Of a stretch of DNA of 64,000 nucleotides, positions 1 through 64,000 are shown piece after piece (positions within the stretch are counted from its first letter, which is position 1; the number at the start of each line of letters is the position of its first letter). Location: contig JAFCMP010000094.1 of assembly GCA_017506865.1 (NCBI GenBank), positions 186,001-250,000 of the forward strand, read 5' to 3'. Position numbers and translations under genes: made by a program. Source of the DNA: Tribonema minus (Eukaryota > Sar > Xanthophyceae > Tribonematales > Tribonemataceae). Under the pieces are notes generated by a model, which searched no databases, was not told the DNA's origin, and worked only from the letters and a program-made list of their open reading frames with translations.

Positions 1-1380
1 GGTGGAGCATGAAACTGGCAGGTCACCCTCCTTTCCGTAGCTGGCTATCTTCTCGCAGCCTGGGTGTCTGCAGGCCCTGCGCGGCTGCCCTGAGGCTCCC
101 GCTGGGGGACCGGTCGCTGACATGTTGGCCCTTGAGACGGTGTGAACGTCGCCGATTCAGCTCCTCGGACTGTAAAGCAGAAGGGACATTGCAATAGCAT
201 TGGTAATTGGATTCTAGAACAAACGGTGCATCGAGGGCGAGGGCGGTATCCAGCTTCCTAGTAGGCTGCTGGCGTATGAGATACTTGGTAGTTCGGAACA
301 ACATCACTTTCGGGATGAAAGTGCCCACAACACATCCTCATCGCACTGCCATCGCGTGCGACCTCATCAGCGGGTCAGATGTGTTGCTTTCTTAGAGTGG
401 GGAGCACATCGCTCGTACTAGCAGGCTCTTGCGGGGAGCATGCAGTTGATGATTTCGCTGTTGCGGGGCTGGTGACACAGCCAGCAGTTGGTTGGTGTGT
501 GCATTTGACTTACGAGCAGATGAGCTTCCAAGCTTACCATCAATCAAAGAAGCCAATGCCTCAGAGGCTGACGCCTCTGCTCCTATCGCTCCGGCCAGGC
601 CACCTATCTTTGAGCTGCAGTGTCTAGTGGTCTCTCCGCGTGACTCGTAGACGGCAGGAAGGTGGTGCCAGCGTCTGTCACACCATATACGTAGAATGCG
701 TAGCTACGCCATCCTCCCCTCTGTCCGCCTCGGAGGGTGCCGGTGTCGAAGCGCTGGTGCTCACCCTGTTCAGCTGTGGAGTAGGGCGGTAGGGCGTTCG
801 AATTCAGAAGGACTTTTCACCAGTGCCCTTTCGACTGCGTTGGGGTCTCAAACCATGATGTGCAAAGTATGTGGCGAGGCCAGGAAGTGCGTGGTTGCTG
901 CCACGTGACCCTGACTAAGTGATGAGTTGGCCTGAGCAAGTTGACGAGCTGAGGTGCCAAGTTGACATTTGAGGAGTTTCGGATGGTGAAAGGCCGGAAA
1001 ACAGGTGGTGTGGCGCTGGTCGACATGATGTTATTGTTCCTTCTTTGCAGGTCGGGAGGATGCTGTGGAAGGATTTGCGAGCAGCAACGCAGCGAGCAGG
1101 AAGCAGGAACGGCGGCGCTTTGCACGGTAAGCTGTGCTGGCTGGCCTGGCCGAGTGATACTGCAGCGCCAGCTTGAACACGATCGACACTTCCAATCGAG
1201 CAGTCTAGGTGTGCTCGTACAGGGGTTGCGGACGCGAATCTGGTCCAGGAGCGAAGCGCAGCGCGTAAGTCCACACCTTTTAATACAAACATGGTGTGTA
1301 GGCTCAGGCTCGAACTTTTGGGGTGACCGTACCTGTCAGTGAGCTCATCCATAACATTCATTCATCCACGACACAACCGA
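1..1380. other. GC-richer block, no gene recognised
   Basis: This stretch is richer in G+C than the following 7 kb and has open frames of up to about 148 codons on both strands. None gives a recognisable domain, a convincing splice pattern or a low-complexity signature like those of the exons further on. It could be the edge of a gene that lies outside the window. No rRNA or tRNA core motif was seen. Confidence 0.4.
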
Positions 1381-4300
1381 TTCAGTTGAACTGTGTCAAA
1401 AAAGAAAAAGTAACTATGGCATGGTGATTTGTTATTGGAAAAAATCGCACTAGCAGACTTTTGTTGTGACAACAAAATGTGTCCGAGATGCTCAAAACGT
1501 GTGCAGACTGTGTGTTGAGAACGGACACTGTATGACATACTTTTACTGATCCATGATCACAATTTAGTGGGATCAAAGTAAAGTAATACTCTGGTGATGG
1601 TTACTGTACATGCTGTAAATATTTCATGCGAGATTGCCAGAAAAAGATTCTCACAAATTATTGCACATTGATGTGTAGCTGATGACAGTCAGCAGTCGCG
1701 CGCAGATCCCTGCAGAACTTTGAAACAGACGCTCTTCTGCTCTTCAAGACGCAAACCTGCTTGCAGATGCTGCCCCCAGGGCCTTCAAATGTTGGTAGGG
1801 GACGCGCAAAGCCATACATGATGATACACAAGTGAAATTAACTGCTTGCGCGCACCTTCAAGCCCAAAAGTTCTTCGCCGACTTTGAGTCACCTGTAATT
1901 GGCATGCAGCTTGAATGAAAGTTGAACATTCAATTCGCAATATCACACATGTGCAACGATCATCGGCGGTAGTGTTCCTATTACTACTACCAGTAGTAAT
2001 TTCAAATATAATCATTTCGGCAATGTCGGCCAGGAATCGGCCGGGCACACAGGAGGGGGGAGGTGACGATTTGGCGTACAGTTCGCACGCGGCGCAGTCT
2101 CGGGCAGATGGCTAGTGTACCCGCCATGACATATTCAAGCAAATGCTTGAAGAACAGCACATCGGCGACATCGCAGTGTCATGACATTATTCACACGCTC
2201 ATTTACAGGCTGACTCAGGCAGATGGCTAGTATACGCGCCACGGCATCAATCCTCGGGGCTATCTGAAGCTCCCAGATTGCTGTTGTTAACGCTTATCAT
2301 TACTGTAACGAGGCTACCATCAGAACTCCTACCATCAGAACTCCTTGAAGTTGTATACGCCATCAATTGATAGGGTTAGGTTCTAGGTTTGTCTGATGAT
2401 GGCGTGGCAATTTTGTCAAAAATGGTTGCTCAGGCCCCCCGCTTTTGTCTTGATGGCTTTCCAACTGCTGTATACAAAGGCCAGGTGCAGAACTGCTGAT
2501 GTCGGGAATGCCTGAAGCTCAACGTGCCGTCTCGCGATTTTCAAGAATTTTATTCTGGTCTCTATGCGGCTTGCCAGAGAGACACCGCATCTGTCTGGAG
2601 TAAATTGAATTGCAAAGTAGCTACTGTAAGCTCCTACTAGTAATAGTTTGCTGTCGTATCTGGGCCATCAGTTTAGCCAATGCTGATTGGCAATGAGTGC
2701 GCTTATACAAGGCAGAAAACATCAATCAGGCCCTCAGCCTCAGGCTGCGCTTCACGCGAAGACGGCAGTTTTTTTGTGATGATGGGCCAGGACCTGGTGT
2801 CTGCTGCAAAGTTTCATGCATGTTCGTCGACCTTGCTAAGCACACGCGTGGTCTCCATGCACAGTGTTATCATTTGAACTGAGAAGTAGCCTACTAATAG
2901 CAGTACAGTGACTGTGCTGGCCTAAAAGTCTTGAGCCCCTGAGTATGTCAGTGTGCGCGCACTGCCTGGCAGGTGTTGTCGATGCTACGCATCAGATTCT
3001 CAATCCTGTACGACACCTGGGCGCACACCAGTGACCTGCAGCAATCTAACTTGAAGGTCCGACACAACGACGAGCCTGAGTAGTACGGGCTGTCATTTTT
3101 ATGATCTTGAAGGGCCACCTTGCCTGCACAATTCACCTAGGAGAGACGCACTACCGGTACAAAAGAACCTCGATTACATGTGATATCGCCCAGTGGTAGT
3201 GGATGTTGATGACTCAGTTCATCATGATGATTGTAAAAAAAAATGACTCATCATAGCTCGATCAAACCGCTTGACAATCATAATGTGAAACGATCGCCTA
3301 AATCACTTGTCGGTGAACAGCTTGAAGGCCAGTTTTGTGCTCACTGACAGGCTGATCACAAAGATTTTATGTGCATTATAGAATTACTGGTAGGCTGAAT
3401 GCAGCGACAGTACGTGAATTATGAAGGACCTTCAAATTCTAATATCATAATAGCGCTCCCGGAGGGCCTGGTGGGCCATTTCATTCAAGCAAGCTGTTCA
3501 AGCAGCAGGACTTAATGCTATACAAGTGGGCCAGAGCACTGCAGTGACTGTACTGGGCCAATGACAGCAGCTGTAAACGTCAAGGGTCCGGAGCACAATT
3601 TTGAGTACCCTTAGCCTATTATGAAGCGAATCAGATGATCTGCACTGACTTTATTGATATAACTTGAAGACAGTCTAGGTTGACATTCGATATGAATTTC
3701 CTCATTGTGTTATAAAAGTTCTTAAAGACTTAGTTGAATATGACACTTTCAGCCTTCTGCTGCCTACTCGACTGGCCACTTGCAATGATTTAAAATTTGG
3801 GTGTGCAGCCACATAACAGTTCGTAAGCAACACTCCGACTCAGTCTGTAACCATTGCTTGCATCAAGCTTGATGAATCAGACGCTGACAAGGTACTCACT
3901 GACAGTCCTGATATAATCAGTCATGGATAGCATAGCGGGTCACTGTGGCAGAACCAAAGTGCAAGGCCGGCCGCTGGTGGTTTGTGCATTGTGTTACCTT
4001 GATACATGCGGTAATCACCATTTCACATGTTCAACCTGGATGCGCAAAAGCACCCGGCGCCATAGTACAAATACTGTGACAAGTCACAAACACTGTGGCA
4101 CCAGTTTGAAACATTTAATGTCATTGGCAATGCATTATCTGCAAAGTGATTGATACTGTAAAGTTGACTCACACAGACTGATAAAATCTTTAGTGGCTGC
4201 CACCATCACAATGGCACTCACTGAGTGCTTGCCGTTATCAAACATCGAACTTGTTGATATCACAAATTTTGCAGTATGTGCTCCAGAGCACACTGACAGT

Positions 4301-6534
4301 TCAAAGTTGAGAAAGTTTGCGCGGCATTACCGGATGCTGCATTTGCTGCAGACGGACCTGATGCACGGATATCAATAGCAAACTTTCAAATTGAATGAAT
4401 TTGCCTGCGGCCTGCGAGCAGATTTCAACGAGTACCATCAAGTAGAAGTACAGTACGCTAGCAGTACTTAGTCTAGTACATGCGCGCCAAGAATGGCTGC
4501 ACCGGCGACAATGTCTGGTACTACAGTATAGTGACTCCTGTCGGCCCGTGCCCGCATGCAATTTCATTGTCATTTTATAGTAACTGTTCAACCTCAACTT
4601 ATAGCTACTGATCCAGACGCTGCTACTGCGCTTTGAACTGACAAGTGCACCTGTGCGCCGGATGCAACTACATGTCATTGAGTAGACTCTCGGCGCTGTT
4701 GGCATGTATTAGCAGCCTGAGGTTAGATATAAGTACACTGTGGCACATACTTAATGCCGCCAGTGGCTGAGGTAACCTGTGCAACCGGCGGCAGCAGGTT
4801 CAATGTCAGATGTCATTTTCCCAAATTAAATGCTCCATATATATTATAATGAAGCTTTGTGGACCTCGCGCAACACCTCTGAAAGTTGAGGAAGAAAACA
4901 AATTAGAGCAGGCTGAGCCTGAGGGGACTCCGGATGATCGCTTGGCGTACTTGAGTCACAGTCGTTGAGGTCGATGTCCGACTCGGCTGAAGTGCGCGTC
5001 GAATCTATGAATGGTCTCAAAGAGCGTGCAATCGTGCAATCATTATGGCATTGGGGACCATCATGATTACCATGCGCTGAACAAGAAGATCTCAATGCGT
5101 GTATTACTGGCAAATCAAGTATAATCATTACCAATGCGTTTTCATTATGAAAAATTTAACGCAACTTGCGCAGTGAGGCTTACATAGTTTTGTGCTACAG
5201 TACTGTCATGGCGTTCGTCTCTGAAGTCCAACTGATGACTAGAACAGTTCTTAAACTATGTGGTTATTAGTGCTTGCAAGTGTTGGTCATCATTTCGCGC
5301 AGTCGCGCGAGCTAGAGCACTACAATAATAAAATGATTTAAGATGGTATCTTACTGCCTTGTAGCATAGGTATCATGTCTTCTACGGCGGTGCTGCTTAC
5401 TCATGCATATTCAAGTGCGGCAAGTTGAACAACGGAACTGGACAGAGTGTGCAATAATTGCACTTGTAGGACAATTGGTAGTCTGAGAGTGCACATCGTC
5501 AAATTTGGGCTCAGTCTGCTGGTGAGGAGGACTCACTCAGAGTTCAGAACTGTCACATATTGCAACAATAATTGCGGCAGCAGCTGCTGCAGCTCACTTC
5601 AAAGTTGCGTGACTCCAAGAAACTCAGTAGTCTGAATAGCTGAGCAAAATTTTAGAGCTTATGACGGCACGCCAGCAACATTTGATAATTTTATGAAAGC
5701 ACGCTTCAGCAGCTCCGAACACTGCCCGGCAAACTTTGAATGTACAACAATTCTCTGGTCTTAGAACGAGCGGCTGCATGACGCCAGTAAAAAAATTGTT
5801 GATCTGAAACTGTGTTTGAAATTGCGTACACCTCATGCATGTGCCATTGACTGTTTTGCACTTTCCTTGTCAATGCACTGGCAGGTCCACATCATGGCGC
5901 CACTCCTCGCCAATCAAGAGCCTTGATGCCATTGGACGCACAGCTCAGGCTGCTCTTCCACTGCACGCAAGCCGGATCGCGCGCGCTAATCGTGCGGCAC
6001 CTGCTGCCAGCAAGACCGTGTCATTGACAAGCCGTTTGGATCCGCTGCATGTGAGATATCATATGCAAACTCAGCACATTATTTTGGTATGCAGTGCATT
6101 ATTTTGTTTCAATATGGATGCTGACACAAGCTCAAACTCTGCTTATTAACCTTTCAAAGCCGTTCAGTGCTCACGAGCCTGCCAGCCATTGTGACGGCAA
6201 CGCCAGCTGACAAGGACAAGTGATGGCAGCACTGCCCTAAGGCTTGTCAACAAAAATCTCTTGGGAATAACGTCACAGCTGTCGTTAATTTAGCCAAGGA
6301 TCAAGTATTGTGTCACTGGGGGCTCAATCTGCTACTGGTAGTTGCTTCTTTTAGAGCACCATCTTCAGGACGTTTCAAAGTACAGCTTAATAATATCAAT
6401 CAGTTCAGGTACTGGTCTGAAGCCTCGCTGGCACGAATAGTATAAAGTGACTGTTCCTGCTCTCAGCTATCAGTGCATACATAGCGATGGAACCTTGGAT
6501 GCCATGCAGTGCCCAATGAAGTTCTACTCGGCGT
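1381..6534. other. Intergenic-like DNA without recognisable genes
   Basis: Moderate-GC DNA with only short open frames, none protein-like. Small direct repeats are present: a 15-bp unit (ctaccatcagaactc) occurs twice in tandem near 2313-2342, and a motif beginning ggcagatggctagt occurs near 2103 and 2218, about 115 bp apart. TTGAAGT/ACTTCAA-type heptamers are frequent. I see no RNA gene. Confidence 0.5.
2099..2250. repeat. Two-copy direct repeat, period about 115 bp
   Basis: The motif ggcagatggctagt, followed by similar but diverged sequence, occurs at about 2103 and again at about 2218. The spacing resembles the tandem periods in the introns further right, but no exon is recognisable here. 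Confidence 0.5.
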
Positions 6535-6607
6535 AGTGTAACCCAAGTGTACTCATTATATCAGTTCGGAAACCGAACTGATATAATGAGTACACTTGGG
6601 TTACACT
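6535..6607. repeat. Perfect 35-bp inverted repeat with 3-base loop
   Basis: Bases 6535-6569 are the exact reverse complement of 6573-6607, separated only by AAA. The transcript of either strand would fold into an uninterrupted 35-bp hairpin. Sequence outside the arms does not pair, so the boundaries are sharp. It could be a small foldback element, a hairpin RNA gene or a foldback artefact of sequencing or assembly. No protein is encoded. Confidence 0.9.
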
Positions 6608-8390
6608 TCATTGTTCTGGTTAATAACAATGATAATATGACTGTAACTGTTACAGTTGTGGGATCTGGGACCTTGCCAAACTGGCTCCACAACATACAAG
6701 AGCAATCTATGCCCGTCGTGCTGTACTACTGGTAGTACTTGTAGCATAAGAGTTTTGAAAAGACTGGGATGCAGCGATCTTGAAGTTTGCGGCAGTGTGA
6801 ATACTATAATAAAAATGGTGTTTTGTGCAAAAAATACGTTGAGCTTCAAGTATTTGCATCAACAACACCTGTCAAGTTGAACCAAACAACGCCCTACATG
6901 GAGCCTACACCTGGCACCGGCGTCAACAAGACCTGTCACGGTTCACTCGGCAGCGTTGCCAATACACTCATGTTTCTAGTGTACCCTGCACCTTGCGCCA
7001 ATGTTACGGCCTCTGGCTGTTTTTTTTTTTTGGAAAGTGATGGTATGATACTTCAAGATCCTCGGAGGCCCTTCCTGGCACTATGTATTCATTGTGGCAC
7101 TTCAGTATCCACTTTTGTGAATCAATGATGTAGCCATCTGCTTGTTGAACATTCAACGTCATTAGTTGCACGGTTGAAGTTCAACTTGAGCATACTACCC
7201 TGTTATGTTTGTAAACAGATCCAACATAGTTTTGTTCATTCATAAACCTAAAAGCACCAAAAGGTGGCTGCGTGATTTCAGCATAGTCTTACATGCAAGT
7301 TGTACAAACTTTAAGTTAATATAAAAGCCCCAGAAGGTGGCTGCGTGGCTTCAGCATACATGCAAGTTGTACAAACTTAATTGGTGCGCGCGGACCTCAC
7401 TCAAGCTGCATCACCCCCAAGCTAGTGCCGTCATGTTGAGCTGAGCTTGGACATCGGCAACGCTAGTGGTACGCAAAGTTCACTTGGCAATCAGTATTCT
7501 GCACCGGGTCCCACTGGCATGTACGTGTGCATTATCAGGATAACCATGATGCGCACTGCGACTTGCTTCATCGACAGCTGTCATGAGCACATCCAACGAT
7601 TGTTGAGCGAAATAAACCTGCAGTCTTTTGGCAATAATTCTTGAGAAAGCTGCTTACACTGTTGTTGATGATTCTGAATTATTTAATCAGAAGTAGGGTA
7701 ATAAATGTTTGGAACAGTGCCAAGTGAAAAGGTGCGGGTAAAGTCCACAGCAACACAACTGCGCAATGCCCTGCAAACTTAGTGTACATGGGACTTGCGG
7801 GCATCATAACGTTTTCATGCCGGCATCATTGAGTATGCCATGGTGTGCATGTACTCCGGGTTCACACACTAAGTCCACTTGACGGCGTGTAGTCACTTGG
7901 CAAGCAGTTGAAGTTAAGAGAGTGAGCTCATTAAGACATCTGCATATGTCAACGCCATCTTGTACTACATACTTTTGAAACACAGCACGCGTGTGCAGTG
8001 CGCGAACGCATTATACTCATGCATGATCTACTCTGTACTCTTCATGAATTTCGCAACAAATGCAGCTGCTTGGAGCTACTCATCAGATTCTGCAAAACTC
8101 ATGTGCAGGCACAAGACGCGGCTGCAAAAACAAACCCCAAGCTCGCCTTGAAAAAGATCTAGTACGATTCACAACTCCAGGCTTTCAAAGCGGTTTCGTC
8201 CATGCACACTTCATGTATGCACGTATGGACTTGTATTTATAAAGGCCCAAGGGAGGCCGGGTTGCCTATGCAATCGAAAAGCTTGCGTCAACGCAGCAGC
8301 CTAGTCTGCGCTGTGCCACACTTTAGTCGTGATGAACCTGTGCGCACTTCATTGCATTTCATGTATGCACAATTCACTCAGGATGAAAGG
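6608..8390. other. Intergenic-like DNA with a short direct repeat
   Basis: No recognisable gene. A roughly 60-bp segment at 7250-7310 recurs at 7318-7378: both copies share aaggtggctgcgtg, then ttcagcata, then catgcaagttgtacaaac. A 12-base T run lies at 7021-7032. A motif like tttataaaggccc recurs in related form near 8235 and 17090. Confidence 0.45.
7250..7378. repeat. Tandem duplication of a 60-bp segment
   Basis: Two copies of a segment with the common cores aaggtggctgcgtg and catgcaagttgtacaaac start near 7250 and 7318. The second copy lacks about eight bases. It is a local tandem duplication without coding signal. Confidence 0.75.
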
Positions 8391-9330
8391 CCGTGAAAGC
8401 CTTTGGTGAGTTTTTACTTTTTTGGCTTTGGCCGGATGCCTATATGCCTGCCTCAGTGAAGTCAGCCGCAGATGGCGCAGAGGTGGTGATCAATGCGCTG
8501 CAGTGTCAAAAGGCTCGCCGTCTCGGTGGTTGCTGCTCGCTCGCTCTCGTAGTTACTGCAGTTGCTGCGAGACAACGAAAGGCCAGGCGTGCATTTTCAC
8601 ATGTCCCTCTGACAGACACTCGTGCTTCCCCTGCGCCCGGCAGCCCCCCAGCCAGCCAGCACCGTGGATGCGGCGCTCGCTCGAGGTGCCGTGCTCGTGT
8701 CTCGCGAATTCTTTTTAACCCGACACTGTTAAGGAAAGAGGTGTCTGGCCGGGCTTGGATCACACACCAAAGTGTGGCAGTCACTGACTAGGGATTGGGA
8801 TCGGATTCGGATGGGAGCGGCCGCGCGGATGGCAGAGGAGCGGCCGCGGCGGGGCGGGCGGGGCGGTGATCACGCTACGATGCAGGTCAGCCCACCAGAT
8901 GTGTCGCATCGCTACATGTAGGTACAGTAGGCTCCGATGCTGCCAGAAAATGGTCGGAGAGAGCCTTTGATCATCCCTGATCATCCCTGAAGGACGCGCA
9001 GTGCCACGCTCGAAGGCATTGCCAAGATGCTGTAAGATGCTTTCCAACCCGTACTGTAGCAGTCGTCAGCCGCCACCGCGTAACGCTGTGAGCCTCGTTC
9101 AGTCAATTATGAGGGCTCACGAATATGGCGCAACGACGCGTTTGAGACGTAATACTGCTTCAGAAATTCAATCTGCTCAGGCTGGATCAGATGACCACCA
9201 CAGCTCGTACTACAGACACAAGGACCTGGCGTTGTTCGTGGACCCGGTAGGTACTTCGATCTTCTCGTGGGTGTGCACTTCGAGTCTAAGACTTTCTCGT
9301 GGGTGCTCAGTAGGCTAACCTTCCAAATTG
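8391..9330. other. GC-rich island, no assigned gene
   Basis: A local GC-rich island in moderate-GC surroundings. It holds two gcggccgc octamers near 8818 and 8842, a GGGCGG-rich stretch at about 8850-8868, and a tandem duplication of gatcatccct at about 8969-8988. Open frames of 132 codons (+) and 88-92 codons (-) cross it, but no domain is visible. It could be a promoter island or a first exon of an unseen gene. Confidence 0.35.
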
Positions 9331-12300
9331 AATCCCGAATCCGATCTGATCAGTCACTTCGTTGCCGAGTTTCAACTTGCCAACGCAAACAAAAGCGACA
9401 ATTACCACTAAACTCAGTGTAGGCATACATCTTCTCACAACATCGCGTTGGCAATGCGCGGACGTGCGCTCCACTCACGAGGTACTACGCAGGCGATAAC
9501 TTTCAGATTTGAAGTGTAATACTATTCGTTCTTTGTGCAAAAGCGCAGCTCGCGTTTCGGTCAGAGCCACTCTGACAGACTGTGCAAATTTTGTGGCCTT
9601 ATTCTGGCGCAGTTTCAGACAAGTAGTTCGTGTAATCAATGCAATGCCGTTCATTGGATGTGAACTGTGGCAAAGGTTGCTGACGATGCAGCGCACGCCA
9701 CAGCGTCAATGCGGTGCTGCTGGCACCTAGCATAACAGCATTTAATGTCACACAACATGCTGCGCTACGACCGCAGCGCAATTCTCCATCGCGATGTCTT
9801 TCCACCGTGTGAACTACAAATTTTTTAAAATAGGGCCCTGAGCTACATGTATATTATTACAGGGTCCAGAATCGCCGCGGCTTCTTCTAATTTAAAGCAC
9901 TGAGTTTGAGAAATATAGATGAATTAATTGTGTGAACTTGAAGACTTAGTTCACAATAACCATCTGGTACTGGTTAGAGTGATCAAGTACGAGCATAGTA
10001 CCAATCAATTTGAAACAACTACTTGGCTGAGTAGCCTCACCTGGTCCATTTTCTCACAAACTATCAGTTAAGCTTTGAGGCTTGTCAACGAGTCACCAGC
10101 AGCTAGTGCAACATAACAAAAATGGCTGGCATCACGCGCACCGCACATTGTTGACAGCCACATGCCAGTGGGAGTATCAGGCCACCACCCAATTTGCATG
10201 CTTTATGTGTTGTTGCTGGCAGGCACTATTTGATGCATCTACTCAAATAGTGTGTTGAATGCAATTCCTTGCGCAGAGCGCGCACAAGCGTGCATGCATT
10301 AGTTTGCGTATACATGTTCAATGCTCAAGCTGAATCTATTAGAGCTATCAACTTGCATGCACGCAAGCTTCCCTTACAGGAATGCCGTGCATGTGTGGCA
10401 GTGACCGGTAGCCTGTGCATCTGTCAGGCTCCTGATGTCAATTAACTCGGCGCGCGTAATGTATAGCTTGCCCAAAATTTCTTTTGTGGCCCCTGGATAT
10501 ACCGTATGATCACGCCGTCGACCAAAGCATTTTTTGCTACTTGACAATGAGGAAGCTGAGCCGCACGTGGCATTGTATGCAGTGCTTGCAAGCCAGCACA
10601 CAGGCGGTCAGGCCTCCGACCTTGAAGATGGTACGCCGTACACGCAGCCAGCGATTCCTGGATGTACGTATCTTACGACCGGCACCCGCGTGCAATATGG
10701 CACTGAGTCTTCCAGATGGTGAATTGTTTCGCCTATATCTCAAACTTGTGAAATTCATAAATTTGAAATTAAGTTGCAGCAGTCTCACTAAGCCATTCAT
10801 GGCATACTGCTAGTCTACTAGTAGTCTGGGGCACCTGCAGCAGTGTCTGCACGCGCAGTGTATGATGGCAGTAAGTTCAAGTTGAATTTGAATGATATGA
10901 TGCTGATCGTGCGGTTGTCCAGACAACCGCACTGATCGTGCGGTTGTCTCAACAACTGATCATGTGGTTGTCTGGACAACCGCACGATCAGCATCATACA
11001 ACCGCACGATCAGCATCATCCATTTTAGTACATCAGGCTGTATCATCATTCATTCCAACAAGTCATGGTGGCTGCATTGTACTTTTTATTTAATTCTTGC
11101 TCAGGGCGCGAAAAAGCCCAGATGGTGGATGTCAATGTACATGCCACCAAAAATTACATGACATTGTGTCTTTGTGAACACCTTAAAAGTGTCTCAATGC
11201 ACGTTGCCGATCACTTCTAAATGGCATCGCCATATGGCATCCCCCCCCCTCGAAGTCCTCGCCCATCTGCCCCCTTGCATTGTACTACGTTGTAGTAGTC
11301 TACAGTACATTTAACACTAATGAACTTGTAAAATTGAAAGGCCCCAAGCTATGCCGGGTATTCACGTGTGCATCAATGGTTTAAATCCTATGCAGCAACT
11401 TGAGGCTAGTCGGCACTGCACCTGAAGAGCTTGAACACTGGTGCTGCAACACAGCCCAGTATTTGCTCTTTGCGCGTAAACACCATTGTGACGCGCTCTG
11501 CCAGCTCCTGTGCCACCAACATGCTCAAATCTGATTCAGTGAGGATCTAAACATGGCAAATCTCAGCCTTGCGCTGGCACATGTGGTACTTCAAGTTCCA
11601 CTTCGACAAAATCCCCCCTGCCTGAGCACAATGCTGACTGCAATGTCAGCTCCTTACATGTACTGCATAGTCTATCAGTATTTGGTGTGGTTTAAAGTGC
11701 AAAAGACACCTCACAGCATCATGATATCCACCCAAAAGGCACAGTGCTGTCATCTGGTACTACGCACAGTGCAGCAGTCGTCTGGTACTACGGTCACCGG
11801 TAACACACACACTATCAGAAATTGTCATGATGATTGTGGGTGTGGGTCTTTGATGCAGTAATCACTAAAGTTACATGACAACAAGTGGTTTGCCATGTAA
11901 TCACTCAGTCTGGAGTGGCACCGGAGCTCAAAGTCGGTAACAATGTTTGTACAACAACAATCATTTTGATCACTGAATAATTTCCATTGCAATCTGATTG
12001 CATTGATTACAGTATAATGATTACACCAGTGTCATTTGACTCACGGAAAAAATTAACGCACAGTAAAACTTGGGTGCACCGTGACCATCATGATCCGTTC
12101 AGATGCCATGGGCACGGGCCAGGTGAAGACACACGCAGCCACGCGCGCACGCTTCATGAGCGGCCATCCAGCGGCTATGGCGTGCATACGTGGCGCCGGC
12201 ACATGCCAGTGGCGGCTCCACGCAGGAGGGCCTCAGCCTGAGGCTGCAGGCGTCGTGACAGGGGTGGACCACTGACTCTGCTCAGCCTGCTACGGATGCT

Positions 12301-15300
12301 CAGGTTGTTCTGAGCGCTGGGGCTGCTGTGTCCCGCAGTGCAATGCGGCCATTACCAGTGGAGGCGAGGCAGGTGCGCTCAGAGCTATCATGATGTATGA
12401 CATGGTTCATCAAGCTTGAGCTAGGTTAGCTCAATTACTGCTGGTAATTTAATCTTTAAGTCAGAGTTGATGCCTGCTGCTAGCCTAAGGCTACTAGTAA
12501 GCTTTCACTGGCAAGCATAGTATATTAGTTCTTCTTGAAGCTTCCATCAATCGTGTGTGCTCAGAGGCCTCTCTCAGATTACAGCCTGAGATGCAAACTC
12601 GAAAAGCGCAAGTGCAGGAGTACTCAGTCAGTGCAATATTGACGTAAGCATGTAATGTATGCATAATTGTCGGGAGCGCAGAAAAGCGAGCCTGAGAGAC
12701 AGAGCAGCTGCAGCTCTATTGAGTATACTTGAAGGTCAAAGTATTGAAGTGTAACTTCCACTTACCAAGTAGGGATGAACATATATCACTGGCATCAAAC
12801 GTCACGGTGGCACTGACTGAACACCTGGATCCGCTGGATGCAAAAGCTGACTGTACTCGTGCTGCTTGGCTGCAGTAGGCACCGCATGCAAATTGAGTGT
12901 TGGCGACACACCGTGTTACAAATGTCATCGCCCAAGCAGCGCAGTGCGGTTGCCGGCCTGCAACATGATGTCTGAAAACATGAGCATTCAACTTGGTACA
13001 CGTTCCGTGGCCACGCGTGTAGTAGCTGCCTGTACTACGCGCCATCCACGCGCCCTTGAAGAGGCCATTTCACAAACATTTCTGTCAGCTTTGTGGGTGT
13101 CACTGCGGAGGCAGTGTAACTCATTACGAGCGTCAATCCGAAGTAGTAGTATATTACCAGTACTTCTACCCAAGGGCTGCCTGCTTGCAAATTTTGAAAG
13201 CTTGATGGCAAGGCAGCAGTTTTGTCACCTCCAGCAGTTTTGTCACCTCCGGCTTGTGACAAGATCTGAATGTAGTAGAACAGCCGCAAGGCCTCAGGCT
13301 GCATCGTACGGAAGATAAAATTCATATCATTATCAGTATCAACTCAATCGTCTCAATGACCAGTGGCATGTAGATTATGCTGACAGTGAGAGCTCTTGCA
13401 CCTACTTGGTACCTGCACAGTGGCAACCTTCTCAGATGCTCAAGATGCAGGGTGTAATTAGATGCTTTTGGATGCTGCATGATTGTCCCTGGCAGCAGTT
13501 TTGTAGGCTAGCCTCCCTTCAGGGCGCGAGCCTGCTCAACCTTGAAGCACGCGCGCGCAATTCAGCATGCTACTTTACAGTATAGGTGCACCTTGGTTTG
13601 CTCATCAAGTAGCACTTCTGTGATCATTCGCCGCACAAATGTGAGTTGTTCAATAGAAAAACTTGAATTTAATGCTTTCTCATCCTTCCTCATTGCCGCA
13701 GCAAATTGAATCAGCTGTTACATATCATGATGGCTTCAAGTTGTACCCTTTCCAGTTGTCACCAATGGCTTTTATTTTCGCTTTCGCTTCTACATGCCAT
13801 GGACACATGCTACTAGAAGTGTTAGAAGGGCGGGTGTCAGTCTGAGTCATCCTTAACAAAATATCAAGGGATCAACGGCAGCAAGAAAGCTTAAATTAAT
13901 ATGTACCTCACCGTGACTGCAGCGTTATCAGGGACGATGCGTGAATTTGAAGCTGCACTCCGCGCAGCGCGCAATGTATACATGAGATGCTGACAGTATT
14001 GTGATACTGCCACAGGGCAGGGATCTGCTGATATTTTCATGTGGTGTTACCATCATGGTCCTTCTCAAAGTTCAAAGATCATCATGGCACGAGGCACAGG
14101 CCTGCCAGTGCACCTCACACCAACAAAGCCTGAGGCCGGCCTGGCATTGACGACGATTCGACGCAATACTTTGCGTGTGGTGCAGACAGCGACTGCCACT
14201 TCAAGACTCTGTTATTTTTTATCCTAGTACTACTTGATAGTGTGGTGGCCATCACAGGCTCCATTCATGCCAAGATTGTTTTGTCAATGAACTTCAAGTC
14301 CTCTCTGTATGACTGTGCTCTGCCATCGTTAATGGTGGCATAACACTTATGTCGATTTGGAGGTATTCAGATTTATGTTTTACAAGTTGACAGCAGAAAC
14401 ACAGTGTGCCACTCTACGATTGCGGTGATGAAGGAAGGAGGCAGCAGGTGTAATGACAAGCTCGCATACATATTGTTTACTGAGGCTTCAAGCGAATCTG
14501 GAATCCATAGAGTTAGCCATCCCATATTCAATAATCTTCCTTGCACATCAAAAGTGCACGCATCCGATGAGTCAGAAGCACAATCAAGATGGGTCTGGCA
14601 GCGCGTGTTACAAAAAGTTGCATGTGATTATTAAAGGCATCAATTGGATGTTGGTCTCTGTCGTACCATCACAACATCATAGTGGCGGCCACACGACTCA
14701 CTGACAGGAACGCCAACAGGTGAACCATCAAGATGGTTGACTCATTTTGTACAAGAAGCGGGCAGCACAAAACAACAGGACGGCACATCTTGTCACAAGA
14801 TTCTCAAGCGAAGCCACATGTTGTAGTATCCTGGCACCCAGAAGGGAGTCTGAGTCCTGACGGCTACCCTGCCAAGTATTCACAAGCTTTTTCCAATACG
14901 TTAGCTCAGTCACACGGTGATGATGCTAGGGTCCGAGTCACCATAACTACACGTGGTAAAGCCAGGACGGTCCGCCATGGTGTTATGCAGCAATGGTGAT
15001 GTCCTAATCAGGCATGCGCACAACGATCGTCTCGGAGCTTTCCATGAGACACACATTTTACTCGCACAGTAGAGTGCATGTGTGCAGATGTGCGCCAGCG
15101 TGCACATGATGAGTGTAATGCAAGAAAATATATGCACTTGTACAGGATTTGAACATGATGACTTTGTGCTACACCTCGTAGCGTGTTCAATGTTGGTTGT
15201 CTGCACCGCCGTTCTGCACTTGTCGTGTACGCATTGCATGCGCAGCCACTGTTGTGTGCTTCAAGTTGTAATACATGCATGCATTGTTGCTGCATCGCAT

Positions 15301-16205
15301 GCCCAGCCACCGTAACCGTGCTTGGCGTTCACACCTGCGATGGCCCAAATTGTTTCATGCATGATCTGTCATGTGCGCATTGAATGTGCCATTAGCAACT
15401 TTGAAACTTTGAACCAGCAGCGTGCTGATAGCGGCATGCTCATTGTAAATCCGAATCAGCTGGCGCATAAGCAGAGGTAAGAGTCCCTTGTAGAAACAAT
15501 AGTAAGAGTCCCTGTTCATTCCAGGCTGCATGACATCAAATCAGATCTTGTGTATCTGTGAACCCACTGGCACTAGCAGTATCAACACAGTCTTCCTAGG
15601 CGGCCATGCATGGCAGTAAGTCGAGCCCAGGACCTGTTATTATATCTAGCATGCCGCATGCACATGTGACTGGATCCGTGTGAAGCTGTGGAACAACATA
15701 CCTACGGACAACACAAAAGTGTTCAAGTATAGCGTATTACCGTGCATTTGGACTTAAGTCAATTGCTTTGTGGTGCAACATATTGCGTTCAATAGTTAGA
15801 AAGTTACCAGCCTGAGTGCACTGCATTCAGCACTCAAGTTCAAAGTGGCCTCAAGGTCACATTTCACAATGATTTGAGGACCATGAAGCTGTAATCATAC
15901 GCAATATTCATTGGCTCAATTGTCTCCATCAATTGCACCATCATTCGGCTCTGCCATATGTTCTGGTCGAGAGGACTACGATGGGGAGGGGACATCGTTT
16001 ACTCTACAAGGAAAATGGCAGGGATCACAGGGATGACGGCCAGACGCATTCTGAGGGACCAAACGTTGTCAACGTGCAATGTGCTCCTAATATCATCATC
16101 AAGCCCATAACAAGTGACGACACCTCTTTAGAGTCGAGTCAGTTGAAGTTTGTTTTGTTTCCTTGAAGTGCGCGTCAAGGACTTCCCACGCGCCAACAGC
16201 ATCTC
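9331..16205. other. Intergenic-like DNA, only a large inverted repeat stands out
   Basis: No recognisable coding exon was found on either strand over this stretch. The notable structures are the inverted repeat at 10896-11022 and a tandem 19-bp repeat (cagcagttttgtcacctcc) near 13215-13252. Open frames stay near or below 109 codons, except one of 150 codons at 12866-13318 that has no protein-like features. Confidence 0.5.
10896..11022. repeat. Nested inverted repeat with 36-bp arms
   Basis: About 36 bases from 10896 pair with 10963-10999 with one mismatch, around a spacer of about 30 bases. The spacer itself holds another copy of the cgtgcggttgtc core. Each arm also contains a smaller palindrome: ggttgtc, a two-base centre, then gacaacc. 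A third copy of the right-arm end follows at 11000-11022. The set suggests repeated local foldback duplication or a small cruciform-forming element. Confidence 0.85.
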
Positions 16206-18757
16206 ATGCCGCATGTACGGAGAGCTTCGATCGTGCTGCTTGTAGTGCTAGCTCTCTTCCGTGTATACCGCTGCGAGGCGTTTTCAGCAGGACCGCCTTC
16301 TGTCACATGCACAAAGCATACAAGCAGCCTGAAAGCATTGGAAGACGCGACCGGCGGCAAGCAGCCCGACGTGAGAAGAATTGTCGCCTCGCAGAAGTTT
16401 CAACAACTGCAGACAAGGCTCCAGTCGGAGGTGAAACCGATTCCCCCCTCTGAGCGAGCCACCAGCACAGCGGGACAGTCGGTAGCCAGATGCTTGGCAA
16501 TTGCGGTGGCGTTGTGGGGTCCCTTTTACTTTGGAGTGGAGAGCTACATGGCACATGCAGCCGCACAGCCGGCTGAAGTGGCGACGCAGCAGGAGCAGCA
16601 GCAGCAGCAGCAGCCAAAGGGCGCCAAACAGCAGCCTGCGCCGGCGGCTCTCGAAGGTGCGCTTGAGGTACTTATTTGCGATACCCGTCGTGCTGTTAGG
16701 ATATCCAACGCGTTGTGCTACTGCGGCCACTGTCGGTGTCTGAGGTGCTACCACCGTAGTGTGGAAGTGTAGAACGGTGCCTACTGTGATCACGGTCTAA
16801 GGCTACTACATGGCGTCTCTGCGCTCGTTGATGGCCAAGTCTGACACCTGCACACAGACACATTTGATAAGGGCGAATTCCTACCAAGCTGTTGACGGCA
16901 CGAATATTTGTCAGCTGTAATCGTTAACCATTATTCTATTGACCATGTGGTCTGCCCGCCTCTGAGGAAGCCAGTAGGCTTATCAGCTGCGTGAGTTGGT
17001 CAGTTGCGTCGTGCCAGAGTCACACTGTGACCCTAACCCTAACCCTAACCCTAACCCGTGTATTTATGATCTTGTATTTATAGCAGCCCCAAGGTGGGCT
17101 TGATTCGTTGGACAAGAGTGCAAAAAACTAAAATCGGACGGGCCCTTAGAGCCCTGTGTTGCAGGCTTGTTTGTACTAGACTAATGGGGGGCAGACACAG
17201 CGGCACCCAGTCTGAGCCACACCTATCGTAGCCGGATGTCTCCATCTCTTGAGCGAAAACGCCGGAGGACCACGGTTATGCCTCTAGTATACATTTGGGC
17301 CAGAGGCGCCCGGTCCTCGATACCTTGCCTAAGCACGCCGCTGACGTGCCTGGCCGAGGTTCTCTTTCTTGCGTGTTCAAGCAAACGATCTACGGTGTGC
17401 CCTGATGCTATCGGCATCCCCATGTTCCAATATCCCCTGCTGCTGCCCAAAGCCGTATCGTCACCACACGCGACTCCGCAACTCCTGCTCGCAGCCAGAG
17501 CTAGCATCTCCTCTCCCCTTGCTGCCTGTTGTACCCTCGCCAGCATCAGCGCCACCGCGAGCGCTGCCGCACCTCTCGGTGCTAACGAGCTGTACTGTGC
17601 TTGTTGTTAGCTAACCCTTACCCCTTATCCTTAACATAACCCTAACCCTTGCCATTTTGACAAGCTGCAGGTATGTGAGCCATGTCAGGGGTCAGAGGCG
17701 TCGCTGACAGGCGCGCCCTCAAGTCTAATTGCAGTCTTTTTGTTCAGCAGCATGGATTGCTGAGTGTGTGCTGTAGCTCTGCAACAAACATCAGTAGACG
17801 TAATACATTTACGTAAATGCAGTGTAATACACTGCATGCGCATACATACATACTTGCCACACATTTACTACTCACATGCTGCGCAAGTACATACATCACA
17901 TACAAAGTAGTATCCAGTAGCATCTGCACGTACATCCATGTTCCTGTGAAACAATCATTTGTGTCGTGGCACTGCCATTCAGCTCAACTTGGCTCGAACT
18001 GATAAGGTATGGCCCTTGTCACTTTGGCGTAGCACTCAAAGTACCGACTTCAGAGACTGCCGTTACTGCAAGCAGTGATGCGCACGGAAACTCAATACTG
18101 CCACCAATTGTTCTGTTGTAAACGAGTTCATCAAGCAGATCTCTGTTGATAAGCACATTACAGGCAACCCCAGTTCATGCGGCCATAGGTGTGCAGTCTT
18201 GCTGCATTCATGTGAGCCCGTGTCGGCAAGTCAACACTTGAATTTGAAGTTGCAGATGACTTGCGTCTGCAAGTGCAGGGGTGGAGATTGGTGATGGTTT
18301 TCGTGTCTGGTGCACAGATTTCCGTGCCTAGATGGCAAGTTCGCAGACAAGAATATTCAACTGATGCACCAGCGTTCAATCCGAGCAGAGAGTGCACCTA
18401 TAGTATACTCCGGCAACGTCGCGCCAGCATCTTGGTGTGCAACTTCAACTACTTGAAGTATATGTCACTCAGTACACATTCCGGAGGTCTGTTCATCACA
18501 GCGGTCGTGCAATCCCGTCCGACTTTTCAGGTGTGGACGGTGCCCTAGCAGCGGCGGCGGCGGCAGCAGCGGGCCCCCTCGCAAGCGCCAAAACGCTGGT
18601 GCAGCAGCAGCTGCAGCAGCACGGCGGCAGTTCCGCAACGGCGGCCCTGTCAGGGGCTGCAGCAGTGCTCATATCGCCTGTCGTCGACAAGGTGGTTGTG
18701 GGGCCTGTCTCATACCTGGCCGCTAAGCGTAAGCTGCGGAAAATGATGGGCAAGTAG
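16206..18757 (+). CDS. Plastid-targeted protein of unknown function, two exons
   Basis: Exon 1 is 16206-16656 and exon 2 is 18531-18757. They join in phase (G|GT completes a Gly codon) to give 225 residues. Residues 1-24 form a signal peptide: basic start, then a Leu/Val core ending CEA. The sequence after the predicted cleavage starts FSAGPP, the Phe-first motif known for plastid import in red-lineage secondary algae. A second hydrophobic stretch at about 97-120 ends in Ala-rich AHAAA and might be a thylakoid transfer signal or a membrane anchor. A Gln run follows. The C-terminal third is Ala-rich with a weakly hydrophobic segment and a basic tail ending KLRKMMGK. I do not recognise the family. 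The 1.9-kb intron has a GTGCGC donor and a TTTTCAG acceptor and contains a TTAGGG-type array at 17030. Confidence 0.7.
17030..17056 (+). repeat. Interstitial telomere-type repeat (CCCTAA)n
   Basis: About four uninterrupted CCCTAA units lie inside the intron of the plastid-targeted gene. A shorter tract with imperfect units lies at 17636-17650. The unit is the TTAGGG telomere repeat used by many heterokonts and haptophytes. Confidence 0.9.
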
Positions 18758-20960
18758 GGTCGGCGGACTTGCGCAGCAGCGGCGACGCCACATAGGGATA
18801 GTGATGTGATGATCATTATCATTCAGCTTTGTTGGTCACTCCCCTGTGACAGCTGAACAGTGTGGGGAGAGAGTTTGGGGGTTTGAGGGGGGATTTTGGC
18901 GGTTACATTTGGCGGTTACATTGTGCTCGCTGACAAGCAGCAAGAAGCACTGTACCACTGCGCATACGCGGCGCATTGCAGCGCGTTAGGAGTGGCAATG
19001 CAGGAGGTAGCTTGTGTACGCTAGCACTTTGCCAGCTCTGCAGTTTGGTCTCTTGTACACCGGTGTGACACCAATACTTGCAGCTGTGGGCTTAGCAGTG
19101 CCAGGTAGCAGCACTTACAGATAGCTTTGAGTGGCGTTATAGTGGGTAGTAGTAAACCATTGTGCTGTTGCAGTGGCGGAGCTGGCGATCACACATTATT
19201 GACGACGTAGATGATAGGCGCATAATGGCATGGCCTCTTTGCCTTGTGAGCTTTGTGTACTGTGTTGCTGGCTTGTGATGGCTGTTGCGCTGCACTAACA
19301 ATGATGTCTCATGTCAGCCATTTACACAATTAAGCCAGAGGGGGATTAGACCACGTCATGGAGCCCTTGTGCTTTTGCAATGCATGGTGATTGCGCCTTG
19401 AAGTGCAGAAAGCACAGGAGGCATGTGTTTGCAGCAATGCACGGACTGTTTTTGCGCCGAGTGCCCTCACAAATGCTCATCTCAAGGGTGACCATTGCTC
19501 ATTGCAATGCGTGCCAGCTGTGGCATACACTTGCATTGGCCTACATTCAGGACATTGCGCATCGCGAGGGGCAATGCCACTATGAGAGCTGAAGAGTCGT
19601 TGAAACCGCCATAGTGGGCTGACACCCATGCAGGCCAAGTGCGGCCGCCAACATTGTTGTTATCGCGCTGATTATCAGGCAGCGAATGCTCATGAGTTTG
19701 GGCTCATGACACTCGATTTGCTTTGTAACCATGAGTGGCACCAAACCAACAGCTTGTGTTGAAGCACAATCACGGATATTTTCAAGTACCTACTGATCAC
19801 CGGAACAGGAGCAGCAGATGATGCACACATCTACCACCATGGAGTTCACAGGAGTGATGAAGGCCAGCTGTCTTTGCAGCCGCATACTTGATGTATGACC
19901 AGACTGTAATGAAAAATATCTTCAATGGAAGAGGACAGCGATGCCGCCTTGTACGCGCAGGCAAGAAGGGAGAAAGTGACGCTGCAACAAGCACACCAGC
20001 ATTCGCGCAGGCAGGTGCAGGGAGCAGTGACTGTGCGGAATGCATGGGAAACACAAACATGTGCGGAACGAATGGGAAACACAAACAATGTGCATCTAAA
20101 GACACCCAGGCGGAGCGGCACCGCAGCTGCTATCTGATACCTACATACGTGCCGGCCCTGGTTGGCGCTGAGTGTGGCCATCTATACCAGCTGCCGTCGC
20201 TGCTGCGCCCGCTGAAGCCAGGCACGGTACGGGAACTTTCCCGCACGATACGGGAACTTTCCCGCGCTTCCTCACGCTATTCTCTCTTCTCCTGTGTGTG
20301 TGTGTGTATGGTCAGGCTCTCAACGGCTGCTGATTGCCGCTGCCGCTGCTGCTGCTACTGCTGCTGCATCGGCACCATGCTCATGCGCACGCATGCTCAT
20401 GCGCACGCATGCCGCTGCTGCGAGCGACGGCGGTGTCTGTGATCTGGGAATGGAGCACGCAAACGGCCTGTTGCGGCCGCCGCCGCCGCTGCCGCTGCCA
20501 GCAATTGACAGCTGCTGAGCTGCCAGACACGTTAGCAGCTGCTGGAGCTGGAGCCAACGGCAGCAACAGCGCGGCGGTGGTGTGTTCCCTTTTCTCCAAC
20601 TGCTTGTATTCTGCAGGGGCTTGTTGCTGCTGAGACTCTCAAGACTTTCGCACGACTTATGTACACGTTACGGCGAAAAACAGCTGAATCCGAGGTGCTC
20701 GTCCGCACCCGCTCGCACACACAGTCAAGCACGCCCCCTCGCCCTTAAAAACTCACAGTATGCGAGCACTGCTCCCGGCAGCGCACAGCGGTGGCCGGCG
20801 GTTCATCAGTGCACTGGGCAGCACGCAGCACGAGCCTGTGTCCCCTGCTAGAGGGTGCCTTGCGCCCGAATCACAGGCACAGGGGGGTATGCCAATGGGG
20901 GGGCAGAAGGCCTGTGGGATAGGCACTGGAAGGCACTTCATCAACTGACAGCCAGACGCA
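18758..20960. other. Convergent intergenic region
   Basis: This region lies between the 3' end of the plastid-targeted gene (+) and the 3' end of the nucleotidyltransferase gene (-), so it should contain both 3' UTRs. No recognisable protein is present, although an open frame of 184 codons (19888-20442, +) crosses it. It holds two pairs of E2F-like motifs (near 18895 and 20240), a short duplication containing gggaaacacaaac near 20045-20095, and GTGT runs. Confidence 0.5.
20226..20266. promoter_or_regulatory. Tandem pair of E2F-type sites (TTTCCCGC)
   Basis: A 21-bp unit containing cgggaactttcccgc is repeated twice in tandem. Each unit is a near-perfect dyad and contains TTTCCCGC at 20237-20244 and 20258-20265, the classic E2F/DP core. 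A second pair, TTTGGCGG, sits near 18895 and 18909. No start codon of a recognised gene lies close by, so a role is uncertain. It could serve an unannotated gene or be chance. Confidence 0.35.
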
Positions 20961-23900
20961 CTAGTACTGGCACAGGTCCTGTAGCAGATTGGTGTCAGGG
21001 TTCCTGCGCAGTTTCTCGGGGCCCCGAACTTCAAGTTCCGCCAGGCACTGCGAGAACAGCCACTGGACCTCGGGGAAGCGGAAGCAGCTGTGGCTCACGT
21101 TGCGGATGGTGGCGGAAGGGTCCTGCAGAGTTGAAGTAGCAGCAACGGGCAGCAGTGCTCAGTGTGTGTGTGTGTTTGTGCGTGGGTTGTGTGTCTGTGG
21201 GTGTGTTGACGTTTCTGAATTGAACGGATGTAGGGAAATGTAGAGCCTGGTAAGCACGCACGCAGCAATCTGATGGTTTTGACGGCTCTGTGCGTGTGAG
21301 CACATTGCCAGCAAGGCACCAAGGTCAGCGCCGGACTTCAATCCACGCACTTGAAGTCATCACAGAGACCTTGAGGTATGGCAAAGTGCGTGCACTGCTT
21401 GCGCTGATTAAAGTGCCTGAATAAAAGCTTCTCGCACGCAGAGCTGCCTTGGTGTAAAGCTAAGGAGAGCACTGCAGTTCAACGAAGTTGGGGCATGAGG
21501 GTCAGGTGGCCTGCGTCACTGGATACCCACTGCGCAAGGCCAACGACTTCACGCTTGAAGTGGCGCCTGAGTCATCGCATCAACAGGGTGACCGTGGCAC
21601 TTCAAACATGAGGTAAGCAGGGGCCCTTCAAGCATTTCATGTCGCCAACCTTTGCAGATAGCAACGCATTGCATTCTTTTCCGCACGGCGCAACTGAGTG
21701 CCTACATAGCTGCATCTGGACCTGGCATTGCAATTAAGCAAAACTGACTGCGATACAGTCTCACAATGTTTGACGGCAGCGGTGTACAATCTAAGCAACT
21801 GAGGCATGCAATATACTGGTGAGACATGCTGCAGAGCTACAACAAAGTGCCCAATTGCGGTGCACAAAACATCATCTGCTAGAGGTGTAATACAACCATA
21901 CGCGGTGCGAGTCTGCAAGCAAGTTCACAGGCGCAGTTTTTCAGCTCTCGTGTTTGTTGCTTTCAGAAGCAAATTGAAGTGCCGGTGAGTAGCTTCATAT
22001 ATGAGCATCATACGGTCTACACTCCCTTGCTTATTACATGCGCGGCAATCTAGTGTCGCTATGTATAGTGTTTTGCAGATGCGACATAACTTCAATTTAG
22101 AACTTCAACTCACATTTCGCTGCATGTCCAGAGGGTCCTGCGAGGGCAGCAGCAAGCAAGCAAGCAAAGGGAGCACATGAGCCTGAGCAGGTTCACATCG
22201 CTCGTGTATGGGTGCGTTGTGCTTCTCTGAGGCAACTCACAGCTCCCAGCCACAGCATTTCTCGACATGAACACAAACACACACACGTTTGCTTCAAAAT
22301 ACCTCCAGTGACTCAGTCTAGTATACTTACATGCGGTTAAAAACGCTGATGAGCTCTTTCTCAACATGAAGATCAAGTGCGTTGTCGTATATACTTTGGG
22401 TTAGAATCACTGATACGCTCTTTCTTAATGTGAAGTTGAAACTTTGGCATCGTGCAGAAGGAAGCGCCGCATGCCGGCCCTCCCGCAGTCATGCGTGAAA
22501 ACAGGCCGCGCATATGCCACCTCAGAGCTACTGCACTGGAAACATGCAGCGGCTGTGTGCGCCTGTTGGCAAGGCGTGACACGAGCGCGACATGTTGTAA
22601 AGAAGACACGGAAGGCGCACGCAAGTCGACTTCAAAGGCGTGCGTGAATAGAGCGCAGAGGCTGCCGGAAGCGGGGTGCACAGGCAATGCCCCCCAGCAA
22701 ACAGTTAGACCACGTAACCGCCATGTCGCACAGAGGCAGTGAACACACACATGTCGAGCACGGCCATGCATTTATGAACAACACACCACTAATTCATGAA
22801 TGGATCTGTGAAACTGACCTACCTCAATGATACGCGCTGCCGCAGCACGCAGGCCCGAGACCATTGATTCATGAACAGCACCAATCACTCGTGAATGAAT
22901 CTGTAAAACCGACCTCGATGGTACGCGCTGCCGCAGCACGCAGGCCCCGTGGCCATTCATTCATGAACAGCACGCCCATCACTCATGATTGAATTCACAA
23001 AACTGACCTCGATGGTGAGCGCTGCAGCGGAGCACAGGCCCGTGGCCGCGTTGACGGTTCATTCATGAGAACCAACCAATCATTCGCGAATGAAATCCAT
23101 GAGCGAATGTGTGAAACTGACCTCGATGGTGAGCGCTGCCGCGGCGCGCAGGCCCGTGGCCGCGTCCACCGGCAGGTCCAGGGGGAAGGGGCTCCCGAGG
23201 CGCCCCCTCCCCACGCTGATGCCGTAGCTCAGGGGGTCAAAGGCCCTGCTGTAGAAGGCGAGAAACTTGAGCAGGCAGGCCCCGGGGGTCATGTCGCTAA
23301 GGTCTTCTGCCTCCAGTTCAGCTTCGGTCATGTCGGGGGGGTCAAGGGGGAAGGCGTCACGAGGGGGGCCCAGGTGATTGGCCGCCGCCACCTGTGCGCA
23401 GGGGGGGAAGAGGGGGTGGGGGAGGGGGTAAATAGGGGGTTCAGTGGGGGCTGAGGATGGGGGGTATGTTCAGGGTGCAGTCACATATGCGGGGGGGGCG
23501 AGGAGGGCCGCAATGAGGGCGGAATGGAGGGGAGGGGAAAGGCAGCAAGGGCGGGAAGGGGGGGCGGAGTAGAGGCGCAGCGCAACCAATCGTTTGCATC
23601 TTGAGGTTCTGCAGAAAGAAACATTGTTGATGAGCATGAGCAGAGCAACAGGCGCTTGGCAGTGCTGGCAGGCGCAATGGTGAGACAACGCATTCACAGC
23701 AACCTGACTCCCACACCCCCAGCTTCAACCCTCATGCAAGCCCCCCTTTGCACAGCGTTCATTGCTGGCATGGCGAGCGCCGCTGCTGCCGGGGCAAAAA
23801 ATGCGCACACGCGCGCGTGCGTTGCGTGCCTCGCCTCAATTGCACTGCTGCATGCGCGCAATGTCGGGCAAACAGCGGGCTGCTATCGCGTCGCGCGACA

Positions 23901-26900
23901 CATGTACGCTGCCGTTGAGCGCCGCCTGAGATGGGCAGAGACCGCGCTGCAGCGCACGCAATACTAAATATAGTTTGACTCGTGGCCAAGTGCCACAGCA
24001 GCAGCGACCACGGTCATTGGTGGAAGGCATTCAAGCTGATGGCTAACCACACCTTGTCACCTAGAGGTAGGTCTACAATTGTTTGATATCGTTTCCGCTT
24101 GTACTATACATGCGGACACGAAAAAACGCTCACCGCAGCTGCCATCGTGGGTAGCGGGCCGGCCCCAGGCGAGGACCCAGCGCTTCCCCCCCTCAGCACC
24201 CCCCCGCCGCCGCGCAGCAGTGGCGCCGCCACAGCTTCCGCGCCCAGCGGCAGCGGCGGCGGAGGCGGCGCCATGCGCAGCGCCGCCGCCATCCTGCGGC
24301 GCTGCCGCGCGCGGCGCTTCTCCTCCTCGTGGAGCACTGTCACCATCATGTTGATGAGCGAGTAGGAGGAGAGGCCGCCGCTCCACGGCTGGTTGAGGTC
24401 GCGCTGGCACAGCAGCTCTTTGAGGACGAGCGTCGCGGGTAGGCACGGCGCGTGCTTGCTGTGCCCCACCTGCAGCGGCGGCGGCGGCGGCAGCGGCGGC
24501 GGCAGCGGTTGAGGAAGCAGCAGCGCCCAGCTTACTAAAAGAGCTTTTTCTTTGATGAGTGAGGAGCAGTGCTCAGCAGCATTCGTGAAGACAGAGTAGC
24601 GCCTTCAGGACGAGCGTCGCGGGGAGGCACGGCGCGTGCTTGCTGTGCCCGACCTGCAGCGGCGGCGGTGGTGGAGGAGGCAGCAAGCAGTGCTCAGCTA
24701 CTATAAGAAATTTTTTATAGTTGAGCAGCAGCGTTCATGAAGACAGGAGCTCCTTCATGACGAGAGTTGCGAGGAGGCACGGCGCGTGCTTGCTGTGCCC
24801 GACCTGCAGCGGCGGGCAGGCAACAGTGCTCAGCTACTACAATTTTTTCTTTGATGAGTGAGCAGCAGTGCTCAGCAGCGTTCATGAAGACAGAGGAGCT
24901 CCTTCAGGACGACAGTCGCAGGGAGGCACGGCGCGTGCTTGCTGTGCCCGACCTGCGCAGCGGCAGCAGCGGCGGCCGCAGAGGCAGCGGCATTCGCCAG
25001 GAGAGGTGCTGCGGAGGCAGCAGTGCTCAGCAGCAGCACTCGCCAGGAGAGTTGCTGCAATTACACCTGAGCAGCAATAGCAGTGCTCAGGAGAGTCGCT
25101 TGTGAGAGTTTTGTGAGCTCATGGAGAGGTACGGTGTGCACTTGGCGGTGTGCCTGAACAGCGTGGTGGCGGGGGCAGCGGACTGCTGGCAGCAGCACTT
25201 GCTCGCCAGCATGAATAAGAGTTTAGGCAGCGGTGTCTCAGCGGCGCTGCATCAGATGGGCTTTCCAGGGTGGAGTGAAGCAGTTGCGCTCAGCTCAGCA
25301 GTCTCATATCATCTGCTCGTGGGGGTGACATTGTGTCTGACGTGTGCGGTGGCGGACACAGGCGGCAGTGCTCCACAGCGATCTGTACGGCGACCAAGCA
25401 GCAGTGCTCAGCAGCATCATGAGAGAGTGTCGCCGTGCCCAACCAGCTGCAAAATGGAAGCGCTCACGACATGTCACATGCTGCCGGGCCAACAACGTGA
25501 GGTGAGCGATGCTCAGCAGTGCCGTCCATGCGAACGTGGAGCAGCGCTCAAGGTCAGTAATCAAATCAGGGTTAGTTGCAGTTAGGGTTGAAGTGAGCGT
25601 TAGAGCCAGCTCGCACCTGCTCGCGCACCCACACGGAGCTCGCGACGCCCCCGTGCAGCGGCGACGCAAAGCTGATGTCGAGGGAGACGTACCCCCCCGC
25701 ACCCCCCCCTGCCCCCAGCCACATGTCTCCCGCCCCCTCCCCATCCAGGGGGGGTCCCCCCATGTGGGGGCCACCGGGCAGCATTACATGTGGCGAAGGG
25801 GGCGTCAGGGGGTGGGGGCTGTGGGGGGAGCCCCCTAATTGGGGGCCTGTTAGGGGGGCATTGAGGGGGCCCATGGGGGGTGGGAAGGCCTCCGCTAGAA
25901 CCTTGATGACTGGGACCTGTGCATGGCCGGCGGGGTGGCGGGGGGTGTGGGGGGGGTGTGGGGTCAGGCGTTCGACCTGTAATGCCCACCTTGCTTGTCT
26001 GAAATCAGTTACAGGAGGTGTTCAACTGGCAATATTCAACAGCATGTCACGGTGCGAGGCAGGTGCAAGACTGTTGCACGCACACATGCTGCCGCCAGGC
26101 ATGCAACGGCTCTGCAGCGCACATGCGAAAATCGCTGCGTGCAGAGAGAATCGCTGATGACTCGTCAACGACTCATTGTCCGCCTTACGCATCGTTTGCA
26201 CAGATACAAACTTTGAAGTACATGCCTGGGAAACGCATGATCTACGAGTAGGTAAATCATGCAAACATGTCACATATGCAGGTGACTCAAGTGCATGATT
26301 CACCCCCAGTGTTTCAAATAGAAGACCCAGTGTATTGCACAGGGACGCCCCACACCGAACAGCAGCCCGTACCTTTGCCGTGTCAATGACCTTCATGCCA
26401 TGCACCCACGGCTGCCCCTTGAGCGCTGCCGCGAGCTGCAGCAGGTGCTGCACCGTCTCCTCCGGATGGTACGGCGCGTTACCCTGATGCAGCATCAGTT
26501 ACAATGGCAAGGTCGTTTATAAGCGATAGTCATGGCGCACTGAGGCACTTTCAGTTGCCCTGGTGCAGCATCAGTTACAATGGCAGTGTCATTTAAAGAG
26601 TTGTCATCGACGCGCATTGAGGCACTTTCAGATGATTGTCAGTGCGCATTGAGGCACTTTTTCAGTTGCCCTCAGGCAGCATCAGGTACAATGGCAATAT
26701 TGTTTAGAAGTGATCGTCAATGCGCTTTGAGGCACTTTCAGTTGCCCTGCGGCAGCATGAGGTACAATGGCCATGTCGGTTTGAAGTGATCGTCAATGCG
26801 CAGTGAGACGCTTTCATTTTCGAAAGGCAACGGATATTGTAGATTCTGCTCGCTTTCATGGCCACGTTGTTGCAACGGGATCGTCAGTGCGCATTGCGAC

Positions 26901-29399
26901 GCTGTCAAGTGTTCACAAGACACACGACATTGAAGACTCAGAAAGCAAGCTGGACATCTACAGTACCATCTGGGCTCATTCGCGCCCTTAGCGAGATCTG
27001 ATGCTGTGTACAAGAGAAAGGGGAGTGGCACTGAGGGGCAGCTGGAGCTGACGTCAGTCGAACGACTTGCATCGGCTTAGGGTTAGGGTTAGGAACTTGG
27101 CACCAATGAACATGAGCTGGCGGCTTCTGTGTCGTTGGCGCTGTGCGGCATCAGGAGGGCTGCCCCTCCAGCGTGACAGTCGATTTGCTGAGCATGAGCA
27201 TGTTTGGAGGCTCTTTTTCTTAAGGGGGGGGGGGGGGGGGGGGATACCAGCATCAAATGTTGTGAATGATCTGCTGGTGTTGCATTATGCACGTCACGAC
27301 TGAGATGTGCCCATGCCAGATGCGAATCTCGCGCACTCGTTCCAGACCTGATGCAGTCCCCCCATTTTTGCCCCATAGGTGCATCTTCTGCTGCCGATGT
27401 TGCCCACAACCACATCAACATCATCGCATCGTGTTGGGCCTTCACGCATAACAGCGTCGCCTGTGTTGAAGTAACACCTGAAAGTATGAATGCGCACCTT
27501 TGCTCCAAGGTGCATGTTCGGCCGCCGATGTTGCCCACATTCCCTCTCACATTTGCCTCAAAGCACAAAACACGCAGAGTTGAACTTCACACACAACTTC
27601 AACTGTGACATGCCCCCACCTTAGCGCCGTAGGTGTATCTTCTGCCGCCAATGTTGCCCACAACCACATCCACGTCGCTGCTGGGAAGCTCCAGTCCCGT
27701 GTAGACGCTGCCATACGGCTGCACCTCTGCTTCTATCCACACACCAGCAACGACATCTCGAACGAGCTCCATGACCTGTTGGAGCATCACACACAGAGCG
27801 TCCGCACAACTGGTGTGTCAGCGGCATGTGCAGGAAGCCTGGCTAGCATTGACTAACCTCAGTAAGGAGACATCAAAACTCTTTCAGAGGTGTGACATGC
27901 AGCAGCGCTCAACCTCTGCCTCTATCCACACGCCTGCAACAACGTCCCTTACGAGCTCCCTGACCTGTTGAAGTATCACACACAACATTGGTGGCACGTC
28001 AGCCATGCGTACAGGGAGCCTAGCTAGCGTTGACCACCCCTCAGTAGAGAAGGAACGAGGCCATTTCAGTGGTGCCGCGTGCAGCAGTGCTCAACCTGTG
28101 CCTCCATCCACACGCCTGCAACAACGTTAACCCTAGTACAGTGGAGAGACGACATGAATCTTTGAGTGGTGCGACACGCAGCAGCGCTCAATACGCGCCA
28201 CACGCCTGCGGCGACGTTTGAAACGAGCTCCATGTCCTGTTGAAGCGTAAAACACGGTATCGGCACGACTGGCGCGTCAGCGGCATGTGCGGGGAGCCTG
28301 GATACGGCTAACCCACAGTAGGGAGACAACGAAACCCTTTGAGTGGTGCAACACGCAGCACCGCTCAACACCCGCCACGCGCCTGCCACGATGTCTCGGA
28401 CGAGATCTATGGCCTGTTGACGTGCCACAGCCCTAACCCTAACCCTAAGCCAGCGGTGTGCGCGGCGAGTGCAAAGAAACCCTGACCTTCGCAGTGTACG
28501 AGGCCGCGCACGCGCTGCACGGCGGCGTGACGCGAATAGTCCGCGAAGCGCACACAATTCTGCATGATCTGTTCACGTGCCACAGCATCGGTAGTGCGCG
28601 TGGGAGTGCGCACGACGCTGACCTTAGCAGTGTACGAGGCCACGCACGCGCCACGCGGCGCTGCACGGCACGCCGTGACGGCCCACAAAACGCACTTGAT
28701 TCTGCACGCAGCGGTGCAGCGCGCTACTTGCGTAAAACCTGTAACCGCCATGTAAGCCGCCACAAACATTGTAACAGCCGAAGTTGCCGTACCTTGCCCC
28801 ACGCTCGCCGCCGCGGCCTCAGAACCCTGGCGCGCTTGGCCATGAAGTCCGCTATGTTCTCGTCCAGGCGGCGCACCAGCGCCACTTCATCAAACCTGTA
28901 CCCGCGAATTGTAACCGCAAGGGGGGATCATTGCCGAAATTGGCGGTGAGGTGACGATTGGAATTGGGGGTGGAGATTTGCAATCGGAGGCCAGAGTCAC
29001 TTGGTCAAATCTTCAACCGCAAGTTGTAGCCGCAAGGGGGGGAGGGGGGAGGGGGCTCAGGACTGGGGGGGGGGGGCGGAATCATTGCTAGGGTTGGCCT
29101 TGAGGTGAGCATTGAGATTGGGGGTGAGGGTGAGGAGGAGCAATTCAACTGAAGTATAAACAGAAGTCAAATGGTGTTTGTTGGCTTGGATTTGCTTCAA
29201 AATCTTCCGGCCGGATTTAAATTCAACATTTCTTAATTACAAGACCCCAAAAATTATACCATCTTTAGTAACAATAACCCCTTCGCTGTTTGGAGGCCTG
29301 CGCCACTACGTCAAACCTGTTACCGCAAGCTGTGAATAGGGGGGGGGGAGGGCTCTGGGCTGGGGGGGGAAGCGGGATCATAGCCAAAGTTCCACACAT

Positions 29400-29447
<48 letters not shown>

Positions 29448-32400
29448 GACGCAGCAAGCTGGTGTTACGCTACGACCAAGCAAGCATCACAGCAGTGCCG
29501 CTGCGTTGACGACCTAAACAAAATCAACCACAGCGGTGCCTCACACTACCGTACAGGTGGTAAGCCTGTACGTATGGGCTTTGACAGAAATATAATGCGC
29601 CGACCACGGTTATTGGTGGAAGGCACTTGCGGCTAACCATCCTTTGTCACCTAGAGCTCTACGATCTTTTGGTTCGTTTCCATAATGGCGTTGAGATGAT
29701 CTTCATCCAAGTACCACGCCTGAGGTGCAGTACTTCTACACTCTTCTGAAGTACTTCTGGGTATATTTAGCAGTACTTTCGAAGTATAAGGTATCACATC
29801 CCAAGACGATTCAATTGTGAAGGTACCATTGACCCACCGGTACTCCATAGTGTGGTATGACATCAGACTCCACGCATGCGCGGGGTAATCTACGTCTAAG
29901 TACATGCTTGAAGTGCAGTACTTCTATGCACTTCTCAAGTACGGGCATACACAAGGTGTCATACTGTCCCCCTATACATATACTTCTATGATGTAACATG
30001 ATAGTACCCTCGACCCACCGGTACTCCATGGGGTGGTAAGGCATCGGACTCCACGCGTGCGCAGGGTGGTGCCGGTGCACCCCCAGAGACCCCCCCCCAG
30101 GGGGCGGCACGCAAGGCAGAAAGACCCCCTGTAGCAGGGGGCTGGCCACCATGAGGGGCCCCCCTCCCCCTCCCATGGCGAGCTGCTGAGCTGAGCGCTG
30201 CTGCTGCTGCTGCTGCGCTTGCTGGTGCGGGGGTATGTGCGACAACGCCGCCGCGACGGCGCCACTGCGCGCGCTGCGGAGCGCGCAGGGGGTAGAATTG
30301 AAGTTAGTGTTGTATAGTTGAAGTTAGCATATGACTATAAACATATAGTTGAAATTAGCGTAGAGCTAAGAAGTAAGTGTTCAGGTAACGAAGAGTTGAA
30401 GATACATGGCGTTTGCATGCAAAAGCGATGAAGGTGCACCAGTTCAGGTTCCCTTGCAATCTCAGAACAACTTCTGGTAAGAGGCAGTCCATGTGTAGAC
30501 GCATCGCCGGAGAGTTGAGGGGGCAGGCGCATCGATTCAGGTCCCCTTGCAACTTTCTAAGTGCGCTTTGAGCACTGCCGCAGGTTCTGCAGCAAGCACT
30601 GAGCACTGCTGCGCACGCGGCAGCGCCCCAAGCAACTGTGGGGCAACGACATCAATACAGGTCCTCCCGCAAACTTTCGATCCCTGGTTGAGCACTGCCG
30701 TCACTTTCTGCAGCACGCCCTGAGCGCTGCTGCTGCGCGCGCCGCGGCAGCGCTCCCCACCTGTGTGTGCAGCATAAATACATCTGTGCAGGAGTGCCCC
30801 CTGCGACTTCTAATCCCTGTTCATTCACTGCAAACTCTTTCACGCCCTGAGCACTGCTGCACACGCGGCAGCAGCGCTCCCCACCTGTGGAGCAGCATGT
30901 TGGCGGGCGGGTAGCAGCAGGCGTCCACGTCGGCGCACGGCCCGCCGCCGCCGCCGCCGCTGCTGCTGCTGCTGCTGGCGCTCGCGCACGTGGGGCCAGT
31001 TGAGCCATGCGAACTGCAGGCATCGTGGAGGCACGCCGCCGCCGCTGCTGCAGCCTCATTGCCGCCGCCGCTGCGCAGAACAGAAGGCAAGTGGACGCAT
31101 GTCAGCATGGCAAGCGTTGTTGAGCAATGCTGCCACCTGCTGCCGCCGCCGCTGCGGAAAGGGGAAGGCGAGTGAACGACGCGGGTCGGCATGGCAAGCG
31201 ATGAGCACTGCCGCCGTCGCAGCCTCGTTGCTGTCGCTGCTGAGCAGTAAAGGAAGCGAATGCACACGTGTCAGCATGGCAAGCGTTGAGCAATGCCGCC
31301 GCCACAGCCTCACTGCCGCCGCCGCTGCGCAGAAGAGAAGGCGAATGCACGTGTCAACATGGCAAGTGTTGAGGGCGCACGTCATGCGATGCTCCTGCTG
31401 CTGCTGGTGCTGCTGGCCCTGCTGAGCCATGCAGGCTGCGGTGGTGCACGCCGCTGCAGCTGCCGCCGCCGCTGCTGCTGCTGCTTGCTACTGTGAAGAA
31501 GAGTGAATGCGGGTTCGCACAACAAGGGGGGGGAAGGGGGGGGGGGGGGCTAGTGCAATGTCGTCGTTGCTGCTGCTTCTGCTAATCAATGCTGCAAATG
31601 CAGGCCCTGCCGAGCCGTGCAAGCTGCAGTGGTGCACTACGCCACCTCCCGCAGCAGTGCACGGTACCAACCAACTTGCAACACAAGCCATCGTCATAAA
31701 GTGCTTGTAGTATTTGAAACGTCCTCTACTACCTGCTCCTGCCGCCGCTGCTGCCGTTGCAGCTGCGCGAAGACCGCTCTGGTGCCTCTCGCCCGCCGCA
31801 CCGCCGCGTGCCCCTTGCGAGCTGTATCTAGTGGCAGACAACACAGCATTGTCACAGTGCTTCGCAAGACCACCTCTGTGTCAGGCAAGATTACTGGAAC
31901 GCAAGCCATCATCGAGTTCTACTCAAAACGGCTTCTGCTACCTGCTCCTGCCGCCGCTGCTGCCGCTGCAACTGCGCGAAGACCGCTCCGGTGACTCCCC
32001 CCCGCCGCGCCGCCACGCACCCTTGACGCCTGTGCCAGCAAACGCATTGTCCGAGCCGCTGCCGCCGCGGCGCGCGTTGGCCTGCCCGCGCAGCACCGCC
32101 GCCGCCGTCGCCGCTGCCGTGACGCACATAGGCAAGCGCAGTAGGTCTGGTTAGGCAAGGAGATGGCTGTGTCGCACCGCTGCAGCTTGTACAGAGTGCA
32201 TGATAATGAATGCACGTCGCACATGAGCTGGAGGCGAGGTAAGTGCGTGCGTTGGCCGGTTTTCGCAGCACCGGGGCAAAGGAGACAGCGTGGCTGACGA
32301 TGCGCGAAGCACACGCTTGCTCTGTTGCTTCAGCCAGACCAGCGCATCTCACAACAGGCACGTATGTCTCCCATCTGACATTCAAAACCGGCACTCAATG

Positions 32401-35400
32401 CAAGTACGCACCTGCCGTCACGCCGCCGTGCTGCAACTCCGCCGCAGCGCTGCCGCCGCCGCCGTGGTGTCTCCACGACAGCTGCTGCTGAGGCGCAGCA
32501 GCGCCGCCGCCGCCGCCGCCCGCAGGCAACCCCCCCTTCACCCTCCCTTGCAGCAATGGCGCATGGGGGGTCGGGTGGGCCCCGCTGTGGCCCGCATGCG
32601 GTGCTGAATGGGCCCCGCCTGGGGCCCGCACGGGCCCTGGAACAGAGCCCGTGAGAGGGCCTGCATGGGGCCCTCCTGGTGTCTGGCCACGCGGCCACTG
32701 CCGGGCGGAGTCGCTGCGGCCCTCGGTCCTGCCGGCGGCGGCAGCGGCGGCGGGCGGCGCAGCCGCGGCGGCGCCACTGTTCCGACGGCTCGTCGAGAAG
32801 TTGTCGCTGCGAGCGGACAGAGGGTGGGGGGGGCATGAGAAAGGCACCGGTGGGTATCTGTCACAACGGCTTACCAGCCACCAGTAAAGCTTTGACAAGC
32901 GGTGAGGCCCGCTGCTGCCGCGAGCGTTGCGCAAAAGCGCCGCAGCGCGGTGCGATGGCGACGATTCGCGGCAACGCGCCACTGCTGCTGCCACTGCGCC
33001 GTGGAGCGCTGCTGACACGAAAGTGACTGAACACGCACTGCCAGGCACTAGCACTCACAGCGGCGTATCGACGCTAATGCAACAGCGGCCACGCTCACCC
33101 CCGCAAGCTTCCACTGCAACAGGTTTGTACAATTCCCACCCCTTGCTGTGCCTTCGCCGTCCCGCAGGTGACCGGGGTACCACCATGGTGTGTGCGTTCA
33201 TGCCAGGCAAAAACTCCATTGACCAGTTCTATGACCCATTCGCCAGCGTGGTCAATGCCCTGCGCAGCGGAGTCTCGCGACTCCGCTACATGCATGCCTG
33301 CTGAACAGCGACACTACCGCAACTGCGAACGCGCTCACAAACGCAGCGAGACTCCGCTAAATACATACCTGCTGTAGGACAGCACGCGCACGCTCCGGAC
33401 CTCCTCCTCGTGCGCCCCCGCCCCCGCCGCCGCCGCTGCAGCCCCCCAGCCGTCGCCGCCCCCCCCCTCCCCCGCCGTACACGTCCCCTTTTCCGCACAG
33501 AACGCGCGAACAGGGCTCGTCCCCTTATCCACGCGCCCCCCCACTGCCGCGTCCCCACTCTCCGCTCCGCCCCTGGGGCCCCAGCCGCTGCCCCCCTGCT
33601 TTTCCGCTCCCGCCCCTGTCCGTGGACCCCAGCCGGAGCGGCCGTCGCCGCCCCCCGTGCCAGGGGACGCACGCTTCCCTACGTCCCTGTGCGATGGCGC
33701 CACGCTCGCGGTGTCAGCGGGGGATACCGGCGACGGTGCTGCCGCCAGCAGCGGCGGAGGCGCCGCCGTCGCATCAGCAGCAGGAGCACCCCCTCGGTTG
33801 TCTTTCGTTGCGTCAGCAGCGCTCGGCGGCGCGGCGGCTGCCCTGCGCGCGCGCAGAACCTCGGCGAATGACGGCGGTGCCTTGGGGGCCGCAGGCACTG
33901 CGGCGCTGGCGCCGCTGCCCTGCTCTGGCGGCAGCGATTCGCCGTTCGCGGCGGCGGCGGCAGCGGCGGCGGCGGCCTTGGCCTTGCCGAGCAGCGCCTG
34001 CATGAACGAAGGTTGCTGCTGCTGCTGCTGCTGCTGCCCATGATGCGCCAACACGCCGCCACCGCCGCCGCCGCCGCCAACGCCGCCCGAGCCGCCATTG
34101 ACCGGCAGCTGCTGCTCCTCCACTGCGGCAGCGCCGCCACTGCCGCTGCCGCCGTGTTTCCAAACCTGCTCGGGGCTGGAGAAAGCGCTGCGGCAGCCAC
34201 CGCCGCCGCCGGGCTGCCTGTCGCCGTGCTGCCGCCGCGGCTGGTGCTGGTGCTGCTGCAGCGCCGCATCATTCTCCCCGCCCTCCGGACACGGTGATGC
34301 GCGTTTGGCCCTGTCCTTGCGCGGCGACTGGCCTGTCCAGTCCTCCTCCTCTGCCGCCGTTCCCCTCCCCTGAGTCGCACTCCTCCCCTCCCCCTTTCTG
34401 CCCGCACGTTTCCCCTGCTTGCTGCCGCCTTCCCGCAGCGTCCGCCCACCGCCGCCGCCGCCGCCGCTGCCGCCGCCGCTGCTGCTGCCGCCAGCGGCGC
34501 TGCGCCGACCGCCCTGCGCAGTGGCCGCAGATCCTGCGGGAGCGCTGGCGCTCGCAGCCTTGGCAACAGCCGTCGTAGCCACCGCAGCGGCGGCGCCTGC
34601 CGCAGAGGCGGTGCTGCCGCCGCGCGGCCGGCGCTTCTTCCCTCGCTCCACGATGCCCCACCCGTCGCCGTCATCCCCTGCGGCATCGCCGAGCGCTGCT
34701 GCCTCCGCATCCGCTGCCGCTGCCGCCGCCGCGCTGCTGCCGCTGTCGCCTGCGGCCTCTGCTGCGCCGGCGGCGGCAGCAGTGCCGTCGGCCAGCAGCA
34801 CCGCCGGTGCAGTGGCCAGGTCGTTGTCTTGATCGCCGCCAGCCTCCAAAGACTGCGGTGGTGGCGATAATTGGTCCGAACGTGCCAGATCTGCAGCACC
34901 ACTACATTCTCCAGCAGCGTTCTGCTCGTCGCTGCAAATCGCCGCACCTGCGCCGCCCGCAGGCGGCTGCGGCGGCTCGCAGCTGCTGCCGGCATCATTA
35001 TCAGCGCCGCCGCCCCCACCGGCAGTGGCAGCAGCAGCGGCGGCAGCGCGCTTCTTCTTGGCCTTGTTCTTCTTCTTGTTGGCCTTGGACTGCGCAGGGT
35101 CGCCCGCCGCCGCCAGCGCTGCCTCCGCGATCATTTCGTCCGCCGATGCCGCCGCCGCCGTCTCCGCAGCAGCTGCTGCCGCCCCCTCAACGCCCTCAGC
35201 ATCTGCCGCATCACAATCTGCAGCGCCTGATGCGGCGGCTTCGTGCGTCGCGTTGACGCTCAGCGGCGCCTGCTGCGCCGCCGCCGCCGCAACCGCCGCC
35301 GCCGCCACCGCTGCCGCTGCTGCCCCCGCTGCATCATCACCGCCCGACGCAGCGCCGTCCCCGCTGCTCAAAGGCGCGCACACCGCAGCAGCAGCAGCGG

Positions 35401-37627
35401 CGGCGGAGGGCGCGCGCTGCTGCTGCTGCGCCTGCTGCTGCGCGCGGCTCGTCGCGCACGGCGCCGCTGCCGCCGCGGCAGCGCTCAGCACGGCATCGAG
35501 CGCGTCGCGCACGGCCTGGCCGCCGTCACGGCACACCCACGGCGCCGGCGGGAAGAGCAGGCACTCGGACAGCAGCGCGCCGCCGTCGGCGCCGTCGAGC
35601 GCGGCGCGCGTGGCGGCGGCGGGCAGCGCGGCGAGCAGCGTGCGGCGCTGCGCAATGGTGATGCCAAGCCTGCGTCGCGTTGTGGAAGAAGGCGAGCGAG
35701 CACGCAAGGTCCATGAGCGACGGAAGGAAACAAAACGCGGCATGATCGTCGAGCGCAGCGCGCGTGGCGGCGGCGGGCAGCGCCGCCAGCAGTTTGAGGT
35801 GCCGACGAGAAGGCGAGCGAGCACGCAAGGAACGTGAGAGACAGATGTAACGCGTCTTGACTGATGGGGAGAGCCCACGGCGCTGCGCAATGCCGATGCC
35901 GGGCGTGTTGTCGATGTGCGGGGTGCCGACGAGAGGGTGAGCGGGCGTGCAAGGATCGTGAGGGACACATGAACACGAGGGACAAATGCAACAACGCGTC
36001 TTGACTGACACGGAGCGCACTGTACTAGGCAGCGTCCAGGCTGTTGCAAAAGAACTTCAATAGCAAGCGGCAGGCATTTCAACTTGCCGACTTCACCAGG
36101 ATTCCTTGAGAGAGACACCTGAAACTGATGCTGTGCCTCTGAAACGCAGCGTGCGTCAGCACACGTAACAATTCGACCACCAAGCAGAAGATGCGCAATG
36201 GCACACAATGTGGAGTGAAGTCTTGATGCTATGGCGCAGACCGCTGCCTCAAACAGCAAGCCCTGTCCTGCTTGCGCGCGCACGCACTAAGTGCGCAGTG
36301 ACTCATGCAAACGGCATCCAGTCCACTTAGACGATGCAATGAAGCTGTCCGGCAAACAAGTCAGCCATAGCCATGGAACTCGACATTGCACTTCCATAGC
36401 GCAGTGCGGGGCTTGTGTGCCGCCAAGCACACAGGACTTGCGGGTGTTTTCATCATTCCTAAACATCTACTCCAAGTAGTGGGATACAGAGGGGGGGAAT
36501 TCGCACGCAACAACACGATAAACTCACCAGTAGTGTTCCAGCGCCCGTGCCTGCCGCGTCAGCATCTCAATAGCGCCGGCTCTGCTGCCGCCGCCGCCGT
36601 CACCGCCGCCGCCGCCACCACCGCCGCTGCCGCCGCTACACCGCCAGTACGCCGCCCACAGCTCCATCGCAAGCCTGTTGGCCAAGAACTGCGCCAGCGA
36701 AATGGGGTACGCACACGACGACAGCCACGGCGGCAGCAGCGCCGCGCCGCCGCTGCTCATGCACGGCGGCGCCGCTGCCGCTGCTGCCACCGATTTCCCG
36801 TTTGCCACGAGTCCACACTGGCAGTGATCAGCAAACGCGACAGGCCGCGCTAACCGCATGGCGCCGTCGCCGCCGCTGCCGCTGCTGCCGCAGTCTGGCG
36901 GCGCCGCGCCGTTGACGAGGGGGCGCTGCGACGGCGGAGCGCCGCTGCAGGTGGCAGCGCGCTGTTGCGGCGGCGCCGCGGGGGCGGCGGCGTACAGGCG
37001 GCGCAGCGCGCGCAGCAGCACTGCGGGGTCGCGCAGCGCTTCCGCCGACAGCGCCAGCGTGTCCAGCGGCGCCGCGACGCTGCACAGGCGCGCAGCGCTC
37101 AGCAGCTGCGCGTCCGCATGCTGCGCTGGTGCCGCCGCTGCTGCCGCTGCTGCGGCTCCGTCGCAGCGGCCGTTCCTGTGCGGCGCCGGCGCCGGCGCCG
37201 CGGCTGCTGACACCAGTGAGCCGTTGAGTCCCGCCATTGAGTCTTGGTCCCTTGAAGTGGTGCCCCCTTCCCCTCCCCCTGATTGTCCGTGTTCCTGCTG
37301 CTGCAGGACCTGCCTGTAGAGCGCCAGCACCTGCTCCTTGGAGAAAGTGTCCTGGCCCGAAGGGGACGGCCACTCGCCCTCCGTGGCACCCCCTGCCTTG
37401 CACAGTTCGCAGAACAGCCGCACCCATGCCGGGTCGTTCACTGCAGCCACCGCTCGTCTTTGAGCGAGGCTGAGCGTGGAGAACCATTCCACAACGTGCC
37501 CAGCAGTGCAGTGCTGCTGTGGCGTGTGCTCGCTGCCCGCGGCTGCTGCTGCAGCGTCAATAATGCCGTTGCCACCACAGTGGCGGTGGCCTGCCACTGC
37601 CTCCGTCTCGAAGCTCATATTCGCCAT
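20961..37627 (-). CDS. Non-canonical nucleotidyltransferase, TRF4/MEE44 type
   Basis: Thirteen exons join in phase to 1,948 residues: 37627-36528, 35669-33369, 32806-32412, 32113-31942, 31070-30885, 30273-30019, 28895-28793, 27775-27620, 26483-26373, 25916-25617, 24469-24134, 23391-23122 and 21122-20961. An in-frame stop lies four codons upstream of the ATG. The N-terminus (WFSTLSLAQRRA; later FLANRLAMELW) resembles plant MEE44 proteins from memory. A roughly 900-residue Ala/Gly/Gln-rich middle follows. The catalytic part has YGSVYTGLELPSSDVDVVV in exon 8, giving GS and DxD, and VSLDISF in exon 10 with the third Asp. The nucleotide-binding region includes LNQPWSGGLSSYSL in exon 11 and FLAFYSRAFDP in exon 12. 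The family adds A or U tails to RNA 3' ends. Low-complexity exons 3-6 are the least certain. Confidence 0.82.
22800..23115 (-). repeat. Echoes of the exon 12 donor edge
   Basis: Downstream of the exon 12 donor (23122) the junction recurs at about 22815, 22905 and 23000. Each copy carries the exon end (encoding LRAAAA-like residues), the GTC/GTT-type donor region and the following attcatgaa segment. The copies are 90-100 bp apart and degrade with distance from the exon. Confidence 0.85.
23973..24096 (-). repeat. Dispersed intronic element, copy 1
   Basis: A 124-bp copy of a dispersed repeat in intron 11 of the nucleotidyltransferase gene. Conserved blocks on the + strand are tttgactcgtggcc, cgaccacgg, attggtggaaggc, cttgtcacctagag and the ending tcgtttcc. 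In the host gene's sense direction it is the reverse complement, as for every other copy found here. It starts about 37 bases after the exon 11 donor. Confidence 0.8.
24595..24975 (-). repeat. Three echoes of the exon 11 acceptor edge
   Basis: The first coding bases of exon 11, with the CTGCAG acceptor, recur at about 24602-24657, 24749-24812 and 24898-24956. Each still encodes GHSKHAPCL followed by an ATLVLKELL-like segment in the same frame. Spacing is about 145-150 bp. Sequence between them (agcagtgctcagca) is also repeated. Confidence 0.92.
26500..26830 (-). repeat. Tandem array next to the exon 9 acceptor
   Basis: A unit of roughly 75 bp holding gcagcatcagttacaatggc and tgaggcactttcag is repeated about four to five times directly upstream (in gene sense) of exon 9. 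It derives from the intron side of the acceptor. Confidence 0.85.
27079..27095. repeat. Interstitial TTAGGG tract
   Basis: Nearly three units of the telomere hexamer lie inside intron 8 of the nucleotidyltransferase gene. Confidence 0.8.
27224..27243. repeat. 20-base poly-G run
   Basis: An uninterrupted run of 20 G on the + strand (poly-C in gene sense) lies within intron 8 of the nucleotidyltransferase gene. It is one of several such tracts, often near 3' splice sites. Confidence 0.95.
27280..27560 (-). repeat. Two echoes of the exon 8 donor edge
   Basis: The end of exon 8 (encoding DVDVVVGNIGGRRYTYGAK) recurs at about 27365-27425 as DVDVVVGNIGSRRCTYGAK and at about 27505-27550 as a weaker VGNIGGRTCTLEQ version. 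This duplicates part of the catalytic DxD segment inside the intron. Confidence 0.92.
27885..28430 (-). repeat. Echoes of the exon 8 acceptor edge
   Basis: Upstream of exon 8 in gene sense, the acceptor and first codons (VMELVRDVVAGVW) recur about four times, near 27960, 28105, 28230 and 28400. They encode variants such as VRELVRDVVAGVW and AIDLVRDIVAGAW. Spacing is roughly 120-170 bp and similarity falls with distance. Confidence 0.88.
28430..28449. repeat. Interstitial CCCTAA tract
   Basis: Three units of the telomere-type hexamer adjoin the most distant exon 8 echo. Confidence 0.85.
29402..29446. repeat. (CA)n microsatellite
   Basis: About 22 CA units lie in intron 6 of the nucleotidyltransferase gene. 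Confidence 0.97.
29580..29681 (-). repeat. Dispersed intronic element, copy 2
   Basis: The element in intron 6 of the nucleotidyltransferase gene, with cgaccacggttattggtgg, cttgcggctaaccatcc and tgtcacctagagctctacg blocks. Its 5' end on the + strand is eroded. Orientation relative to the host gene matches all other copies. Confidence 0.85.
29815..29895 (-). repeat. Echo of the exon 6 donor edge
   Basis: The exon 6 end (encoding HAWSPMPYHPMEYR, with its GTGGGTC donor) recurs once about 190 bp into the intron as HAWSLMSYHTMEYR with the same donor. A TACTTC-rich segment after it is repeated as well. Confidence 0.9.
30580..30800 (-). repeat. Echoes of the exon 5 donor edge
   Basis: The donor CACAG|GTGGGG of exon 5 and the following agcgctgc...agtgctcag sequence recur near 30760 and 30640, about 125-130 bp apart, in progressively altered form. 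Confidence 0.8.
31085..31355 (-). repeat. Echoes of the exon 5 acceptor edge
   Basis: The acceptor and first bases of exon 5 (cag then cggcggcggc, followed by an Ala-rich stretch) recur three times, near 31145, 31225 and 31315. They are separated by copies of catgtcagcatggcaagcgt. Confidence 0.85.
31705..31810 (-). repeat. Echo of the exon 4 donor edge
   Basis: The end of exon 4 (encoding ESPERSSRSCSGSSGGRS) recurs about 200 bp downstream in gene sense, followed by a similar segment. It carries an equivalent AGCAGG junction. Confidence 0.85.
35740..35970 (-). repeat. Echoes of the exon 2 acceptor region
   Basis: Upstream of exon 2 in gene sense, the segment spanning the acceptor and the codons for LLAALPAAATRAALD recurs near 35760, and the acceptor region recurs again near 35890. 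The units share ggcgagcgagcacgcaagg-like intron sequence and are about 115 bp apart. Confidence 0.88.
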
Positions 37628-38862
37628 GTGCGACAGTCACGCAGCGCCACTGCGCCAGATCAGTTGCTCCCCCCTGCTCCTGCTTCAGCCCTGCTGCTGC
37701 TGCTGCTGCTGTTCTCGCTTTCGTGTGTCCCGCGCTAACGCACCTTTCCTTCCTGCTGGTACTGTGAGCCCGAGGCTGCACGCACTGGTGCGCTGCCAGG
37801 CTACCGCATCGGCATCCCGTAAGATCTGCAGATGTCACAGCAGAGCAAAGACAGTGGGGTGGGAGAGGTCAGATGCTGCAGCGAAATGTGTGCGTCTGCA
37901 ACAACGCAGCTCGCAGGTGCGAAGCGCCAGGCAGCTCACGAAGCACCAGTCGTGAGCGCTCCGAATGCTTGGTCTGGTGCTCGGGGGCAGCACTTCAGGT
38001 CACGTCGAAGCTGATTCGCAGCACGCTCAGCGCTTCCTTCACAAAAGCTCTGTATGCGTTGGATGGACTTCCCGCTTCCTCATCCGTACTATGGTAGAAA
38101 ACACGCCAGTCAGCAGTGCGGCCATGCACAGCGGCATCACACAGGCAAAGCGCTCAGCAGATTACGCGCTCACCTTGCTGCTTGATGAATTTCGTCGTGG
38201 CAGCGCGCTTGCTTCTTTTCTCTCTCTGCACGCACACCTTCAGCACTGCAAGATGAGGTTTGCGCTTGTGAATCACGAACGTGAATCACGTTCATGAACT
38301 TTGGGGGGCATGAAACGCTGATGCGAAGTGCCTACTTGGGGAAAGTCAGTGCACTCCTGCACAGAAAAACTGTGAGTGAGCATCATAATACGAGTGTTCA
38401 ATTGCTGAAAGGGTGACAATTAATACGCAGCCAGCTCACATTCTGCGAACTGTGAGCTGGTGACAGCGATACTTGAATCGCACACCCTGAACGTTCTTTG
38501 TCCTCGGTCACGTCCGCAGCCCACTCCATCATCTGGTACAAAGTGCTCATGATTCTGCTCATGAGCGATTTGGCCCTTTTAGGAGATTGAGATCCGTTCG
38601 CTCAAGCATGTGTCCTTCATACCCCCGGCGAGCTGTGACGCAGACATCATGCCTCCGTTGAGGCTACAGCACACATCATAACTCCCACCCAAAAGAGCAC
38701 AAGGCCAAGATCAAGTGCATTCCCACAACCGAAACCCCGCAGATGCTGCGGGACGCGCAGCACACGAGCTCACGTGAGCACGTGAGCACCCGAACACACG
38801 CGCTCACACATGAACAAACACACAGCACCGCGTACACAGCACCGCACGAACAACAACAGCTC
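37628..38862. other. Intergenic region between two minus-strand genes
   Basis: This 1.2-kb region contains the 3' UTR of tRNase Z and the promoter and 5' UTR of the nucleotidyltransferase gene. I see no clear TATA box or other decisive promoter element, no RNA gene and no further exon. Confidence 0.45.
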
Positions 38863-41800
38863 TCATGTGCCATTCGCGTGTCGCACAATGCTGACGGCGG
38901 CGGCCGCCTGCAGATCTTGCTGAGCAGCATCCTCATCCACGCCCCCCCGCCACGGCGCTCGTCTCGGCTGATGCCGCTGCTGACTACCCCCCTGCTGCTG
39001 CTGCTGCTGCTGCGCGCTCGCGCGGGGGGGGGCAGAGCGCGCGTGCACACGCTCTTCCGCTGCGTCCCCCCCCGCAGCATCCGCCGCCCTCGCATGCGGG
39101 TTCGGCAGCGTCGGGTGAGACAGCACGTGCTCCATGTCGAAGGGCGCGGGGCGGTCGTCGGCGCCGGGTTGAGCGCTGCCCCAGGAGGCGTTTGCGCGCG
39201 CAGCGACGGCGGCGGGGGCGCTCTGGAAGCCATCGCGCGGCACGCTGACCTTGAGCAGGTCCTGCGCGACGATTACGTTGGGGCTGCCGAACGCCGCGCT
39301 CGCCTCGTGCGCGAGCTGCGTCGTTACGAGGGGTATGTATGTATGAGGTCTTTGCGCAGAGCAGTGGCGCGCGCGGCCGCTGTGCGCGCGGCGGTGGCGT
39401 GTGTGAACGGAACAGGGAAGGCATGTGTGTGAAGGAAGCAGGGAAGGCATGTGTGTGCGCGCGCCACGATGACATTGGGGCTGCCAAACGCCGCGCTCGC
39501 CTCGTGCGCGAGCTGCGCAGCGCCGCGGCGTTGGCAACAGGGGGCAGGTACGGGTCAGGTATGTACTTTCATTTCTTTCACTTCAATAGGGGCGCGGAAA
39601 GCCTCTCTTTGGGTGCGCACTCAATGCGACACTCCTTTGTATGTCCTGCCTAAAAAGCATGACGTCTTTGTACAGAGCAGTGGCGCGTCTGCTGCACATG
39701 CGGCGAACTTCCAACGCGCCGTTCGGCAACAGCGGGCAGGTACGCATGAGGTCTGTGCGCAGAGCAGTTGTGCACCAGCGGTGCACGCGGCGGTTGCGTG
39801 TGTGAACGGAGCAGGGAAGGCCTGTGTGTGTGTGCGCGCCGCGATGACGTTGGGGCTGCCAAACGCCGCGCGCGCTTTGTGCGCGAGCTGCACGTGCCAC
39901 ACGTCGTGGGCAGCAGGGGGTAGGTATGCATGAGGTCTTTGTGCAGAGCAGTGGCGCGTCATGCAGTGCGTGCGGCCGACTTCCGACACGTGCAGAGCGA
40001 GTGCAGACATGAAGAGTACAGATCATGCGAGCTGAACCCTAGAACTGCCCCTCGCAATGCCTGCTGCAGGCTCCGCGAGTGCTGCGCGACCATTGCGTGC
40101 GTGAGCACGAGCAGCGAGGGTACGTGTGCATGTGTAAAAGGTCTCTGCCCGTGAAGCGGTGGGGGTCGGCTGCTCGCGCCAACCACCACAGGTCAGGCGT
40201 GTAGAAGTGCATGTTTTGAGGCAGGTATGCGTGTTCGAGGGCTTTATGCTCCAGATGAGCGGGCGTCCGCTGCAAGAGCTGATCGTCAAAGTGCAGGCGG
40301 GTCAGGATAAGGTCTCTGCTCAGAGAACTTAAAGTTAGGGTTACCCTAACCCTAACCCTAACCCTAACCCTAAGACGAGCGCGGCACAAACACTGCACAC
40401 GCCAAGAATTTTGTGGCGTAGTAGGTACATGGCTGAAAAGAGCTTGGGACCCCTTTCTCCTTCGCCACGGCATACGCGGACACCGCCTGTCGACTGCAAT
40501 TCCCCTCACGCAACAAGGTTCTTGTGGCGTAGGTACCTGAAAGGAGCTAGGGACCCCCCCTTCTCCCTTGCAACAGAACTGCGTGTTAGCCATCGCCGTA
40601 CACACACCAAGGGTGTTGAGGCATAGCTACACACCTGAAAAGAGCTGGTGACCCCCTTCTCCTTCGCCACGGCGTATGCGGAAGCTGCCTGTCGACTGCC
40701 GGGCAGCGCAAATGTCGCTGTTGCCTGGCCCACCACGGGCCGCACTTTCTGGCTTATGTGCGTCAGAACGAGCAGGCGCGCATTGACAGCCTTGGCAAAC
40801 TCGCCGGCCGCGTCTGCAGCAGCGGCGGCGGAATTTAATGCGCAGAGCACTGACTTAGTGCTAGTGTTCAATTACGGTTAGGATTAGGCGAGAATTAGGA
40901 TAAGCGTTGATGGCCTTGGCAAACTCGCCGGCCGCGTCTGCAGCAGCGGCGGCGGAATTTAATGCGCAGAGCACTGACTTAGTGCTAGTGTTCAATTACG
41001 GTTAGGATTAGGCAAGAATTAGGATGAGCGTTGATGGCCTTGGCAAACTCGCCGGCCGCGTCTGCAGCAACGGCGGCGGAATTTAATGCGCAGAGCACTG
41101 ATTTAGTACTACTCTTCACAAAATTAATGCGCAGAGCACTGCTTTAGTACTGCTCTTTACGGTCAGGGCCGCTGATGTAGTGCTACTATTCATGGCCACG
41201 GTCAAGGTTAGGCTGATTGGGGTGAGTGGCAATTGGCAAACTCACCGGCGGCGTCTGCGGCAGCGGCGGCGGACGCGTAGAGCACTGATTTAGCGTTCAC
41301 GGTCAGGAGTAAGGGTGAGGGTAGGGTTGAAATGAGTGTTGCAGCGGCAGCGGATGCGCAGAGCACTGACTCAGTGCTATCATTCATGGGCAGGGTTAGG
41401 GTTTGGCCGATGTTAGGTTTAGCTATGCTCGCAGGCTCACGGTCAGGGTCAAGGATAGGCCAGGGTTAGGGTGAGTGTTGCTTGCAGGCAGCATCTGCGG
41501 CAGCGGCGGTGGATGCGCAGAGCACTGACTCAGTGCCACTAGGGTTAGGGCTAGGGTTGGCGCGCATTGACGGCCTTGCAAACTCGCCGGCGGCGTCTGC
41601 AGCAGCGGCGGCAGAATTCAATGCGCAGAGCACTGACTCAGTGCTTCTGTTAATTGTCAGGGCCAGAGCTGGGTTAGGATTGGGGATATGGTCACCCGGC
41701 GGCGGCATTTGCTGACGTGCCAGGGTCGGGACTTGCGGCTGATTTGAAGTCAGGATTAGGTGTAAGGTCACACGCCAGCTGCGCCTGCCGTATAGTAAAT

Positions 41801-44800
41801 ATTTGTGTATACCTCAAAGTACATGTATGCTCAATTGCACGTTCACTCCTCACCAACACTGGATTAGCCTCCGAGGGCCAAAACGTTCCTGTCGTCCTAC
41901 ACTCCCGCGGCCTGACGAACAATTGTCATTGGTAGTATGTTCACTCCTATTGGTAGTATGTAGCGGCCTGACGAACAATTGGCATTGGTAGTATGTTCAC
42001 TCCTATTCGTGGTATGTTCACTCCTCACCGGCACTGGAGTGGCCTCTGAGGGCCAGAACGCTCCTGCCGTCCCGTACTCCTGTGGCCTCACGAACCATGC
42101 TTTTCTCAAGCATGCTCTTGAAATGTTGGTCCGGTTCGCCCAAATTAAGCACATGATGCATAGAAAAAAAAATTGTGCTTCAGGTGTCTTCTTGCACCGT
42201 GTGCGCAAAACTGGTTACCGGCACTGGAGTGGCCTCTGAGGGCCAAAGTGCTCCTGTCGTCCCGCACTCCCGTAGCCTCGTGAACAATTCCTAATTAGAA
42301 AAGTATGTTCGCTCAGGGGCGCTGGAGTGGCCTCTGAGCGCCAAAAAATCTCCTATCATCATGAACTGACATACGAGTGCTTCAAAGTACTTCAACATGC
42401 TCCTAGCATGTTTGTGTACACTTCAAAGTGCGTATGCACATTTGTTGTTGAAGTGGTATGTTCGCTCACCTGCACTGGAGTGGCCTCTGAGGGCTACGAT
42501 GCTCCTGTCGTCCCGTACTCCCGTGGCCTCGTGAACCACCACGTCGGCGTCCTGGCTGATCGCTGCCATGTGCATGGACTGGTCCGTGTCAGGAACGATC
42601 ACGACCTGCACGCCGGGGGTACACAATAACATAACATAACAGATTGAATGATTTGAAAACTTTTTGGTGCGCTTGCGTGTGCATACAAGCAGGACTGCTC
42701 CGTGTCAGGAACGATCACGACCTGCGCACCGGGGGTACGCGATGACAGTTACATGATTTGAAAACTGCCATGTGCATGGACTGGCCGTGTCAGGAACCAT
42801 CACGACCTGCGCATCGGGGGGTACACGATCACGAAGGTTGGATCTCAAAACTTGTGTGTGTGCGTGCTAAGGGTCAGAGTTAGAATTAGGGTTGGGCGTA
42901 CATGCGGGACAGAGCCGTGTCAGGAACGATCACGACCTGCGCACCAGGGGTACACAATAATAGATGAATGATTTGAAGAACGCTAGATTGTGTGCGCATG
43001 CACATACATGCAAGACTGGCCCGTGTCGGGAACTATCACCTGTGCAACAGGGGCAACACGATGACGAAGAATTGAACTGCCGGGAGGGGGGGAGGGGGAG
43101 GGAAAAGCACCATCGCTGCATTGTGCATACATGCATACCCCCATAGCTGATCACTGACACGCATGTCTCGATGACTATAAACCACCACCTTAGATTTGGG
43201 GTAAGGGTTAGGGTTAGGGTCAGGGCTACCTACCCCTAACCCTAACTACCCTAACCCTAACCCTAACTCTAGGGTAAGGCGCGCGCAGGGCACATGTCAG
43301 CGGGAGGAACGACATCCAACACTCGGAGTGGTGCTGAGCACTGTCACTGCACTGTGCGTGGCAGCAGCCATCTCAACCCCAGCTGACTATGATGCAGAAA
43401 CCTCTGGTGCTGACTGCATGTTAAACTTGCGACCCCACCTTCCTTTTCGAGACCCCCTTGTTGAAGTCAAGAGGAGTTGACGAAAGTACCAGAAGTTCAT
43501 GACTGAACATACCTTCCTGCCACGCGGCACGGGGGTTATGATGTCACCCCCCCTCCCCTCAAAAAACCACAACAACTGTATATACATACGTACCTTTCTG
43601 CCGCGTGGCGCAGGGGTTATTACGTCCTCCGGCACCACCATCCCCCCTCCCGGCAACCGCACGCACTCGCCGCGCAGCAGGTCGCGGCACACGGCGCCGG
43701 GCGCAAGGCCCCAGTCGCTGAGAAAGATACTGTACATACATACGTACCTTCCTGCCGCGCGGCGCAGGGGTCATTACGTCTTCCGGCACCACCATCCCCC
43801 CTCCCGGCAACCGCACGCACTCCCCGCGCAGCAAATCGCTTAGGGTTACGGTTAGGGTTACGGTTAGGGTTAGGTTAGGGTTAGGAGTAGGGTTAGGACA
43901 ACTGTATAAACATACTTCGAAGTACATGCCTTCCTGCCACGCGGCGCGGGCGTGATGACGTCCTCGGGAAACACCATCCCCCCTCCCGGCAACCGCACGC
44001 ACTCGCCGCGCAGCAGGTCGCGGCACACGGCGCCGGGCGCGAGGCCCCAATCGCTGAGCTTGCGCACGTCGATGCGGCCTAGGGGGTGCGTCTCGCACGC
44101 CGCGTAGCCAAAGCAGGGCAGACCTATGTGCGGCACGCGCTGCGCCGCCGCGCTGAGCGTTGTGGTCAGCGTACCACCCGGCCTGAGGGAGTGAGTGAGT
44201 AAGTAAGTGAGTGAGGTGAAGTGGCACGCGCTGCGCCGCACACTGAGCGTCGTGGCGAGCGCGCCACGCGGCCTGAGGGAGTGAGTCGGTGTGTGAGTGA
44301 GTGAGTGAGTGACTGAGTGGGACAGTGCGGCACGCGCTGCGCCGTCGCGCTGAGCGTCGTGGTGTGCGCGCCGCGCGGCCTGAGGGAGTAAGAGTGAGTG
44401 AGTGAGTGAGTGAATGAGTGAGTGAGTGAGTGAGTGAGTGAGTGGAAAAAGACAGAGCGCGATGCGCGGAGCCGTTGCGTGGAGCGTCGTGGTCAGCGCG
44501 CCGTGCTGCCTGCGCGCGTGGGCAAGTGAGTGAGTGAGTAAGTGAGTGAGCTGGTGAGTGAGAGGGCGGCATGTGCTGCACCGGACGACGCGATGAAAGG
44601 GGATGGCGCCCGAGTGTGTGAGTAAGTGAGTGAGTGTGTTTGTGTGTGACAGAAAAAAGGCGGAAGCGCATGAAAGGTGCGGTGAGCAGCACCGTTAGGT
44701 GAGCCGACAACGGCAGGGACAGTAAGGCGAGTGAGAATGGCATGCATTCAACGCATCTCACTTCACGATGAGCATGTCACTATCTGCAGCAGCGGCGACC

Positions 44801-47800
44801 AAGGTTATTGGTGGAAGGCACTTGCGGCTAACCATCCCTTGTCACCTAGAGCTCAACGATATTTTTGATTCGTTTTTCAGTTGTGGGCATCAATGTTTGG
44901 CTCCACAGTTTGCACTGGCATTGAAAGACTGACTCTGCTACTGAGCCACTGGGCATTCACTTACTGCCAACGCGAAGATACAACGGTTGACAGCTTGCAT
45001 AACACGTCCACCCTGTGTGTATGTATGTGTGGCAACAAAAACAATGCAATCAAAGCACCACCACCTGTTGCAAGAACTCCACCTGACTATATACAAATTA
45101 AAAAAAAGGAATACAAATAATTACATCTCCAGAAGTAAAGGAATAATTGCCGTAGGAGTCAGCCAGAATTCAAGTTCCAGTTAATTTCTAGCACTTGCGG
45201 CTCACCATCCCTTGTCACCTAGAGCTCTACGATCTTTTGATTCCTTTTCATTTGATGTAGGGCTAGGGTTACCCATGTTAGGGTTAGGGTTAGGGTTAGG
45301 GTTAGCACAGCAGCGCTCACCCATCCGGCATCGCCACCGCCATCAGCGCATGGATGCCATCGACATTGTTCCTTTGCGAACACAGCAAAAAAACCGGCTA
45401 AATTGGGCAAAGTTGACGTTCGGCTTAGGCTTAGGATTCATATTAGGGCTAGGTTCACCCCTGCACGTCAGCGCTCACCCATTAGGCACCTCCACCGTCG
45501 CCAACGCATAGATGCCATCTGATTCCACAGGATTCTATATGCACCCTTTGCAAACGTGTGGAGTGCATCAATCAAGCCGTCGGCATCAGGGTAGGCCGCA
45601 GTTCAGATGAGGCTTGGGATTGAAAGGTAGGTTTTCTGTGGCCGCAGCGCTCACCCGTTGGGCACTGCCACCGTCGCCAGCGCATAGATGCCATCTGCAT
45701 CAGGCAAAACCTCAACGCGTTGAACGGGCACGGAGCCGTATTCGCCCCTCAGAAGAGCCTCGCGCGATAGCGTTGGCGCTGGGGTCTGAGACCCTGAGGC
45801 GGCGCCTCCTGGGCTTGACCTGACGTCACAGGGGCACAAACAAGGGGGGTGGGTGGGTTCAGTGAGGTGCCGAGCACGGTGCACATGCGATGTACATGTT
45901 GCAGAGGTGCAGAAGTAAAATTTGAAAGTGTATGGGTACATATGGATACAGGAGTGCGTGTACCTGCACTCATACTGTGCGGTAGTGAAAATGCTTGTGC
46001 CCTGTTGTTTGCGCATGCTAATGTGATGTGCGTACTGCAGAGGTGCAAATGTGATAGCTTGAAGTGTATGGGTACGTCTAGGTACAACAGTGTGTGTACA
46101 TGCACTCGTACTGTGCGGTAGTGAGAATGCGTTTGCCCTGTTGTTCGCGCATGATGCGTGCATGGCGCCCGTCAAAGCTGCGCCTCTTGAGCTTGATCTG
46201 ACGTCGCAGGGACACAGAACGGGGGTTCAGAGGTGCTGAGGACGGCGCAGTTGCGGTATGTATGTATATACCATAGGCATGACTACCTACTTCAAGTACT
46301 CGAAGGTATCACTGTAGTAAAAGTAGGCTATTTATGCATCACATTGACATGAGAAAACCGGAAACTATGGACGTCCGTTTGCTCGTGTCTCACTTCAATT
46401 GAGACATCAGAATTTTCAAGAAATGCAAATGACGACCCCCCACTTGCTGATGAGCAGCGACACGCTGCAGTCAAACCTTGTACAATGCGCGCCCTTGTGT
46501 GTCTGTGAAGCAACTTGAACTTTACTGGCAAAGCGCAGCAAGCGCAACTGCACATGTTAGACGAGCAATGACACAGAAGTTGAGGGCACAGATATTAAGG
46601 CTAAGTACGTGTATACCTCCAAGAATCCAAATATACGTGACATATGTGTAGATAGTTAGGGTTAGGACTAGGGTCAGTAGTATGTGACACGGTTTCAGGA
46701 TGCATGGTTTGCCAAAAGGGAATGCACTAGTACCAAGGCTATGCCACTTCCCCAGGCATGTCGCTGTGAATCAGAGGTTTGATGGTTTTTCTTTTACACA
46801 TGCCCTGAAGAGCGTGAATTGCGCCATCGTCATATACGCACAGCATGCGCAGACCACGCGCACCCTAACCCTAACCCTAACCCTAACCCTAATCCTAACC
46901 CATGCACATTACATTATTGCAGAGCGCGCACAAACGATAGGGCATATGCATGGTCACTATCGCGCAGTATGTGCATGTACACATCCACCTCTGTAGTTAT
47001 ACGCATGTACCTATATGCTTCACATCATCACCTTTGCAGCTCTGCACACGCACGTTATCACTGCATTTAATCCCGTACACGCACATGCTGTACAAGTACT
47101 TCAGACAAGGCTGCTGCAGAGAAGCAACCTTCACGATGGCATAGGACACCCAGCCTCTCGTGGGGCCTTGATGAGAACAATTCCACAAGCACAAATACTT
47201 TGTTGTGCACATACATGGCTTCACTTCCGGTACAATAAGCTCGTGCACCACCACCGCCAGGGTTGATGAATACAAATTCCACAAGTGCAAATACTTCTGT
47301 ATGTGCATACATGGCTTCACTTACGGGACAATAAGCTCGTGCACCACCACAGCCAGGGGGTTCCTGGGCTGGCACAGTCGGTAGCTCGCACAGACGAGCT
47401 CGTATAGGCCCACCGGCCCGTAAATATGCAGCGGCTCCGCATTGTCGGGCAGCTGACACAGACCAACGGGAGGGGGGGGGGGGCAGGCAAAAAAGTAAAA
47501 TGGGGTGAGGCGCGGCCATCGATACCGCTGCAATTCTAGAAGTGCAACAGTTGTTGATAACTGTGTGGTTATGCTCAAAGACTTCAAAAGTATATATGCA
47601 GCGGCTCCGCATTGTCGGGCAGCTGATGCATACCCCAGACGGGGGGGGGGGGCGGGGGGGGGGGGGCAGGCAAGAAGATCAATGAGGCGATATGTTGGGT
47701 TGGGTGAACGCAGTCGCGTCATAGCTGCGATCCAGAGAGTGCAGTAGTTGTTGACAACTTTGTACGCACAGGCACAAGTCAACAAGTAGAGTCAATGAGT

Positions 47801-50246
47801 CAGAACTCATGGTGTCAGCCATGTGACTGAGCATCGCTGCCTGCTGGAGTGATATCTCAGTGCCTTTCTAATGCCATTCTGAGACGGCCGTGTGCAGGAG
47901 CAGGCCCTGCGCACTGCAGTGTGAGAGGTACCGCACAGGATGAATGGGAAAACATGCACGAGTCGATGGGTAGAGTCAATTTGGCAAAGTCACAAAGCCG
48001 TGTCATGTGAGTCATGCTCGCACACAGCACCGCAGCAGCAGTGCTCGCCGCATTCACTGCATATACTTAGCATATATGCATGTACACATACTGCACAAGT
48101 ATACTCTGGATAAGTATATAGTATAGTCTAGCGCGTTTGGTAGTCAGCGCCACGAATGGGGTCGAGTGCGCCACACCTGCCGGCTGGGGCCAGCTTCGGG
48201 TTAGGATTGGGGTTAGGGTTAGCACAGGCTCGCCGCAACGCAGGCGCCGCATGTATGTAACTTCAAGTATGCAAGTACTGACGCAGCGTCATTGCGGCAC
48301 AGGCAAGATGAGCTCTACGATCTTTTGATTCGTTTCTCACATGCGAGGTGCATGAGCAGCCCCCCGCAAAACGACAGACGTGATGGCCATGCAGACACGG
48401 TATTTGTGTACTTAAAGTGTTCAAGAGTTGACGGAGCGTCATGACGGCACAGGGCAGCAGCGCTCACCGCGAGCTACGCGGGGTGCATCAGGCGACAGAT
48501 GTGATGACCGTGCAGACATAGTGTGTACAGTACGTCAAAGTATTAAACAGTTGACTGAGCGTCATCACGGGACAAGGCAGCAGCGCTCACCGCGAGGTAC
48601 GCGAGGTGCCTGAGCAGCCTCTGCAAGCCAAAGATATGATAACGAGCAGCCTCTGCAACCCGAAGACATGATCGCAGTGCAGGCGCAGTATGCATGCAGT
48701 AATCGAATTAATGGGGTGTCGCAGCAGCGCTCACCGCGAGATACACGAGGTGCATGAGCAGCCCCGGCAGCCCCAAAGACGTGGTCGACGAGCAGATACA
48801 GTATGTAATGGAGCTATTGATGTATATGTAACTATTGATGTATATGGAACCATTGATGGAGCGTCATCAAACACACCTAACCCTAACCCTTACCCTAACC
48901 CTAGGCAGCAGCGCTCACCGCAATGTGCGCGAGGTGCATGAGCAGCCTCTGCAAGCCAAGGACATGATCACAAGCAGCCTCTGCAAGCCAAAGACGTGTT
49001 CGCCGTGCAGGCCCGGTATGTATGTAGTAATCAAATTAGTAGAGCGTCACGAAACAAGGCAGCAGCGCTCACCGGAATGTATGCCAGGTGCATGAGCAGC
49101 CCTGGAAGGCCCAGGACGTGGTCGCCGTGCATGTGCGTTATGAAGAAGTGCGTGAGCTGGCTCTGCCGCACAACGCTGCGCTGCAGCTGCTGAGCCGTGC
49201 CCTCGCCACAGTCAAACAGCCACCCACCCGTGGAGAACCTGGCAGCACGGGGGGGGGGGGGGGGGGGGGGGGGGAGTATCATCAGGTCCCAGTATACTTC
49301 AGCGTTTCACTTGTACTAAAAGTGGGGGGTGTCATGTGCTGCGAAGTGAAGACAGTCAAACAGCACCCGCTCGTGGGGAACCTGCAGCGCGCGAAAGGGG
49401 GGGGGGGGGGGATCATCAGGAATGGCTGTTTAAACTACTCGGCGTATAGGAGCGTTGTCCTTGAAATGGGTAGTATTACTCAAGAAAGGGTAGCATTACG
49501 TACTAAAGAATGAAGACAGTAAAACAGCTATTGCCCATGGGGGGGTCATCAGGTGTGGCTGTCAGCCCAGTGTATACTTGGCACTCTGCTTCCCCTGGTG
49601 CCGCGGGCAAAGGACTAACCCTAGGGTTAGGGTTAGCTTAAATGCTACCCCGGACCCTCAACCGTTTACATTAACCAGGCCGTAGATGACCTCAGCAGAT
49701 ATTGCACCAATGGCAGAACATACACACTGCAGCATGATGCGGGTGCTTTACAGCTTGAACACTGAAACAGCTCTGGGTGCGCTGGCGTATTGGCACACAC
49801 ATGGCAACAAGCCGTCATTTGCCGCGGCGCTCAACATGCTGCAGCGCTCAGCAAGGTGGCATCCACGTGTACTTCATGCGGTACTGTGGAGCAACACTAC
49901 CTTGATTGCTGATGATCGAGGCAACTTCAGGTGCAGTGGCGTGTTGTCATGTCAGAAAGTGGCTCCGTCACGGCAGTCAGAGGCCAGTATCTGATGATCG
50001 GGACTAGCATAGCTTCACACAAGGCGCGTAAACAGCGATCCGCTCAAGCTGCCTCACCAGTGGTAGTTTGCCACCGTAGACTGAGGCGCGGTCATGAAAG
50101 CATCAATCAACTTACATGTGGATATGGATACATACTTGTAAAACATGCTTCTACATACGGACACATACATACCGTAGCGCAATCGCAGACGCGCCGCGGT
50201 CGATGCTAGGCCCCCCCGCTCCCGTCCCCAGAAACACCAGCTCCAT
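38863..50246 (-). CDS. tRNase Z (tRNA 3' endonuclease), 8 exons
   Basis: Exons 50246-50173, 49238-49073, 47452-47325, 45819-45655, 44182-43930, 42605-42470, 40813-40635 and 39315-38863 join in phase to 517 residues. It matches RNase Z, the metallo-beta-lactamase-fold enzyme that cuts tRNA precursors after the discriminator base. The start is [14 protein letters not shown]. The zinc motif HMHGDH is in [27 protein letters not shown] follows, then PCFGYAACE...GRIDVRKL and [13 protein letters not shown]. The C-terminal zinc and HEAT motifs are [20 protein letters not shown] and LVLTHIS. The tail has Ala/Gln-rich additions. One active-site His is shifted by one residue (HIGLPCFGY against the usual HxVPxFGY). 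A single lactamase domain makes it short-type. An upstream targeting exon is possible. The donor of exon 5 is GC rather than GT. Confidence 0.9.
39455..39905 (-). repeat. Echoes of the tRNase Z exon 8 acceptor edge
   Basis: The start of exon 8 (encoding [16 protein letters not shown]) recurs at about 39458-39520 and 39836-39895 with its upstream acceptor region. Variants encode [17 protein letters not shown] and [17 protein letters not shown]. Copies lie inside a larger repeated unit of about 380 bp. Confidence 0.92.
40333..40374. repeat. Interstitial CCCTAA/TTAGGG tract
   Basis: Six or more telomere-type units, with a strand switch near the left end (gggttaccctaacc), lie in the last intron of tRNase Z. 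Confidence 0.92.
40400..40630 (-). repeat. Echoes of the tRNase Z exon 7 donor edge
   Basis: The exon 7 end ([11 protein letters not shown] with a CAG|GT donor) recurs about 110 bp apart as a [11 protein letters not shown] version with CAG|GTACCT, and as a weaker third copy near 40440. Confidence 0.88.
40880..41650 (-). repeat. Array of exon 7 acceptor echoes
   Basis: A unit of roughly 120 bp with the exon 7 start (GEFAKAVNA codons), CTGCTGCAG acceptor and gcgcagagcactgac sequence is repeated at about 40920, 41040, 41245, 41470 and 41590. The two units nearest the exon are almost identical over about 120 bp. TTAGGG-like words are mixed between units. Confidence 0.9.
41840..42360 (-). repeat. 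Four echoes of the tRNase Z exon 6 donor edge
   Basis: The end of exon 6 (encoding [16 protein letters not shown]) and its GTGAGC donor recur near 42310, 42215, 42035 and 41860. cactggagtggcctctgagg is the most conserved core. The frame is largely kept in the nearer copies. Confidence 0.93.
42680..42960 (-). repeat. Four echoes of the tRNase Z exon 6 acceptor edge
   Basis: The start of exon 6 ([10 protein letters not shown] codons) with its acceptor recurs near 42710, 42790 and 42915, and in a weak form near 43030. The conserved core is gtcaggaacgatcacgacct. Confidence 0.93.
43201..43271. repeat. Interstitial TTAGGG/CCCTAA tract, both orientations
   Basis: TTAGGG units are followed by CCCTAA units in one 70-bp stretch, giving a head-to-head arrangement like a small telomere-fusion scar. 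Confidence 0.88.
43505..43840 (-). repeat. Echoes of the tRNase Z exon 5 donor edge
   Basis: Three further copies of the exon 5 end lie in the intron: at 43745-43838 and 43598-43728 (long), and at 43508-43550 (short). The two long copies encode [18 protein letters not shown] followed by TPAPRGRK without a break and end in GTACGT donors. The copy joined to the real acceptor ends in a GC donor. Confidence 0.95.
43841..43900. repeat. Degenerate TTAGGG tract
   Basis: A roughly 55-bp run of TTAGGG with TTACGG and shortened variants lies between exon 5 of tRNase Z and its first echo. Confidence 0.88.
44185..44660 (-). repeat. (GTGA)n arrays with exon 5 acceptor echoes
   Basis: Runs of GTGA on the + strand (CACT in gene sense) alternate with three copies of the exon 5 acceptor edge, near 44225-44275, 44330-44385 and 44460-44515. 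Each copy has the CTCAG-like acceptor region and TTLSAAAQR-like codons. In gene sense the CACT runs form the pyrimidine-rich stretch before the acceptor. Confidence 0.9.
44784..44880 (-). repeat. Dispersed intronic element, copy 3
   Basis: The element in intron 4 of tRNase Z, with cgaccaaggttattggtgg, cttgcggctaaccatccc and tgtcacctagagctcaacg. Orientation relative to the host gene is the same as in other copies. Confidence 0.85.
45190..45252 (-). repeat. Dispersed intronic element, copy 4 (partial)
   Basis: A right-hand fragment of the element: cacttgcggctcaccatccc through ctctacgatcttttgattc. It lies in tRNase Z intron 4, about 310 bp from copy 3 and in the same orientation. Confidence 0.85.
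45261..45304. repeat. Interstitial TTAGGG tract
   Basis: About six TTAGGG units, some imperfect, adjoin element copy 4 and the first exon 4 donor echo of tRNase Z. Confidence 0.92.
45310..45530 (-). repeat. Echoes of the tRNase Z exon 4 donor edge
   Basis: The exon 4 end ([13 protein letters not shown] with GTGAGC donor) recurs at about 45465-45525 as a [10 protein letters not shown] version and at about 45315-45370 as an [10 protein letters not shown] version. Confidence 0.92.
46165..46260 (-). repeat. Echo of the tRNase Z exon 4 acceptor edge
   Basis: The sequence around the exon 4 acceptor (ctgacgtcacag and its flanks) recurs about 380 bp upstream in gene sense as gatctgacgtcgcaggg, followed by the same ggttcagaggtgctgaggac-like intron sequence. 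Confidence 0.8.
46861..46898. repeat. Interstitial CCCTAA tract
   Basis: Five CCCTAA units and one CCTAAT variant lie in tRNase Z intron 3. Confidence 0.92.
47155..47300 (-). repeat. Echoes of the tRNase Z exon 3 donor edge
   Basis: The exon 3 end (VVVHELIVP codons, donor GTAAGTG) recurs at about 47226-47260 with a GTACCGGAAGTG version. The following intron segment (tggcttcac...tgtgcacat) is repeated with it. Confidence 0.88.
47575..47670 (-). repeat. Echo of the tRNase Z exon 3 acceptor edge, with poly-G
   Basis: The segment gcagcggctccgcattgtcg, followed by ggcagctgatgc, repeats the start of exon 3 and its acceptor. It is followed on the + strand by a run of more than 20 G broken by one C (47641-47667), the counterpart of the G run after the real exon. 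Confidence 0.9.
48198..48221. repeat. Interstitial TTAGGG tract
   Basis: Three to four TTAGGG-like units with one variant lie in tRNase Z intron 2. Confidence 0.7.
48303..48340 (-). repeat. Dispersed intronic element, copy 5 (terminal fragment)
   Basis: Only the terminal block remains: gagctctacgatcttttgat followed by tcgtttctc. It is in tRNase Z intron 2, oriented like the other copies relative to the host gene. Confidence 0.7.
48430..49010 (-). repeat. Array of tRNase Z exon 2 donor echoes
   Basis: The exon 2 end (LLMHLAYIP with GTGAGCGCTGCTGCC donor) recurs near 48910, 48725, 48580 and 48455. All copies keep the GTGAGC donor and the gcagcagcgctcacc core on the + strand, while the coding part decays. 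Short words such as gagcagcctctgcaagcc are repeated inside the array. Confidence 0.93.
48876..48905. repeat. Interstitial CCCTAA tract
   Basis: Four to five CCCTAA-like units sit between two exon 2 echoes of tRNase Z. Confidence 0.88.
49249..49274. repeat. 26-base poly-G run at a splice acceptor
   Basis: Twenty-six G on the + strand lie ten bases beyond exon 2 of tRNase Z. In gene sense this is a poly-C tract directly before the acceptor (GTGCTGCCAG), taking the place of the polypyrimidine tract. Shorter G runs follow the acceptor echoes at 49398 and 49540. Confidence 0.95.
49330..49560 (-). repeat. Echoes of the tRNase Z exon 2 acceptor edge
   Basis: The sequence coding STGGWLFD and its acceptor recurs near 49345-49400 (cagtcaaacagcacccgctc, then gtggggaacctgcag) and in a shorter form near 49510-49550. 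Each copy is followed on the + strand by a G run. Confidence 0.9.
49615..49638. repeat. Interstitial CCCTAA/TTAGGG inversion
   Basis: CTAACCCTAGGGTTAGGG: telomere-type units meet head to head, in intron 1 of tRNase Z. Confidence 0.85.
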
Positions 50247-50773
50247 TCCGGAATTGAATCCGGGCTGCTTCTCCCGTTCTATTGCTTGTTTATGTGACAT
50301 GTACCGCCGTTGCCGACAGACCACACCCTGTATGAGCAGCGGAAGGGGCTGGGTGAGTTGATTGTGCCTATGTGTGCTGCAAACGATGCTTCCCTATGCG
50401 ACTGCCATAGCGGTAGGCGCGTTGTGATCGCAGCAGGCTGTTTCAGCCATGTCGCAGTGGCAATAAGTACTGCGCTTCCGGATCGCTGCAGGCAAGCGCA
50501 TTTGACGCAGCTGCGTTCCGTGTTGGTACATGAGGCACCCAAATGGCATGACTAACTGATCGATATTTTTGAAGAACAGAGCTCATTGCAGCAAACAGCT
50601 TATCATGTAGAAGTATAAGCTTGTATGCATGTATGTATGCATGTATGTATGGTGGAATGCATGAGTAGGTAATGTAACTGTAGCAGCACAGGCAGACCCC
50701 TTCAGTAGGTGCTCTGACGCCCACAATGAAAACGACACGAGTAATGGCGCGCGCCAATCACGAACTTCAACTC

Positions 50774-51136
50774 TCAATCATGAACTTCATCACCAGCAGC
50801 ACGCACGACGCGCGTTGCTGTGACGGCACCAGCAGCACTACTGTAGCAGCAGCTGCTGCAGCTAGGGTGTGTGGGGTGAACATCTGAGCAGCATGTCTCA
50901 GCAGCATTGGCCAGACATCTGCAGCAGCGCTCAGAGTATGGCACAATGCGGTCAGAAGCAGCAGCTGTAGCAGCGCTCAGGCGACCACGCATCCAGAACC
51001 TCTGACCATGCAGCTGCAGCTGTAGGGCTTGGCTGCTGCTGGCTGCTGCCGGTTTAGGATTAACGTTGAGGTAGGTGCTGCACTGTACTACCCAAGCATA
51101 GACAACAGCCACCAATGCGTGCTGGAGCTTTGTCAT
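50774..51136 (-). CDS. Possible 5' exon with signal-peptide-like start
   Basis: The frame opens with MTKLQHALVAVVYAWVVQC, which looks like a signal peptide, and continues through Ala/Ser-rich sequence. It lies on the strand of tRNase Z, 0.5 kb upstream of [10 protein letters not shown] possible acceptor exists at 50265. If spliced, it would give an organelle-targeted tRNase Z. I could not find a donor in the right phase, so this remains a weak candidate. Confidence 0.2.
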   Translation of the reverse strand: MTKLQHALVAVVYAWVVQCSTYLNVNPKPAAASSSQALQLQLHGQRFWMRGRLSAATAAASDRIVPYSERCCRCLANAAETCCSDVHPTHPSCSSCCYSSAAGAVTATRVVRAAGDEVHD

Positions 51137-53018
51137 AGAGTGCAGGGAGGCTGAGGGCTGTAGGCGAGGAACGGTGTGGCGATGGCGTTGGAAAGCCGGG
51201 CTCTGTGCAACAATGTACTGTATACGTTGTGAAAAGCTGGTTGAGCAGTGCTACACGTCAACCAGAGTCTAAATTATATGTGTATCACAGGGTCATGTGT
51301 GAACTGTCAACTGTGATCTGCCTTTCCTGGTGTGTCATGAGGCCTGCTGCTCTGGTTCGCTGTAAGACTAAGTGTGGTCATGTGTTGCACTTGATGTAGT
51401 CAGCAAGGCCCTGTAATTGTGCAACAATTGACAGACAGAAAGGCGTCTGCAGCTGCAGCCAAGGGCTGGTGGGACCGCATGCGAGCATCACGGTGCTGGC
51501 CATCAGTGCTTGTTGCACAGCAACAATGGCGCACGACAACGACCCTGCACGCCGGTGCGCATGATGATTTGTGTATTGCAGGTGCTGCTGCGCATTGGTT
51601 CCGTGTAACGAATGCCTGTCTTTCTCAGTCACAAAACTGACTACTGAAATTCAACAGCAGTCCCGCTTGCGGAACTGCTTCTATACGCGCATCATGGATC
51701 CCTTAGGCACGCACAATTTGACGAGCGTCTGCACACCCATGGTGGTGTACTGCGGCTCACCGCTGATAGCCATTGGCATTGCTCCCTGTGCAGCAAGGTA
51801 TGGATGTGTTTTTGTAGCTTCGCCCCTCCTCTTAGCGCCTCTCTTCGCATCAGCATACTCCTGTGCTGTCGGCACAATGTCCAAGATCCTGTGGTTCACT
51901 GCTCTCCCTCGCGTCAGGCTTCTTTAAATAGGCGGACCGGCGCTCGCAGCGCTTCTGTACACTTTATGCAGCAAGGGACCATGCGCCTATGCCTGGATTA
52001 TTCAGACAGCGTCTGTGGTGCTAATGCCTCTGGACTAAAACTTCAACACAGGAAGAAGAAGTTGAAGTTTCTTCAGTAATCACAGCGGACCGGAACCTAG
52101 TGCTGCCTCGTCATGGTCCTGCTCGCTGCACAAGCTTTAGGGCGAGGTTGCCGCTGCACAGGCAAGCGATTTGCATGCGCAAACAAGCGATCGTTAGTAA
52201 CCGATCGTTTCCAGGTGCTGTGACGTGACGTGTATTCCCGTGCCGCCGCTGAGCGAATGGTGCTCAGTTCTGCACTCATTTGCACGTTTGTGGGGCGCTG
52301 ATTCAGGAGTGCGCCTGCTCTAGCGCGGTCCAGCACCATCGCTCACTATGCAAAACCGCAAAGCATTGTAATGTTCTTGCGCAGTATTTGCACCTCAAGA
52401 GCTCATGAGCTGTCGCAAGTCTGGGCTTCTTGAACAGACTGGACACGGAGTGCCGCTGTCACGCTCCATTTTGAACAAACTCGTGACACCCACACTTACC
52501 CCGACAAATGAATGGGGCGCCCCCGCGCGGTGTTCTACATGCACCATCAACGCTTGCATTAGCATTGTAACAGACAATTGACTGCTCGCACTGCCTCATT
52601 GCGTCTTTGTATGTGTCGCCTGCACGACGACAGGCGGGCGGGCGCCTCCTGTCTTCCGCTCCCAGCGCAGCTTTCTCAGCGGCAAGTCCGATGCACCGCA
52701 GTCGTCGTGGAACAGGTGACTCCCGCACAGACATGCAAATACCCATTGACGGCTTCATACGAAATGGATGAGAACACTGCGCGTGTGCAATACATTGTGC
52801 ACACTTTCATTCGGCTGACATGACACTATGCGCTGCGAATGGATGGAGACATTGCCCATGTGGAATACATGGTGCACGCTTTCACTCAGGTGACATGACA
52901 CTGCGCGCAGCGATACCATTTGAGAGTCCAGGCTGCCCCTTCCTTTGCTGCCACCCAGGTGCCCCCCCCCTTCCCTTCTTGCTCTCCAGGGGAGGGGTAT
53001 GTCGGCGAACTGTTCATG

Positions 53019-53139
53019 AAAACGAATCAAACGATCGTAGAGCTCTGGGTGACAAGGTATGGTCAGCCGTCGAATTGAATGCCTCCCACCAATAACCGTG
53101 GTCGCCGCTGCTGCAGCAATTGGCCACGAGTCAAACAGT
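53019..53139 (+). repeat. Dispersed intronic element, copy 6
   Basis: The reverse complement of copies 1-5 on the + strand, hence the same orientation relative to its host gene: aacgaatcaaacgatcgtag, then gtgacaagg, aataaccgtgg and ccacgagtcaaacagt. It lies about 85 bp upstream of the first mapped exon of the DUF6787-like gene. Confidence 0.85.
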
Positions 53140-53224
53140 ACTGCCGTATCCACAGTAGTTTATGTAGCCATTGTCTCACAATGACACCCCCCCCCCCTCC
53201 CCCCCCCTGCTTCTCGTACGCTAG

Positions 53225-54927
53225 ATTTGTGAACTGGACAACGCAGCCAGCGCCGCAGCACAAGCGCTGGTCTGCCCCCTGGTTCGGGGAGCAGGCCCTG
53301 CTGTGCACCGTGTTTGCGATAACGGGGTCTAGCAGCATGTACCTCGTGCGGCCGTTTCTGCCCAAGATAGGGCTGGAGGGGTCCTGGAGAGAGGGCCCGT
53401 GGAGCTACAGGATTGGCTCTTTCATACTGGTGCGTCACAGTTGATGTGAACGATTCAAACGACCGGAAGGGCTCTAGGTGACAAGGTGTGGTGAGCCACC
53501 AGGGCCTTCCACCAATAATCGTGGTTGCCGCTGCAGCAGCAATTGACCACGAGTCAAACAGTGCCACCACGTGATGTTTGGCGAGGTAGTGGCAAAATCT
53601 AACTTCTGATTACGCAGCTGGTGCGTCACAGTCGAAGTTTGCCAAGGTCAAAGCCGCATGCGACACAGAGCGTGCTGTTTGGCGAGGTGGTGGCCGAATT
53701 CAAGCTTTTTGATACACAGTGATGCGTCAAAGTTGAAGGTTGACAAGCGCAAATAATCGCATGCCTCAGGTTGTACTTCACCTTTGTTGTTGAAGTTGGT
53801 TTTCACGTTGTTTGCGCTCTTTTTTATGTGGCTTGTCACAGGTGAGCCCCATCTACACGGCGCTGCTGCTGCTCACGGGGTCGCTAGCGGGCAGGCACAA
53901 CTACTTTGCTGCTATCGCGCGGCGTATGTGGTGAGTACGCAACTTGAACTTCAACGTTCTCATTTTCAGGCTGCACTGCAAATGAAGGATTTGTGGCTGC
54001 AAGCACGCACTCTGGAGCGATCAGTGGCACCGCCGCTGTTGTATCAAGACAGCCGAACAGGCACCAAGTGTTCTGACGCCGTGAAAATCTGCAGAAGCTC
54101 TTGTGCATGGATGAACTTATTGCTGTGAACGTTGCTTCTGCACTGGAAATGGGCCTTGCTGCCGTAGTAATGGACCTACGGCCACAGTCAAAGTCAGAGT
54201 CCAAAAGCATGGTGAGGGCATTGGTAAGCCCTTCAGGCGGGTTCATGGCGCTGTTTCATTGATTTTAAAGGCCTGCAGGTCAAGATGCTATGTACCTCGT
54301 TGAGGCAATCTGCCCCGCTGCCCATGTCGATTTGAAGTTGCCATCATAGCAGAGAGGCGCGCCATGAAAGTCAATGGACGTTGAACGTGCCAGCTATCTT
54401 GACCCCGACGGTGTCTGCCACCTGCAGCTGGAGCTGAGCAGCCGTTTCCGAGTGCTACAGTTATTGGCGGAAAGGAGATGTCAATGACTGTCGCCGCAAC
54501 GCACGCGCCTTCCGGTCTTGAACGATGAGGGGCCAAGCAAGCACTGTTTTTCTCCTCCTTTACTGCGGGGGGGGGGGGGGTAAACACGGGCCACTGAAGA
54601 CCCCAAGCCACTCCACTTTCTGCAGTAAAACCCAGCGCTGCGTTTGCTTTGTTTCACCCACTTCACCCACGACTCGCGCTCGTTCGTGCTTCTGATGGCA
54701 GGGGGCGTTTCCTGCCGCGCCCCCTCGCGGAGCGCGTCGGCTGCACGCCCGCCAAGATCAAGGCCAGCAAAATCACAACTTCAACTTCAACCGCAGCACC
54801 TGCAACCTCAACTGCAGCAACTGAAGCCACTGCGAAGGCACCGAGTGCCTCTGCTGCTGCTGCTGCTGCCGCTGCGGGCCAGACTGGCAGGGGCGCTGCC
54901 AAGGCGGCTCAGAGGGGGGGGGCATAG
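53225..54927 (+). CDS. Small membrane protein resembling DUF6787 (5' end not found)
   Basis: Exons 53225-53429, 53842-53930 and 54702-54927 join in phase (codons 1+204, 87+2, 1+225) to about 172 residues plus an unmapped N-terminus. The core reads ALLCTVFAITGSSSMYLVRP, then GPWSYRIGSFIL, then VSPIYTALLLLTGSLAGRHNYF and ARRMWGRFLP. That gives two hydrophobic segments and a GRHxYF...MW pattern like the small two-helix DUF6787 family as I remember it. The tail is Thr/Ala-rich. Splice sites are CTG|GTGCGT, TGTG|GTGAGT and acceptors CACAG and GGCAG. The first mapped exon starts one base into a codon after a C-rich tract, so at least one upstream exon is missing. Function is unknown; an organelle membrane is likely by analogy. 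Confidence 0.6.
53446..53571 (+). repeat. Dispersed intronic element, copy 7
   Basis: A full-length copy that starts about 16 bases after the donor of the first mapped DUF6787-like exon: gaacgattcaaacgaccgg ... gtgacaaggtgtggtgagcc ... ttccaccaataatcgtgg ... gaccacgagtcaaacagtg. It is oriented like all other copies relative to its host gene. Confidence 0.88.
53572..53770 (+). repeat. Echoes downstream of the DUF6787-like exon
   Basis: The donor context ctg|gtgcgtcacag recurs at about 53611 and, weakly, at 53718. Both copies sit in a roughly 105-bp unit that begins tgtttggcgaggt and ends with a tgccaagg- or tgacaagc-like segment. Confidence 0.8.
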
Positions 54928-55631
54928 GGGTATGTAGGGTAATGAGTGGGCAGCAGCAGCATCAGTGCTCTGCGGTGCTGCGCAAAGTGCTTTGGCTGAT
55001 AGCTTGGGGGGGATCGGAATCTCAGCAGATGTGTCCATGTCTGTGTGCGTGCATGTGCATCGTTTTGCTTGCGGCGAGGGCGCCTTTTTGAGCGCTGCTG
55101 CGTCTCGTGCCCTCTTCTTGCTAGAGGCGTGTGATCCATAGGGTGTGCACAATGGTTTTGTGCGCCAAACACAGAGGCCCGGGCGCCATCACACACACAT
55201 GCATGGCGGAACTGAAGAATAGCATTCAGGCGGTATCCAGCTCATTTTGTGTGTTTGTTCGCTCCTGTGCGTGTGCTTTGTGATTAATGCGTCGTGGATT
55301 CATGCATTGCGGAACGAAAGAAAAGTATTTTAATGGCACTTATGGCACTTACGGGGTTTGTGTGTGTTTCTTTATTGAAACACTTTGTGGTAGATGTCTG
55401 GAAGAAATGCCGTGTTATTTACGAATCAGGATAAACTTCAACACGACGAACTTCAAACATTGGAGCAGAGGAGAGGAACTGAAGCAGCTCTGGGCTCGTG
55501 ACAGACGCTGCGACCAGCTTGCAGTCGTCCGTGGCTGTTGCTCTACGAACACTGCGAGCGGAGCCGCGACCGAACTTCTCGGTCGATCGATTCTCGAGTC
55601 GGAGCTTGGTGGGAGCACACGCGGCACCGAC
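54928..55631. other. Intergenic region upstream of Derlin
   Basis: This region holds the 3' UTR of the DUF6787-like gene and the promoter and 5' UTR of Derlin. The Derlin frame stays open upstream to 55287 but without Derlin-like sequence, so I take 55632 as the start. No clear promoter element was identified. Confidence 0.45.
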
Positions 55632-58600
55632 ATGGATGGAAATGCAGGCGACCCACTGCAATGGTACTACGAGATACCTCCAGTCAGCAGGACGTACATG
55701 ACAGCCGCCTTCGTGACCACGGCACTGACAGCTCTAGATCTTGTGTCGCCGATCCAGTTCTTCTTAAACTGGAAGCTGGTGATGCAGGGGCAGGCTTGGA
55801 GGCTGCTGACGACGTTCCTGTTCTTCGGCACCCTCAGCCTGGACTTCCTGTTCCACATGTACTTTCTGGCGAGGTACTGCAGGCAAGTGCTACACTGTCG
55901 GTGTCGTCTCGACCTTCCTTGCTTTGCAGGAGTGCGCTGCACGTGGTTCTACTATGTGGCAGAGGTGATCTTGGTATACCTATCCGTCAGGCAAACTGGG
56001 TCTGTGTTTTCATTCGGTTGTGTAAATCAGGTGGCAGTATCACTGTTACGTTGCTGCTATCATGGTGCTCGCCACACAGCTGCTGCAGCAAGGCAAGCAT
56101 CACCTTGAATGCCACTAGCATCACCATCGGCGCCACTAGCAGAAGCAGCACTCAAGCAGGTTGTGCAGCCAATACCCTGCCACCGCTGCCGCCACAGCAT
56201 TCGCCACCAAATCAGTGCTCAGCATATCAGTGCTCATTTTGCTAACCCGTCACGGCACGGGTTTGCTGCACATGCGCCGATACTACAGGCTCTTGGAGAA
56301 AGGTGAGTTCCACCGGAAAACCTCCGATTTCGTCTTCTTTCTGCTCAAATGTTTGCCAACAAATCAATGCTGAACATATCAGTGCTCAAATTTGTTGCAA
56401 CACTGCTAGGCACGCCGCCGCCGCCGCTGCAGGCCCTTGGAGGAGGGCGAATTCCACCGGAAAACCTCCGATTTCGTCTTCTTTCTGCTCAAGTTTTCGC
56501 CAACAAATCAGATCAGTGCTCAAATTTGCTGACCCGTCACGGCACTGCTGCCGTCACCGATACTGCAGGCTCTTGGAGGAGGGCGAATTCCACAGGAAAA
56601 CTTCCGATTTCGTCTTTTTTCTGCTCTTCGGGGCGGTGCTCATGCTGGCCGCGCAGCCGCTAGTCTCGCTGCCGTTCCTCGGCAGCTCGCTGTCCTTCAT
56701 GATGGTGTACGTGTGGGGGCGGAGGAATGAGCACGTGCGCATGTCGCTCTTTGGGCTGCTGCCGTTCACCGCGCCGTACCTGCCGTGGGTGCTGCTGGCG
56801 GTTAGCGTGCTGGTCAACAACAGGTGGGTCTGAGTCTGAATCTTACTGGTCCTTGAGTCGTGTTGCGGATTGCTGCTGAGCGTAGATGCTTGTGGAGTAT
56901 GTATGTTCACGGCGCCGTACCTGCCGTGGGTACTGCTGGCGGTGAGCGTGCTGGTGAACAACAGGTGAGTCCGACTCTGACTCGTATATGCCTAGCGTAG
57001 ATGCTGGTCGGGTATGTATCATAACATTAACGTGTATGTTCACGGGCGCCGTACCTGCCGTGGGTGCTGCTGGCGGTGAGCGTGCTGGTCCACAACAGGC
57101 AAGTCTGAGTCTGAGTCATGCTTTGCGTCACATTGCGGAGATGCTGCTGAGCACAGATGCTTAGTTCGACAAGTATGCATGTATGCCATGGCGTCGCACC
57201 TGTCGTGTGGGTGCTGGTCAACAACAGGTGAGTCTGACTCTGACTCGTATTTGCTGAACGTAGATGCTTGTCGGATACACATATGAGTTCGCCGTACGTG
57301 CCGTGTGGGTGCTGCTGACGGTGAGCGTGCTGGTCAACAACAGGCGAGTCTGACTCTGAGTCGTGTTTGAGTCGTGTTGCGGAGATGCTGCTGAGCAGCA
57401 GTGCTTGCGGAACATTGAATGCATGTATGATCACGCGCAGAGCGCATCGCGGGGAGGCGGAGGTGCTGATCTAGGGTTAGGGTTAGGGTTAGTGCCACTG
57501 TGTTCATATTCGTTCTTGAGCGGGCGTCGACATTCAATTCATCAATGTGGTCAAATATGAACTGATGCGTTGCGCATGCTGAGCGGGCGATGGGTTGAGT
57601 CAGCTGATGAATCGCACAATCAGCGATTCTCCAATCCATTCATGATTTAAAACTGGGTTCATCTGAAGTTGTAATGTCACTTGTGCTACATGCGCGAGGA
57701 TTGACCACGTCGCAGCGCTTTAGTTGTGATAGTCATGAAGGCAATGTGATCATCGTAATCATCAGGAGCATATGGTCGTTCATCCCTATCACGCTGTCTG
57801 GGTTTAGGGTTAGGGTTAGGGTTAGGGTTAGGGTTAGGGTCAAAATCTTCAACATGATGCATGCATGTCGGCGCGGAGCAAACAAGCTGGCCTCCCTGAT
57901 GCCACTATGACAGCTCCCGAGCAAGGGGGCGCGCTCAGGCAGACCGTCACCTCTGAACTTCAAAGCATCGCATGTGAAGTTGAACTCGGCAATGACAGTT
58001 GAACTTGAACCTGTTGTGCGCAGCGGAGCGCTGTCAACTAACGCAGAGCGTCCCCGTTTGTGTGAACCTCATAACATCACACTGGTTGAAGTTTAACATG
58101 ACAGTTGAACTTGAACTTGTTGCGCACAGCGGAGCGCTGTCGACGGATCTGCTGGGCATAGGCGTGGGACACATGTACTACTTTTTGGCATTCATATACC
58201 CAGAGGTGAGCGCGCTGACGAAGCAGGCCACCCGCGCGCATACATGACATATACGTGTGTATACTTCATATATATACTGATGTACCTTTTTGACCAGGCC
58301 ACCCATGCACATACCTGACATGGCATGTCTGGATAGTACTTCTTCTTCGAAGTATATGAAGTGTAGACAGTATAGATGGATGAGTGCGCTGCTTTTTGGC
58401 ATTCATTGAGTTTAGCGGCGCGCTGACGAGGCAGGTCACCCACTACCCCCCCCCCCCGCCCCTGCAGGTGGCAGCGATCCGCGGCAGGCGGTTATGGCGC
58501 GTCATCCACACGTCGCACCTGCTGCAGGTCCCGTGCTGCGCATGCGCTGCTGCTCATACGTGCAAAGACATGCGCACGGCGTGCAACTCCTCTTTGCGAA

Positions 58601-58875
58601 CCACGGCTGCTTCTCAAGCTGCCCCCCCCCCCCCTCCCCCCCCTTCCCCCCCCCAGGTGGCAGCGATCCGCGGCTGGCGGTTACGGCGCGTGATCCACAC
58701 GCCGCGCCTGCTGCAGGTCCTGTGCGGCGAGCGCGCACTGGCGCACGCAGAACAGCCGCGCATTGTGGAACCCGCTGGCGGAGCACTGCCCCCTCAAGGG
58801 GGGAATCGGCTAGGGGGACGCGAGGGGGGGGCGGGGTGGGGGTGGGGGGGGGGCGGGCGCGCGCACCAGGACTGA
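55632..58875 (+). CDS. Derlin (ER-associated degradation membrane protein)
   Basis: Exons 55632-55882, 56569-56823, 58130-58205 and 58657-58875 join in phase to 266 residues. Derlins are inactive rhomboid-fold proteins of the ER membrane that help move misfolded proteins to the cytosol for degradation. The sequence matches along its length: QWYYEIPPVSRTYMTAAFVT, then the WR motif in WRLLTTFLFFG, LDFLFHMYFLARYC, RKTSDFVFFLLFGA, SFMMVYVWGRRNEH, PYLPWVLLAVSVLV, then GIGVGHMYYFLAFIYPE with the GxxxG-type motif. The tail is HTPRLLQVL. No signal peptide precedes the domain, which favours the ER form over the plastid-import (SELMA) Derlin. Intron 1 is GC-AG (CAG|GCAAGT). The extra copies of exon edges in every intron are described separately. 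Confidence 0.93.
56220..56568 (+). repeat. Two echoes of the Derlin exon 2 acceptor edge
   Basis: Copies of acceptor plus the first roughly 60 coding bases start at 56289 and 56433, before the real exon at 56569 (spacing 144 and 136 bp). All three encode LLExGEFHRKTSDFVFFLL in the same frame and keep a CAG acceptor. In the first copy a GTGAGT has arisen inside the coding part. Confidence 0.96.
56906..57343 (+). repeat. Four echoes of the Derlin exon 2 donor edge
   Basis: Copies of the exon 2 end at 56906-56964, 57039-57098, 57187-57227 and 57288-57343 repeat the PYLPWVLLAVSVLVNN codons and the donor. Donors are GTGAGT, GCAAGT, GTGAGT and GCGAGT against GTGGGT in the real exon. Spacing is roughly 115-140 bp. 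TTAGGG tracts follow at 57474 and 57803. Confidence 0.96.
57474..57492. repeat. Interstitial TTAGGG tract
   Basis: Three TTAGGG units lie in Derlin intron 2, just beyond the exon 2 donor echoes. Confidence 0.9.
57803..57840. repeat. Interstitial TTAGGG tract
   Basis: Six uninterrupted TTAGGG units, one of the cleanest arrays in the window, lie in Derlin intron 2. Confidence 0.95.
57992..58045 (+). repeat. Echo of the Derlin exon 3 acceptor edge
   Basis: The sequence gacagttgaacttgaac, the cag acceptor and cggagcgctgtc recur once, 107 bp upstream of exon 3. Confidence 0.93.
58285..58445 (+). repeat. Echoes of the Derlin exon 3 donor edge
   Basis: The segment ctttttggcattcat ... gcgcgctgacgargcaggycaccc spanning the exon 3 end and donor recurs at about 58390-58442. 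A partial intron-side copy (accaggccacccatgcacat) lies at about 58295. Confidence 0.88.
58440..58656 (+). repeat. In-frame echo of the Derlin exon 4 start, poly-C tracts
   Basis: A first copy of the exon 4 start begins at 58468 (VAAIRGRRLWRVIHT), after a C-rich tract and CTGCAG. The real start is at 58657 (VAAIRGWRLRRVIHT), after a second C/T-only tract and CCCCAG. The stretch from 58468 to 58656 has no stop in this frame, so using the first acceptor would insert 63 residues. Confidence 0.95.
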
Positions 58876-59668
58876 GCCGCGGGGGGGTATGTATTCATGT
58901 GAGCAGCGATATGATGCCCCCTTGCGAAGGGGGGGGGAGAGCACGGAGTGCGCGTGAGGCAGGCGGAAGGGCGCGTGCGGCTTGCGAGAGCGAGTGGTGC
59001 ATGCCCCGTGCCACCAGGGGGAAAAAGGGGGGGTTGCGCTGCGTTGGGGGGGTGGTGCGCACGCGCGGCGGCGGCGGCGGCCGCAATGCCATCAGAGCGC
59101 TGCAGCGTTGTGGAGATGTGTGCTGCGGTGCGCCATGACATCTGTGGCTGCAAGGCGTAGTGCACAGGGAGCATGGGCTGGCTACGTCTTGCAAGGCTGC
59201 TCTGCCGCAGACATGGAGACGGTCAGAAGCGCGCTAAACTGAGCTGGCACGCAAGCCGCGAGCCCTGCCTCTCTGCAGACATGCCGAGTTGTGCAACCAA
59301 AGTCGGCGCGCACACACACACACACTCACGCGTACGCGGGCATCCACATAACCACAGCTTGCTGGCGCCTACACTCCAATTCAACTGCAAGGGCACATAG
59401 CAACAGCTGCGGGTGCCTGCCCCCCCCCCCCCCCCCCATGCGCCTTGCTATGCCCCCCAATCAAAGGATGCGCAAGCTCAGCGGCGCGTGTGGCGCCAGG
59501 TCTCGGGGGGGGTTGACCGCTGTCACACGGTGTCTGTGGTGCGCGCTTTGCGCCTGGGGTGAGCGATTCGTGGCAGCGCTCACACCGGCAACACAGACAC
59601 AGCGCCATGCAGGGCGCGGCTGCTGCCGTTGCGGGGGTGCAGCCTCAAGCAGTCGCGCCATATAGGTC

Positions 59669-61320
59669 ATGCGGTGGCGCTCGTTCGATCGGCATTCTGC
59701 GCTGCTGACCGTGGCACCGCACCCAACTGCAACGCCGCGTGCGCACTGCTCCGCGGTCAGCACGGTGCTGGTGCAGCTGGCACCGCCGGCAGGACTGTGC
59801 TGCGCGGCTACGGCGGGCACGGCGCAGAACACTCTTGTAAATACCTTTGGTCATGCTGACATCTTGTCGAATGTCTAGTCATGCTGCTCTATGGCCTTGC
59901 TGAGTGCGATCCTGCTGTATGCATGCCAGGCTCCATGTCACGTGTGTCAGTGCAGTGGCCAGGCTTCATGTGTCGGTGCAGATGACAGTGCCATTGGGGC
60001 ACTGCTGCAGAGCGCAAACTGGCCGCTTATAAATGTCATGATTTGTGCTGCCATGTTTCATGTTCGGCTGTCTCCCCACGCATTGCCACGGCCCCGCAGA
60101 TTGCGATTTTGTCAGCGCTGCATGCGTGGTTTGAAATGATTCGCTGGATCATTGGCCCAGCAAGCGGTCAGGTGAGGTTGTTGAGGTGGTGGCAAAGCAC
60201 ACACACTGGCATTTGCTCAATCATACATGCATACCTCATCAGCACATACATCAGCATGGGTTTGATGTTTCGTACAGTACAAACTCATACTTGGGCAAGT
60301 GATCAGGTGAGGTTGCCAGGATGGACTGCGCGAACACGCAGTGGGCGCGTCGCACCGCCCGCGCGCCAGCGCCGCGGTGTGCGAAAGCGCAGTGTAGGTC
60401 TTGTGCTGCCGCAGTTGAGAGGGCAGGACAGCAGCGGCCTGGTTCCTGGTCCGCGTCTGAATCACCAACTGCGTCAACGCAAGCAACGTACTTTCATAAA
60501 TGCATTAGATGAATGATGGCAACCGTCGGTACGTGTACGATCTGTTGAGCCTGTCCCACAACCTGCTTAAGCCGCTGGCCACAAATAAGCATATGATTAG
60601 TCAAGTCATGCGGTATTCGTAGCCACCTGCGTCGACACAAGTCACAGAGAAGAGTGTTGATTGGTGACATGACGTGGTTTACATCAGGCAATGCGAGCTA
60701 TAAAACAGCAGTCAATCAATGATCTGATCTGGTGTCTGCATACCCACATGCGTCGACGCAAGCAACCGGAAAGCATTTGAATATCCATATGATGCTGCAG
60801 TATCCACCATTGGCACAGATACAGTCTGTTGATGCATGCGTGAAAACAGACTTGAAGAGCGGTGAAGCTCCGTGTGCGTCAACTGGTGTGGACGCTGGCT
60901 ATGGGTGGGTTGTGGTGTAGCTGTGCATGAGCATACATTCCCGTCCATCAGTCTATAGAAGTACTTGTCGCCAGCAAGTTAATGCCAATTTCATACTTCA
61001 AGGTACAAGACCGCCATCAACAAGTCGCTGTATTGGATTGATGTACGAGAACAATGACACCGCCACACAGTGCAATTACGATAGGGCTAGAACCGTGGGA
61101 GGGTTAGGGTTAGTTAGTACTGGCAGCAAGTAGCATGCAGCTCTATGAGAGCACACTGGGCTGCAAACTGCATACTTTCTTGACACTGCTAGACGTGGCA
61201 GGCACTGCACAAGTAGCAAAGGCGCCAGCGCGCCCACAGAGGGGTGTGCTTGCCGCTGCAAGGCAGTCTGTACTGGCGTGTACTGCTGTGGCATACATAC
61301 CCTTCAACAAGGTGATGTGA
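59669..61320 (+). CDS. Hypothetical gene, three or four candidate exons
   Basis: Candidate exons: an end at 59836 (codons for LVQLAPPAGLCC ... GTAQNTL, donor GTAAAT), 60100-60171 (IAILSALHAWFEMIRWIIG..., acceptor CCCGCAG, donor GTGAGG), 60509 to about 60604 (MNDGNRRYVYDLLSLSHNLL..., acceptor ATTAG) and 61141-61320 (LYESTLGCKLHTFLTLLDVA...). All have phase 0 edges, so they could join. The donor of the 60100 exon is echoed at about 60305, as for proven exons here. The residues are helix-rich and soluble in style. I do not recognise the protein. The 5' exon, exon ends and stop are unsure. Confidence 0.35.
60470..60840 (+). repeat. Three-copy repeat in hypothetical gene
   Basis: The word tgcgtcracrcaag and its flanks occur at about 60473, 60628 and 60749. 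Pieces similar to the exon start near 60509 follow the first and third copies. It looks like a further exon-edge echo set. Confidence 0.6.
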
Positions 61321-61589
61321 AACTTGGTGATGCGGCATGGCCGATGCGCACCAAAACATGGAAGGAGACGACAATGAGAGTGCTGAACGTCAGCTGTGAG
61401 CAGCAGCAGCTGTGGCCAGATTGAAAAGGCCGGAAACAGCCTCTGACATTGTAGTCTCTCACCAAATTACTTCTCGTGGAGCGCAAACTATCCACCAGAG
61501 ACCAGCTCCACATGCTTTCAACCTCAGTGAAGCTAATTAAAATAAATCGCATGTTGAGTTGAATGATGGTTGATTGAAAATGTCGTTGC

Positions 61590-62340
61590 GTCGGCCTAAG
61601 CTCTCAAAATCACCAGCTGCGGTGTTGCAGATGGTCAAATATTTAACTCCAACCGATGAACCACAGAAAGGACCATTCAAGCTTCTTGAACTGCAAGACT
61701 GTCGATGATAGTCACGCATTCTCTTACACCGAGCTCTTACTGCTGATGTTGGCAGGGCAGGCATGCAGCATGATCCACCACAGCACGGATCACTCCATCA
61801 GCAAGCTGCTTCTTTTTCACGACAAGACAAGCTTTAGGTGCACCATCACTTGCTGCTGCGTTGCTGTCAGCCACTTTTAGCAGCACAACACAGAGAATCT
61901 TCACCTGCAGCAGCTCCAGCTTGACGGCCTCCATCACCGATCTACTCTCCCTGTTCACGCGCTCGTGATCAACATGTCGTTGTTTTAATCTCGCCTCTTA
62001 AATTGTCAGCTGACGTTTTCCAAATGGCTAAATATTGAGCTCCGGCCGATGAACGACAGAAAGGGCTGCTCAAGCTCATTTGACTGCAAGACTCCGTTGT
62101 CAAAGACATGCACCTCAACAGAGCTCTCTTACTGCCGTCGGCAGGGCAGGATCCACTACAGCACGGATTACTCCATCAGCAAACTGCTTCTTTTTCACGA
62201 CAAAACAAGCTTTAGGCGCACCCTCACTTGCTGCTGCATTGCTATTAACCACTTATAGCAGCACAATATGGAGAATCACCTGCAGCAGCTCCAGCTTGAC
62301 GGCCTCCATCACCGATCTGCTCTCCCTGCTCACGCGCTCT
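61590..62340 (-). repeat. Tandem duplication of about 400 bp
   Basis: Two diverged copies, about 61590-61975 and 62015-62340, share cacagcacggatyactccat, gctgcttctttttcacgac and cagcagctccagcttgacgg. The second block holds a coding-like 46-base segment flanked by acceptor- and donor-like bases in each copy. Confidence 0.9.
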
Positions 62341-62558
62341 CTAGGATCGAATCGACCGCAGCAGGCAGCCTCCCAAAACCATGCAACAGCTCCGCCAGCC
62401 GCTCCTGTTCGATGTCGCTGGACGTTGGCACTTGCTGCGGCGGCTGCTGTTGGTCCGGCGGCCAAGGGAGCAATGGGACTGGGAACTGCTGGTGGAAGTC
62501 AGGCACTGGCCCTCCCTCCATGTTTGTCCGGTAAGATGCCTCCAAACGCTCACAAGGG
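61906..62558 (-). CDS. Hypothetical gene, two candidate exons
   Basis: Exon A 62558-62334 encodes CERLEASYRTNMEGGPVPDF, then a Pro/Gln-rich part and SSDIEQERLAELLHGFGRLP. It ends at a GTGAGC donor, two bases into a codon. Exon B 61951-61906 completes the codon and encodes ESRSVMEAVKLELLQ before a GTGAAG donor. A second copy of exon B sits only eight bases after exon A, as part of the tandem duplication. Further exons towards lower coordinates may encode VVKKKQLADGVIRAVVD. The family is not recognised. An overlapping frame upstream (RKRSAVGSKADNDNNDTLLE) competes with this model. Confidence 0.3.
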
Positions 62559-63907
62559 CTGTGAGGTCAGCGCCGACAAGCTCGAGGAGCGTGTCGTTGT
62601 TGTCGTTGTCTGCTTTCGAGCCCACCGCCGACCTCTTGCGCTGTAGTGTTCTGAAAAAAACTTTTGGCGGCGTGGTTTGAGTGCACCCTCTAGTGAGCCA
62701 AGGGGCCAAGGTCAGCCGCTTGCGACCGTTATTATTGGTGTCGCGCGCAATGCAGCTTGCCCTCAGACTCTGCTGACCCACCAGCTTGCACAAACCTCCC
62801 AGCTCTCCTCAAATTCAATCCAAAGATCCGGTGGGATGTTCAACACCTGTGACTTACGAGGGTTGGGTGCAGTGACAGAAGTGGCAAGTGCAGCTTGGTC
62901 TCAAAGGAGTCTATGAAAAATGGCACGCCGCCACGGCCCACATGCGCCACACTTGCACTCTCCAGGAGGCAAGAACCCAAGGCAACACAGACAGCAATAG
63001 ACCCCGACAGCAAGTAGACCAAACACCCCTCCACCACTCCCTACAATTGTTGGGTAGGGAAACGGGGAGGAGGGTAGTGAGAGAAGCGAGGGGCGAGGGG
63101 GTGGGGGGGGGGGGGGGGCTTGGCAAAGTGCCAAGCCAAACTAAGCCTTCAGGGTCGGGTTAACATAATATGTTTGAGGGGTAGGAACACCTCTTCCCGC
63201 TTCCAGTCTCCAAAATAGCATTACACCGTGACCTTCTAAGGCCGTGTGCCACGTGTCTGTATGTTGCGTATTGTATGGATGATGTAATATGCTGGTCAGA
63301 ACAGTGGCACTCATTACAGCCCCTGTAACGTACACGTTGCAGGCACTACTACAACATGTAAATATTTCGAGTCTCGACAGCCTGCAATGACCAGAACACA
63401 AATCTTGACAAAATGTTTTCAAAGCACAAGTAAACAAATGAGTGTAGCGCGCAACATGTTTGCATGGTGTTATATGTAGTGTTGGGTATGGCTGATGGTG
63501 TTCACGTCAAACGTGCTCCAAAACACACAGAATGTGTGCTCTGAGACACACAGATAAACCCCAAAACGGCACTCGCTGCTGAGAGCCCTGGCAACTGTGG
63601 AGAGGATGGAGGGGGGTGGGGGAAGCGCTGGGTGCACCCATCTTCGGCATCACTATTTTGCAGCAGTGCTCGCCAGTGCTTAAAGGGAGCAGAGGTCGCA
63701 AGCAAACGATCTTCTATCCCGGTAGAAAATGCCCCTGCCCCGCCCCCCTCCCTAACCTATTTGCCCAACATTACCAGGCAACAGCGCATGTGCTAACTTT
63801 GCAGCAGCCCCAGCCACTGCCGGCGGCAATCAACGCAGAGCCGCATGAACGATACCCAGCCACATTGCAGCCTTGTGTACTGCACATGAGTGGGCGAAAC
63901 CGGACGC
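62559..63907. other. Unassigned region
   Basis: No convincing exon apart from the competing frame noted above. A G run lies at about 63101-63118. The sequence is of moderate GC and short open frames are not protein-like. Confidence 0.4.
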
Positions 63908-64000
63908 GGGTGGCTACAAGCGGCTACGCGCGCCTACAAGCGGCTGCATGCGGCTACAAGCAGCTGCGAGCTGCTAAAAGCGGCTACGCGCGCCTACAAG
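63908..64000. repeat. Minisatellite, unit about 12 or 24 bp
   Basis: From 63908 to the window end the words gcggctacaag and gcgcgcctacaagcggct alternate. Variants are gcggctgcatgc and gcagctgcgagctgc. The array continues past the window. Confidence 0.88.

Follow-up and report, generated by a model that had tools for sequence, protein, structure and literature searches.

Exon-edge copies at three loci

Many nuclear introns of Tribonema minus contain tandem copies of their own exon edges. The 64,000-nucleotide stretch analysed here (the window) holds exons of tRNase Z and a nucleotidyltransferase (MTPAP-like) on the reverse strand and of Derlin on the forward strand. The tRNase Z exons were located by protein homology (ELAC1/RNase Z alignments), those of Derlin by homology to PF04511 and that of the nucleotidyltransferase by homology to PF22600. 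Exon borders in the window were taken from reading frame, GY...AG dinucleotides and homology, with the repeats visible while choosing; throughout the study, splice sites were assigned from homology, frame and consensus. A copy, or echo, was scored at an alignment score of at least 22 with at least 12 nt of exon. Smith-Waterman alignment was chosen for detection because copies contain indels, and TRF and blastn self-hits therefore overlook many arrays.

Five of the six tRNase Z exons are flanked by echoes. Exon 1 (50173..50246) has a donor with 0 copies. Exon 2 (49073..49238; PDB match 3zwf) has one copy of its acceptor (49352..49420) and six of its donor (48341..49009), and exon 3 (47325..47452) has one of each (acceptor, 47590..47690; donor, 47170..47262). 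The exon 3 donor copy lies exactly head to tail at a period of 96, with the reference at -34..62 and the copy at 62..157 in the alignment. Three acceptor copies (44243..44586) and three donor copies (43507..43839) accompany exon 4 (43930..44182; GC donor), and four of each (42670..43065 and 41802..42367) accompany exon 5 (42470..42605). Exon 6 (40635..40813; donor placed by eye) has five acceptor copies (40904..41655), in an array that TRF reports as tandem over 40789-41118 (period 124, 96% matches), and two donor copies (40396..40574).

The nucleotidyltransferase exon (27620..27775; borders set by eye around the PF22600 match) has four acceptor copies (27907..28473) and two donor copies (27317..27539). 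Derlin exon 1 (55632..55882; GC donor) has no echo, exon 2 (56569..56823) has two acceptor copies (56223..56490) and four donor copies (56905..57396), and the exon 3 acceptor, at 58130, has one copy (57961..58038) with an exon part of just 15 nt. Upstream of the gene starts of tRNase Z and Derlin, the two genes inspected, no echo was found (score 9 each).

The sequence-only reading had claimed that most junctions of these three genes carry their own copies, and 15 of the 17 tested do, with 43 same-strand copies comprising exon edge, splice site and intron; the exceptions are the exon 1 donors of tRNase Z and Derlin. Five of these 17 junctions (the Derlin exon 2 donor and exon 3 acceptor, the tRNase Z exon 6 donor and both nucleotidyltransferase borders) were added after echoes had already been seen at them.

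Prevalence across sampled introns

We assembled a small set of 30 introns (60 junctions) from 13 genes, eight of which are kinesins that contribute 19 of the introns. Borders of the 24 introns outside the window were set by script, blind to repeats. Automatic intron models were dropped if they scored below 5 (4 of 25) or joined exon pairs with a wide profile gap, one exon pair was skipped in the second scripted round, and six-frame Pfam scans recovered few exons. At least one exon-edge copy was found at 30 of 60 junctions, with 77 copies in total: 10 of 12 junctions in the window part of the set and 20 of 48 outside it (11 loci on other contigs). Copy status at two donors (L022 2170 and L026 480) depends on alignment settings. 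Echoes occurred in 21 of 30 introns, at both ends in nine of these.

Comparison with shuffled sequence bore out the excess. Across 27 introns (six from the window and 21 from elsewhere), the donor 60-mer scored above all 60 dinucleotide shuffles of its own intron in 14 and the acceptor 60-mer in 17, as did 11 of 72 mid-intron 60-mers. Copies were present at 20 of 24 junctions of introns of at least 1 kb, 9 of 28 at 500-1000 nt and 1 of 8 below 500 nt. The process thus extends beyond the window, as had been proposed: it recurs on other contigs, includes young copies and tracks intron length. Nine of the 30 introns had a copy at neither end. Since five of these exceed 700 nt (704, 793, 820, 854 and 1533 nt), other routes of growth, or complete decay of copies, must exist.

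Nested protein matches gave a further view. Among 226 genome-wide protein matches, with Lhc matches excluded as gene clusters, nine nested pairs were found. Eight consist of a longer exon and a partial copy, and all eight obey the order of head upstream and tail downstream; the ninth pairs copy with copy. In six further exons picked for such matches, DNA-level copies span the junction in all six. One of the eight ordered pairs, C479, resembles two true exons and not an echo.

Structure, locality and decay of the arrays

Copies are head to tail, on the same strand and periodic, and they abut in several of 13 alignments; 1 of 60 was inverted. The unit comprises exon edge, splice site and intron; in a minority of cases the alignment covers exon alone or intron alone. 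The period suggested from sequence alone, about 75-160 bp, was too narrow (median 127 bp, 5th-95th percentile 58-213), and copy number reached 10 (L026 donor), above the one to five previously given.

Echoes are local. None of 32 edges had copies in the intron across the exon, in agreement with the claim that they lie on the intron side only. Best copies lay nearer their own junction in 26 of 26 cases, and donor and acceptor sides have separate arrays. Junction 60-mers matched their own intron in 28 of 60 cases and other introns in 1 of 1,740, the lone cross-match joining two kinesin genes.

The sequence-only reading also held that copies near the exon are nearly identical and distant ones decayed, so that repeats would be added at the exon and pushed outwards. 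The gradient is present but slight: the nearest copy was more similar than the farthest in 14 of 21 arrays and less similar in seven (mean similarity 0.88 and 0.82), and similarity correlated negatively with distance in 9 of 13 arrays with at least three copies. These same arrays lean faintly towards ordered addition with outward displacement.

Exon parts of copies retained an identity of 0.88 (donor) and 0.86 (acceptor), compared with 0.74 and 0.78 for intron parts, which are 1.6-2.1 times as diverged. Frameshifting indels were present in 33 of 75 copies, making use of many copies as exons unlikely, and third positions accounted for 45% of mismatches. Judged from these patterns, the copies drift as junk in neutral-looking decay. 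Selection for the arrays as decoy or alternative splice sites, or for stepwise splicing, might be read from the GY or AG dinucleotide retained in many copies and from the conservation of AG in acceptor copies (0.93-0.95, against 0.86 for the exon part). Donor GT, however, was conserved no better (0.90 and 0.83) than the exon part (0.88), and both the frameshifts and the faster divergence of intron parts are as in unconstrained copies; we consider a functional role very unlikely.

Exon-edge bias and a proposed route of intron growth

Repeats were not spread evenly over the DNA. Echo-bearing introns make up only part of the region 20961-58875, and the stretch between tRNase Z and Derlin (50260-55620) is poor in repeats. 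Repeated windows numbered 84 of 444 in the tRNase Z span, 31 of 152 in the Derlin span, 5 of 251 in that intergenic stretch and 1 of 983 over window positions 1-20000.

Within introns, young repeat families were anchored at an exon in 18 of 23 cases versus 6.9 expected (16 of 19 versus 5.5 at higher stringency). This test uses intron-only windows, in which exon conservation confers no advantage; of the five families that lacked an anchor at the main threshold, four came from a single 3142-nt intron. Of 1971 intron bins, anchored families occupied 625 and unanchored families 145. At score 22, 28 of 54 junction 60-mers were matched versus 4 of 72 mid-intron 60-mers, a control that scored the longer side only and left low complexity unfiltered, and we gave the young-family test more weight.

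These data bear on whether tandem duplications fall uniformly, with exonic ones purged and junction-spanning ones left as the visible survivors. Such survivors are expected under any tandem-duplication process, the copies do appear neutral, and nearby repeats are not unusual overall: when unfiltered positions were drawn at random, 17% had repeat flanks within 350 bp (score 20). Simulations of uniform duplication at five parameter values, with mid-intron points scored one-sidedly as in the real control, nevertheless gave junction-to-mid ratios of 0.7-1.8, far from the observed counts, and anchored 5-67% of families, the top value arising only where 83% of mid-intron points were repeated. Given the anchored excess, this mismatch and the repeat-poor intergenic stretch, uniform duplication fits badly; it is already disfavoured, and we regard it as improbable.

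Array boundaries speak to a second alternative, in which duplications were founded in introns of about 100 nt, so that nearly all touched a junction, and the arrays later expanded in runaway fashion through slippage or unequal exchange, with no edge mechanism needed. It is consistent with the association of echoes with long introns and with arrays in which many copies have nearly the same exonic boundary (L026 donor, L025 donor and L017 donor 4527). This shared boundary suggests that slippage or unequal exchange within arrays also adds copies, and part of the copy number thus reflects array amplification and not fresh founding events. At some junctions, however, successive copies have differing exonic boundaries (92, 100 and 63 nt; 89 and 13 nt; 74 and 33 nt), to which alignment trimming may contribute, and founding therefore seems to recur. 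The nine introns with echoes at both ends also count against short-intron founding, as do the few repeated windows in intergenic DNA, where it predicts arrays. We judge it unlikely.

We favour a model in which existing introns are lengthened by tandem duplication that recurs, is nearly neutral and falls preferentially at exon edges, and give this reading a probability of roughly 0.7. A segment reaching from the exon into the adjoining intron, mostly 60-210 bp in length, would be duplicated in tandem; the full exon would retain the adjacent splice site, and the displaced copy would turn into intron. As that splice site stays beside the full exon, the mRNA would be unchanged, with splicing at the exon-proximal site. 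Copies would then drift freely and decay, with slippage within arrays or unequal exchange sometimes adding to their number. We infer that the preference of founding duplications for exon edges reflects mutational bias, not selection. Our guess at its cause is breakage or nicking near exon edges tied to transcription or splicing, with repair by fill-in or template switching. A broader proposal, to which we assign slightly less than even odds, is that intron growth in this genome is driven mainly by a mutational process that targets exon edges and is probably connected with transcription or splicing; introns would become long through the copying of their borders, not through transposons or internal repeats.

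Apart from transposon insertion, the ways in which introns lengthen are poorly explained, and decaying exon-edge echoes inside introns point to a little-described route of gene lengthening. Because this route leaves datable, oriented fossils at many junctions, its rate, start points and dependence on transcription or splicing should be measurable. The arrays also offer natural tests of splice-site choice, in which as many as ten near-copies of the correct site are apparently passed over.

Relation to known systems

Duplication of exon with splice sites is known from intron gain. In potato RdRp, the parental intron/exon structure was duplicated, 3' splice site included (PMC4974935), and Drosophila has cases of intron gain by local tandem duplication (PMC2891723). 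Both resemble our echoes in that a local tandem duplication carries exon and splice sites and the extra copy is spliced out. They differ in that a new intron was born, in single cases, whereas in Tribonema minus existing introns were lengthened repeatedly, at both ends and in many genes.

The idea that introns are created when an AGGT-bearing piece of exon is duplicated in tandem (the Rogers model), mentioned in the sequence-only reading, has a point in its favour in Derlin intron 1, whose 3' end and preceding exon end are both TACTGCAG. Across the 30 introns, however, likeness between exon-1 tail and intron tail was 6.83 within and 7.15 between introns, and that between intron head and exon-2 head was 7.03 and 6.74, so that borders of one intron are no more alike than those of different introns and the birth signature is absent from the introns sampled. 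Junction-spanning copies, moreover, hold both intron and exon, and the intron therefore came first. AGGT duplication is an extremely unlikely source of these introns; introns of recent origin elsewhere in this genome could still have formed in that way.

Minisatellites and intronic tandem repeats are head-to-tail arrays of diverged units. Echoes share this organization but, unlike minisatellites, include a functional exon edge in the array (18 of 23 young families), and few such arrays occur in the intergenic stretch examined. Introners form families of related copies scattered over many introns. Like introners and introner-like elements (PMC9860276), echoes reflect a genome-wide process that alters intron content; unlike them, echoes are private to each intron, as the single cross-intron match indicates. 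Direct repeats of 4-30 bp at both intron borders, interpreted as insertion footprints in PMC11782384, likewise lie close to splice sites, whereas echoes are mostly 60-210 bp apart, one-sided, tandem and often multiple, with two dissimilar borders.

Additional observations

Two candidate haplotype pairs were rejected. An inverted copy at a contig end is 99.92% identical, showed no array difference and differs only by short changes in the length of simple runs, indels of one base and a single substitution within a C run. The alignment of L028 with L029 covers just some 770 bases, at 90.5% and in opposite orientation, and the two were taken for paralogs. Telomerase-filled break repair was also rejected. 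Telomere-like tracts at the boundaries of copies had resembled repair filler, but they are not enriched there: TTAGGG tracts had repeat flanks in 15 of 75 cases (20%, score 20) versus 26.5% and 17.4% in two controls. BLAST between introns returned 33 hits; among the 25 listed, two of 57 bp derive from one dispersed piece and 23 measure 21-38 bp, their length and recurrence suggesting telomere-like tracts.

Exon models and intron sample

The assembly comprises 158 Mb in 554 contigs, and the window corresponds to positions 186001-250000 of contig JAFCMP010000094.1 (C94). Exons of tRNase Z (minus strand) were located in three frames through matches to ELAC1 and to structures of bacterial RNase Z, those of Derlin (plus strand) through PF04511 and that of the MTPAP-like nucleotidyltransferase through PF22600. 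Exon borders in the window were chosen from the reading frame, GY...AG and homology while the repeats were visible, and 5 of 17 window junctions entered the test set only once echoes, that is, same-strand tandem copies of exon edge, splice site and adjoining intron, had been noticed there. Outside the window, we used kinesin (134 matches) and class-I aminoacyl-tRNA synthetase (30 matches) exons. A script blind to repeats modelled 25 introns in 10 loci, and the 21 scoring at least 5 were combined with six window introns, two from locus L030 and one from L009 to give 30 introns, 60 junctions and 13 genes (8 kinesins).

Two window introns, tRNase Z intron 4 (43930) and Derlin intron 1 (55882), have GC donors; all three copies of the former junction carry GT at the donor position. 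Long GC-rich open frames of 983 and 370 aa lie on the minus strand at 33335-37636, without a Pfam match. A light-harvesting protein of this genome best matches fucoxanthin chlorophyll a/c proteins (FCP-D, Fcpb5), which suggests a chlorophyll c-containing alga.

Junction copies are local and exceed chance

The sequence-only reading placed echoes at most splice junctions of tRNase Z, the nucleotidyltransferase and Derlin, and copies were indeed found at 15 of 17 window junctions (43 copies), including the 5 added after echoes had been noticed. The process extends beyond the window: in the 30-intron set, 10/12 junctions inside and 20/48 outside had at least one copy with at least 12 nt of exon (30/60 junctions, 77 copies). 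The exon portion measured 30-70 nt in 61 of the 77, with 100 nt of exon available in the query, and the median copy spacing was 127 bp. Head-to-tail units are visible in printed alignments, as at the tRNase Z exon 3 donor (reference -34..62, copy 62..157).

The 226 matches for kinesin, synthetase and CCT include nine pairs nested within 1.5 kb. Eight join a partial copy to a longer exon, all with heads upstream and tails downstream, although the pair on contig C479 is doubtful; the ninth pairs copy with copy. Reading six of these loci at the DNA level revealed junction-spanning copies in all six, and those at L033 and L034 are probably young because they are nearly identical to their source.

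Of 54 junction 60-mers, 31 (14 donor, 17 acceptor) outscored every one of 60 shuffles, compared with 11 of 72 mid-intron controls. At a fixed score of 22, junctions matched their own intron in 28/60 cases and other introns in 1/1,740, the sole cross-intron match joining two kinesin genes. Best copies lay on their own junction's side (26/26), inverted copies were found at 1/60 and the DNA beyond the exon held none (0/32). Separately, tRNase Z intron 3 (minus strand) contains two examples of a 57-bp sequence that is also present once, inverted and at 84-86% identity, in an intron of the kinesin L017 at 4527; it is possibly a short dispersed element.

Duplication appears biased towards exon edges

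Because some junction copies would survive even if tandem duplication were uniform, we put the exon-edge bias to the test and found uniform duplication improbable. In intron-only windows, 18 of 23 young repeat families were anchored, that is, included an exon edge, whereas the lengths of introns and units predict 6.9 (binomial approximation, 2.5e-6). Higher stringency gave 16/19 against 5.5 expected (9.1e-7), and the loosest threshold 23/41 against 12.0; at the main threshold, one 3142-nt intron supplied four of the five families that were unanchored. Bias-free simulations (60 introns per setting, grown from 120 nt to observed lengths) returned junction/mid-intron rates of 0.77/0.83, 0.54/0.43, 0.34/0.19, 0.18/0.25 and 0.14/0.11, with anchored shares of 5-18%, or 60-67% at the lowest mutation ratio alone. 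The observed values, by contrast, were 28/54, 4/72 and 78%.

Repeat windows numbered 84/444 across the tRNase Z span (exons included) and 31/152 across Derlin, against 5/251 in the gap between these genes and 1/983 in window 1-20000; other 10-kb pieces, which lacked gene models, had 0 to 14% of windows repeated. Family anchoring, simulations and these counts together indicate that duplication appears tied to genes and, inside genes, to exon edges. Runaway amplification of arrays founded while introns were short would account for the boundaries common to copies within an array, but agrees poorly with how few repeats the intergenic DNA has and with differing exonic boundaries at one junction.

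Window 1-20000 has lower GC and is nearly free of local repeats. In the 15 kb scanned there, the sole Pfam hit was weak and below cut-off: an EsV-1-7 cysteine-rich motif on the minus strand, right where the stretch begins.

Probable growth of introns and decay of copies

Across the 30 introns, echoes occurred at 1/8 junctions of introns <500 nt, 9/28 at 500-1000 nt and 20/24 above; nine introns, the longest 1533 nt, had none at either end. Exon-edge families filled 32% of intron bins and other families 7%. Intron birth by duplication of an AGGT-bearing exon piece, mentioned in the sequence-only reading, left no expected signature in the introns tested. Kinesins L017 and L019 have common intron positions (RLLQ|ESLGG and RLLQ|DSLGG), which suggests that these introns predate their arrays. 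Among the papers listed in full-text searches, none presents arrays across splice junctions as a way for introns to lengthen, judging by title or opening of the abstract; the literature covered includes few subscription papers, so this absence is weak evidence.

The copies are junk, and their decay is neutral-looking. With a constrained exon and a freely drifting copy, divergence is expected to be about half as great in the exon part as in the intron part; the measured values (exon vs intron part) were 0.12 vs 0.26 for donors and 0.14 vs 0.22 for acceptors. Among 75 copies with at least 20 nt of exon, 33 carry frameshifting indels in that part, and 45% of mismatches fall at third codon positions, a share expected of an exon whose own changes are mainly silent. 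Donor copies keep the splice dinucleotide no better than neighbouring bases, and acceptor copies keep AG slightly better than its surroundings.

Addition at the exon with outward pushing, as pictured in the sequence-only reading, received weak support: the copy more similar to the exon was the nearest one in 14 of 21 arrays and the farthest in 7, and decay with distance was likewise weak (negative correlation in 9/13). Introns probably lengthen by tandem duplication across a splice junction and subsequent neutral-looking decay, both evident in the arrays. Splicing would continue at the site next to the full exon, a choice that exon definition would favour. As a guess, the process could start with DNA breaks or nicks that arise close to exon edges while a gene is transcribed or spliced, with repair perhaps by fill-in or template switch.

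Telomere-like filler at copy boundaries was tested and is unsupported, the tracts not being tied to those boundaries. Interstitial TTAGGG/CCCTAA tracts are common in themselves (75 in 234 kb; 0 in the reversed-sequence control), with window examples at 43229-43271, 46861-46901 and 57801-57842. Window 45206-60350 also recurs as an inverted copy (15,150 bp, 99.92% identity) at the contig end (C94 275211-290354), either a fold-back in the assembly or a palindrome of very recent origin; the two differ by single-base indels, one C-run substitution and slightly different lengths of simple runs.
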